DNA from: Pomacea canaliculata
Taxonomy: Eukaryota > Mollusca > Gastropoda > Architaenioglossa > Ampullariidae
Length of the DNA: 64,000 nucleotides
Direction of reading: 5' to 3'
NCBI RefSeq assembly: GCF_003073045.1
Contig: NC_037599.1
Location: 20,526,555 to 20,590,554, forward strand
Positions 1-64,000 of the stretch are shown here, piece by piece (position 1 is the stretch's first letter; each line of letters opens with the position of its first letter). The notes under the pieces are model-generated. The model saw nothing but the letters and a program-made list of their open reading frames with translations, did not search any database and had not been told where the DNA came from. The position numbers and the translations under genes are program-made.

Positions 1-881
1 CAGGAGAAAGAGTTAAAGGAGGCATCACTCCTTATCTTTGCAAACAAACAGGTATACTCACAGTGCTCATTCTTTTGATTCTTTACATTTAATCGGCAGG
101 AAATTATTTTGTGGAGAAAAATTATGTACTTGTCATTGATATAAAGTAGTGTTGATTGGTGGCTTATAGTTTTATAAACTGAAAATAATGTTGATAACTG
201 TTGAAATCATATCCTTCACATAAAACTATGAAAAAGTGAAAGCAGCAGAGAAACTTTTAGTGGGTTTTTCATTTTTTTCTTTTTTTTTTTCTTTTTTTTT
301 TAATTTTTGATTATTTGTACTAGTGAATATGCAGAGCATAAAGGGAAGATATGAAATTCTTCAGCTTAGTAAATGGCATGTGCCTCGACTTAAAGTTTAA
401 ATTTAAGGAACATTTACTGTCACAGTTTAAATATTTACTTCCTCTTAAAGTATTTCTTAATTCTTTTATTTTAAGTTGCTTATTGATGGGTTTAAATAGC
501 TTCTATTATTACAGATGTAGGAAATAATTAGATAAAGTTTCTTTACTTATATAAGACAGTCTCCTTCACAGAAAATTGATGCAATCTTCTTGAGGTATTT
601 CCTCCCATGCAGACTTCCCTCACTACTTCATCTCCACACTCCACTTTTATCTGTTTGTGCTACAGTTAAAGCTACATGTTCTCTTTTCTGTCATATTGTA
701 GGATGTGGAGGACCATGCTAGCATTGAAGAAATAACACAGCAGATGGGACTGCTCAAGATGTGCTGCAATCGCAGCTGGCATCTGCAAGGGTGCAGCGCC
801 AAATCTGGAGAGGGACTGGCAGATGGCCTGGAGTGGTTGTCCCGACAGATTGTGGCTGCTGGGGCACCAGAACTAGCCTAG
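1..881 (+). CDS. TRIM23: TRIM23 orthologue, C-terminal ARF domain (5'-partial, last two coding exons)
   Basis: Exons 1-51 and 702-881 encode the last 76 residues of an ARF-type GTPase domain, and the gene starts outside the window. The intron is phase 0, with GT at 52 and AG at 700-701. The G4 guanine-binding motif NKQD is split by this intron (FANKQ then D). The G5-like CSAKSG follows, and the protein ends DGLEWLSRQIVAAGAPELA. The paired cysteines (KMCCNRSW) and the SRQ(I/L)VAAG tail fit the ARF domain of TRIM23 (ARD1) better than ARF1-6, which end differently. TRIM23 is a RING E3 ligase whose GTPase domain activates TBK1-dependent autophagy and antiviral signalling in vertebrates. RING, B-box and coiled-coil parts would lie to the left. 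A free-standing ARF-like gene is the alternative, less likely given the tail. Confidence 0.85.
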
Positions 882-2610
882 CAACTAACATCATACTTCT
901 GAACAAACACACAACAAGAAAGGTTTATCAGTGATACAGCTACCCATCAAGTTTAGCAAGGCCTTCTCTTATTTTATCTTCTTGTTTTGAGCTTTCAGTA
1001 AGGTAAAGGTAGATAGCCCCATAACATGTCAGTCACTGAGGAGTTAAATGTTAGATCCCTCATGTCCCAAGGCAGTATTTTTGTGAGGGTAGTGCCCATC
1101 TCCTATTCATCCCTAGCATTCCTTCCCCACTCCTCTGTAGGATCAAGTACCCATTCCACGGCTAGATCAGCTGGAGTATTATACTCCAAGGGTTTCTAAC
1201 CAGGTAATGTGCACTTAATGTAACGCTGCTCTGACCATTCAGCTTGCTGCTTTCTCTTTTTGTAGTAGTGTCTGGCATGACTATTGAGGTTCTTAAAAGC
1301 ACTGTACAAGTGTTTTAAAACGCAATACATCCATAAATATGGATAAATAAATCCACATGAACACAGACATGCATTTACACACTCTGTGAAATGTAGTGCC
1401 ATCTTGCAATACCTTTCGCAGTTTTAAAAACTATATCCTATAGTGGCCACTGTGCTGATTGATACAAGAAGATTATTAATGCCTATAATGAATACTTACA
1501 ATAGTAGAACATAGCTGAGGTAAAGACTAGCGGTCCGGCGGCGCAACGGTTAGCGCCCGTCACCAATACAGTGAAGGTTGGCTCCCCAGAGTTCATTTCT
1601 CGTCTCGGGCCCGCTGTTCTTTCTCTGCACGTGGCATCTGTTTACAGGGCTGGCTGGTTGCCGTAATATAGCCTTAGTTGATGACACGGCGTAAAACACC
1701 CCCCACCCCCCACCCCCCACCCCACCCCCGAGGTAAAGACAGCTCTTTCAGAATGTTGCTACTATTTGTGTATATGTACTCAGATTGTAACTTATAACTG
1801 GCAACAGAGGCAACTGTTGTGTTTACATGTGTGTGTGGGAGAGAGAGAGAGGCGGGAGTAGGAATGATGGTGAATAATGCAAGTGTGCATGCTCTAACAT
1901 AAAGGGAGAACTATGCTGAAAGTTTTCCCTCAAATGCTCAATTTATTTATATTGTAATTATTAACTCAATGTGAATGAATTGAGCTATAGCTATGAAAAC
2001 TTTCACATCTGTGGGTGCAAACTGTATAGGAAGAGCAAATAATAACAGTGGCATATTAACTGTACATACTGATAGAAGCTGACTACAGCACAAATAACTT
2101 AGTAAATTATTTGTCCCATTTTTACTAAAGTGTGCACTAAAACTGTGTTGTATTGTCTTGGTCATAATGTAAGTGGCAAAAGGTTTGCTTAGTGCAACAA
2201 AGTTTTTTTCTCTTAAAAACTTTTGTGATAATGCATTCTTTGATATTACATTGAGCTTGAACTCCTAGTGTTGGTGGTTGCTTATATATTTGGAAATTCA
2301 GTTCCTTATAAAATATTGTTTATAAAGGGTTGTTTAAACAGGGTTTTTAAGTGAAGTTGTGAGCCTCACCAGTTGGGGTTGTCTGCAGCTTTGGAGGCAT
2401 GACATTAAAGGTTGCCTTTGTAAATACGAGCTCCATGGTTACCTAAGAAGATTTTACTTTAGTAATTGTAATTATAAATATGTGATGTACTTTGTTGTTG
2501 GGGATAATAAAATGTATATTTTTGTTGCAATCTCACTTCTCCAAAAATATTTGTTTTTCAGTTATTTAGTAAATTTACAGTTCTGTGTTATCTTTCAATA
2601 AAAAATAAAA
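882..2610 (+). other. Probable 3' UTR of the TRIM23-like gene
   Basis: No coding potential follows the stop at 879-881. A consensus AATAAA lies at 2597-2602 within an A-rich stretch, and another overlaps about 2508. The UTR would be about 1.7 kb and contain the SINE at 1528-1729. A GA microsatellite lies at about 1836-1853. The extent is inferred from the polyadenylation signal only. Confidence 0.4.
1528..1729 (+). mobile_element. tRNA-derived SINE with 11-bp target duplication
   Basis: Flanked by the direct repeat GAGGTAAAGAC at 1517-1527 and 1730-1740, so the ends are well defined. The head resembles a tRNA: a box A-like GCGCAACGGTTAGC and a box B-like GAGTTCATTTC, followed by a tRNA-unrelated body and a C-rich (CCCCCCA)n tail at 1699-1729. 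A second copy in reverse orientation lies at about 7340-7528. It sits in the 3' UTR of the TRIM23-like gene. Confidence 0.8.
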
Positions 2611-4797
2611 ATGCAAAATGTTTTTCTTGTTTTTATTTCTTTACGTTTTGTGATCTCTCTCTCTTCCCCCCTCCCCACACCCACCTAAAAATATACGCCC
2701 ACCTGTCTAAGATCAAAACGTTTGTGAAATGGCGCAGCGCGGTCTGCCTCTGCACGAGAGTTGACTGCTTTCCTATAATTTTTCTGGTTTCCGGAAACCG
2801 CATTCTGCAACAGACGTCAGTAGCGCTACAAAATCACCCCTGATGTCATATTTTTACCCCAAAAAGGACGTCGTTTGAACATAATGGACTAGCCGTAGTC
2901 TTTCTGGAGATTGTAAGTGGACGTCATCTTCTTCATCAGCATTATCGACTTCCCTTCAGATACTCTGCTGAATCACTTGTTTCCTCACCCTTCTTTCAGT
3001 TATTTTATCAAAGGTGTATACCTGCAGAACTGTTACAGTTGTCCACGACAGCGCCGGCAGGAGGAGATTACTTCAGGACAAGAGTTAGTATTAACGCCCT
3101 TGCCCACTACTTATTCTCTGGCATTTACAGTGAGTTCTGAGAATTGCCTTGGACTGTGCTAACCATCTCAAGGATGTGTGCAGGTGAATGCTGCCATCTT
3201 TCCAATAACTTTTCACCTGTTCACTTATTGCTTATTGTTTTGTGGCGCATATATGTTTTTTGATCTGCAAAGTGCACATGCGAGAAAGAGGCTGTGACTA
3301 GCACTGGACGAGGGAGTGGCTAACCCTGTGTTTTGTCGCTGTAATTGTTTGGTTGTTATCATCTCCCAGGGACTCGCGTGTTTGTGCCTTGAGTCTCTTA
3401 TAACGTGCGATCGTTTCCAGTTTTCTTTCTGCTTTAACCCTGTCATCGTCGTCAGCTTATTTCGATGCTCTGCCATTTGCAAATCGATCAGTCTTCAATT
3501 TTAGATCTTAGATCTCCTTCACTGAGCACATCTTTACTAGATATATAGGATTGTATGAATACTCGAACTGTATGTTAACTGAAAATCTACCCATGTCAGT
3601 GACCAAGTGTATTTTGTCTTGAATATCGGCAGTTACTAGGTGGAAATGTTCAATACAGAAAAACAAGTGCCAGGGTGTTCATTGTAGTGCACACGGAGAC
3701 CTACAAATTCATGAAGTGTAGCGGTGTCGTGCGGTTATGCTGGTTTATTTACATTCAGTGCAAGGAAAAAAACGATTGGAAGTGTTATACTGACCATATC
3801 GTATAATAGCAATTTGAGTAGATCGATTTTAGTATTTAGTATGTTATGTACAGGTTAAAGAGTCTCTTGGCCAACGGGCTTTAGGAGCAGTGGACGTAAG
3901 TGGTCCAACGTGCTGCGGCGAAGCCCGACTGACCCATCCCTCTTTCCTCTTTCTGCCGCCTTTACCACCCCTGATATACTTACCACCTATTACTACTAAT
4001 TAAGCAGCTACAGGCATCGAGTCAGTGACCTGGTCTACAGTAGAGCACACAAATCGCCAGCTGTTCAGTAGAAGACCAAAACTGGAGTCCATAAACTTTG
4101 TCCACAATAATAAACAACTTGCCAGTCAAATCAGTAAAAGACAAAACAGAAACTGAAGTCCAGTTTGTGAGATTAATAATAATAGAATTTACAATGCACA
4201 TATCCGTGTGTGGAGGCAAGCTCAATACGACTTGCACACAGAATATAATCAGTAGTTTAAAGTACAACAAAGCTCATAAGTAAAAACTTATACAACACAG
4301 CTGGCTAGCATTTGAGGCCTTGAGGAGTTTTTTAATTGTTGGGCTAGGTTTTTTTTCTGAACGCAGTCGACTTGCTCCTTAAGATTGGTGACTTAAGACT
4401 CGCTTTAAGGACCTAGCATGCACAGCAAGCAAGAATCGTTTTTGGAAGTTCAGCCTGAAAAAAAATACGGGCTTAATGTCAAATCCATTGTAAGATCCCA
4501 CATGGAAACGGCCCAGAATATAGGTCTTAATGATAGATCAAGGTCAAGAATGTAAGGCTGATGAGAAAAATTTGCTAGTTACACAAGGTAAATAGGTAAG
4601 TTCTGAGGTCGAACCTATAAGCTTCAAACGTAGGTGGACAACAGGTACGAGGAATGTACAATTTCATTGCTAGGAGGGTGCGCGCTCGCGCGCGTGTGTG
4701 TCTTGTGACTCTACCGTTCTTCTTTCAGCTATTACTCGCGACGCGGATTGACTGAGGGGAGTTATTACCCTGTTTCCATCGGGCATCTTTTGATAAT
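2611..4797. other. Intergenic region and possible promoter or 5' UTR of the membrane-protein gene
   Basis: No recognisable coding exon. A GC-richer patch at about 2700-2910 ends in a good donor (GTAAGT at 2910-2915), and a strong acceptor (CTTCTTTCAG) lies at about 4719-4728, 70 bases before the ATG at 4798. A 5' UTR exon spliced across 2910-4728 is therefore possible but not proven. The rest is unremarkable AT-rich DNA plus a short CG/TG alternating run at about 4680-4700. Confidence 0.3.
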
Positions 4798-6017
4798 ATG
4801 CTGTTTCACATCACCGGTGGCATGATGGTGGCAACCGTCCTAGCGGAGGTGCTGTCAATCTTCTGGTCCAGTCGCACAGTCAACGTGTGGCCTTTCAATG
4901 AGTACAACATGCCGGAACGTTTCCTGAAATCTGCCCTCATCAGCAACTTCGTGCTCGTCGTTGCACTTAAATACGCCCTGTGGTAAGTTTATGGTCAGTA
5001 GGTCAAGCTGTCTCGTGCTGGTAGGTTTCTGGCGCAACAACGTCATAAGGTTGGGGATGGGGATGAGGGAGTGACAGATGTGGAGATTCCACTTACATAA
5101 CGGAGTAGAGACAAGTAACTGACGCTGATTGACTTAAAGCAGTAATGTATATTTTTATACCCCGCCTCTCTCTCTCTCGCACGTATGCATACATGCACGC
5201 ACACTTGTATGCTCATATAGATACATAGCAGGCTCGGAATGGTGAGAGAAAATCTTAAAGACCAGCCTGAATGGTTTGCGGTTTTTTTTGCGGGTATCGG
5301 TTGATATATGCGATATACACCTAACCGGTAAATTTCAGCCTCCAAAAACAATCGGTTAATTAATTATTCGCTACGATTCGCACCTGCGTTCAACGAGCGC
5401 CGCTAATAGTACTAGGTCACACTAGTGCACCGTTCACAACACTAAACAAAGAGAGAATGAGCGACAGTTTGGGTTATTCATACGTTGGAACTTGGAAGTC
5501 TGCATTTCTCATGCTAAAATAGGAGTTTTTCAGAACCACGAGAAATGTAGACTGCCGAGTCCTTAGCAACATCCATAAACAAATCCATCAACAATCGTGA
5601 CGTCTGTATCGTTTATTTCTTTCGTGCATGGTGATGTTTCTTAACGTGTACCTCAAGAACAAAAATAATGGCGTGTTTCTTCAGATCTGGGGAAACGATA
5701 TTTTGCATCAAGCTTTACCCATTTAGGAAACAATTTTGCACACATACACACAGTAGTTTGATCATCATCTGCATATCTCTTGCTTGTCCGACAGGAGCCA
5801 GTGGATGACGAGCAGTTGGTTTGACCTCATCATCTTGACCATCTGGCTGACCCTCGGGTATGCATGCCTGGAAGGGCCTCACCGAGTAACGGACAAGGAT
5901 TCACTCATCAGGTTTTCAGCCAACGTCCTGCACAAGATGTCCGTCATCACTGTCATACTCGTCACCCTCTACGTATTAGGCGACCTTTCGGACGAATCCT
6001 TGGGCTTAGTCATGTGA
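4798..6017 (+). CDS. Unrecognised small four-helix membrane protein (two coding exons, 135 aa)
   Basis: Exon 4798-4982 ends TG|GTAAGT and exon 5795-6017 begins ACAG|GAGCC. The split TGG codon is restored in frame (phase 2), giving 135 residues. Hydrophobic segments lie at about residues 8-24, 45-62, 70-88 and 112-130 (for example ISNFVLVVALKYALW and FDLIILTIWLTLGYACL), suggesting four transmembrane helices with short loops. There is no signal peptide beyond the first helix and no catalytic motif. I do not recognise the family. Clean splice phase and membrane-like composition in both exons argue that it is real. It lies between the TRIM23-like gene and the SAMD9-like cluster on the same strand; no functional link is implied. 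Confidence 0.7.
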
Positions 6018-6920
6018 CATCGTGACTTTCAACTGTGATGCTAGATCAACCGATGCCGCTTAATAATAATAATATTATTAACACTAATAATATAAATATT
6101 AGCAGGTGCAAGCAAATCTTCATGGTTTGGCTTAGAAAGGCAGTGACTTCCCGCTCGCTGATCAGCTGTACTTTTCTCTCAGTATGTGTGTGATACATAT
6201 CAAGAAGGCAAAATTGACCTTGTGTTGTGCTGGACTTGGATATTTTGCCGTGGCAGCCCTGGTCAAGTACAAATCGCATATCATTTCTAACCAAGAAAAT
6301 TGACTGATGCATGTAACATGAGAAGTGGTGATGGGTGGTGCATTTGTCGATTGTCAAGCACCAACGATTGTCAACACTTTCCTTTGAGTTTGTGTTGGTA
6401 AACCGTAGATTACGTGAAATTCTGATTGCTTAGTTAAATAGCTTTAACAGAAAAAAGTAATACTTTATTTTATTTTTAACTTACGGTTATAGTGTAGCTA
6501 CTACTGAAAGCACAGATCTATTGTGTGTATGTAGATTCAGTAGAGTTTTGTGTAGAAAGTTAATTCCCGTGAACAGTACAGATTTATTACAATCGACATT
6601 TTTATAATAATACTATAAAGCTAACTTTAATAATACTGTAAAACTAGCGCCATATCCCGGCAGTGTGGGCTTGCTCGTGGCGCTTTACGAACAATGACAT
6701 ACACACATGGACGCATGTATGTACATCGCTGTTTCTGGCGGGGGAGGGGGTGCCATAAGCTTGCCTATAGGGCCAGGATATGATCACTATATAAGTTTAC
6801 TTTATTATTTTTAATCCACGCTGCAAATTCTCCAGTCCATTTATACGTCAAACAAAGCATATGTCCACTTAAGATTCATTTTATTTATTTCTTTTTCGTG
6901 AACATGTTGCCCACTGCCAG
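6018..6920. other. Intergenic, no feature recognised
   Basis: This is the 3' flank of the membrane-protein gene. AT-rich, with short ATT/AAT runs at 6060-6110 and 6600-6650. No open frame of note and no repeat I can name. Confidence 0.3.
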
Positions 6921-6924
6921 TGCA

Positions 6925-7650
6925 CTTTAAAGAAATATAACCTTCAGTTATAAGGCTGATTTTTATGACATACTTATTAAAGGTGTGAGAGTAGACAATT
7001 ATAAATATTTAGGTATAAATATCCACAATAAACTCACCTGGAAAGTTAATGTTATGAGCGTCGTCAAGAAAATGCATAGCCGCCTTTACTGTATGTGAAA
7101 TCTTGATCACTTAATATCCGCCCTAAATTCCTGCAACTATTCTACACTTCTGTAATATGCAGCACCATGATTTTTGCCCTAGTGTGCTGGGGTGGGAGCA
7201 TAGTAAAACAAGATAGGGACAAGCTGAATAAAAACATTTGAAAAGCAGGAGGTAGAATGACTTAGAGACACTCTATCACAAGCCTCTGTACAACAGACTG
7301 ACTACAATTTTAGACGATGACTCTCATCCACTCCGACAAGGGGGAGGGGGGAATAGGTATTTTACGCCGAGCTAGCAACTAAGGCTATATTACTGCAAGG
7401 CAGCCAGCCCTGTAAACAGATGCCATATTCAGAGAAACAACAGTGTGCCCGAGACAAGAGCTGAACCCAGGACAGCCAACCTTCACAATATTGGTGACAG
7501 GCGCTAACCGTTGCGCCACCGGACCGCCCCCGCATTCCGACAGGAAATCGACAACAGACGCACAGACAGAAGTGGTTTAGAGTTCCCCCGAGTCAGAACC
7601 TCACGATATGTGGACTCTATTGGATATTATACAACCAAATCCTGGCTAGG
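6925..7650 (+). mobile_element. Non-LTR retrotransposon fragment (CR1/Jockey-like RT C-terminus), interrupted by a SINE
   Basis: Translation around 6980-7100 gives VDNYKYLGINIHNKLTWK, the hallmark sequence after the palm/thumb of CR1/Jockey-group reverse transcriptases. Downstream, after several stops and frame changes, further family-like segments appear (for example DDDSHPL-like near 7315 and RSGLEFPR..RTSRY near 7570-7610). Only the 3' part of the ORF is present. The SINE at about 7340-7528 splits it. Clade is assigned by eye from these motifs. Confidence 0.6.
7340..7528 (-). mobile_element. tRNA-derived SINE, second copy, inside the LINE fragment
   Basis: Reverse complement of the element at 1528-1729, with the same head (GCGCAACGGTTAGCGCC on the minus strand), body and C-rich tail (G-rich on plus, 7340-7352). 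The box B-like GGGTTCAGCTC is better preserved here. Flanks CTCCGACAAG and TTCCGACAGG look like a decayed target duplication. It is nested in the non-LTR fragment, so it is the younger insertion. Confidence 0.7.
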
Positions 7651-8439
7651 ACATGTCTTTGAATGAAGGTTCTCATACTGCTGGCTCCCGTTCCCAGAGC
7701 GCGCGGTCTTTGTTATTTTTTGTTTTTATGTATTTGCATGTCTTCTTCCTCCTCCATTCACTCCCTGACGCTATATCTCTTCTCCCTGTCATCTCTGTCT
7801 ATATTTATCTCTTTATCTGTCGGTGTGTGTTCTGGCACTGAGTTCGAATCCGCTTTGCTAATTCACTTGTTATTTTATCATTAGTGAAGGTCTGCTGGTT
7901 ATGAGAATAACAATAATTATTGCCGTTATCTTGCAGGTAGCTGTACTATAGCATATGTAACTTTATCTTCACCTCCACCTTGAAGCTCCAGTTATGATGA
8001 TGGCGGTGGTTGTTTATTTTGCGTTGTTGTACTTTTGCTTTAATTTGATTGTTCACTTCCCATTGAAGTGAGCTCAGGGTTCACATACGCACGCACAAAC
8101 GTACGAACACACACAGGCAATGACAATTATTTACGAGGGTGGTAGAATACGCTATAAGCATATTTTTATTAAATCGATATAGCCCTCATCTTTTACAGGG
8201 GAAACATATGGTAGCGTAAGAGAAGTCTAACAGAAAATAAAATTTGGCATTAATAGAGAGAGGAAGGGAATATATTCAAAAGTGGCAATTATTAAGACAC
8301 ATTTACAGGGAGGGGGAGTCCTGAAGTCAGGTACGTGTCTCAAACGGTTTCTGGTTTTGAATATGTACCGCCTAGTGCTAGCCTCGCGTTAAGTGGTGTA
8401 TCGTGTATAAGAGCTAGGCCTCAGCAGATGATATAATAC

Positions 8440-8507
8440 ATAATAATAATAAATGCCAAATTTGTAAAGCGCATATACTCACACTCCTCAGGAGTATATA
8501 ATTATGA
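8440..8507 (-). repeat. SINE/LINE 3'-tail-like repeat, split by a hAT insertion
   Basis: An ATAATAATAAATGCC segment followed by TTGTAAAGCGC, and AGCGCTTAACAC at 9291-9302 beyond the hAT element, resembles the AAGCGCTTTATAAATG-type tail seen at the ends of many animal SINEs and L2-like LINEs, here in reverse. The hAT at 8516-9287 landed in it. Assignment is by motif only. Confidence 0.35.
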
Positions 8508-8515
8508 TCTTAGCG

Positions 8516-9287
8516 CAGTGGTTCTCAACCTTTTACTTGTGGCGACCCCCCTGACGAACACCGGTACGTCCGCGACCCCCCTTAGCCAGCGAGGTCGGTG
8601 TAAGAGCGGGGGGGGGGGGGAGCCTTAGCTAACCTCGAACGCCGCGTAGAGGAAATCAACAACGGAAAAAAAAGTTCGTATCTGCAAGAAGTATAACTGT
8701 TAATGAAATTTTACTAAAGCAAATTCTGTGGTGCTAATAAATATTATTTTATTGGACACTCACTTTGATTAATGAGAAGGTTGAGCCTGCTTGCTGTTGC
8801 ATAGAGAAGCGAACCTGTGTGCGATGTTAGTGCCCACTGCTATTCGCAGCTCAGCCTCTGCGTCCACACGATTTCTGTATTGAGACTTCAGTGCTGCCAA
8901 TGCTGAAAATCCTTGCTCACACATATACGAAGTTGAAAATGGCAGAAGAACTTTCATTGCTGGAGAGGGAGAGGGGAGTCCGCGATGAGAGATTGGGGGA
9001 GAGAGAGGGCCAAAGGCGAGAGGAGGGAGATTGGAGGCTTAATTGTTGAGAGGGGGATTGTGTTTTGAGTTTTGGAAGTGAGAAGTCACTGCATGCCGAG
9101 ACAGTGTACTTGAATAGGGAGAAGAGATTTGGAGTTTGATCGCCCTCACCACTCGGTTACACAATGTAAACTAATTTCACTAATACCGGTATTAGAAAAT
9201 TAAAAAAAAAATGACCACCTTCGCGACCCCCTTGTAGGCACGTCGCGACCCCCCAGGGGGTCGCGCCCCACAGGTTGAGAACCGCTG
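8516..9287 (-). mobile_element. hAT DNA transposon with transposase remnant, 8-bp target duplication
   Basis: The ends are inverted repeats (CAGTGGTTCTCAACC at the left, GGTTGAGAACCGCTG at the right), flanked by the perfect 8-bp duplication TCTTAGCG at 8508-8515 and 9288-9295, the hAT signature. On the minus strand, 8769-8957 encodes 62 residues of the C-terminal hAT dimerisation domain (LLPFSTSYMCEQGFSALAAL then KSQYRNRVD), close to the ZBED5/SCAND3-type transposases. The rest of the transposase is missing, so it is an internally deleted copy. A 200-bp relative lies at 34724-34923. Confidence 0.9.
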
Positions 9288-9670
9288 TCTTAGCGCTTAA
9301 CACTTTGGTTTAGGTATGTGTGATACAGCAAAGAAGAAATTTTAAAATGGTGTGTTCTTGTGCAATGATGGAAATAATCCCATAAAACTTAAGGCAACTA
9401 GCAAACATTTTGGCCTGCCAACAAACCGTGGAGGAATTAAAAGATTGTCTGATCCCTGAGGTGGCCCCAGCGCACAGCAAAATGTCGTCTGTGAAGTGTG
9501 AAGTGAAGAAAAACTCGTCGCGCGCTCACGAGCACACCTCTGTGTGTATCGCAGCTTAATCATGTACACAGAATGTTAGATATGAAAGGATTTATGCGCA
9601 GCAAATCTTACGTATGAATGGTCAAAGCAATCAAAATACAACAAGATATAATCGTAAGCAGCTATAGCGG

Positions 9671-9691
9671 ACTGAACCGAAACAGAAAGTA
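9671..9691 (+). promoter_or_regulatory. ISRE/IRF-like element upstream of SAMD9-like copy A
   Basis: Contains GAAACAGAAAGT (9679-9690), which matches the vertebrate IRF/ISRE consensus GAAANNGAAA. The surrounding 21 bases match a site upstream of copy C (39333-39353) at 19 of 21 positions. It lies about 410 bases before a good splice donor (GTAAGT at 10101) that could end a 5' UTR exon of copy A. Function is inferred. Confidence 0.5.
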
Positions 9692-10772
9692 GAGCAAATC
9701 TTGTTTCTTTGCCCTAGAAACCCTGTGGTCGAGGCGCATTTCGCATTCGTTCTAAAAACAAGTGCAAACATCGGGGCATATCGAGTCATTGTATACGTAT
9801 TTTTGAAATATTTTATTAAGCGCAACCTCGGATGAAAAACATTTATTATAATTCTTTGGTCTACACAGTGGATGTGGGGCAGTTCGCGGAACCCGCCGCG
9901 GATGTTTTATTTTTTTCCTTATTGACTGTGGTTGTGGAATCACAGCGTTGTTTGAAGACTCCAGAATATAAATGTTACATGTTAAGTGCTACCATAGAAT
10001 CTGACAGAGTGCTTTGATGTGACGACTGCAACTTTAGTCGGCTTGTCCAAATGATTTTGGGGATTAACCTTTCCTGCATTTTGTGTTATCAACCATTAAC
10101 GTAAGTACGGAACATATTTACTATAGCATAGCACAGTTTAAATCATGGATTTGTAATACAAGTTTACGGTTTAACTCATGGATATAAGTGTCGCTAAAGA
10201 GTGTTTACGAAATGTCTTTAGGCAGAGGAATAATTAATCTATGGAATAAATGCTGCAAAATACAGTGCTATTTAATTAAGGTCTTGACACCTGTGTATGG
10301 TGCTTACAGGAAGTTTAAATAAGGGAGACCAATTGCAGATAGATTCCTAAACCACAAAACAAACCAACCACTACAGAAAGAAAAGAGTTCCAAAAATCTT
10401 GTATCTTTCCAAATTAAAAGAAATAAATAACACACAAAAATGAAACGTAAAATTGTGAAATCATGAAGCAATTTTTTTTTTGTAAGTCAAGGAAGTTGAC
10501 AAGTAAGTATTTCGAATTCATTTTAATGGAATTGAAGTTAAAATGATCTAAAGAAACAAAAAGCATGATCAGTTGTGTATCTGTTGCAGAGCAACTGCAT
10601 AATTTGTCACTGTTGTTTTATACCACAGCAATTAAGCCAATCCAGCTCTTGTAAACAGGCAAAACATCTAAATGGAGATAGCATGTGCCAGATCAGAACC
10701 CATTACTAACAATTGTTGAACAAGTGCAATACGTTTGTACCACCAGCTACATCACTTAGACTGCCAATCAGG

Positions 10773-13700
10773 ATGAGAGAGGAAGAGTGGAGGAAGATTA
10801 AATCCTGTTATAAAAGGTTAATAGCTGAGCTCGACCTCAAAAGTGGAGCACCTTCTATCATTGACAGTCTGTATTCAGATGATGTTCTGACACATTATGA
10901 CAAGAATACCCTGGAAGATATCACGGTTCCTGAAGACAAAAACAGACGTCTACTTGATATTCTTCACACCAAAGATGATGGTGCCTACCGTAGTTTTGTT
11001 GAAGCAGTACGCAAAATCCAGCCACATATATCCGAAATGCTACAACCCCCAGGATTTCCTCGAGGAAGACATGGTGCAAGGCCAGGTTTGTTATATTTAC
11101 AGTCTCTGACCATCTAACCTTTGTGATTTGCAATCATAAGAGATGAAAAACTAGCATTTCACAAGGCATCCATGATAATTCCACCCAATCAGGTTTATTA
11201 TTTTTATCCTTAGCAAAATGCAAACTAAACAATACAGCATAAAAGTAGCAAATTAAAGATGCTATTGCCTAATAGAGCATTAAAAACAGCCTTTTTAATG
11301 TGAGGTAATCTATATTTTTCAGTATCAAAACTTTAGCATGATAGGTTGCAAGTTGACAATATCTGTGGTAAATTAGTGTAGGTAGTGTGCCTTAAGTTAA
11401 AGAAAATCAATAATATGAAGCTTAAACTTTAAGCTTAACTTAAAGTGGACATTTTTTTTATAATTTTATCTTTTCAGCAGTTCCACTGGCAGCTGCAAGA
11501 CACTTGAAGAGTTTTTCACTTGAAGAACTTCAGAAATGGTTTCAGCAAATCTTAGAGCAAGAAAAAGTCCCTGAGAATGTGATTACAAGTACTGTGGGAA
11601 CTATTGAAAAAGAAATGATAGATGGAGCAGTTTTCTTAGACATCTATCTATCTATCTATTCCTCTTCGTGCATCAGGTTGCACATAAGGCCTCAACCAGA
11701 GTCCGCCACCGATGTCGATCGGCTGAAACCCGCTCTAGGTGACCCCATGTCCAGCCCTTTCCTTTCATCTCCCTTTCCACTGTTCTTCTCCAAGTTTCCT
11801 TTGGGCGGCCTCGTTTTCTTCGGCCGTCTGGAGTCCATCGTAGGGCGACTCTGGAAAGGTCTGCTGTCTGCTGGCGGAGCACATGTCCATTTCATCGCCA
11901 ACGCCTTCGTTGAACTTGCGTGGTGATGGACTCGTTTCAGTTCTTCGTGGAGTTCTTCGTTGCTGATGGTATTTGGCCAAAAGATGTTAAGTATGCGCCT
12001 GAGGCATCTGTTTTGGAAGACGTCAAGCTTGTTACTGATGGTTTTGGTCATCTTCCAGGATTCTGATCCGTAAAGGAGGGTGCTGATCACATTTGACTTG
12101 AAGATTCTCAGTTTGATCTTCTGGCTGATGTTTTTGCCTTCCATGTGCTCCTGAGTGAGGCGAAGGCCTGGCTGGCTTTCGCCAGTCGGGCTCGAATCTC
12201 CACCTCCGCATCCCCTGTGTTTGACATTTTGGACCCAAGACAGGTGAAACTGTCAACTTCCTCAATCTCTTCTCCATTTAGTTTGATGCCGTCTTGGACT
12301 CTGGCGTTCACTCTCATACTTTTCGTTTTCTTTGTGCTGACCTTCAAGCCAAGGTTTCCAGCTGTTTCTGAGAAGGCCTTTGTTTTTTCATGCATGTCTT
12401 GGTGGCGGTGTGACAGCAGGGCAATGTCATCAGCAAAGTCCAAGTCTTCCAGCGTTGTTGTTGCTGTCATAGTCATGGTCCATCTGATCCCTCTCCTCTC
12501 GCTGTCGGTGGAAGTCTTCATGATCCAGTCCATGGCCAGGATGAAGAGGAACGGCGACAGAATGCAGCCCTGCTTCACCCCGGTACTGACGTTGAAGGGG
12601 TCTGTGAGCTCCGTGTCACAGACAACCTGGGATTTGAAATCGCTGTACAGCATTGCAATGACCTGAACAAGTTTTGCAGGGACTCCGTAATGCCTCAGGA
12701 TCTTCCATAAGGACTCGCGGTGGATGCTGTCAAAAGCCTTCTCCAGGTCGATGAAATTGATGTACAGCGGTGTGTTCCATTCGTTGCTCTGCTCCAGAAT
12801 CTGTCGCAGAATGAAGATGTGTTCGGAGCAGGATCGCCCAGGACGAAATCCTGCTTGCTGTGGTCGGAGGTCTTTCTCAAGAGTTGCCGTCAGTCTTGAC
12901 AAAACAATCTTGCTGAAGACCTTGCTGGTGAGGGAAAGAAGTGTTATGCCCCTCCAATTATTGCAGTCTCCAAGATCTCCTTTCTTGGGTAACTTGAAGA
13001 TGAGCCCTGTCTTCCAAGCAACAGGGAGCTGCCCTGATTCCCAAACTTGCTTGAAGATTTCAGTCAGCTTGGGAGCTGTCACATTTATATCTGCTTTCAA
13101 CATCTCTGCTGTTATTCCATCTGCCCCTGGTGCTTTGCCGCTCTTCATTGTCTTGACTGCTGCTGTCACTTCTTCCAGGCTTGGTGGGTCTGTGCAGATG
13201 TCAAGGTCTATAGCTGCTGGCTGGATGTCTGCAAGCTGAGGGGGATCTGGTCTGTTCAGAACCGACTCAAAATGTTCCTTCCAGCGCTGTAGTTTTTCTG
13301 CCTCTCCCTCGATGACATTACCGTTCACGTCTTTCACTGGCACATCACTGTTCTTAAACCCGTTGTTGAGCTGTTTGTTTATCTTGTACAGTGTCTTCAG
13401 GTCATTTTTACTTGCTGCATTTTCTGCTTCATCTGCCAGTTTCTCTATGTGGTCTCTTTTGTCAGTTCTTGCCATCCTCTTTACCTCTTTGTTTAGTTTT
13501 CTTAGACATGACTGAAAAAGAAATGAAGGAAATTTTCACTGAGCTCCGATTTGGTCCCATGAAGAAACTTTTAAAGGCAAGAGATCAGTTTGTGAAAGAT
13601 GAAGATGCTAACAGATTACAAGAAATCTGCAAAAACAAGTCTTCCCTCCAAAGAACTGAATATGTTCGGGAGTTTGGCCATGAGCCTTCAGTATTTGAAA

Positions 13701-16700
13701 GCTATCAGAAGGGGAAAATTCTTAACAAGCATGAAGAGCGTACTGGTAATCTTATCAGCCCAGTTCGGCAGTTTTTCCCTTGTCTCTCAGAGTCTCCTAT
13801 GAATATCTCTGAATACATTGCAGATAAAGTCACAGAGTTTTCTGCAGCTTGTCTGAATGACAGAACAAATGGCACAATATACTTTGGAATTGGAGATGTA
13901 GATTGTGAACAATTTGTTTATGGAGAAGTGGTGGGAATACTCCTTGATAAGAAAGAATGTGAAGATGCTGTTAGACTGTCAATCAAGAGAAGATTCTCTG
14001 AGGAAGCTAGTGAAACAGCACTACGTTGCATCAAACCACCATTTTTCATGCATGTGAGAGATACTGACTTTGTCAGTGATGACCACCTGTTTGTCTGTGA
14101 GGTGGATATAGAGCCCAGAAGTGACTGGGTAAAGGATCAAGCCTTCTTTATCAGTTTTCCTTTATCACCAGTGATGGCTAAATCTGAAAATGCAGATGAA
14201 AAAGGGCCTTTGCTGTATCGATTCACTGCTGGCATTCCAACAAAACAAGATGCAAAACAAGTAGAGAAATTTTCTGCGGAAAAATTGCAGCTGACCAAGG
14301 ACAGATGTCAGCAAGAAAAGTCTTTATCTAGCATATCCCGTAAGAATTTGGTTGAGACTCTGAAGGACTGCATGTGTGGTGTTGGGGACAAGCTGGAGGG
14401 TACGTTTTATCGAATACTTGCCACCCCATCCATAAATGTGTCTCATCCAGACTTCTCACTCAATTTCCAGTTTATTTTCAATGTTGACTGGAGATGCATT
14501 CTTGACTTTGACCCAAAGAGTGATGAAAGTGGGCTGTATGGTTATGCTGACAATGACAAAAAACAAGTTTACAGTCTAAAGACACCAGACAGCTTTCTTT
14601 CATCTCCCACTGCTGATAGCAATCAGACAAGAACCTGGTATGAAAATCAGCTTCAAGATCTGATGGAATCCCCCTACGGACAATGGATATTCTGCAATGG
14701 CTACGCTACAGCAAAAGATGAGGGGCTTCAAGTTCTTCAGTGGAAGCAGAAAAGAAGTGAAGGTTACAGAGAGACTGTTCGATTATTGAAACAAAGCATC
14801 CCAAAGAGAAGAGCTGTCATTCTCATTCTGGTCACATCCCATGATGATGTTTTCATAGAAGCTTCAGAAGACCTGATCCTAAAATTTGAGAACCAGTGGC
14901 TAATGATTGCTGAATGCAGAAGGTTGGCAGATGCATGGATTGATGGTTTGAAGAAAAGGAATGTAATTATTGACAAAGATAGATGTATCTGTGAATTTTC
15001 TTTCTCAGAGGTAAATAAGGCCATTGCTCAGCTGTTGGGAGCTGGGGTCACAGCTGAAGGTGTGTGTGTAGTAGCAACCACTTCTGGAACACAGGAAACA
15101 CTAACCAAACAGATGCAGCAGGAACTTTGTGATTTGGATATTGTTAGTGTCAATCAGTGTTGTAATGCAACTAGCCTCTCTAAAGAAGAAGTTAATAAAC
15201 TAAGCATGGAAACTGAAGATAATTTCTACAAAGGTAACACTGCAACCTGGTGGAACTTCCACTTTCAAGGTCATGTTTGTCAGCGGGACAGGTATGAACA
15301 CCTTCTCACTTACACTACAGAAACTCTGAATGGAGAGTATGTTCCAGAAAATGAAAACATAGGGCGTGTTGCCATCTACCATCAGCCTGGAGCAGGGGGC
15401 ACTACAGTTGCTTTGAATGTTCTGTGGGATCTTAAGTCAAAATATAAATGTTGTCGAATCCAAAGAATCACTAAAGATACAGCAAGACAGATCTTTACTC
15501 TATATGAGCTTGGGGAACATCACCAAAACGGCAAAAACCCTGTGCTTGTGATGGTGGACAATGAAGATGACGATAAAGTCATTGATCTAAGGAAAAACAT
15601 TGAAGAGGAATGCGATGCTAGAGGAATAAGTGAAATTATCTGTGTGTTTTTGTTATGCATTCGGAGAATAAGTGTGCCTCAAGAACATGAAAAGAAAAAA
15701 ATCATTTTATTGCATAAACTTAGCCAGCGTGAATGCCATTTTTTCCTGGATAAGTACAAAATACTGATGGAGCGGTATTCTCACAGTAAAGACAGAGTAA
15801 ATCCTGACAGCCTTCTTGGGCTAAACATAATGAAGGCAAATTTCAGTGAAGATTACATAAAAAGGACTGTGAAACTGCTGCTTGAAGTGTTTCAGGATGG
15901 AAAAGAGAAGACAGTTTTAAAGTACATTGCCTTGCTAAACCATTATGATCTTTCTTTTCGAGGTATTCCAGTCACTTGCTTTGATCCCCTGATGGGCCAT
16001 AGATCACAAAAGACATGGGAGGTGTGTATGCCAGACCAGCCTCTACTGACATACACCTACAATATGCACCTGTCTGGAAGAACCAAGTGCCTTCGCATTA
16101 GCTGCCAGCTCCTCTGCAAATACATATTAGACATCAGCTTAGATGAAGATAAGTCTCATGGCGATTTGATGGAGGAGCTTCTCTGTGGTCCTGTCATCCG
16201 TCGGCTTCAAACTGATGTTGCTTACCAGGAGCTTCTTATTATCATCAAAGAAATTATGAAGAAAAGATTCTGGACAGATGAGCAAACACGCTCAACATTT
16301 TCACCTTTTATACAGAATCTATTTGAGGAAAAAGAATATGACCTTGCTACCATATGCATGAAACTTTCATTTGAACGCACATTTGACCCTATGCTTGCTC
16401 AACATCTGGCTCGCTTCTACATCTGCTGCAAGAACTGGAAGGAAGCTGAAACATGGGCTGATAAAGCCATAGAAATTTGTCCAAAGAATTCTTTTTTGTG
16501 GGACACCAAAGGGCAAGTTTCAAAATTCCGTCTGATAGAAATACTTAATGAATGCGAAGCAAGTCAGAGTTCAGTGACCCCTGATAAGGTAGAGGAGGCG
16601 ATACAATATGCACAGCAGGCTTTAGCTCATTTCAAGCAAGAGCAAAATCTGTGTACCAAAGAAGCACCTAACATGGCAGGCTACTTTGGTCAGATGGACA

Positions 16701-19700
16701 TAATTGTTTGTCTTATAAAGATCTTGAAATGCTGCAGCATCTTTCATTCATCATCAGAACTTCAAAGTTTCTTTTCGAACAGGACATTTGTACCAGCAGG
16801 AATGAAAAAGCTTGGGAAAGAGGTGGAATGGTTGAAGTCTTTGCAGGATCTGGCTTTTCAGTCCCTTAGATGTGTAGAAGATTGTGTGGAGCTGTATTCA
16901 GCATGTGCAGATGAGCATAGAGATTCTGCACAATCAAGATTTCTGAATGAGAGCAACCTGGATCGCTACAGGACTCTTTTTAACGGTCTTTTTGGGGAAG
17001 ATGACTTGTTGACAATAGACCCACAGAAAATGGATCCAGAGAAACGGAGGAGAGCTGTTCGCAAACTTGGAGGATGCTCCTTATTTAGCATCATGAAAAT
17101 GTACAGAGAACAGGATGGTAGAAATAATGTTTTCCGCATTAACATGCTAATGTCCCTGAATTTAAAGCTTCCAAAGAAGACCAGATTTGATTTGAGCATG
17201 GCCCTTGCTTCTGCCACCTGTCTGTGTAGTGATCTTGATCAACCAGATCAACAAAAATCTTATCTCACTCATGTTCTGGAGTGGTCAGCAGAACTGTGTA
17301 AAATGAAGGAAAAGCAGGAGTATATAGACCTTGATCCTTTTGTTTACTTTCTTGTTTTCCACTGGCCAACTCCAAACAGAAAATATCTTGATTGTCAGCC
17401 ATCAGAACTATATAATACCATGAACAAGGCAGTAGATGCATTTAAGAAGAAAGTACAACAAAATCCTGCATATCGCAAGAAAAATGTACCACTCTTCTTT
17501 CTCACAAACCTCAGAGAAAATGATAGCATTGTGTCTTATGATACACTGGCAGCCTGGGCAGGCACCAGCTTGAGAGGAATCCGTACAGTAAAGAAGCTTC
17601 TGAAGTCCCCACAAGCAATAAATTTACTGGAGAGATTTTCTGGAGTACTAGACAAGACTGGCTGGAAAGTGAGAGTCACACTGGAGAGTCAGCAAGGAAA
17701 CAAGATGGACTTGGACATACCTCTTTTCACAAGAGAGAACAGGCAGACACTGAAGATGAAGAGGGTGTTTTTTGCTCTTGGCTTTGGCCATGGAGGGCCT
17801 GTTGCATGTGATGTGGATTCCGACCGTCCGCAGCTCAACCTGTTGCATGGTACCACCCATCTTCCACTTCCCAGACATTTTCAGAACCGATCATCAGTAG
17901 TGGTTTATGACCAAAGAATTGATGAGATCATGAATAAAATCCACAGCCTTCAAGTATGTGGGCTACAAAGACAAGCTGTAAGTTTGGTTTTTGTCATTTT
18001 CTCATGTCAAGTTTTTTTCTTGTTCTTGTAACCCTTTCTGTGCATCATGCTTTGTTGGTTTAACATGAATTATAGCTGTTTCCAAAAATACAAAAGTAGC
18101 AGATTTGAGTAGCAATGCAGTTAAGTATTAGGATGAGGATGGGGAAAGTTTCAATATATTTTAGCACTAAAACATATCAGAAACATAAACAGATACGATG
18201 GCCTACAGTTCATTCCAGGCCAGGAAAATGTGTGCTTTAAGAAAAAATGCATAATTAAGCAGTGGAAAGACACCAGCTCAGAGGTTGAAACAAAGGTTAT
18301 GGTTTCCCAGCATCTTTTTTAACACCTGGTTGTCTTCTACACTGCTTCCAATACCCCTGTTCCCAAAAGAGTATTTGTAGTTGTTTTTTTTTTAACAAAA
18401 AGGTTGTTTAAAAATCATTTCTTATTTAAAGGCTTCTGTCTTTGTACACATTACAACTTTCTTTAGTCATCTGATAATTTTAAGTTTAAATCTCTTATCT
18501 TACTAACAATAATGTAAAGTACATGAAACCTGTTGTACACCAGAGTGTTGACTGATACATCAGCTGCAATATTACACTGGTATTGGCAGTACAACTTGGT
18601 ATTGCATCATGCTAGTCCAGTCTACTGCATACTTTAATTGTTAGACCTGTTTTATAACATCAGTCTCCTGAAATTCAAACCCCAGGTAAATGAAGCTTAC
18701 TGTGTATAATAGTACATACTGGGTTGCTGTACAATGACATAAAACTATTGACGAGGTGATTACCATTGTTTTATGTTTGGTAGACATAAATATAGAATTT
18801 TCAAATTCCGATGATTGGAAATATTAAGGAAAAGAAGAAAGGAAAAATCTACCTGTTTATATAACTTTTGTTGACATAACAAAAGTAAATAAGTATAGCC
18901 ATAAAAACTGACTTTTTATACAATTTCCTATTTCTATTTTTTAAAATGTAAACTGTTATAGACTGTACTTGATTTATTAAAATACACATATATAAACATG
19001 TTAATTAAAGTACTTTTTTATTCTTTTTATCATCTTCATGAGAAGTATGTCTAGAAATCTTTAGCCAAGCTCATACACACAGATTAGTACTGATGGGTTA
19101 TTCAATTTCCATCAGTTTGGAATAAATGGCACTGATTGATATACTTCATAATTTTATCTCCATTTCTGTACACAATTACAATTCTTTATTTACTAGGGGT
19201 AAAATAAGCAACTGACGTTTTTTTCCATTTAGCCCTCGCCCTTTACAGGGAAGGAAATTAACTATATAAATGAAGTAATTAAGCATGATAGAAAAAAATT
19301 GTAGTAAACATAAAGAAGGGTGGATATGTACAAGGTGATGGTTAAGAAGATAATAGATTATACAGATTATATAAGAAATATATAAGCATGCCTTTTTCTT
19401 ACCTTTTAACAGCTCTCACTTTTTTCTTGCAGACTCCGTGTTTGTCTTTTGTTAGCTACTGCTGCTGGAGAATGTTATGACAATTCTTACACAGCATCCT
19501 TGCAGTACATGCAACAGTCTTTAACTATTTCTTCTTCAGTAAGCAGTCAGTATTTACTGGCATACTTAAGACATGCTGGGGCTTCATTCCTAGATCATCA
19601 ACTGTTTCTAATTTATTAGCAACTGATTTGAGGTTATCAGCTTGTCTCATTTTAGTCTATATATGGTTTAGTTTAGTTTATTCCTTGTTACTTCTTGAGG

Positions 19701-21075
19701 AGCATAGGGCTGCAACAACATCTTGCCAGCAGGCCCGGTTAAGGGCAGCCCTCTTCAGTTTTGCCCATGTGATTCCGACATTCTTTGCCTCATTCTCTAC
19801 TGTTCTTTTCCAAGTCTACTTTGGTCTCCCAGTTCTCCTCTTCCCCTGAGGATTCCAGTCAAGTACCTGCCTAGCAATGGTGTCAGCTGGTTTGTGCAGG
19901 GTGTGTCCTATCCACCCCTATTTGCGCTTTTTTATGTCGTGGCTAATGACATTCTGGTTGGTTCTTTTCTACAGTCTGCTGTTGGAGATCTCTTCAGACC
20001 ATCTTATTCCCACAATATGGCATAGGCATTGGTTGGTAAAGGTCTGGAGCTTGTTGTTGATGGTGTCTGATGCTCTCCAGGTTTCAGAACCATACAGTAG
20101 GACAGCCTTCACATTGGTGTTGAAGATGTGGATCTTACTGTGGAAGGATAATGATCTGTTTCCAGGATGCTCTCTCCTTGAAGTTGGATCAGGAATTCCT
20201 GCTTGTTGATTCTCATCACTTCAGTCTCATCACTTCACTTTCTGTTGACCTTTAACCCAGTCTTCTCTGCTTCCTTCTAGCTTGCTCAGTTTGGTTTGTG
20301 CACGCTGCTGCCAATGAGAAAAGAGACTAATGTCATCAGCAAAGTCCAGGTCCTCTAGCTGTTTGGTGAAAGTCCACTGGATACTGTACGTTGTTGTCTT
20401 GAGTCATCTTGTGCATAATCCAGTCTATGACGATCAGGAAGATTGTCAGTGATAATATGCAGCCCTGTCTTACACCAGTCTTCATTACAAAAGGTTTGGT
20501 GAGTTTTCCATTGTGGATAACTTAGCAGGACGAGTACAACCCCTGGATAATGTTTATGAGCTTAGGCGGAATACCATAGTGAATCATCAGCCTCCAGATA
20601 ATGTCCATGTCTATACTGTCAAAGGTCTTCTGAAGGTCCACGAAGGTTATATAAAGGGAGGATTGCTACTCAGTAGACTGCTGAGTGATGATACAGAGGG
20701 TGGCAATGTGGTCAGTCCACAACCTACCCTGGTGAAACCCTGCTTGTTCTGGTCTCAGTCTTTTGTCTAGTGCCTTCTTCAATCTCTCTAGTATTACCCT
20801 TATCAGGACTTTGCTGGGGATGGATAGCAGCATGACTCCCCCCCCCCCACATCCATTTTAGTTTACAAAATCATTCTTGTTGTCATATCTATTTGAATAA
20901 TTGTGCAATGTTGTTTATTTTAAAATAAACATTAGTTTCTGTTGCTTCTCTATCATTGTTAATAACACATTTTCCTTTGCATCGTTTATTGCAGCATGTG
21001 GAACTTGGGAAGTTGCAGAGAGAACTGCAACACTGGCAGCATCTCCGCAGCAGACAACATCTTGAAACACTGTAA
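10773..21075 (+). CDS. SAMD9/SAMD9L-like protein with N-terminal CARD, copy A; SAM exon interrupted by a LINE
   Basis: Exons: 10773-11085 (CARD), 11478-17977 (giant exon, containing the LINE at 11644-13494) and 20995-21075 (last exon, H V E L G K... to TAA). Introns are phase 1 and phase 0. Start chosen because MREEEW aligns with MRQEEW and MRPEEW in copies B and C. Regions: CARD (DVLTHYDKN...[11 protein letters not shown]); SAM ([10 protein letters not shown], then [10 protein letters not shown] after the insert); AlbA_2/Schlafen-like ([20 protein letters not shown] near 13840, CEVDIEP near 14100); SIR2-like ([17 protein letters not shown] near 14815); P-loop NTPase with Walker A PGAGGTT at 15386-15406 and Walker B-like VLVMVDNED near 15545; TPR-like helices near 16390-16500; OB-fold-like strands near 17640-17740. 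Vertebrate SAMD9/9L are antiviral translation inhibitors with tRNA anticodon-nuclease activity in AlbA_2. The frame after the insert is fully open for about 1,490 codons. Expression may need splicing around the LINE. Confidence 0.75.
11478..11480 (+). promoter_or_regulatory. Tandem (NAGNAG) splice acceptor of the SAM exon in copy A
   Basis: TTTTCAGCAG offers acceptors ending at 11477 or 11480. Both keep the phase-1 join to the CARD exon, so use would add or drop one codon. Copies B and C have a single acceptor here. Confidence 0.4.
11644..13494 (-). mobile_element. 5'-truncated non-LTR retrotransposon (RTE-like RT) inserted in the SAM exon of copy A
   Basis: Flanked by the perfect 15-bp duplication AGTTTTCTTAGACAT (11629-11643 and 13495-13509). 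On the minus strand a 455-codon reverse transcriptase frame (13475-12108) carries the RT motifs [50 protein letters not shown] and FADDIALL, plus the downstream [11 protein letters not shown]. The C-terminal part (12144-11692, including [19 protein letters not shown] and W..LVEALC) continues in other frames after at least two frame shifts. There is no endonuclease domain, so the 5' end is truncated. The 3' end has a short (GATA)n-type tail (ATCT repeats on plus at 11641-11659), a habit of RTE-like elements. Clade is tentative. Confidence 0.9.
17978..20994 (+). other. Last intron of SAMD9-like copy A
   Basis: Donor GTAAGT at 17978 and acceptor TTATTGCAG ending at 20994 join two frames in phase 0. 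The first 1.6 kb is AT-rich with no recognisable element. The second half holds a decayed LINE (19660-20850). Confidence 0.65.
19660..20850 (-). mobile_element. Decayed non-LTR retrotransposon (same RT group as the SAM-exon insert) in the last intron of copy A
   Basis: Minus-strand translation across several frames shows RT motifs: QAGF near 20750, FDSIDMD near 20615, TGVRQGCIL near 20470 and a degraded ADDIS near 20335. An (AAACT)n-like tail lies at about 19665-19680. It has many stops and frame changes, so it is clearly older than the copy at 11644-13494. No target duplication could be defined by eye. Both ends are approximate. Confidence 0.75.
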
Positions 21076-21984
21076 GATTGTTGAAAACAAACAATATGAT
21101 CCTTGTGTTGATATCACCATCTAGTTCACAAAGCCCAAAAGGAGTTGAACTACACCTCGAATGTAAATACTTCACTGTACCTGTACTTTCTGATTAGTAT
21201 GCTATGTCATATTGGAATCAAACTGGTTAGTGTGAGATGGTTGGATTTGGAATGATTGATGTGTACAATTTAAAATGTGAGTTGTGATATTTACAGTATT
21301 AATAACCCTTTGAAACCTTGACAGAGTCTTTTAGCAGTCAACAACACAACTAGGGGCTTTGTGAAAATATTTTAACCTTTTAGAAAATATTTATGTAAAA
21401 TACGTTTTAAAACTAAATAGTAGGGACCTACAAAACTGATTAAATGCTTGATTTCCTTCCTCAAGCACAAAAGCTTACTTTACAAGGTCACATTATCTGT
21501 CTATAAACATCTTCTCAAAAACAAGGCAGCAGGATTATTCAGAGGGTTAAATAAACTGTCCTTTGAAATTGTTCTTTTATAAACATTTTACAATACAAAT
21601 GTATAAATATAAAATATTTTCATTTTAGGACATTGCATACATGATTTCAGTATTATCCTCTGAAAACCACATCAGGCTTCTTGTAGTAAACAAGTCAATT
21701 TGCAAATATAGAAAATATATATGTTGCAGATTTAGCCATTCTTTTTGGATTTGAAAATCTGTCCTTAGTTTTTTTTAAGTGTTAAACACTTTTACATCAT
21801 GTTAGCTTTACCCAGAAATATGTAGGTTTTTACATGCCTGTAATTATCTGTATCAGATATATTCTACATGTCTTTTTCAAATGTTTTGTAATAGTTGAGG
21901 AACATGAACAAAATATTTCTTTTTTGTTTTGCATGTAATTGCTGGGCAGGATAGCTTGCATTTTTTTTTTCTTTATGATTAAGT

Positions 21985-22209
21985 AAGGTGACCAGACGCC
22001 CCGCATTTGGCGGGACAGTCCCGCTTTTGACCTCATGTCCCGCCTGAATATCGGGCGGGACACCCAATGTCCCGCTTTCTGGCTTTCTGGCAAGTCCATC
22101 AAATGTCCCGGTTGTCTTTAAAAATCACTTTTTTTGGCGTTCTTTGACGGTGATGACACCATCCTCGGCACGTGTCCCGCTTTCGCCCCCGAAACGTCTG
22201 GTCACCTTA
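21985..22209. mobile_element. MITE with perfect terminal inverted repeats (hAT-like)
   Basis: Starts AAGGTGACCAGACG and ends CGTCTGGTCACCTTA, so the ends are inverted copies. The flanks GATTAAGT at 21977-21984 and 22210-22217 are an 8-bp direct duplication, as hAT elements make. The interior has repeated TGTCCCGC/GCGGGACA words in both orientations and could fold into a long hairpin. No coding capacity. Confidence 0.8.
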
Positions 22210-22799
22210 GATTAAGTGAATACTGTACATCGATTGCATGTTTGAATTGTTTCTTCTTATATAACATCTCATGTTTTGCTTCTTATTTTCAATTGTGCTT
22301 TTTTGCCTCAAATCACAACTTTGTTCGTTCATTCCACCTCTGTAGATGTTGTGTCACTTTGTGGCTCTACCAACACCTCGGTTTTTCATACCACATTTGA
22401 CTAGATACCTGTGTTGTTTCTTGGTTGCTGTAGCATTTGTTTGGCCTTATTGTTTTGTGCATGAAGTAATACTGATGCACAAACAACACACTTTCAGAAA
22501 TGAACTATGAGGCAGCAGTATTAGAAAAAAAGAGAACATTAGTGTATCATCTGTTTATCAAAATTGTTTAGGCATAGATGGAAGATTCTTGTTGCTAAGG
22601 GTAAGTGAAGCAATAAGCAGCACATGGTACAATTAGAAAACTATTTTTTTAATATCAACTGCATAATATACTAACAAACTCCATAAAAGAGCTAAAACAT
22701 AGCACTGAGCACAATACAGATAATTTTTGGTGTTCGATTACATCTACAAAGTGGCTTCACATGCTGAATGTTTCAAAGCCTGATTCATTTGGCAGCATG

Positions 22800-23062
22800 G
22801 ACTAAATGGTAATGTAATGGAAAAGTGTGTCATAGTGCCTGTAGAGGCAATGAACATAATTTACCACATCCAGCTCACAGCATGTGGAAAGTGGAGCTTA
22901 GCCTTCTTTCTCACAGTTTATCTCCTCTAATAAATGAGGTACCTACTTTTCCTAACCAGCTACTGAGTGGTCATGGGAAGTTTTCTAGCCACAGGTGTAT
23001 GGAGGCCTTGAACTAGTGACTTTCTGCTTCACATTTGAACACACTAACCACCAGGCTACTTA
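22800..23062 (-). mobile_element. tRNA-derived SINE (second family)
   Basis: Read on the minus strand from 23062, TAGCCTGGTGGTTAGTGTG resembles box A and ACTAGTTCAAGGCC resembles box B about 40 bases on, the order and spacing of an RNA polymerase III tRNA-type promoter. A body of about 200 bases follows. It differs from the SINE at 1528-1729. The 3' end and target duplication were not resolved. Confidence 0.55.
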
Positions 23063-23644
23063 GCAGAAATATAAAGACAACAAATTTAAACATTTATTTT
23101 CCTGTTTACAGATTTTGCATTTGGTGTCAAGACTACTACTAGTCCTGAATTCTTCTGCTCCTATCAGTGAATAAATCTATCTCTATTTGTAAAAGATATT
23201 TTACTGTAGGTCAAGAAAGTCAAACTGATTCTCAACTCATTTAGCTAATTTTGACAGATATGCTTTGTGTTCTTTGTGTATATGTGTAGGATTGTAAGTG
23301 CATGCAAGATTGTGCATAGATGCATTTAGTTTGTATGCATATAGTAAAATCAGTCTGATACAATCAGACAAATTTAACCACCTTCAGAGAATTTATGAAT
23401 TAATGCTGGCAGTATCTCCTTCATTTCTTGGTGTCACAGAGAAGTGTTAGAAGGCTTATTGTAGATCCTGCCTTAGCATAGGAGTGACTGTCAATGGATG
23501 CAGTCAATGGATATATTGAAAAGGAGAGATGCAAATGTGTGCAGATGCCTTTGTTTAAAATTATAAAATGCAATGGCTTGAAACCCCGATATTTGTATTA
23601 CAACTTTTGTATCTCTGTAATACTCTGGTAGATCAGTATAGCAG

Positions 23645-23936
23645 CAGGGGCGGCATTAGGCAGGTGCACCAGCACATGGCCGCCAATGTATATTGAATTT
23701 AAAGCAGAAAGAGAAAATAACAGCTGACGGCAATGTGGCCGAAGAACATGTTTCTTGTTAATTACTTTGCTAGTATTTACTAATTTTGCTAGAGTCGGAG
23801 CAGTAAGCTATATGTAGTATTATAACGTTCTGCCATAATGAGAATATATTGGGCCACCACTTTGGCTTTATTAACATTGGCGGGTGAATTCTTTCTCTGC
23901 CCAGGGCCACTTCGTGCGAGCCTAGTGTCGCCCCTG
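23645..23936. mobile_element. Probable hAT-type MITE
   Basis: Begins CAGGGGCGGCATTAGG and ends CCTAGTGTCGCCCCTG, imperfect inverted repeats of the CAGGGGCGG type found on many hAT elements. It has a 292-bp non-coding interior. No clear 8-bp duplication is visible (flanks TATAGCAG and CTATCACT do not match). Confidence 0.55.
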
Positions 23937-25639
23937 CTATCACTGTGCGATTTTATTAACTGCTATATAGGTAATGAAACTTTTTTTTGTTCACTGTCAA
24001 AAGAGGTGTAAGCTGTTGGGTAACATGTGTTCTGAGGGTTTTGTCACCAGATATGGAAGAAAGCTGAATGATGGACAATGGATAATAAAGATTGGCAGTT
24101 TCGAATTCACTCCATTCGACTATGTATTGGAATGGATTGGATTGGAAAAGATTCTGCATACTATTTCATCATGAATAGAAAGTGTATTTTCTCTTTATAT
24201 TATGAACAGTATTGATTTTAGATTTGAATGAGAAGTTTATGTGTTTTCTTTGCCATTATAATAGTTTGTGAAGACATTAATGTAAATGTTCCTCGGATTT
24301 CTTTAGCATTCTTAATGCTGTCATAACACAGCTTGGACCAGAGGTTGTAGCAATGAATGGGAGGTAGCTATAATGGACTGGGAGCAACAATTAAAGGATC
24401 CTCTAATTAAAACAGACTCGAACATTGGAGGTTGGCAGGGGTACCAGTCTTTCGTCAGGTCGTTACAGCCATCTGTATACATTCCCGCTAGAGAATCCAT
24501 TAGAGAATCTTCTAGAAGTCTTTTCTTCCAATTTAGAGCAATTGTACATATGTATATTATCTCCTTCGTTTTGACTACAGTCACGGTCCCCGAGGGATAG
24601 TGGGGAATTAGTCAAGTGAGCTGTTGATGTGATGTCCAGGGTTGTTTACCACTACAAGAGTTGCGAGGCGCACTGCTCTCGCAGTCTACGAAGCGGATCG
24701 AGTGATCGACTTGCATATATGTTTCTGAACAGAAGTGTTCGCGCATGTTTGCTTCATATTTTGATGACAAATTTTGTGAGATAACTAACATTTACACTTT
24801 GCCCACTCGTCCTTGTGTGCACTTTCATGACTGCTCACGGAAAATGATAGTGCTTATGCACACATCTACTGATCATTATAGTAAGATACTAACATCAGGT
24901 TTCTTGGGAATAACTATCAGTTCTGCTTATATATGGAACAACCGGCGAGGAGGCCGATTACAAAAAAGATTCCAAGCAACCAAACTTCGGTAAACACGAT
25001 ACATTTTCGATTAATTAATTGTTTAATGAGTCAAAACGAATCAAGTATACAAAATAGCTAAGAAAAATCGACCTAGGCAAAGAAAGCAATTCAAAAAACA
25101 AAATGAGTAACACGGGATGATTGAAAACATCGTACAGAGTCTTACATAGAATATACATCCCAAACTGAACATTCCCACCATTTTCCTAATGTTCACTTTC
25201 CTCTACTTTAGTTTTTAGTTCTTAGTTCTCAAAGGTCTTCTCTTCCTTGACAAGAGTGAAAAACAAAGCAAATAGAAAACTGAGTGACCATAACTGCGTC
25301 CAGTCCAAATTAAAGAAAACCTTTGAGACCAAGGCGGTTCCCTAACTGCCGTGAGCGGTGTGGGATATTGTTTCATATTTTGTACTTATTTTTCATTCAG
25401 TGTTCAATATAACTGGCTGGACGTGCTATGGACGTTTTCGTAATTAGGTACATGAAAGATGCGCAAAAGCGATATGCTGTCTGCATAGTTGAACCATCAA
25501 GATTCAAGAGCATTTAAACATATCATTTAAACATAATGAAGTAAACAACTAGCACGTAAGACAGCAAGCAATACAAGCAGCAAAGAGGCATGAAATAATA
25601 TGTGTCATCTTCTAGTGTTGTTCACTTGCATTCACGAAA

Positions 25640-25852
25640 AACATACTGACATGATATTGCAATATAACATACTGACATGATACTGTATTCCATACAAACT
25701 AGCGTACTGACATGATGCAGTATTCATTATTAACGCACTGACACGATACTGCGCTCATTATTAACTTACTGATATGATACTGTATTCATTATCAACGAAC
25801 TGACATGATATTGTATTTAATATAAACGTACTGACATATGATTCAATTGTAA
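25640..25852. repeat. Degenerate minisatellite, 31-bp unit, about seven copies
   Basis: The core (T)ACTGACATGATACTGTATTC recurs at about 31-bp spacing, with units diverging by several substitutions and the first two of irregular length. It lies in the intergenic space between copies A and B and has no coding potential. Confidence 0.8.
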
Positions 25853-27159
25853 CATTGTTCTTGAGAAAGTATACAAAAATTATGTCATCTGTGACACAAG
25901 GCTACACAATTTAAAATTAAAGCTTGTTTGTTTTAAAAGATAGCAAGTGGTAAACATGGGCAAGTGGACGGGGTGGCTGGCATTCCTTCTTCATATGAGA
26001 AATTCACGTTTGATTTTTTTAAATTTTTTACTGCTTTGCTCATAATACTAGTTAAAATCGTTTTATTTCAGTAGTTTGACAGTTGATAAAAAGGAGATTC
26101 TTTACCTGTAAAAACATGACTTCTTAAAAATTGGTTTGGATGGATGTGGAACGTTTTACCTTCTTTGACATTTCGTTCCCAACACTTTCATTAATAAAGC
26201 ATGATATATCGGATTTTACAACGGTGCAACAATTTTTCAAGGGAATTAAACTTTGCGTTAAGCTCTTTTGATTTTATTTGTTTTGTATGTCTGTGGGGGG
26301 ATGGGGCTGTGAGTTGACCCTTCTGGTTCAGATTATTACCTCAATGAACTGACTGTAAGAGGGAGTCCTTGTTATATTTGTCATATCTCTTAAGAGGTTA
26401 TTAGAAAGGTGGAACAATTTTAAAGGATTTAAAATATTTGAACACCTTTTGAAAAAGTCAGATATATACATATATTCAATAAAGAGTCAAAAAGGGATAC
26501 AAATTAAAGAAAAATGCAAAACTAGGAACTCGTGTACAGTACAGGTACGTTTTCCATACCCATCGCAAAATGTATTCATATAGTATTCAGTCCTAAATTG
26601 TGTTTTTTTACCTGTTAGTGAAACGCGTTTATTTACCATGATCTTCACATGAAAAACATGCAGTGAACCTCCGGTACTCACGAGTGCATTACAGTAAGTG
26701 TCAACGTCTGCTGATGTGCTACCCTAAGGATAAGCAGTACTAACAATGGTTGTGTATGGGACGATGTTTCCGCTTGCAAAGCCTGGGCCGAAGCACCGAG
26801 AACTGTGATTCGATCTTCCATGAAAATGTCTTAAAACTGTTCAACTACATTTCGAAGCAAAACTTTTTCCTCGAAGATTCCAAGCAGAAGTGGACTTACT
26901 GCCGACCGCATCGGCTGTGCAGATGGCATCCGCATGAGTGACTACAGGAGTATGCAATGGTCTCTTTGTTTTGAGACTAGTGCCCGTGATTATTGCTGTC
27001 TGTGTTTTGTTTTTTGTGAGGCGCTTTTAGCCTGGCTTTGATGGGGAGTAAAGCACTCTCTTAATCAACTTTATTTATATTTTGCTGTGCTTTGTGTCTA
27101 CATGTTTCTGTAGGTTCATTTGATGCCTAATCTACAAAGGTGTACTCGCGCACCTATAT

Positions 27160-27220
27160 GCACGTAAAGCGCTTTGAGTCCGGCTGATGCTGGAAAAAAG
27201 GCACTACATAATATAAATGT
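27160..27220 (+). repeat. SINE/L2-like 3' tail
   Basis: GTAAAGCGCTTTGAGTCCGG followed by a GGCACTACATAATATAAATG stretch resembles the shared 3' tail of many animal SINEs and L2-like LINEs. A body upstream (from about 26960) may belong to the same copy but was not identified. Confidence 0.4.
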
Positions 27221-29099
27221 GCTTATATATATATAGTAGTAGAAGTAGAAATGAGCTATAGTACCTACTGTAGTTGGTCGAGATCATTACAAAAACAGCG
27301 AAGTGGGAGCTGTGATGTCCTTGCACAGTCGATAGCTTAACCGTAAAGGATTAATCCTAAACCTCCCCTAAAAATTAGGTATTAGACAAAGTTTAGTTAG
27401 TACCACTTTCTATTGTTATTTTCTCAGAAGACTTTAGGTTTAATTAACTTTTGCCTGGGTTAGTATTGTCTGGAAATTAAGAACATTTGCTTTTTTCAGT
27501 TAATCAGTTGGGATTGAGAAGAAAATGAGTAAATTAATGAGTGCAAACAATACAATAAAGCAGTAATATTTATATATATTGTTATAAAACATGAAAAACT
27601 GTAAGCATGCAGAATCGCTATAACCAACTGAATCGCTAGAACCAACATAAAAACATGCAGAATTCCTTCAAATACCAAACGTAAAGCAACATGTCCTCAA
27701 ACCCACTGAAACGAAATAAAAAGCTAAAAATATCAGGTTAACATTTAGCATATACATAATTTGATGATATTAACCTATTTGCTGGAAGCGTTAAAGGTAC
27801 AATTTCATAATGCAAACAATTTATGTCTATAGAAGGAAATTTCAGTGTAGTGTTTAACATAACTCTTTACAGTATAAGGTTTTAAAAAAAGAGCCAAGCA
27901 CAGTATACAAAGCAACTCAATGTACGAACGATCCTTTAAACAGGTGACATTTTTGCTGTCAGGTACTTTAACATATACCGACTTGAGTTGTAGCACCTTC
28001 AACGCCTGTTCAGAAATGTAACAGACCTCGTTACAAAAGCGTTTTGTGATCTGTTCTAGAGTACAGAGACACTGTATAGAAGGCGCAAGCTCGTAATATA
28101 CAACAAATATATAACTCTAACCATGATAATCTTCCTGGTTTTCTCAATTATTCGTCTATGCCTACGACACTCAGTTGCTCCGACCACTTAACTACATTTA
28201 TTGTTCTCTCCAAGATAATCGTACTCCTGACAAACGTCCAGACCAGCAGGTCATGGAGGTTGTCGGAATAGATTCTGTGCAACAGCTATTTTAAAAATAT
28301 AAGAATTAACTTGCGGCTCCAATATATTTAGATAACATACAAATAACATATGTGATTACTAAAGTTTTTTTAAGAAGCAGTTTCATAAAATGAATTTTTC
28401 AGTTACCTAAAAAACTCAGTGGAAACAAATATTATCCTAATCATACAGAATAAATGAGTTTATAATATTTTTGTCAAATCGTGTAAACGTAACAGGTTTC
28501 ATAAATGCAGTAATAGTCTCCAATAAAACGTTAACAGATTTGCTGCTAGCATTCTTTTAGTTTCCCTAGCAAGAGTCTGGGAGGATGTACACGGTCTGCA
28601 TCGGGTTGACATAGTTCGCCACTCATTGCAGGCTTCATTGATGTCAGAGGTGAAAAACAAGAGCAAACTTTTTTTTCATGACGAAACAGCATCTGTCTAT
28701 ATGAATCCCTAATTCCAAGACGCCTAGAAATCTTTAACTGATTGAATTGTCCGAGAATCACGTGCAGGAATCGTGTCCGTGAAGTTTAGCAGTCTGGTAT
28801 TTTCAAGAAAAAAGCGACAGCCGTTTCGTTGCGGATTCCAAAAGCTTGAAGAAGACCGGCTCCAGAGTCCAGACAATGGTGGTATTGCTAGGAAGCCAGC
28901 AAAACAAGCAAAAAATGTCACGAATATATATTTTCAACTGAAAAACAATTTCGTTGGAATAAAAGCAAACTGAGTTTTTGCCACTGACACGAGATAATAC
29001 AAGTGAAAGATGAGTTTGTATACGATGGAGGTTACTCTGAGAAAATAATTGTGTTCTGAGGGCAGAATTACAAGTTTGTTGGAAGGATGTTATTTACCA

Positions 29100-32000
29100 T
29101 CACCAGGCGGGATTGTTGACTACCATCGAATGGCGTCGCTCGTGCAGACACTTAAGTCGACTTTCCAAAGCTTCTCTTTGGCTCTGAAACAAGTTAAACG
29201 ATAAATATTCCCTCTTCCTACTGCGGATCCTCGTAAAACAAACGCAGCGTACAAAGCCAAACATGTGATTTCTGAAGCAAATCGATTAATAGCTTAAGTG
29301 TATATAAATAATACAGCATATAAAAACTAAGTATGTGTATGCACCTGTGATTTATGTAAGAATAAGGGTCAGAAACATCACGTGACACAGGTTTATCCTT
29401 CGTTTAAATGTTTTTATATGCTTTGATTTATTTCATTACACACGCAAAAATACATTAAAGGTCTAGAAGAAGAAAGAATGAATGAGTGATGCATAAAATT
29501 AGTTTTTAATATATAAGCTTTTACAAACCGACCAGTGAAATGTGTCTGTGTGAGGGGGGATGGGGGTGGTGGTGAGTGAGTTAGAGATATATATAAAGAT
29601 AAAAATGTGTGTGAATATGGATATTATATTTTTAAAAATATCTGTAAAAATACCCCTTAGAGGGTGATAGATTAATAAAAGAATTGGTAAGTTGGTATCT
29701 TACTTGGTCTTTTGTCTCCTTTTGGAACGATTCCGTAGAATTAAGCTGTCTGACAACTTCTTCTATTTCCTGATCAACCTGCAATAGCTGATCGGGTAAA
29801 AATGACCGAGAGGTTTTTGGCAAGACGGCAGTTCTTTGGTGGAAAGGGAGAGGTCTGGGCAATTCTAAGTCGATGTCACAGGCAACTGGTCCTCCAAGTC
29901 CAAAGCCAAGTACGAAAAATACTCTTTTTCTGACTAAACTTTGTCTCGTCTCCTTTTTAAAGAGAGCAACATTAAGGTCTGCTTTGTTCCCTTCCGAGGT
30001 TGTGATTGTGACTGTTATGCTCATCCCATTTCTATCAAGCCGTCCTGAAAATCTTTTCAGATTGTCAACAGCCTTCGGTGACTTCACAAGTTTTGCGAGG
30101 TTAAACCTTCTTTGATTCCCTGCCCACTGGTACAATTGTTCTTTGCAGACGATGCTTCTTTCTGCTGGGTGCTTAGTGAGGAAATATAGAGGTGTATTCT
30201 TCTTTTGACCTTCTAATTTAGCATACTTTTTCTGGAAGAATTCTTTGGCCTGCTGTGCTGTCTTACTCAACATATCAATTTCAGCTTGATGTTGTAAATT
30301 CTGACGGTTCTCTGTGGGCCAATGAAAGAGAAGGAGATAGAGGAAGGGATCAAGGTCAATATATCGCTGATGCTGCTGATGTTGCCTTTTAGATATCAGT
30401 TCCTTAGACCACTTTAACAAATCAGTAAAGGGAATGTCGGTAGGGAGCACAGTACCTTCGTGACTACAGAGGCACAGGTAAGAGGCCAAAGCCATGTTAA
30501 GATCAAACGCATTGGTCGTACTTTCTTGCAGATTTGTTGACGCAAGAGTCAGAATTTTCTGGACATTTTCTTCGTTTTGTCTTTCAGAGTACAGTTGCGT
30601 GACGCTATACAAAGAATGACCCCCAAGCGTACGAACAGCTGTGCGTCGTCTTTCTGGATTCATGCCCATGGGGTCGCTATCAAAATGCTCATTTTCACTG
30701 AAGAGGTTACTCAGAATCGTTCTGTAACGACCAAGATGACTCTCGCTCAGAAAGATTTTACTCAGGGAATTGCTGAGCAGGTATTCCGAGTACAGAGCTC
30801 CTGCATCTTCAACACTTCTCAGGCAGTCTGTAAAACAACGTTGCAGAGATTTAAGCCAGGGGATGCATGTTTTGTCAGAAACCAGCTCTTCAGGAACGAA
30901 ACTGTCATCATTAAAAAAATTTTGAAACGTTGCCTCAGACCGGAAGACAGCAGAATGTTTCATGATTTTTAAGAGAGCCGTAATGACATCCATTTGACCA
31001 AAGTAGCCTGCCATGTTTGGAGGTACAGAGCGTTCGTTTTTACTCATCTCCACAACCTGTTGGAAAACTTTAAACCCTTTCTCTGCGCACTTGACAGCCT
31101 TATCAACCATCAACTGATCAACTGTACTGTGACTCTGCTCACACTCATCTCTCATCTCATGGAGCTGAAACTTAAAGACTTGTCCCCGAGTATCCCATAA
31201 GAAGGAATTTAGCCACCTTTGCTTAACTGCTGTTTCCGCCCATTTTTCAGCTTCGTCCCAGTTCTTACAGGAGATGTAAAACCGAGCAAGTTGTTGAGCA
31301 AGAATGGGGTCCTCAGAGTGTTCATAAACCATGATCATACACTGGGTAGCCTGTGTGAACCTCTTGGCGTCAAACAGCATCTGTATAAACGGTGAGAACT
31401 TGGACCGAACCCTGCTGTCTGTCCATTCTCTTTTCTTCATGATTTCATTCAGGATTTCTAGCAGCTTTTTCTGTGCAAAGTCAATTGCTCTCCGAAAGAC
31501 GGTGCTGTTTATGAATTCTTCCATGAGCTCACCATGACAATATCTTTCATTTGCACCTATATCCAAGATGTACTTGCATAGCAACTTACAACTGATTCTG
31601 AGTCTTTTGTACTGGCCTTTGTTATCTGTGACGGACGTGTAGGTAAGGAGAGGCGAACTTTTCAAGTCATTTTCCCAGTTTCGACGGTGCATTAGTTTAT
31701 CAAAGCAGGGCACTGGAATTCCCCGAAAGGAAACATCATACATATTTAAAAGTGCGGTATATTTCACGGCGACTCTCACTTTTTCATCGTTCGTTGCCTC
31801 CAGGATCGTCTTCACTGTCCTTCTAATGTAATCTTCGTTGAAATCCTCCTTCATGATGTTAAGTCCAAGCAAGCTGTCTGGATTTACTCTATCTTTGTTA
31901 TTTTTGTATTGTTCCTGAAGTTCAGCGTATTTGTCCAGAAAGAACTGCCGTTCTGAAAAACTCAGTTTTTGGTTCAGAAAAATATTTCTCACCTCAGGTT

Positions 32001-35000
32001 CGGATGGTAGCATCATGCGTTGTGTGCAAACAAGAAAGACGCAGACAATGTTTTGTATTGACCTTGCGTCGCATTCCTCCTCCAGATCTCTTTGAAGACT
32101 GTTGACATTCTCGTCATCCTCATTATCCAACATCACAAGAACTGGTTTTATGTGGTGGTCCGGATTTTCTCCGTGTTCATACAGTTTGAGGATTTGCCTT
32201 GCAGTTTCTCTTGCGATTTGTTTAATCCTGCAGCATTTGTATTCGGCCTTTAAATCCCACAATACGTTCATTGCAACTGTTGTGCCTCCAGCACCAGCTT
32301 GGTGATAGACAGCAACACGTCCAACGTTTGCATTGTCTGGGGCATCTTCACCTTTCAGCATTTCTCTAACATTTTTTAGAAGAAAGTTGTATACATTTCT
32401 AGGACAGACATGTGTTTTAAAATAAAAATTCAACCAAGATGCTGAATTTCCTTTGAAAAACTGTTCTTCAGCTTCCTTACTCAGTCGGCTTAAATCAATT
32501 TCAGCAGCTTCTAAATGACTGCATTGTTTTGCACTGACAATGTCCAGGTCACAGAGCTGCTGCTGTAGTTTTTTAGATACTTCTTCGTGTACACCGGTTG
32601 AAGTATTTACTAAACATATATCTTCTTTCAAATTTTCCGACCTGAGAAGTTGAGCGATGGCCTTGTTTACATCGGTAAACAAAAAATCACAAATGCATCT
32701 GTTTTTATCAACTCGCACATTTCTCCCCTGCACGCCTTTAATCCAAGCATATGCAAGCTTTTTGGACTGAGAGATCATAACCCACTGGTTTTTGAAACGC
32801 AAAAGAAGTTCTTCAGATGCATCAATGAAAACGTCATCATCTGAGGTCACTAGGATAAGGACAACAGCCCGATCCTCTGGAATGCTCTGTTGTAAAAATC
32901 TGACAGTTTCTTTGTAGCCTCCGCTCTTTTCTTCTTTCCACTGAAGGACATCAAAACCCCGGTCATTTTCTGCTTCAAGTCCATTGCAAAATATCCAAGA
33001 ATTGTGTCTAGACTCCATCATTTTGTCAAACGTTTCTTGTGGACTTCTTTGGTTTGGCTGCTCCCCAGACAAAGAGTCATTAAGAAAATCGTCTGTTGTC
33101 TTCAAGAGATAGACTTTCTCTTCCTTGTGTTCTGCATAGTAGTACAGACCTTTTTTGTCACTGCTGGGATCAAAATCGAGGACACACCTGAATTCTAATT
33201 TGAACAAGAACTGGAAAGATTGAGAAAACTCTGGGTCCTCAATATTTATCTTTGTTGTGGCAAGTATTCGGTAAAAGTTACCGTCCAGCATGTTTTCCCC
33301 TCCAAACATGTATTGTCCTAGTTTTGCAACTAAGCTGGGCAGCTCTCTGCGTTCTGATTGTTTTTCTTGCTGTTGTCTGTCTTTTGAAAGCTGTACTTTC
33401 TCAGTAGAGAATTTCTCAACCTGTCTAACATCTTGCGATTTTGGAACTCCTCCGCTTAGTCGATACAAAATAAGTTCTGAACTGCTCGCATCCAGTTTTG
33501 ACTTCACGAAGAAAGCATGATCTTGCTTAATCCAGTCACTTCTTGGCTCAATGTCTACTTCACACACAAAACGATCTTCGTCATCAACGCCTACAACAGG
33601 AACGAACACTGGTGGCTTGATGCATTTTTGAACAATTTCAATCATTTCTTCAGAAAATCGTCTCATTATTGAGAGCCTCACGGCATCCTCGCATTCCTTT
33701 TTGTCTAGAACAACCCCCAGAACCTCTCCATACGCGTAGCTCTCGCAAGCTACGTCTCCTATTCCAAAGTAGATGATGCCATTTGTTCTATCATTCAAAC
33801 ATGCCGACCCAAATATAGTGACTTCATCAGCAATGTGTTCATAGGCAAGACTGTCGTATGTACATGGGAGAAACTTACGGACTGGATGTATTAAGTTGCC
33901 AGCACGCTCTTCATGCTTGTTCAAAATTCTCCCCACGTGGTAAAATTCAGAAATGTCTGGAACACATCCAAATCCTCTTGCATACTCGGTTCTTTGGCGA
34001 GCTTGCCATTCAGAAGCAGGGGACTCCTGAAACGTATCATGGCATTCTCCGTGTAGGCACTGATCTCTTGCATGTAGAATCTTTTTCCTGGGGCCAAACT
34101 TAAGATCAGGGCAAAGTTTTTCAAGCTCAGAATCGGTGAGGTTTTCAAACACTTCTCCATCTACTTCTTGATCTCTAAAGATGTCTAGAACTGAGGAGGA
34201 AATGTTTCTTTCCTTTAAAATAGGCTTTAGCCATTCTTCTAGTTCTTCAACAGAAAATTTGCCCAAACATTTTGCTGTTGTCTGCTGCTGTGTTTGTCCT
34301 GCACAACAAAAATACCTAACTTTGGTATAAAGATACATGAAGCACCACAAACAAAAAGCAGTTTGTATAACTAACAAGATCTATAAATAAATTTAAGGTT
34401 CATATACATGAAAAATCTCAGAAGAATGCATTTTCACTCTTATGAATTGACAATAAAATTGCTACAATCGCAACTGTTCAATTGCACAATTTTAAGCCAA
34501 CGGGATTATTAAACAGTCTGATGAAAAAATACTGAATTATTCATGGGGTCCGGAAAGAACAGACCCAATACGAACTTGAAAGAGGCGATATGAAATGTTT
34601 TCGATAAAGCACGGAATACGACACGGAAAGCCAAGGGCGTGAAGGTCCAACAGAATATCTTTTTCCCAGGTAGGGTCGTATGCTTTCTCCAAAAAAGGAA
34701 TTTTCTAGTAAAATAGTGTAACTCAGCGGTTCTCAACCTTTTACTTGTGACGCCCCCCTGACGAACAAAGGTAGGTCCGCGCGCCCCCCTTAGCCAGCAA
34801 TGTAAGCTAATTTCACTAATACTGGTATAAGAAACTTTAAAAAAATTACCACCTTCGTGACCCCCTTGTAAGCACGTCCCCCCCCCCCCCAGGGAGGCGC
34901 GCCCCACAGGTTGAGAACCTCTGGTGTAACTTATTCTCTGCGTTCTATAAAAGCTTGATTTTTTTTTTTTAACCTTCGAAAAGATTTTTTTTACACGAAA

Positions 35001-35367
35001 GATTTGAATGTGTAGCAATTACAATTTTACAGTCGATAAATATTTTAAATATCAACAAACCTTGTCCTTTCCTTTGTCCTTTTTTATGAAGTCGTTCTGG
35101 TGATTGTAGCAACTCTGCAAGCGCAGGCTGAAACGAGTTCAGTGCATCCTTAAAATGAGCGTACGCTTCGTCATCTTTTGTTTGAAGTATATCCAGAAAA
35201 ATTTTGTTTTTCTCTTGATTAATTTTTTCCACTGAAATCCGGTTCTTGTCGAGATCTGTGAGGACACCCTTGCTGTACAGTCGGTCAACAATTCCATTAT
35301 CAAGATCAAGCTCTACAACGAGCCTCTCCCAGCATGCCTTAATTTTATTCCACTCTTCCTGCCTCAT
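29100..35367 (-). CDS. SAMD9/SAMD9L-like protein with N-terminal CARD, copy B (intact, 1,661 aa)
   Basis: Exons on the minus strand: 35367-35061 (CARD), 34298-29704 (giant exon) and 29183-29100 (SQREALESR... to TGA), with phase-1 and phase-0 introns and GT-AG ends. The frame is open throughout. Approximate residues: CARD 1-95 (VDRLYSKGVLTDLDKN, FLDILQTKDDEAY); SAM 112-182; AlbA_2/Schlafen-like 215-400 with [17 protein letters not shown] near 265 and FVCEVDIEP near 345; SIR2-like region around 570 (RAVVLILVTSDDDVFID); NTPase Walker A AGAGGTT near 769 and Walker B-like VLVMLDNED near 817; TPR-like helices from about 1098; OB-fold-like region near 1518. Vertebrate SAMD9/9L have the same order from SAM onward but no CARD. 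Expected role: cytosolic nucleic-acid or virus sensor whose AlbA_2 domain cleaves tRNA and blocks translation, with the CARD recruiting a partner. The role is inferred by homology. It is more diverged from A and C than these are from each other. Confidence 0.9.
34724..34923. mobile_element. hAT MITE in the CARD-SAM intron of copy B
   Basis: Inverted ends CAGCGGTTCTCAACC and GGTTGAGAACCTCTG are flanked by the perfect 8-bp duplication GTGTAACT (34716-34723 and 34924-34931). The first 70 and last 110 bases match the ends of the larger hAT at 8516-9287, so this is an internal deletion derivative of the same family. Confidence 0.9.
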
Positions 35368-36934
35368 AGCAACCTAGCTGCAACGAAAAAATTGTTTAAA
35401 TATTCATTATCATTATCAACAGATTATTTCGAAACTTTTGTTTTTGATGTATCTCAATAGGCTTCTCACAACTGTGGCGGCGTTACTGAGAACAAGTCAT
35501 TGATTTTTCCCTTTAAGGGTGTCGACATGGTGGCCGTTCTTTGATGGTCTGATAGTCTAGGTAAGCGGCTCTAGTTACACTTGCTCAATATATGCTAGAA
35601 GGATGCATTGAGTATGTGACAGTAAATAGTGAATACACTCATTTTTGTGTCACAGTGGTCTGCCAGTCCTTGTGACTATTTTTTTTTTCAGGTGCACGGT
35701 TGATTGACTGCCCATATCTCAAAATGGAATTGGTTTACAAACTTTTCTTCTCATACTTCATCGTCAAATGATGAACTTCAAGTATGTTAAACATAAAAAG
35801 TCACACTTGTTGCGGCTGGTGGCAGTACTAATTTTTACAGAGTAAGAGAAATACGTGTTAGGCTGGTCACTCCTATTGAACAGAGGTGAACGAGGCTCGG
35901 GTACGATCCATTGTTCACAAGGAAGTGGGGCGAGAAATTGTGTGACGTTAATAAACTGCCTTTAATGAACAAGGTGATAGGGATATTTTAGCTCTCTTTC
36001 TCTTTTTTTTTTCTTCCTTTTTTTTCTTTTTTTTTTTTTTTTCTTTTTGCATCGGTTAAAATGTGTCCGACGGGTTAGCTGTTAGCAAGTGACAGAAGCG
36101 GAGTGACGTCACAGTATCTGCATCCGGGTGCGCCATCTTTTGTGAGACTGTCGACTGTCAAAAGCTATGCCCGGTTGGTTTCTGAGAATTATTGTCTGTC
36201 CACTTAGCGATTTGTAAACAGGAAGAAAATCGATGCTGACGTTGTGCTGTGCAAGTGCACGTGAGCGCAGGGGACTTAATAAAAAAAAAAAAACTCGCAG
36301 CAGTTAACGCTGTCACTTCACGGCTCTTTTCAATGTACAACTAGAAGCCACTGACTCAGGTGCGAGAACTGCTGTAGGGTTCGGGACGCCATCTTTAAGC
36401 TCGGGTTTCTGATCACTACATGTTCAAGTATGACAGTCCAGTAAAGAAACCTAATTCCGGCATCAATGAACACCATGTAAGAAAGTATATTTGGGACAAT
36501 ACAACTATATTAAATACAAGAACTTACCTTTCGGTTCGACAAAGTACAACAGTTACCTTTTCTATCAATCATTAACCTATGACTCAGATGACTGACGAGC
36601 GGTCCTGCGCTACAAGTGTTTCTCATCCATATACGTGTACCAACATTTCTGAAACGCTTAAACGGTATTTAGCGTTCGTTTAAAAACACTTTCCAGAATC
36701 ATCACAGGGCTAAGCGGAATACAATAAAGCTCGCTTACCTTTAACTCGGCAAAGAAATAGCAATGGCTGATCGATTCGGTGCTGAGATGATCCTGATGTT
36801 ATTGCTCCACACCTATGGTCCGATTGCCAGTGCGGGAGCGACGCCTTCGAATAAATGACGCGGGAGGTTGTCCCCTATGATTTTACGTGCCTCGTACACA
36901 GGACACCGCCGGATAATCTGTATAATTACATGTA
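35368..36934 (-). other. 5' region of SAMD9-like copy B with probable 5' UTR exon(s)
   Basis: An acceptor (TTCGTTGCAG on minus) ends at about 35379, 11 bases before the ATG. Two candidate donors on the minus strand (GTAAGT at 36527-36522 and GTAAGC near 36738) share the context AAAG|GTAAG and could end alternative 5' UTR exons. A T/C-rich low-complexity run lies at 35998-36050 on plus. The promoter is probably near 36750-36930. No ISRE core was found here. Confidence 0.35.
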
Positions 36935-37622
36935 CAGTGGAACCTCGGTTAGCGAACGCCTCGGATAGCGAATTTTTCGGTTAACGAACAAAAATTTCGC
37001 TAAAAATTTGTCTCGGATAGCGAACAAAATTTCGGATAACGAACAAAAATTTCGTTAAAAATTTGTCTCCGATAGCGAACAAAATTTCGGATAACGAACA
37101 GCCATGTGAACCACACGTGACCGACCAGCATGTCATCATTCGCGCTCGAGACACAGTTACGATCAGTCGTTCCTTACCTGTGCGCATCCTTCTTATTTAG
37201 TGATTGTTGTGCTTTATTTTAATAAGATAATCCTCAATCATGGCTCCAAAAAAGATTAAGAGCAATTAATAGTAGTGAGGTAATGACAAGGACGCGGCCA
37301 ACAAATGAATTGAAAAAGGAAATGATTTCAAAGTATGAAGGTGGCATGCGTCTGTCGGATATGTGATGTCGTATTACCGAAGAGTTTTACAAAAAAAGGC
37401 AGAAGAAGCAGACACTGGACAAGTTTTTTTCTTCAACCTCAAAGCTACAGAAAAGGGAAATCTCCCCGATTTTACAATGTCACGTGTGCTCATGGAGAGG
37501 GGATTCAAAGCAGTAATTCCACCCATTCCTCCCCACACCTGTTTCCAACCACGCCGTCAAAACGGCAAGTTTTCTGTTTAAATGCTTTCGTTAATGTTTG
37601 TATGTTTATTTAACTCCATTTA

Positions 37623-38348
37623 CAGTCAAATCTCCCTACTATGCCACCCCTCTACTATGCCACTCTCGGTATTATGCCACTTTTGCTCGGTCCCGACTAT
37701 AAATTCAATGTAAAAAAAAATTTACTATGCCACCCCTACTCTCCCTACTATGCCACTTTTTTTGTGACTGTTAAAAGACACAAGTTGTAAAATTCCGCGC
37801 AGTGCTCGATTATTATACTGTACGGTAGTGTGGGACATCGCATTTAGGTGGATGGAACATAGCACGCACACAGGGAGGGTGGAGGCTGGCAATGTGGGGG
37901 GGGGTGGTCGCTAGCCGGGTGACAGTCACGTGACAGAGGGAAGGTGTGAGGGAGTCGACTAGCGACAGGATTCAGGTGCGCGGATGTGGTTGGGAGGGGT
38001 GGAGGATGAAGAGAGTGGGGAGAATGAGAGGAGACAGCTAGCGAAGCCGACGATTCTTGAGAGCTTTGGACCAGACCTGGGCAAAGGCCTCCTGTCTCTG
38101 ACCGGCCCGCCCGCCAGTATATATACTATATATACAGTATTGGGTAAAACTGAGTTAACTATATTAGTCCCGCCCTCTAAAACCATCCCAAGTCTCATGC
38201 GGCCCCTTAATTGCCCACCCCTGCTTTGGACTGACGGGTAACTTGAACAAATAAAGCCGTTTTTACGAACACTCTCTACTATGCCACTCTCGCTACTATG
38301 CCACTTTTGCTCGGTCCCGGTAGGTGGTATAGTAGGGAGATTTGACTG
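37623..38348. mobile_element. Pogo-type MITE (CAGTCAAATCTC family) nested in the Tigger element, copy 1
   Basis: Inverted ends CAGTCAAATCTCCCTACTAT and ATAGTAGGGAGATTTGACTG, flanked by TA. Subterminal CTACTATGCCAC words recur many times at both ends. It contains the hAT MITE at 38072-38223. A nearly equal-length copy in opposite orientation lies at 47177-47903. Confidence 0.85.
38072..38223. mobile_element. hAT MITE nested in the pogo MITE (copy 1)
   Basis: Ends CAGACCTGGGCAA and TTGCCCACCCCTG, with the 8-bp duplication CTTTGGAC at 38064-38071 and 38224-38231. It is the third layer of a three-level nest. Confidence 0.85.
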
Positions 38349-38548
38349 TATATTGCATTATAACTGTTCTCATTAAAACAAATACCTATATAGCCTGTAA
38401 CTTTCAAATAGCGAGTCAACAGGGGCTGGGAACCAATTAAATCTATTTCCTTTATTTCTTATGGAAAAAATTGTTTCGGATAACGAACATTTCGGTTAAC
38501 GAACAGCTTTCCAGAACGGATTAAGTTCGTTAACCGAGGTTCCACTGT

Positions 38549-39332
38549 ACTATACATCTGGCGGTACGTAAATTCGGTGCGCGCACAACGCGGAAGCTTG
38601 TGTCACGTGAGTTTATGAGACTTAATATACACGAGACTGGGTTCATTTCTTGATAAAATACGCCAACAAAGTTTGACAGCATAAATGGGGTTAGTCAACA
38701 TTATATGTTATAACACTTAAATGGTAAAAAAATAAGCGATTTGTGTAATATAACTGTGACTAACCCTGCATATGAAAAAACACAAACTTGTTGAAATCGA
38801 TCACAGAACCCTCCAACAGAGGAGAGCGGTAATGCTATAGCAACTAGCATTAACAATAAGAGTTGCGGGTCGTGACACTTTTTTGTTTTACGAATTTAAC
38901 AAGACTAGCGCAATATAAATAATAGGACAACCCCAACAAATTGTCACCTAGCAATGGAGGGTTCCCCCGTCCCTTAATCTGTGTCTGTACTGGTGCTGTT
39001 ATCTGGGTCATGAAAACCCAAGAAAGATCTTGGTGCTGCAGAGAATTCTATTGATGTGATATTGATCTTTGGGTAAAGTAAACATGGAGGGGAGCAGTCA
39101 AAGGTTTATGACTGGCTGGCTTGTGCAGATACTCATTTTCATGTCAAATTCTTCCTGCACCATTATGTGGTCGATAAATCAATTCTTCTCTTCTTCTCCT
39201 CCTTCTTCTCCCTTTTCTTCAGGCTTCATTGTCTGCTCCCCGAGACTTCCAATAATATATATATTAACTCGCGTAATTAAATGGGTTCTACGGTGTTTTC
39301 TATTGTGACACGATTAAAAATACTGAACTGTG
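38549..39332. other. Intergenic between divergent copies B and C
   Basis: No coding exon or named repeat seen. AT-rich, with a CTT/CTC-rich patch at 39183-39220. It presumably contains upstream regulatory DNA of copies B and C. Confidence 0.3.
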
Positions 39333-39353
39333 ACTGAAGCGAAACTGAAAGTA
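39333..39353 (+). promoter_or_regulatory. ISRE/IRF-like element upstream of SAMD9-like copy C
   Basis: Core GAAACTGAAAGT at 39341-39352 is a textbook IRF/ISRE match. The whole 21-base block equals the site at 9671-9691 upstream of copy A except at two positions. It lies 343 bases before the donor of a probable 5' UTR exon (GTAAGT at 39696), which pairs with the acceptor GTTGCAG ending at 41015. Function is inferred. Confidence 0.55.
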
Positions 39354-41021
39354 AACATTTCTTGCTAAGAGCTCTAATGACACAATCAGAACCAGATAAT
39401 GGTTTCCAAGTACAAATGAACGACAATCGTCAACATGAAAGTTTAGTTTAGATCGGTGGGAAATGTTCGGTGATCGGCATCAAAATAGAAACAAGATGTC
39501 ATATCATTTTTTTCCCGCTGTGATCTGGGATAATAATTCAGTGTGGTATTACAAGTTGTGCGAATACACCAGTACCGTTTGAATCAAAGATTGTTTGCTA
39601 ACGAGAGCGGTAGATGGCTGTCTACAGGTGGGAACTGTAAAGGTCAACAGTCCGTCTTTCCACAAGTGTTGTAGCTGTAGTTGCGAACCACGGAAGTAAG
39701 TTCATTTTTTCGTTGTTTTTTTCCCTTTAACCTTTAACAACTACATATTCCTATTTCTTCTGTTCACATTCAGTATTTAAGTTGTACAGACTATGGACAA
39801 AGGATAGTATTGTCGAACATTGGAAATTGTAATCATGTCTTTGGTAAAACATAGTCATGTATGGGGTGAACAGCTAATAACCTGGATTCATACTCGCAAA
39901 TAAACTTATGAAGATAACAACGATCACTTCATTTTTCTTTCAATACCAAGATGTTGATGATTTTTAATATATTTGCTGGAGAGCTCTATTCTTCTTACTC
40001 TCTTTCTCTCTCTTGCGCACTCACGCACACCTACCAGCCGTGAAACGCAACACATTTTTCTCACCGATCTTTATTATTTCTTATGATTCTCAGGGTCTGA
40101 CTCATTAATCAGATTAAGTAATGGTGGTTATTGTCCACAAAAAGTCCAAAATAAAGAGAAAGTACATATGTACATATTCCTGGAGACTGCCTTGCTAAAC
40201 AAAAATTAACTCTTCCTGGAACGAAAACGTTTTATCTGATCAAGCAAGCAGAGTTTAAAATGGCTCTCATTGTCAGCTCTCTATAAAGGCTTCAATCTTT
40301 CCTCAAAAAGATCCATTATACAAATATAAACTGCAGAAGTTTATTAAATCCGAAAAGCCTTTTGTACATGATCTCCATTACCTCTCAAATGGTGTTACTT
40401 CCCTTGCGACACTCAGCTCATTAACACATTAACGACTCAGTCTACTCATCCGCTGACGACAGCAACCAGCGAAAAACCTTCACCAGTTCAACATTCTGTC
40501 TACGTGCTGGAAGGATCTATCATCACCATCAGTTCATTATTTGTTTATTATTTCCAATTTTGTCAAGAGATTTTGATTCATTATTCTTGGAGTTTGTGTA
40601 GCTTCGTACAATTTCCATATCCTTGTGTGCTTTTAAATTTTACTTGGAAAGAATTTAAGACTTTGTTTCCTGATAGGCTCCTAACGGAAACTGTCTGATG
40701 GGGAATGACGTCATTAGCACGTGCCCGAAGCTCTCCCACTGGCTTCAACCTTCAATCGTATCAACATTTTAAATTCATGTCAATCCCATTGTGTATTTCT
40801 AAAATAATAAGTAGAAATTATTTTGAACCAAACTAATGACTGCTAACGTCTGTTTATTGACCAGCATCTTTGAGTATAATCTCATATTTGGGATGGCACT
40901 TAACAGTTGGAACAGCAGGACCCAGTGAGATGGAATTTTTACATTAAAAATAGTTTTCAAGAGATTGATATCGAAACAAAAGGCAACGTTTAACAGAGAT
41001 TCTTCATTGTTGCAGGTAACC

Positions 41022-44000
41022 ATGAGGCCAGAAGAGTGGAAGAAAATCAGGTCCTGCTGGGAAAGACTCGTTGAAGAGCTGGACCTTCAGCACGGTATGA
41101 TTGACCGCCTGTACGCCAATGGTGTTCTTTCAGACCTAGACAAGGGCAAGCTCTCACTGGAAAAAATTGACAGAGAAAAAAATCCAAGCTTTTTTGGAAA
41201 TACTCAAGAAGAAGCCTGATACAGCCTATGTTCGATTCACAGAAGCATTAAAGAGGTATCAACCGGATCTTCTCCAGATTCTACAGCCTCCAGGACGACC
41301 TCAGTCTAAGAGGGGATGTTGGGATGGACAAGGTTTGTTATTGTTCTGTTACTGGATTATTGATTCGTTGCTTCAAACTGCTGACTGAATTTTTTTTTTC
41401 TCACTGTCACTGTGCATGTTGACACAGTGGAAGAGGTAAACTGTAGATTTGCTAACTTAAGCTACAATGTGAGCAATAAATCAAATCTCTCACGAAGAAG
41501 AGTTAAAACAACCCAGAAAAAAGGCAACAAAAAGTAGACATGTTTGAAGTATAAATAATTAAAACTATTTAGATTTCCTGTCTTTTCCTTCCATGTCACA
41601 AATTATGTGGAAATTATGTCTTTACTTACAGAAATAACAAAAAAGTTGAATATAACTTCTTTCAGTCAGTAGGCAGTGGTGAAGTCCAGTCGTTTGATTG
41701 CAAATGTCGTGTAGTTATTGTTGTGTTAGTGGCAGTTTAATTTATCAAAATATGCACTCTACAAAACACATACTCAAAGTCTACAGCAATCCAAATCTTT
41801 TTTCTGCCTCATTTTCAAAATGCCAGCTCAGACTCTTGTACCAAGAGTTGCAAGAAACAGGCTATTTTACCAATCATTTTCGTGCGAATTGGTGTAATAA
41901 GTTACTTATCTGGTGTAATATATTTTATGCTTGGTGTAATATGGTTTATATTTTACATTTGCAGCATCAGCGGCATCGACAGCACCACAGGAATTCTTGA
42001 GAAATTTGACGGTTGCAGACCTGCAAAAACGGCTTCGGCCAGCTTTAGAACAAGAACATCTTGATGACAGTGTAATTGGAAGCATACTGGATGCTCTAGA
42101 GAAAGCAGGGATAGATGGAGAGGTTTTTTTAGAAATGACTGGAGAAGACTTCAAGGAAAATTTTCCTGAACTTATATTTGGTCACAGGAAGAAACTAATA
42201 ATTATAAGAGACCACTTTCTGAAAGACCAAGATCCTTATAAGTTGCAAGAAAATACTGATACTGAAGTAAAGAAAATTAAGCCATGCCTCCAAAGAACTG
42301 AATATGTTCGTGAATTTGGGCAGGAACCCACAACATTTCACAACTATCAAAAAGGAAAATATTTGAACAAGCATGAAGAACGTGCTGGAAATTTGATCAA
42401 TCCAGTTCGTCAGTTTTTCCCATGTAGCTTCAGAATCCACTGCTGACATTTGTGAGTACATTGCAGACAGAGTCACAGAATTTGCTGCAGCTTGTCTTAA
42501 TGACAGAACAAATGGAACAATCTACTTTGGCATTGGAGATACAGATTGTACCCATTTTGGTTATGGAGAAGTATTGGGAATAGTTGTTGATAAGAAGGAT
42601 TGTGAAGATGCTGTTAGATTGTCAACCACAAGAAGATTTTGTCCTGAGCTAAGAGAAACAGCACTGCATTGTATTAAACCACCAATTATAATCGACGTGA
42701 CAGATACCGACCATGTCAGCGATGACCCTCTGGTTGTCTGTGAGGTGGATGTTGAGCCTACAAGTGACTGGGTGAAGGATCATGCCTTCTTTATAAGCTC
42801 TCTTTCCTCATCAGCAACGGTTACATCAGAGAATACAAGTGAACATGATCTTCTACTGTACCGACTCAGTGCTGGAATTCCGACAAAGCAAGACTCAAAG
42901 CAAATAGAACAATTTTCTGGAGAGAAGTTGCAGCTGACCGAGGACAGACGCCGGCAGGAAAAGTCGTCCACAAGCGCTTGCCGTGAAAATTTGATTGAGA
43001 CACTTCAAGATTACATGTGTGGTGGAGGAGACAAACTCGAGGGGAATTTTTACCGAATACTTGCCACTCCATCCATGAATGTGTCTCACCCTGACTTCTC
43101 TCAAAATTTTCAGTTTATTTTCAACATGGACTGGAGATGCATCCTCGACTTTGATCCAGTTAGTGATAAGGATGGCTTGTATAGTTATGCTGAAAAAGAG
43201 AAAGAGCAAGTCTACAACAAGAAGACAACAAAAAATGTTATTCAATCCAGTGACGATCCCCAAGAAGAAAGGACATGCGAACAGTTTCAAGATCTGATGG
43301 AATCTCCACACAAACAGTGGATACTTTGCAACGGCTGTGCTTCAGATGGAGAAGAGGGGCTTCAGGTCATTGAGTGGAAGCAAAGAAGGAGCGAGGGATA
43401 TCGGGAGGTCGTTCGACTGTTAAAGAAAAGCATCCCAAAAGGCCGTGGTGTCATTCTCATTCTTGTTACATCCCACGATGACGTGTTCATCGAAGCATCT
43501 GAAGAGCTGTTGCTAAAATTTAAGAACCAGTGGCTCATGATTGCTGAATCCAAAAGATTTGCTGATGCTTGGGTTGAAGGCCTTAAGAAAAGGAACATGA
43601 ATATAGACGAAAACAGATGCATCTATAAATTTTCGTTCTTTGAGGTAAATAAGGCAGTCATTCAGTTGTTGGGATCTCCAGTACTCAGTGATGGTCAGTG
43701 TGTAGTAGCAACCACATCAGGAGTACAAACAGAACTGGGCAATAAAGTAAAGCAGGAGCTTTGCGATTTGGATGTCGTCAGTGCTGAGCAATGCAAGGAG
43801 GCTGAAAGTCTTCTGTGAATAAGGTCTGTGACCTGAGTTTGAAAACCGAGGAAAATTTCTACAAAGGTAACAGTGCCACCTGGTGGAACTTCTACTTCCA
43901 AGGTCATGTGTGCCGACGAGAAAGATATGAACGCCTTCTTGCATATACTAGGGAAGAACTGAAGAATGAATATGCCGTCGATCATCAAAATTTCAGGAAT

Positions 44001-47000
44001 GTTGAAATCTACCATCACCCAGGTGCAGGAGGAACTACAGTTGCCATGAATGTTCTTTGGGATCTGAAGTCGGCGTACAAATGTTGTCGGGTCAAAAGAA
44101 TCACCAAAGAAACTGCACGACAGATCTTTCAGCTATACGAACTCGGGGAGAGTCAGCGTGTTTATAGAAGCCCTGTGCTTGTAATGCTGGACAATGAAGA
44201 TGAGGAAAAGGTTGGCAGTCTCAAGAAGTTTATTGATGAAGAATGTGACAGAAGGGGATTAAATACAGTTGTGTGTGTCTTTTTGTCATGCCTTCGGAGG
44301 ATGAATTTGTCTGAGGAGCATGAGAGGACAAATGTAGTCCTAACTCAGAAACTTAGCCAGCGTGAGGTCCAGTTCTTTCTGGACAAGTATGAAACACTTA
44401 AACAGAAATTCACTGACAGTAAAGGCGGGACTAATCCCGATAGCCTCCTTGGACTCAATATTATGAAGGAAAATTTCAATGAAGATTACATAGAAAGGAC
44501 AGTGAAAATGCTGCTTGAAGAGTTTCAGGAAGGAAAAGAGAAGACGGTCTTGAAGTATGTCGCACTGCTAAACCATTATGATCTTTCATTCCAAGGTATT
44601 CCACTCTCCTGCTTTGATCCCCTCATGGTCCATGATTCTCCCAAAGTTTGGGATGTGCATATGCCAGCCTATCCTCTGTTGACTTTTACTTACAACATGC
44701 ACCTATCTGGAAGAACAAAGTGTCTTCGGATCAGCTGCCATCTTCTTTGCAAATATATATTAGACATCAGTTTGGACAATGGACAGTCTCATGGTGACTT
44801 GATGGAGGAGTTTCTCTGGGGTCCTATCATCCAGAGGTCTAAACGTGATGTTGCATATCGGGAGCTTCTTCGTATTGTGAACGAAATTATGAAAAAGAGA
44901 TGCTGGGCTGATGACAAGACAAGGTCAAAATTCTCTCCTTTCATACAGAGCCTGATTGCTGAAGACAAGTACGAAAGTGCTGCCAAATGCATGGAGCTCG
45001 TCTTTGAACATACAGATGACCCCATGCTTGCCCAACAGATGGCTCGCTTTTTCAGCAGCTGTAACAATTGGGATAATGCAGTAAAATGGGCTGATAAAGC
45101 CATCGAAAAATTGCCACAGAATTGCTACCTGCTGGACACCAAAGGACAAATTTCAAAGTCCCGTCTTTCTGAGCTACTGAAGGAATGTGAAAGAAATAGA
45201 GGCTCAGCCAACCCTGAGATACTACAGGAGGCTGTAAGATATGCACAGCAAGGTCTTTCTGATTTCAGTGACGAACAAAGAGTGTGTTGTAAGGAAACTT
45301 TTGTTGCACCCAATATGGCAGGTTGCTTTGGCCAGATGGATATAATTATGCTTCTTGTAAAGATCTTAAAATGCTGCTGTGTCTTTCAGTCAGCATCAGC
45401 ACTACAAAGATTCTTTTCAGACAGGGAGTTCATTCCAGAAAATCTAAAAATAATCAGAGAACATGTACTATGGTTGAAATCCATCCAAGAGCATGCCATT
45501 CAAGCCTTAAGATCAGCAGAAGATGGCGTGGAACTGTATTCAGGAAATGAGTATGGGCATTCTGCACATTCAATATTTCTAAGTGAAGGTAATCTTGATC
45601 GTTACAGAAATCTTCTGAAAAATCTTTTTGATGAAGATGATTTGCTTAAGATGGATGTACAGAAAATGAATCCTGGACAAAGGAGGAGATTGGTTTGTAA
45701 ACTTGGGGGATATTCATTATTCAGCATAATGAAAATATACAGAGAACGGAATGGTAGAAAAAATGTTTTCTTCATAAACAAACTCATGACCTTAAATTTA
45801 GAACGTTCAAACTGGAACAGATTTGATTTGAGCATGGCTCTTGCCTCTGCCATTTGTCTGTGTAGCGATATTGGCGACCCATCTGAACAAAAACCCTATC
45901 TCAGCTCTGTCCTAAAGTGGTCAGCAGAATTATGCAGAATAAAAGAACAGCAGGAATACATAGACCTTGATCCTTTTGTGTACTTTCTTGTTTTCTATTG
46001 GCCATCTCCAAGCAGAACGCTTCTTGATTGTCATCCACAAAAGCTTTATAGAATGATGAAACAGGCAGATGATGCATTTAAAAAGAAACTGCAGCAAGTC
46101 CCTGGATGTAGAAAGAGAAACCTGCCACTATTCTTTCTCACTAAACTCCCTGCAGATAATAGTATTGTATCCCGAGAAAGGCTGGCAGCCTTGGCAGGCA
46201 CAGACTTCAGGGGAGTCCACAGAGTAAATAGGCTGTTGAAGTCGCCACAAGCATTGAATCTACTGGAAAGATTTTCTGGGGTACTAGACAACACTGGCTG
46301 GAACGTGAAAGTCATGCTGGAAGATAGGCAAGGGAAGAAGATGGACTTAAACATTCCTGTTTTCACAAGAGAGAATAAACAGAGGATGATTGTGTCTTTT
46401 GTTCTTGGCTTTGGCCCTGGAGGACCGATTGCATGTGACATTGATTCCAGCCCTCCACATCAATGTGATGATCAACAGGACCATTATACCACACATCCTT
46501 TTGGTCCAAGACAGTTTTACCCAGAGTCTCCTCGATCACATCCATGTGATGATCAACAGGACCATTATACCACACATCCTTTTGGTCCAAGACAGTTTTA
46601 CCCAGAGTCTCCTCGATCAGTAGAAGCCTATGACATTGATAAGATAATGCAAGAAATTTGGGAAGTAAGGGCTATCATTGCAAGCAGATCATCACTTACA
46701 AGAGAAGAGGCAAGTTTGATCACAATGTTAGTTATAGCTTCTCGTGTTTAGTTTTCTTCTTGTTGCGTATTCTTTTTTAGATTCAACACAGCCATCTCCC
46801 AACATTTTCTTGCCAAAACCGTTCCTGTCACTATTACTTTAAGTTTTGGGCTAATTTACCTAGCACACTATGTTCCAACTGAAGAAGTTTTACAGGATGA
46901 TTTTTGAAACTTTGTATGATGTGGCTTCTTTGTTTCCATGATTATCCAGTTTATTTAGCCATTACTGGATAATATTTGTATATTAGCAATACTTGGGGAC

Positions 47001-47106
47001 TATATTGATAATTGCCTTCGGCATCTAATTGCAGCGCAACAGAGTCAGGAATTTGCCAGCCTTGGAAAGAATCATACAAAGGCACCGTGGCAGCATCAGA
47101 TACTAA
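41022..47106 (+). CDS. SAMD9/SAMD9L-like protein with N-terminal CARD, copy C (three frame shifts)
   Basis: Exons: 41022-41332 (CARD, MRPEEWKKI...), 41965-46709 (giant exon) and 47035-47106 (RNRVRNLPALE... to TAA). Domain order is the same as copy B: SAM (LTVADLQKRLRP), AlbA_2 ([20 protein letters not shown] near 42480; CEVDVEP near 42740), SIR2-like ([17 protein letters not shown] near 43445), Walker A PGAGGTT near 44020-44040, Walker B-like VLVMLDNED near 44175, TPR-like near 45020-45140, OB-fold-like near 46290-46370. By eye it is much closer to copy A than to B. Three single-base frame changes interrupt it: an extra A in the A7 run at 41175-41181, one surplus base near 42426, and one missing base near 43813. 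The long open frames between them suggest either very recent decay or assembly errors. The last intron begins with GC (AG|GCAAGT at 46710). Confidence 0.75.
46458..46619 (+). repeat. 81-bp in-frame tandem duplication near the C-terminus of copy C
   Basis: Two units, 46458-46538 and 46539-46619, differ at one base. Each encodes 27 residues containing CDDQQDHYTTHPFGPRQ and FYPESPRS. Copies A and B have a single, shorter linker in this position. The duplication keeps the reading frame. Confidence 0.95.
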
Positions 47107-47176
47107 AAGCATGCAGAATCAACAGTGAATGGGCAACCCACTCAGTGATACAACAGACATTTATTCTTTTCTATTA

Positions 47177-47903
47177 CAGTCAAATCTCGCTACTATGCCA
47201 CCTACCGGGACCGAGCAAAAGTGGCATAGTAGAGAGAGTGGCATAGTAGAGAGGGTTCGTAAAAACGGCTTTATTTGCTCAAGTTACCCGTCAGTCCAAA
47301 GCAGGGGTGGGCAATTAAGGGGCCGCATGAGAAATTGGGATGGTTTTAGAGGGCCGGACTAATATAGTTAACTCAGTTTTACCTAATACTGTATGTATAG
47401 TATATATACTGGCGGGAGGGCCGGTCAGAGACAGGAGGCCTTTGCCCAGGTCTGGTCCAAAGCTCTCAAGAATCGTCGGCTTCGCTAGCTGTCTCCTCTC
47501 ATTCTCCCCCTCGCCTCTTCATCCTCCACCCCTCCCAACCACATCCGCGCACCTGCATCCTGTCGCTAGTCGACCCCCTCACACCTTCCCTCTGTCACGT
47601 GGCTGTCACCCGGCCAGCGACCACCCCCCACATTGCCAGCCTCCACCCTCCCTGTGTGCGTGCTATGTTCCATCCCACCTAACTGCGATGTCCCACACAA
47701 CCATACAGTATAATAATCGAGCACTGCGCGGAATTTCACAACTTGTGTCTTTTAACAGTCACAAAAAAAGTGGCATAGTAGAGAGAGTAGGGGTGGCATA
47801 GTAAATTTTTTTTTACATTGAATTTATAGTCGGGACCGAGCAAAAGTGGCATAATACCGAGAGTGGCATAGTAGAGGGGTGGCATAGTAGGGAGATTTGA
47901 CTG
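47177..47903. mobile_element. Pogo-type MITE (CAGTCAAATCTC family), copy 2, in the 3' flank of copy C
   Basis: Same inverted ends and TA flanks as the copy at 37623-38348, but in opposite orientation and only one base longer. It contains the same hAT MITE at the same internal site. It lies between the copy C stop codon and an AATAAA at about 47963, so it may be part of the 3' UTR. Confidence 0.85.
47302..47454. mobile_element. hAT MITE nested in the pogo MITE (copy 2)
   Basis: Starts CAGGGGTGGGCAATTAAGG and ends TTTGCCCAGGTCTG, with the 8-bp duplication GTCCAAAG at 47294-47301 and 47455-47462, identical (inverted) to that of copy 1. Confidence 0.9.
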
Positions 47904-47963
47904 TAACGAATTGTGATGCAGTATGCATGACCATTCTTTACTTTTCTTCATTTATCTGGTGTA

Positions 47964-50900
47964 ATAAAAGTTTGATGGATCTTGAACAATTCATCTTGCT
48001 GAAAACATCATGTCAATTTCTTTCAAAAATGTATTTTTAGCATAATTTTTTATGACATAAAATATAGGCATTATAATATAAATCCAGAAAAAATGTCTGT
48101 TCTTCCAGAATGTATTATTTTTTATTTGTATTTCAACTTAGTGCTCTGCACCATAATCTTTACTTAGGAAAGGCTGCCAACAGAAGACAGAGGTTAATTA
48201 GGCTGAAATGAACACCATAATAAAGATTGTTTGACTATGATGTCAAAGCATAAAGCTGTGATACTTTTTGACCATAAGAATTTCTTGTATATGTGACAGA
48301 ACATTTTCTAGCACTCTCTTATGATGAAACTTCTATTGGGTCTCATTGTGACTCAGTAAGGCATGGTAGGTGATACCCAGTTCAAAGGTCACAGAATGAA
48401 GCACAGCCAAAGCTTAACTTTAAATTTTTTGCTTTTAAGCTAGTAATGGCCAAGATTGGTTGACTTTATTTTAAGGTTACATGACTAACATGAGCTGCAG
48501 ATTCCTCATTTTAAAAATTCTATACGTGTGTTATTCTTTTGTTTTACTGCAACAGATGTTATATAAACCCTTTGCATCTTCACAATTATAATTTTTTTTT
48601 GAGGTGGTGGAGGGGGCATGGATTGTGGGGATATTGACATCAGTTTCTTCATTTGCTGATGTACCATGATATCGTACAAGCAGTGTGCATGCATAAGCAC
48701 ATGGAGGTGCACTCTCTTTCTCTGTCAATGTTATTTCACATTCAGATTTTTTTCCTCCCCTTTAATGTCCAGTATTCAAAATAAGATAACCACCAGTTTC
48801 ATATTTATTTAAAAAGTATTAATTTTGTGAGAAATTTTAAAATACTAATTGTAGACTTCTTGCTTCCATCATTTTTCTATACTACACCTCTCCGATAGGT
48901 AAGTAGGTGAATGGTGCGTGTATAAAGAGAACTGAAACATGATGCATTAAAAAGCAGAAAATTGTGTGTGTGCATGTTAAAATTCAATTTATAAACTTTG
49001 TTATCTGGTTGCAAAAGTATCTGTTTACATGTATATACTTTCTGTTAGCTGTGCTGCTTAACATGCAATTGCTCAATACAAAGAATATAGCTAATTCCTG
49101 GACAAGATTTACCAATTTATGCTGTTTTCTTTTATTGTTTTTCCCTTCTTAAGTTATCGCTCGGACCCTAAAATAAAGGCAGCTAATTCTTTTTTCTTCT
49201 CTCCATTCCCTTAAAACTTGTGGTTAAGCATCAACGATCCATGCATACAGACTTGTATTCTCAAACATTTGCAGTCATTTTTACTGCATCAAATTTTATT
49301 TTCTGCTATCAGGTGTATTTCAAAGTTTAATTTAACCTGTTATCTTACTACCTGCCTTCTTGTCTTTTCATTGGGGAGATGGGGTTCTTGGGTGCATGGA
49401 GGAAGGGCTAAAGGGGGTGAGGGATAGAAGAGGTCTGGTAAATGTGTAGGCAGGGGAGGTGCTGTAGATGGTGCCCTCTTACATTTGTTGCTACCTACCT
49501 AGTGTTGGGTCCAGGTGGCCTCCAAAGTCCATCCTGTTTGCATTCAATTCAGGTTGCCAGATCACTGTTGCAATTCCTATTTTCTAGCAAGGGTTTATTT
49601 TGGTTTGTTTTTTTATCAATCTGTATTATGATATAGATACACTCCTGTATTTTTTATTTTACTTACCTACATTAATACTAATATGCTTTCATTAATACTA
49701 GAAGTGTTTGAAAGGAGCCTCATATACATATATTGGAGATAAATGGCTAGCTGTTTTCTAGCAGTATTTTTATTTCATTTATGGTCATTCATTAATATTA
49801 TCTTTAAAGAGTTTTTAAATATTTACTTTTTAGATAATATATATGTTGTTAAGTATATGCTCTTTAGTTTGTTTATACGAATCTACCAAAGACATGATTA
49901 TGTTTGTTTGGTGAGGTGAGGCAGCTGTATATGTTAAATATCAGTTTATATTTAAGATCATCCTGAGTTTTTCTCTTTCTTGCGTGTTTTCATTACATTC
50001 TAATAGCATGTGTGATGTGCTGAGTCAATCATCACATGTTTCTATAATAGGATCTTTATACATAGCAACACATTTTCCATTATATCTCATTGTGGATATT
50101 TGATTTGTACACTGTATAGCCTTGTTAGGTTGGTAATCTATCAATTTCCTCATTCCTTTACCATCATTTTTTCCCCCTCATTTTCTGGACTATATGGTCA
50201 TGCTAGTAGCTGCAGCTGACAGGCAATCAGACACCCTAGTGAAGGTCTAACCTCTGTGATTAATTTTTTCGTTTTTGCATTATTTCCACCATGTGCAGCT
50301 GTGTGCCATGTTACTCACATTGTTTACTCACATAGTTACATTTTTCTAATGTACATTGAAAAATGTACTTTTTTTTCCCTCGGATATCCATCTTGCACAT
50401 GATCGAATCAATACCCCTTCTTTAATGAGTAAGTTTTGTTTTAGTCATTTTCAAGTTAATTCATTTCTGTCTCGTTTAATGTTTTAATCTTCCAGCAACA
50501 AAATTTTTATAACAATCTTTCTCTTTCCTGATTCCTTTTATTCGTCTGACTTGCAGATGACATCATTTTCATTAACAGAGTATCTAACATGAAATAAGAG
50601 AATGCATGTGGTGCAAGAAAATGGAGATGAAAGGGATTAGTAAATACACGATTGTCTGTTCAATGTTTTACGTAAATATGTGCAGGTTTATTTACTTTTC
50701 GAAATAAAAAATATATTTTTGCACAATTCTATTTCTGATTTTATTTCAAGCACGATTCTAAATTTAAACTTCAAGACGAAAAACGACTCTCAAAAGATCA
50801 GACATGGTCTTTAAAATTATAAAAATTGCGTCGAGGTGGATTTACAGGAAGAACACATTCAATGTGCGCCACATGCGTAAGTCGCACATAACGACGAACA

Positions 50901-51735
50901 AGCATCCTACTCGATGCATTCGTTGCCGTATCACCTTCTTCACACCTATAACCGCATCACTTAACACTAAAAATGCGGAAACTCGGAACTCAAGCCATCG
51001 GACTGACACTAGAAACAGCCAACAAATTATATAAAGAAGCTCGTCTATTACGTTGTACTGCTACTGAAGTAAAACACTGAAGTCTTATACAGTTTACATT
51101 TAAATACTGTTCAAATTATTTGAAATACTTTCCACTTTTTTCAAGATATAACGACAATCTCTGATCAAAACATCTCGCGTTTTATGTGTTAGCTCCCTTG
51201 ACAGTCTTGGTGGTTAACGTCTCCTGGGTCGCCAAGACCGCGATCTGCGAACGCAGAAACCTACCTGCACGTCTTTCGAGTACCGTATGTTTTTATTTCA
51301 CGAGTAACAGTCACCAGTCTATGTAGTGCGTTCATCACAGCAAAGTAAACATTGGTTTTTGTTTCAGTAGAAGTAAAGGCTCGAGAGCGAAACTAAACTT
51401 AGCAAACTTACATTTAATGCAGGCTGTCGTTTTCATTTTGTCCGGTCGTTAGTTTTCGTTCTTGTATCAATAATATCCTGATCCATCTCACTGCTGTTGT
51501 TCAGGAGTTTGAACAGCGTGCACACACACACACCTTGACTCTCCTAGCGTCGTACGTTTCTAAGTGTTGTAGTCGCTGTAGTAATATATTTCGAAGACGC
51601 AAGTTGTTTAATTATTTTTATTATAATTGTAATAATAACGATATGGAAATACGACCAGGATCTTCGCTTTCTAAAATCCGAATCATACCCTTCATAAAAA
51701 CAGCAATTTTTAACCACAGGCCATCCCTATGAACC
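47964..51735. other. Intergenic between copy C and the kelch gene
   Basis: No coding exon recognised and no transposon ends identified. AT-rich, with short homopolymer runs. GC-richer DNA at about 51180-51530 just before the kelch start may hold its promoter and 5' UTR. Confidence 0.35.
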
Positions 51736-54700
51736 ATGGACACAGAGTCACAGCTCGCCTCATTGACCTCATTCGCGGAGTCTAGTGATGCTTGTCATGG
51801 CACTCTGTGTGAAAGAGAAAAAGAATGGAGTGTTCAAAACGGCAGTGCTGAGGTATTCTCGCTTCCTTCTGGAGAAATCAGTGACATTATTTTGGACACT
51901 GGAGACAAGCACTTTCACTGCCACAAGCATATTTTATGTAAAGGCAGTCTTTATTTTAATGGAATGTTTATGTCAGGCATGTTGGAGAGTCAGTCAAGCT
52001 GTGTAGAACTTCATGATACAAAGACAGAAGCATTCAGAGACTTGCTACACTACTTTTACACAGGTCAACTGGAACTCTCACAGAGCAATGTCTTTGACCT
52101 CGTTGAAATGAGTAGTTTATACCAAGCAACAAATGTTCTACAGAAGTGCTCCGATTTTCTTCTGGGATGTGTTGATGACGATTCATGTTTAAGTCTCATG
52201 CATCTTGCAAACACTTTCATGCTCAATGAGCTTTATGACAAGTCACGCAGACACTCTCTCTGGCATTTCGAGAGTGTTTCACAGACAGAAGATTTTTATG
52301 CTGCATCTGCTTCACAGATAATTGACTACCTGCAGGACCCTTACCTTAACTGTGAAAATGAAGTGGATGTTTTCAAAGCTTTTTGTGCATGGTACCAGCA
52401 CAATGCTAAACCATGTGAAGTGACAGATCTTGCAAATTTTTTTGCAAAGGCTGTAAATTTTCATTTGCTGACTAAGGAAGCATTAGGTTGTCTGAAGGAG
52501 TTTTCTGCTGTGCAGATGAATGAAGAACTCATGAATTTTGTCATCAGCCTCTCTCAGGATCACATCCTCTCTTCTTTAAAAAGCAAGGTAAATCCTGTAG
52601 GTTTGGTCATACAAATCAAAATGTTTTAACAAAAACAAAAAATCATAAAAACAAGAAAGAACGAAATACAAGAATTTGTGCACAGTTGTTTTATGTACCC
52701 AGATGTGCCAGCTTCTCTGTCAGTCAGTGTTCATAATTCATTGCACATTTTCTATACTACACTAGTTACTGTTATACCTGTTAACAGTACAGCAGAATGT
52801 TAAAAAACATTTTAATTTTAAAACATTAAATGTTTTACAATTTTAATTTTTAAATTTTACAGAAATAAACTTTAAATTCTCTTGATGACCTACCAATCGC
52901 ATGACAGTGAACTATGAATGCATAAAGATGAAGTAGTAACACCACCTTTTGTATCACTTTAGAGAGATGCTGTGATTTCTTTTGGTAGACATCAAGCAGG
53001 CAACGTACAAGTCCAAGAGATGGCCGCATACTGTGCTTTGGAGCTCATGAGTGCGATTTGAAGAAATGCGGCGATGACTGCAGCATCATGCGTTGGCAGA
53101 CAGCCCCTCTAGACGTTTTAGAATTCAAAGCAGATACTTGCAAGGTGAAGGTCTTCAACACCATGGCCAACATTCTTCCTAATCTAACAGTGGATTCAGG
53201 CTACACAGTATGTGCAGTAGGTATGACAATCCCTAAACATTATAACACTTACTGTTGTCTCCCCTGGTGGGGCAGTATGAAGAGTCCATTAACACGATGA
53301 CAGTAATTAGACACACCAGTTTCAGTCGTTGTGCCTGTTGGAAAGTGTGTAAGTTGTATAATTTTTATACATATTCTTGCACTTTAGAACATCATGGTTG
53401 AATGGCTCAACTTTTATTGTGTTCAGTTGTGAGGTGAATAATGTTGTCTCCATTAGTCATGCAGTAGATATGACCTGTCTATTTCCACACATCCCCCTAG
53501 AAATCACATGAATCTATGTATACAACACACAATGCACACAATATTCAATAGCCAGGCCTGCTGAAACAGTACACATTGTCTTAAACTGCATAATGTACAA
53601 TGCTATAATGGCCAGAAGATGGAGCAATACATTGGGTTCATCAAATGATTTTCATTTATCATGCTCTAATAGTGAAGACAAGTGTGAAACACTAGTTCTC
53701 TAGCCTGAACAACAATAGTTTCCATATCTGTGCTTGGGCTTTTTAGATAAGGTATTTCTGACAGCTTGTATAAGCCATGCTGTTGTCAGCCATAATGCCA
53801 CATGGCTTCAGGCCCAAATGGAGATTTGAACTGGCAAGGAAATCGCTTTTTAATTTCTCAAGATTTCATGTTCAAGGCATTAATAAGTGATATGTTATGT
53901 GTTACCAATCAGGTGGGTCCTTAAGTCTTAGATGTGATGTGGAGTGTGAATATGTCCTTTGCCATGTATTATCAAAGCTGTTTCGTAGAAAGGGGTTTTC
54001 TTTTGTACAGCATAGTGCTTCCAAAACATAACAAGTAGACTTCATTCGATGTCCACTTGTAAGGAGAAAGCTAAGTAATCACTGTTACAATGAAAATGGA
54101 CAAGACTTAAACTCAGATCATGGAAGAGCTTTCAGAAGTGCTCTAAAACCACATCAGTTTCTGTTTTGTTTTTGAATATTATTGCAGGAGACAAGGTGTT
54201 TGTTTGTGGAGGGGAGTGTTCATTTGGTCGTGACGTCTGGCTGATGACAGTTTGGTGCCTAGACACAAGACATGGATCATGGCATGAAGCAGGAATTCTA
54301 TCTCAGCCTAGGCGACATCATGGCATATGTAGCTATGGCACCTCATTCTTTCTAATGGGGGGAATTGGACGCTATCGTATCAGGCTGCGGACTATGGAAA
54401 GTTTCAACACTGAGACAGGTGGTACACTATATACTGCTAATAGTACCAAGGCACACAAAAGAAAAACAGATTATAAAAGAAGTTTATATTATTACTGAAA
54501 TGTCACTCTTTTTCACTTTTCCAGGAATGGCTGGTCAAAATAATAGTAGAATGATGCAAGAATGAAGTAGGTGGGAACAAGTAGCTCTGAGATAAAGAAT
54601 TACTGTGAAAGTTGCACATGAAGGATGATATATAATAAATAAATTATATGTGGATAGAAGTACTGAGAGGTGCAAGAGCAACTTTCAGTCAACATAGTCT

Positions 54701-55897
54701 TCAAAAAGCACGGCCCATGGTCAGATGGCATGTACATTCAACTTTCGAATAGGAATTGCAGGTTCAAAGTTTACCTGAGGCAAGCAGTGGGCTAATTCTT
54801 ATTTTACACCCAGCAACAAATGGTGAAAGGTGGTGAAAGACAGAAGAGGGTTGGGCTCTGTTTATGACTTAGCCATAGTTCACCACCTCTGTAGTTACTA
54901 GACTATGGTATCTTTACTTTTTTCCAACCCTTTATCGTCTCAACATTTTTCACTAGTTAAATGTTAAAATGACTGACTTATCCCTTTCAAAAAATTAATT
55001 CAATACTTTATCATGCAGGGGAGTGGACGTCTTATCCGGACATGCTACAGGCTGAGACATCGCCTGCTTCAGTTGAGTGCAGAGGACGCATTTATGTCTT
55101 TAAGAACTATGTGCAGGTGTTTGACCTTGCTTTGCACACATGGTCTTACCTAGAGCTGTCTCCTGGCATTCCCGGCCATCCTCTGTGTACTCATCCAGAC
55201 CCAGAGGGCAGGAGTATTTATGTTTCCTGCTTGGGTGCCAAGTCATTGTGGCAGGTGAGTGGGATCAGACTGCACAGGTGCTTTGGTCAGTTTTGAGTGG
55301 ATTTCTATGGAGTTTCTCTTCTGTCTGATTACAAGCAATATACCTTTTTAACCCTTTTAACAATCCATGATTATTTTGAACAGCCACTTAGTACATGTAC
55401 ATTTGTAAATAGTTTTCGAAATTTCTGTAAATCTTGGTTGCGAAAGAAGCTTTCTAGACAAAAAAACCTGCTAAACTGTTAAATGGTCTTGAACCCATGC
55501 TTGTTGCTGCTGCTGACAACTGTTTAATACAGTTTGTTTAAGATGTAATCCAAATATCTTTTTTACAAAAATCACCATAGAACATTCAAAATCTGATTAC
55601 ATACAGAATAAAATGTTGCTTCTCCATTTGTAGCTTGATCTGCAAGACCTAAAGATCCACCATGTCTGTGACTTTTTAAATGAAGGAAGCGGTGGGATCT
55701 ATCGCCAGGGCTGCATGCTTCACTTCAGCATGCCTGATAACAGAGACAATGCTGAGGTGACAATAGAGTGTCACAACTTTAAGGAGTCTAGGAGCCACAT
55801 CATTGGAACTCTTCACAATGCTCTGTTGATGCGACATTTTGTCACCGTCCCTTGTTTTCCACAATTCACACCTTCCAGTAATCATAAGGCATTATAG
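51736..55897 (+). CDS. BTB-BACK-kelch (KLHL/KBTBD-like) protein, five coding exons, 604 aa
   Basis: Exons 51736-52587, 52989-53220, 54188-54418, 55019-55254 and 55634-55897. Phases (0, 1, 1, 0) all match and the total is 605 codons with the stop. BTB domain at about residues 48-150 (SDIILDTGDKHFHCHKHILC, FNGMFMSGML, LLHYFYTGQLELS) and BACK at about 155-265. Five or six degenerate kelch blades follow from exon 2 (DGRILCFGA, GDKVFVCGGE, TSFFLMGGIGRYR, GRIYVFKN). Such proteins are substrate adaptors for CUL3 ubiquitin ligases. The exon 2 acceptor (CTTTTGGTAG, ending 52988) was chosen because the earlier AG at about 52961-52962 leaves a stop in the required frame. The orthologous family was not identified: length and architecture fit KLHL proteins, but blade glycine pairs are poorly kept. 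Confidence 0.85.
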
Positions 55898-58019
55898 ACT
55901 CAGCACAGACTTTTGCCTTCTGCATATTTATTATTGGCGCTGACCTTTTAGACAACAAAGTAAGGAACATGTAAATTATTATAGGCTCCATGTGCGTAAG
56001 CAATTTATCAAACTAATGAAGTAGTTTTTATGTGACTGTATACAGCTGAGCCTGTGTGGCTGCTTTTAAAACTTATTTTTAAATCAAATTATGAGATTAA
56101 CTTTAATCTGTAATCCTTTTAGGGCAATTTTAAAAATTTCTAATGCCTATTTTTTAAATTCAGAACTGATGTGAAAGGATCTTTTTTCTGAAGGAAAAAT
56201 CAGTTTTAAGAGCAGTTTTATCTTTATTATTTTAAATCAATAGTAACAGTAGTATTTTAGCTAATAATGTTTTGAAACATTACTCTAAATGGTGAAAGAA
56301 ATGTTTTGAAGGAGTTGCTGTTTTTAACTCCTTTTGCTGAAAATAATTAAAAGAAATACAGTAGTAAAACAATACTAGAAAGTTGAGAAAAAATGATTGT
56401 TTACATCCTTTACTGTATTCTCAGGAAGAAACATTTTACTGAGGAAGGATAAATTAATTATTTATTGTGAGAAATATTGTCTTGACACACATGCCCGCTT
56501 GTATTGATGCACACACACATACACACACTGTTGACAGCATATTTAAAGCTGTCACTCAATCTGGTAGACTCATGAAATGTGAGACTTGTGCTGTGACATG
56601 TAACTTTATTTAGAAACTGTCATGATACTTCAAGAAATACTTTTAATCTTGTTACCAGCACTGCATTTTCATGGTCACTTTGCTTTTTTGTAGCTTTGTA
56701 ACTGTGATCAATTTACCAAAAGGGCATGATTTTTATGAAATTTATAAAAATTGGTTTTTTCATTTGTCATTGAAAAAAATTGAACAACACTTGTAAAAGA
56801 GATTTATTATAACAATGTTCTGGACTAATGTCATGTAACATCTTGCTGACATTTGTACCAATACTGTGTTAACTGTACAACACAGAAATTTCAAGTGTTA
56901 AGTTGCAAAGAAATGGTACAAAGTTTCAGGACAGTGTGCACATTTAATACATTCTGAATCCATTGTGTGAGCAAGAATTTATCACTACTTTGCACAAGAA
57001 ATTAGTGTATATTTGCAAATCACAACACAGCTCAATACATGCTGGTTACGAACAGTTGGTCTGACAACATTCTCAGTCCATGGACACAAAAGGTTACCCT
57101 GAGTAGAAACAGTTGTTGCAAGAATGTGGGTGCATGGGTTTGTATACAGCACAAACAGTGATGGAAGTGATAAATATGTTTCAGAAATGTTTCATTATGA
57201 TAATGATTCCACACTGGTGTATGGCAAATTCTTCCATGTCTAGTACATGATAAGCTATTTTTATAAAATGGACTACTTTGTAACCCTGAAGATAAAGATT
57301 TATTTGAGCATTTATAATGGTTTTGTTGGTAAATTTTAAGTCAGTAACTTGGTGAACCACTGTAATAAAGGTCAGCTGTGGTCATCGCATGCACACACAC
57401 ATGCACACATAACTTGTATGTTCACTCATACAACACCCCCCACACACACACAATGCGGCTTTAACAGTGCAAGTACCTTAACAGATTGATGCCTAGAAAC
57501 TTTATTAAGGACTCTACCATAAATGTGACATAGCCCAGACTGGCCATAGTCACGAGACCAGAACATAGCCGGACTTTTCACCCGGGAAGCAGCCAGAAAA
57601 ATCTGGTGAAACTGGTCAACAGACTGCAGTTCAAAATGAGAAACCTGCTCTGTACTTAAAAGAGGATGGTGCAGTAGCCTTTTATAGTTATATATGGGAA
57701 GGTCTGTTGATTCAATTTACGTTTACTAGCCAGCTGTTGTGTCTTGAAGAATGCCGGTCGATTCGACTAAATCGTCATCTTTGTGATAATTCGGCCTCAA
57801 AATAAATGGTTAACGCATGTATATCTTGCTCAGTATGCACAGGTCTGAAGAGAGGGGACAGGGTCTATCCGCGGAAGGCTGCTGGACACCGATATTATTG
57901 CACATGAACGTCTAGCAGACCGTCCGTGCATTGAGATTGCTGAATTTATGTCACTAGGGGGGACCTGCAAGCAAATCGGAACTTACATGGAACGAAAGTC
58001 AAACGGGTTTGTACAAAGC
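55898..58019. other. Kelch gene 3' UTR and intergenic DNA
   Basis: No coding exon recognised. AATAAA occurs at about 57364 and could end a 1.5-kb 3' UTR. CA-rich microsatellites lie at about 56510-56530 and 57390-57450. Confidence 0.35.
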
Positions 58020-58330
58020 GCAGTCGCCACAGTAAGACGGCGCGAATTGTGAACTGGTTCAGCCATGTCATCCATCATGACACCCTCTCAAAGACGGTCC
58101 TCAAGGGATCCGTGGAGGGCAGGCGTCACCGAGGTAGACAGCAGAACTGGAGGGCAAATGTGCGTGAATGAATGGACCGACCACTCCATGCCAGAGTCCA
58201 GAGGTGCCCAGTTTGTATGGCCGCCGCTGCGTTTCCTCAGCTCATTCCGACGACAGGTACCAGCTGGCCAGCTCCATGGTTGGGCCGGCTTGCTTCGGTA
58301 ACAGTTGCAGCTGGTACCTGATGAAGGGAT
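58020..58330 (+). mobile_element. Non-LTR retrotransposon 3' fragment
   Basis: Plus-strand translation gives NWFSHVIHHDTLSKTVLKGS and VEGRRHRGRQQNWRANVREW with following W/L-rich residues, the (E)G.RRRGRQ..W...V.EW signature at the C-terminus of RTE-like and related LINE polymerases. A stop lies within it and the RT core is absent. Ends are approximate; 57840-58020 may be part of the same element. Confidence 0.5.
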
Positions 58331-59712
58331 GAATAATGAAGACTACTTCGTACAGTTACGTAGGCCAAATCAACAATCTGCCCATTAGCCACAGTAACTT
58401 AATTGACTTATTATTATGCACGCAGAATGCCCATCACAATATAAAATTTCTACACCTGTATTGATTGATGCAACTTTAAAAGTTCTTTAATAAATTCCTC
58501 AGCAAGAGATTCCTGCATTCCGTCTCACCACAAACGTGCAATAATCCGTCGTACATTTATGGCTCTAGGGAAGATAACTCGTTGTGCAAGTGCAGTGCTT
58601 TCCCTTTGATCCTTGTTTTCAACTCTTGTAACATTGTGATAAATCTTTTATAGACAGCTTTTCCATTTCACCAAGAGTAACATATGCCACGGAAATGTAT
58701 CATATAACAGGTGATAATACGTACAGCTAAAATGGTGACAGGTGCGAGATGGAAGATAAACGGCGGGGAAAGGTAACTTTCTGCATGATCAGAAATCGGT
58801 GCATGTATCTCAGTTCTCAGTCAAGATTACATTCCAGCAGTGATACTGAAAGACCCTGACTACTGATAGATCGCTGTATCCTGATGACTACTCTTCAGCT
58901 ACAAAACATAGATTTCTGTAGAAAAAAATTGTGCTTATCTGCAGCCTTGAATTATTTTTAGTGAATGTACGTGTTATTAAATTTTTTTTTGTGTGTGTGT
59001 GACCATGTACATCCCAAAATACGTTACAGTTTTAAAACTGAGGGACGTAAGCTTTAATATTTCATACTATATACTCCATCTAAGTCACCAAGAAGAATAA
59101 ATAAACCTTCATGCACGCTTTTGCTCATTCTCAATACACATCAACCCTGTATCACATCACACCACTACCATTTCTGTTTTCATTCCTCCTTCTGGAAGTC
59201 ATGGTGATAAAAATTATTCATTTCATTAGATTATTTAATTGTAATTTTTTTACATTTTAAATTATTTCCTTTTTATCATTGACAAATATCAGATGTAAAA
59301 AGTATTGGTTTGATTATTAAATTAAAAGTTTTAGTTTTTGAAATGTAACTTGAATGATCTTTGTGAACTGAGATGAGCATGTAAGGCATTAAATAAATCT
59401 ATAAATCTGTACCACCTTCTCTCTTTAAAAAAGAAAGGGATAAACTCTGCCATTAGCTTTACATAGTTGAAACAACTGATTTGTTAACCACTCTCCACCA
59501 GATCTTAGAATTTCATAAGCCGCAAGCAATTAAAGCAGCATATAAAAAGATGAAGTTGCTAAATAAGAAAAAAGGTCATATGCTACTTTTTCCATCTTCT
59601 GTACATATACCTTTGTTCCTTGTTTTTTTTTCCCTGTGATTTAGAATGTAGACTAGCTTGTCAATTGTTGATCCTCTTCTCCTCCAATCCCCCAACCCTG
59701 GTTTTCTTTTAG
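58331..59712. other. Intergenic or upstream intron of the CCM2-like gene
   Basis: AT-rich with no named repeat or convincing exon. The first exon called for the CCM2-like gene at 59713 starts in phase 0 after an acceptor, so at least one earlier exon carrying the start codon must lie in this stretch or further left. I could not identify it. Confidence 0.3.
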
Positions 59713-62700
59713 GCTCAGAGTCCTCAGCAGTGGCCAGGTGGAGGACGGCAAGAAGTAGACATGTTTGATAGAGAAGCTCGCCCCCACAGTATGGCAAGAA
59801 TTACACAGCCTGACTACCACTTCACATCCCAGCATTTAGCTGATGACCCAGTAGAGAAGCATGTTTTGGTGAGCTAAATGAATAGACAGGTTTAGCAGCA
59901 CTGAAATAAAGGAGACGTATAGATGCATATTATGTGGCTCATTGTGATTCAGTTATATGGCACATTATAGTTTTTATACTGCACAGTGCTTTCAAATGTT
60001 AAATTTACAAAACTTATGTATGTGGATTACTATGTTTCACAATTACATGCATTCTTCAAGAGTTCGTTTACAGGGTGGGTCCTGTTTTTTAAAATTAATT
60101 TCTATATGCCAGTCAAATGCTGTTGTGTATAGTATCCTATTTTGAATGTTGAGCTGCATAACTTGCCTCTTTTTTGCACCTTTTCTAGTGCTATGTGTCC
60201 TTGCAATATGCCATGCTGCGTCTCTAGTTTGCTTTCTGTCAAGTGTCATGTGGCTTCTTTCACATGTTTCTTTTGAGTATCTGAGGTTTGCTTACTGTCC
60301 TTATGGCTGGATGGAGGCTGTTCATCCCTGTGGTTAGTGAACTTGATTATAAAGCAGATGATTGTCGTTCTGTTGTCTCTCTTTGGTTTGTGGCCATAAA
60401 TTTTCCCCTGCCTATTAAGAAGTGATTGCTATTTCTTTTTTATGTTGGAAAAGGTATCTAAAAGAGCAGGTATGGAGTTGGCTTCTCATATGCCTTAAAC
60501 ATACTGAACCAGTTACAGTTTATTATCTCTCTGGCTGCTATATTCTGGAACTTTCACTTTTTGCAGTTAACTTTTAACAGGCTCATGTTCTTTATCCTTG
60601 ATTATTGATGAGTGGAGAGAGGAGCGCTTAATTTCCATGGACAGCTCTGCAGTTTCTTGCATGACAAAAACTTAAGGCATATATGGAAGAGGGAAAAATT
60701 AGAGTTTTTATATCTGCCATGAATCAATAGGCTTATTTGCATTCCTTGAAAAATTGGTTTTTGAGTAAACCTATGCATTATTACTTTTAGTTTGCTGGGG
60801 TGATTGATGATGTTTCTGCAACTATGGACATCACCAACAGAACAGATGTGTTGCGTGTTATTGACAAAGGAAAGGTAACAGATATTTGTTGTTATTTTTT
60901 CCAAGGGAGTAACTTTGATCAGGTTTAATAATAAATATTTAAAATAACGCTAATAATTGGTGAGCTTATATAGATCTGTTTCCCAACTTAGACCTAGTGG
61001 GTCATGTTTTTTAAAAGCTAAAAAAAAAACTTTTATGGAACAAAGACATGAAGCAACAAGCAAAAATCAAACTTAAGACACATAATAGGAATGTCAAAAT
61101 TTACACAAAACAAATTTATCTACATTGTCTCACATGCTCTCACCTAACTATTCACATGTGCATATGCCACTTGATGACTGTGCCAGTGGGATAAACTTAT
61201 TTCCCAAATGCAAAATTTCCTTTTTACTATCACAACTTTATGACAAATGTTTAAGAGAAATCACTTTGCTGAGGAGAAGAAATTAAAGTGTAGCTTCTCC
61301 TCATTAGGTTGAACATAAATATGCGTATTTGTAAATAAAAACATTATAGCTATTTCCACTGACAGTGCTGCATAGACAGCACAGCTTTGAATGAAATCAC
61401 TTAACATTAAGCTTTTTATATGGTAATCCTGACCGTTACAAAATTGTAATTTCTCTTTCTTTTTAGAAACTTGGTGTCATACCAATGCATGTGACATATG
61501 ACCACTCAGCCATCATGAGTCTCAGCTTACACAATATTAAAATCATGAAACACAACAGCAATGAAGTATGTACACAACTTGTGTTGCCTTCTGTAAAAAA
61601 AACACTTTTAGTGTAATCTTTACTCAGATCTTTTCAGGATATGAGTGCTTTATTAATGATCAGAATGGTGTCTATTTGATAAATCAGCTTTATTTTTAAA
61701 ATGTTCTAGAGATAAATGGTTGCTACCACTGGCTTTTTCATAAACTTGGTCACATTATTTCTCTTGGTAAAAGTTGTTTTTGAGATTTGTCTTTTTAAGA
61801 TATCTGTCATTCTGCAAGCTGTTGCAATTTCTGATTTCAGGATCTTCTGCTAAGAATTCCCATGCATGAAATTGCTGCAATCTGCTATATTAAAGATGAT
61901 AAACAACACATTCTGGCAATTAAATTTGGTAAGAATCATTTTTACTGCTCTTTTGGTTTGGTTTTGCTAGTATAGCCTATGAATTTAGAGACATCTTTAA
62001 TTTTGAGTGTTGGCATCACCTTCATTAGTGGCATTTTTTGTTGTTATTGTCATGATTATCACTGTTCCTTTACCCCTTTATGGACAGGTGTTTATGTTTC
62101 ACTGTTGCAGTAGTTGCATAATATTCAACATGCAGTACTTTCTATACCCTTTGCTAGACTTTAAATGTTCTTTGTTGAAATATGTTGAAATATTGAAATG
62201 GTTGTTATGTTCATGAACTAAAAATGTTATTCATGATGCCTTAAATTATATTTTGAATGTTTGTTTATTTATTTGGTGTGGGTTGACAGGGACTCCAGAA
62301 GTGTGCCAGTTGGCTGTGCTGTATTGTGACAGCAAGGTATGTGCTATACTAAAACATGGTTGACATTACACTACAGGCTTTCAAGTCTTTCTTTGTGTGA
62401 ATGATGAGAAAATGACCAGAACTTTGAGAGAGGTCACAAGACCTTGGCTGCTTCTTCCTCTAACTTCCATCTTGGATTCTTGATTGGGTTGGAAGATGTA
62501 AAGAGAAATTGCTGGTTTTGAGTATGCTGTTGAAACAGTTTCATTTCCATGGGTATGAATCCTTGATCTTTAATTACTTGTATAATAATCAGGTTTTTTT
62601 TCCCTGGCAGCCTGTTGCTGAAGAGTTGTGTGCCCTTGTGGGTCAGTGTTTCCGATTGATCTACACAGAAGCAATGATCGAAATTCTCAACTCCTCTATT

Positions 62701-63930
62701 GATCCTACTGGAATCCCTTCAACTGGTTAGTATGTTAACCCTGAGAATGTTCAGTCACCCACAGCTCTCCCGCAGTATCCAAAACTAATTCGTTCTAAAA
62801 ATTATATAGTTACTGGATACTTGTCTTCCATTACTTTTAATGAGAAAATGATAGTGTGTTTGTACATCAACGGAAAACTTCAGGCCAGTTTCACCAAACA
62901 CACATAAAACAAACACCATGCACATCAGTATAATTATCAGGCTATGATTTTAATGAAAGATGTTTGATTATTAATGTTTTACTATCAGTATATCTGTGGG
63001 TGTTGGGGTGGGGTTATATGGATATGCAAGTATTGTAAGCATTTCTTACTAAATTTATGAAGAACATCTATTATCCTAATAACTAATAGTTAAAAGAAAG
63101 AAGAATGGTACAGAAAAATACAGTCCTAAATATATAATAAACATTTAGCTTAAATTTACAATAATGTACTACTAATCAGTTGTACTGTTAAAAACAAATG
63201 AGATCTCAATAGATACTGTATGTTTAAATGTGTCAATAATGGAACATTTGGGTTCATGGAGATGCACTCTTCTTACAACATCATCAAAGAAAAGCATTAT
63301 AAATGGGATTTTTTTGGGGGGAGGGGGGTTAGCTTGTTTGCTTTTTAGAAAGTGGAACATTAAGTCTTAAAAATAGTCACGTGTAATCTGTGGGGGTGTT
63401 TGTAGGATTTGTTAGTAAAGTAATAAACTTTAATTTTTAAAGTGAGCTCTAATTTGAAGTTTTAGTTCTTTTATTACATACAGTTTTGTTATTTCGATTT
63501 TTTCAGGAGGATCTACAACTATCCCAAACAATGCAGCAAGTGATTCTGTGTGAGAAGCTTTTGTCACCAACATTTTATAGCAGCAAAGAAAACTGAGAAG
63601 CATAAGTACACTAACCCAGACATTTTGAGTTTGAAAAGTGCCTTACTATTTTATCTAGTTCTTATAATGTTAGCTTAGATAATTTAGTTAATCAGAAATA
63701 AAATCTTCTACATGTGTGCTGAAAGATTGTTTTCGGCTTCTATTTATTTAAAAATTTGTTGTCAAAAGATCGCTGTAGTATTGATCATGCTTCCAAAGAA
63801 CATTGTTTTATGCAATGTATGTTGCAGAAATGGCAGTGACTCCAAGTCCATTAGGGGTGGAGTTCCCAGTGAAGGAGGCAGCACAACTAGCTTTTCAGCA
63901 GAAGAGCTACTTAAAGACTACATGAAAAAG
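59713..63930 (+). CDS. CCM2: CCM2 (malcavernin) orthologue, PTB-domain exons (partial at both ends)
   Basis: Exons 59713-59868, 60791-60874, 61467-61565, 61841-61928, 62290-62336, 62611-62725, 63507-63549 and 63828-63930, all joining in compatible phase. The PTB domain spans roughly 59830-62725: TNRTDVLRVIDKGK, MSLSLHNIKIM, LLLRIPMHEIAAICYIKDD, QLAVLYCDSK and VAEELCALVGQCFRLIYTE align block by block with human CCM2. The last exon (SFSAEELLKDYMKK) matches the segment that leads to the C-terminal harmonin-homology domain, outside the window. CCM2 is a scaffold binding KRIT1 and MEKK3. If the donor at 63550 (GTGAGA) is skipped, the frame stops at 63553, which could give a short isoform. The start exon lies upstream and was not found. 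The donor at 63931 (GTCACC) is weak. Confidence 0.85.
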
Positions 63931-64000
63931 GTCACCATTCTTTAAACAATTATTCTTGTTTTTTCTGTAGTTGGTGTTTCAGCTGTTTTCTTCTTTTAAG

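Follow-up and report, generated by a model that had tools for sequence, protein, structure and literature searches.

The window analysed here, a 64-kb stretch of DNA without N, carries a SAMD9-family locus with CARD and SAM domains, in which one of three copies (copy B) is intact. In fact, the longest stop-to-stop frames of the window are the three SAMD9-like bodies, found at 13370-18031 (+) for copy A, 29632-34380 (-) for copy B, and 42397-43818 together with 43806-46751 (+) for copy C, and each of them has a CARD exon upstream (Table 1). The initial annotation had described three CARD-SAMD9 proteins; the three CARD exons upstream of the bodies are indeed present, but only copy B is intact, as copy A is split by a LINE and copy C is broken in frame.

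As had been proposed, a phase-1 intron is predicted to join the CARD exon to the giant exon. Putative donors with (C/A)AG before GTTTGTT follow the CARD in all three copies, the three acceptors are AG, and the predicted introns of A, B, and C (392, 762, and 632 bp) are in phase 1 on both sides. In copy B, the putative 35061/34298 junction leads into an open frame. The corresponding stop-to-stop frame, P0001, has 1582 codons, the first 28 of which are at or upstream of the acceptor, such that copy B is open for about 1,554 codons counted from the acceptor.

Table 1. Features of the CARD-SAMD9 cluster, in positions of the window.
Feature	Positions	Strand	Evidence or remark
Copy A exon 1: CARD	10773..11085	+	Pfam CARD; phase 1
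Copy A exon 2, left piece: start of SAM, ending at the LINE	11478..11643	+	tblastn with P0001, E 5e-4
LINE fragment within the SAM of copy A	11644..13494	-	RVT_1 121.3 bits; 15-bp target-site duplications; ATAG-repeat tail
Copy A right piece: SAM end, AlbA_2 to OB, open until stop	13495..18031	+	open frame; SAMD9 match
Copy B exon 2: SAM, AlbA_2, SIR2-like, STAND P-loop, TPR, OB	29632..34298	-	unbroken to stop
Copy B P-loop, Gly instead of Lys, upstream His retained	32272..32304	-	sequence; published SAMD9-family signature
Copy B AlbA_2 (tRNase-SA-like), altered active site	33514..33912	-	7ksp match; residue map
Copy B SAM domain	34066..34254	-	SAM_2 profile, fold model, Foldseek
Copy B intron 1, phase 1, 762 bp (predicted)	34299..35060	-	GTTTGT donor, TTTTTGTTGTGCAG acceptor
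Copy B exon 1: CARD, 102 codons + 1 base, donor 35061/35060	35061..35367	-	Pfam CARD; phase 1
Copy C exon 1: CARD across two frames, break near 41191-41195	41022..41332	+	sub-cut-off CARD; similarity to B
Copy C exon 2: SAMD9-like body, split over three frames (breaks near 42426-42454 and 43806-43833)	41965..46751	+	

The cluster is followed downstream by exons of a BTB-BACK-Kelch gene at 51733-55293 (BTB 79, BACK 59, and Kelch_1 39 bits). A dispersed repeat is present in two copies, at 37962-38357 (-) and at 47129-47800 (+, just beyond copy C), with translations that look alike by eye. The stretch 8772-9038 (-), which we take to be similar to the C-terminal portion of a hAT-type transposase, gave no match in a Pfam search at E 0.01, and neither a tRNA nor an Rfam match at gathering score was found in the whole window.

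The assignment of the CARD in copies A and B by sequence profiles is strong. The first exon of copy B, for which a death fold had been suggested, scored 52.7 bits with Pfam CARD (E 4.5e-14), and that of copy A 45.7 bits (E 6.6e-12), against a cut-off of 23.9; these E values rule out a chance match. The score of copy C (19.4 bits, below the same cut-off) is that of its first frame piece, with the second piece left out, and its CARD is 64% identical to that of B over 58 aa. Using phmmer against solved structures, the CARD of copy B retrieved the CARDs of RAIDD, CARD8, and Apaf-1 with weak E values (4e-4 to 6e-3), a range that also holds a designed protein (7e-4) and an F5/8-type protein (3e-3). 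The AlphaFold model of the CARD, obtained from a three-row alignment, has six helices, but its mean pLDDT is just 52.6; three of the nine fold matches of this low-confidence model were CARDs, the best one (CARD9) at E 0.93. With such a poor model, the CARD call rests on the sequence profiles. A search of the 64-kb window for CARD partners using the CARD of copy B returned only the three copies and one 7-residue chance match.

Exon 2 of copy B aligns with human SAMD9 (9zjr) across P0001 residues 157-1505 (E 3.5e-73), and in this alignment it has the AlbA_2, SIR2-like, P-loop, TPR, and OB order of the SAMD9-family core; the segment 13493-14500 of copy A matches human SAMD9 on its own (E 1.2e-14). 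With Pfam alone, AlbA_2 and TPR in copy B, and TPR and nSTAND in copy A, remained sub-threshold. The AlbA_2 of copy B reached 13 bits against a cut-off of 25.3; however, it matched the SAMD9 tRNase structure 7ksp at E 5e-14. The SAM domain of copy B was detected by SAM_2 with 27.9 bits (E 2.7e-6), that of copy C scored 19.2 bits, just under the cut-off of 20.5, and the left piece of the copy A SAM had no Pfam match by itself. A model spanning SAM and AlbA_2 of copy B has pLDDT values of 79-93 in blocks of ten over the first 70 residues and is confident in the SAM part only. Among the best 50 of 147 Foldseek matches of the copy B SAM, SAM domains came on top with a probability of 1.00 and a TMt of up to 0.87; the best E value was 8e-3, and none was at or below 0.001. 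The P-loops read HQAGAGGTT (B), HQPGAGGTT (A), and HHPGAGGTT (C), with Gly in the place of Lys and the upstream His kept. The replacement of Lys by Gly is a signature of the SAMD9 family, according to the available passages of PMC5445408.

PADLOC models of bacterial defence systems did not match P0001 or P0002 at E 0.1. A scan of viral contigs with P0001, run with six patterns of which one derived from the intron-derived start of P0001, found no relative (seven stretches fitted a pattern and none was confirmed), and one scan of public genome contigs with the A1 query gave no relative either (112 fitted a pattern, none confirmed).

We then considered the tRNase site. According to the available parts of PMC12331169 and PMC13245274, catalysis by human SAMD9 tRNase-SA needs E184, E196, E218, and D241, which form a putative metal site, and binding needs K198, K214, and R221. 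The residue numbering follows 7ksp, which was assigned to residues 156-385, with the start at 156 deduced from its length of 230 residues, and it agrees with the human letters printed in the accessible text at all eight positions checked. E184 and D241 are retained in the three copies, whereas E196 is replaced in every one of them (Q in A, K in B, Q in C) and E218 is retained in B only (K in A, R in C). As for the basic residues, K198 has become F, L, and F in A, B, and C, K214 has become Y, H, and Y, and R221 has become E, I, and E. Copy B thus has three of the four acidic residues, A and C have two, and no copy has any of the three basic ones, which falls short of what human SAMD9 tRNase-SA needs. 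Identity to the human sequence along the tRNase stretch is 34-38% overall and 23-30% at charged human positions, such that the site is not preferentially kept.

Based on these replacements, the AlbA_2 domain of B and its relatives has probably lost, or strongly altered, tRNA cutting of the human SAMD9 type, and the Schlafen-like nuclease shutting off translation, as put forward in the initial annotation, is not supported. The loss of residues is no proof of inactivity, since rabbit SAMD9 is active although the charge is reversed where human SAMD9 has R221 (PMC12331169/PMC13245274, in the passages available). A KHEER motif is conserved across the copies and might provide alternative acidic residues.

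Copies A and C, the siblings of B, are both disrupted by now, as far as this assembly shows. In copy A, the SAM domain is split by a minus-strand LINE fragment flanked by a perfect 15-bp duplication (11629-11643 and 13495-13509). An ordinary intron as the origin of this 1.85-kb gap is ruled out by the flanking duplication and by the reverse transcriptase that it encodes on the other strand. The RT frame has 475 codons from stop to stop (12108-13535, -) and extends slightly beyond the insert, and the C-terminal part of the LINE (11695-12252) sits in another frame, so that the LINE as such is not intact. The insertion looks rather young, given its perfect duplication and its long open RT frame. 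The LINE matched DUF6451 below threshold (23.7 bits against 28), and LINEs of the DUF6451-like type presumably favour an invertebrate host. By eye, a second short stretch, 19972-20220 (-), resembles the end of the same LINE type.

The frame of copy C is broken in three places, by a single base each time, and one of these breaks is inside the CARD. One break adjoins a T run and two lie away from runs of at least five bases; both decay and assembly error are possible. Near the C-terminal end of copy C, at 46456-46619, an 81-bp unit (a multiple of three) is tandemly duplicated with a 98% match.

The bodies of A and C carry the trace of purifying selection. Between A and C, dN/dS was 0.35 in AlbA_2 (95% 0.19-0.60; 133 codons), 0.17 in the linker plus SIR2 (95% 0.11-0.26; 317 codons), and 0.25 in NTPase-TPR-OB (95% 0.20-0.31; 860 codons), which indicates a long-standing constraint on the body, the altered AlbA_2 included. 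These values are those of the A-C pair; the synonymous distances of the bodies to copy B are saturated.

The CARD exon does not follow the body in all respects. Along the body, amino-acid identity is highest between A and C (0.65-0.70, against 0.52-0.57 for A-B and 0.49-0.55 for B-C). In the CARD exon (96-97 codons, with the pieces of C pooled), identity is 0.49 for A-B, 0.47 for A-C, and 0.58 for B-C, and the proportion of synonymous differences is 0.66, 0.82, and 0.64, respectively. The synonymous difference of the CARD between A and C exceeds that of all 1201 overlapping 95-column windows of the body (maximum 0.695), in a comparison made with overlapping windows and a short exon. By contrast, the similarity of the B and C CARDs lies within the range found along the body, which rules out a recent exchange between these two CARDs; the outlier is the A-C synonymous difference. 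B-C synonymous difference was lower than A-C in 37 of the 374 AlbA-SIR2 windows and in none of the other 827 body windows, and B-C identity was higher than A-C in one of the 1201 windows of 95 columns and in 28 of the 1180 windows of 57 columns. When the 57 CARD columns were bootstrapped, B-C identity exceeded A-C in 99% of the replicates and A-B in 90%. In the left piece of the SAM, A-C identity is lower still than in the CARD (0.39 over 49 codons) with a body-like synonymous difference of 0.50; low identity is therefore not special to the CARD, and it is at synonymous sites only that this exon points to a separate history. We regard this as suggestive of a history of its own for the CARD exon in A or C, be it by an exchange via the intron or in some other way.

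Our reading of copy B, to which we give about an even chance, is that of an animal gene with two exons, a SAMD9-family member with CARD and SAM at the N-terminus, encoding a STAND sensor and scaffold that would signal via its CARD, with the tRNase activity probably lost or strongly changed. At rest, the protein would be held closed by autoinhibition; a trigger sensed via the C-terminal half would open it, and the opened protein would oligomerise through its NTPase-like core and SAM. The CARDs clustered in this way would recruit a CARD partner, either a caspase or an adaptor, such that the CARD and not the nuclease is the likely output. Of the CARD-coupled SAMD9 sensor envisaged initially, the CARD-STAND architecture is present in intact B and the apoptosome-like logic is reasonable; it is the half concerning translation shutoff by the nuclease that lacks support. 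A broader version is tentative and, on balance, doubtful: an effector switch, in which the tRNase of CARD-bearing SAMD9 members would be a non-cutting module for structure or sensing and the output would have passed to the CARD, carried on its own exon as a phase-1 cassette that tandem paralogues can exchange.

The reading of copy B has to be weighed against other explanations. A nuclease that is still active and coupled to the CARD, where CARD or SAM clusters the protein, AlbA_2 cuts tRNA, and translation stops, would agree with the homology of AlbA_2 to the SAMD9 tRNase, its purifying selection in the A-C pair, the E184 and D241 kept in the three copies with E218 in B, and the tolerance of rabbit SAMD9 to change at the R221 position in the published text available; however, no copy has kept E196 or any of the three essential basic residues, and we consider this explanation unlikely. 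Similarly improbable is a decaying cluster of paralogues, the remnants of a SAMD9 expansion with at most B still expressed. The LINE-split A and the three frame breaks of C are what it would predict, but copy B is open over its whole length from the acceptor, the dN/dS of 0.17-0.35 speaks of long constraint, and the breaks of C are of single bases, one beside a T run, and may be assembly errors.

The CARD exon could also belong to a separate gene, for example a CARD-only adaptor, and not be spliced to the SAMD9-like exon. Order, strand, short spacing, donor, and matching phase are common to the three copies, and fusions of CARD with SAMD9 are reported elsewhere in the available passages of PMC5445408, which makes a separate gene very improbable even though, at synonymous sites, the CARD exon of A and C departs from the pattern of the body.

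Returning to copy B as a proposed CARD-signalling member of the SAMD9 family, the suspicion that similar invertebrate fusions had already been noted was correct. Mekhedov, Makarova and Koonin (2017; PMC5445408), in the passages available, describe SAMD9-family proteins of fish and invertebrates with DEATH-superfamily domains, CARD included, and predict an apoptosome-like role for proteins of this family. Like copy B, the proteins described there have a core of AlbA_2, SIR2-like, P-loop (Gly in the place of Lys), TPR, and OB, and the CARD is among their N-terminal adaptors. In contrast, the same passages state that SAM is limited to vertebrates, with DEATH domains "instead" and SAM plus Pyrin in a fish subfamily, whereas CARD and SAM occur together here; the combination may be drawn in Fig. 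1 or the supplements of that paper. What goes beyond its available passages is the union of CARD with SAM in a single protein, together with the condition of the tRNase site. No CARD and SAM in one SAMD9 protein, and no loss of the tRNase site in a CARD-bearing SAMD9, was recognised in titles and abstract starts among the matches listed, and a search on SAMD9 cryo-EM, autoinhibition, and STAND gave no match; most subscription papers lie outside the scope of these searches. As CARD-SAMD9 is already published, what is gained here is a variant along with a test, and not a new system.

Other known systems share parts of this architecture. Human SAMD9 and SAMD9L have the core domain order of copy B but no CARD in the published domain schemes available to us (PMC12331169, PMC13245274), and the catalytic and basic tRNase residues of human SAMD9 are largely changed in the copies described here. 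Apaf-1 and CARD-NLRs, like copy B, combine a CARD with a STAND-type NTPase, and the Apaf-1 CARD was among the weak sequence matches. Where copy B has TPR-OB at its C-terminal end, they carry WD40 or LRR; the P-loop of copy B is without Lys, and SAM, AlbA_2, and SIR2-like domains are added. Bacterial Avs5 is similar to human SAMD9 by Foldseek and contains Sir2 and nSTAND3, with no CARD described in the accessible part of PMC12931631, unlike copy B. Genes annotated as SAMD9 also appear in expression studies of Aplysia (PMC8195618) and abalone (PMC5405107), as far as the available passages of these papers go.

If the host is an invertebrate, the SAM found here would run against the statement, in the available passages of PMC5445408, that this domain is limited to vertebrates. 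If the effector switch is true, SAMD9 would have relatives that resemble inflammasomes or apoptosomes and signal without tRNA cutting. SAMD9 itself is an antiviral and disease protein that blocks translation and of whose active form little is understood, and a natural relative with a CARD and a changed nuclease separates its two proposed outputs, the recruitment of a partner and the cutting of tRNA. As a CARD-SAMD9 protein, copy B would make the apoptosome-like prediction of 2017 directly testable.
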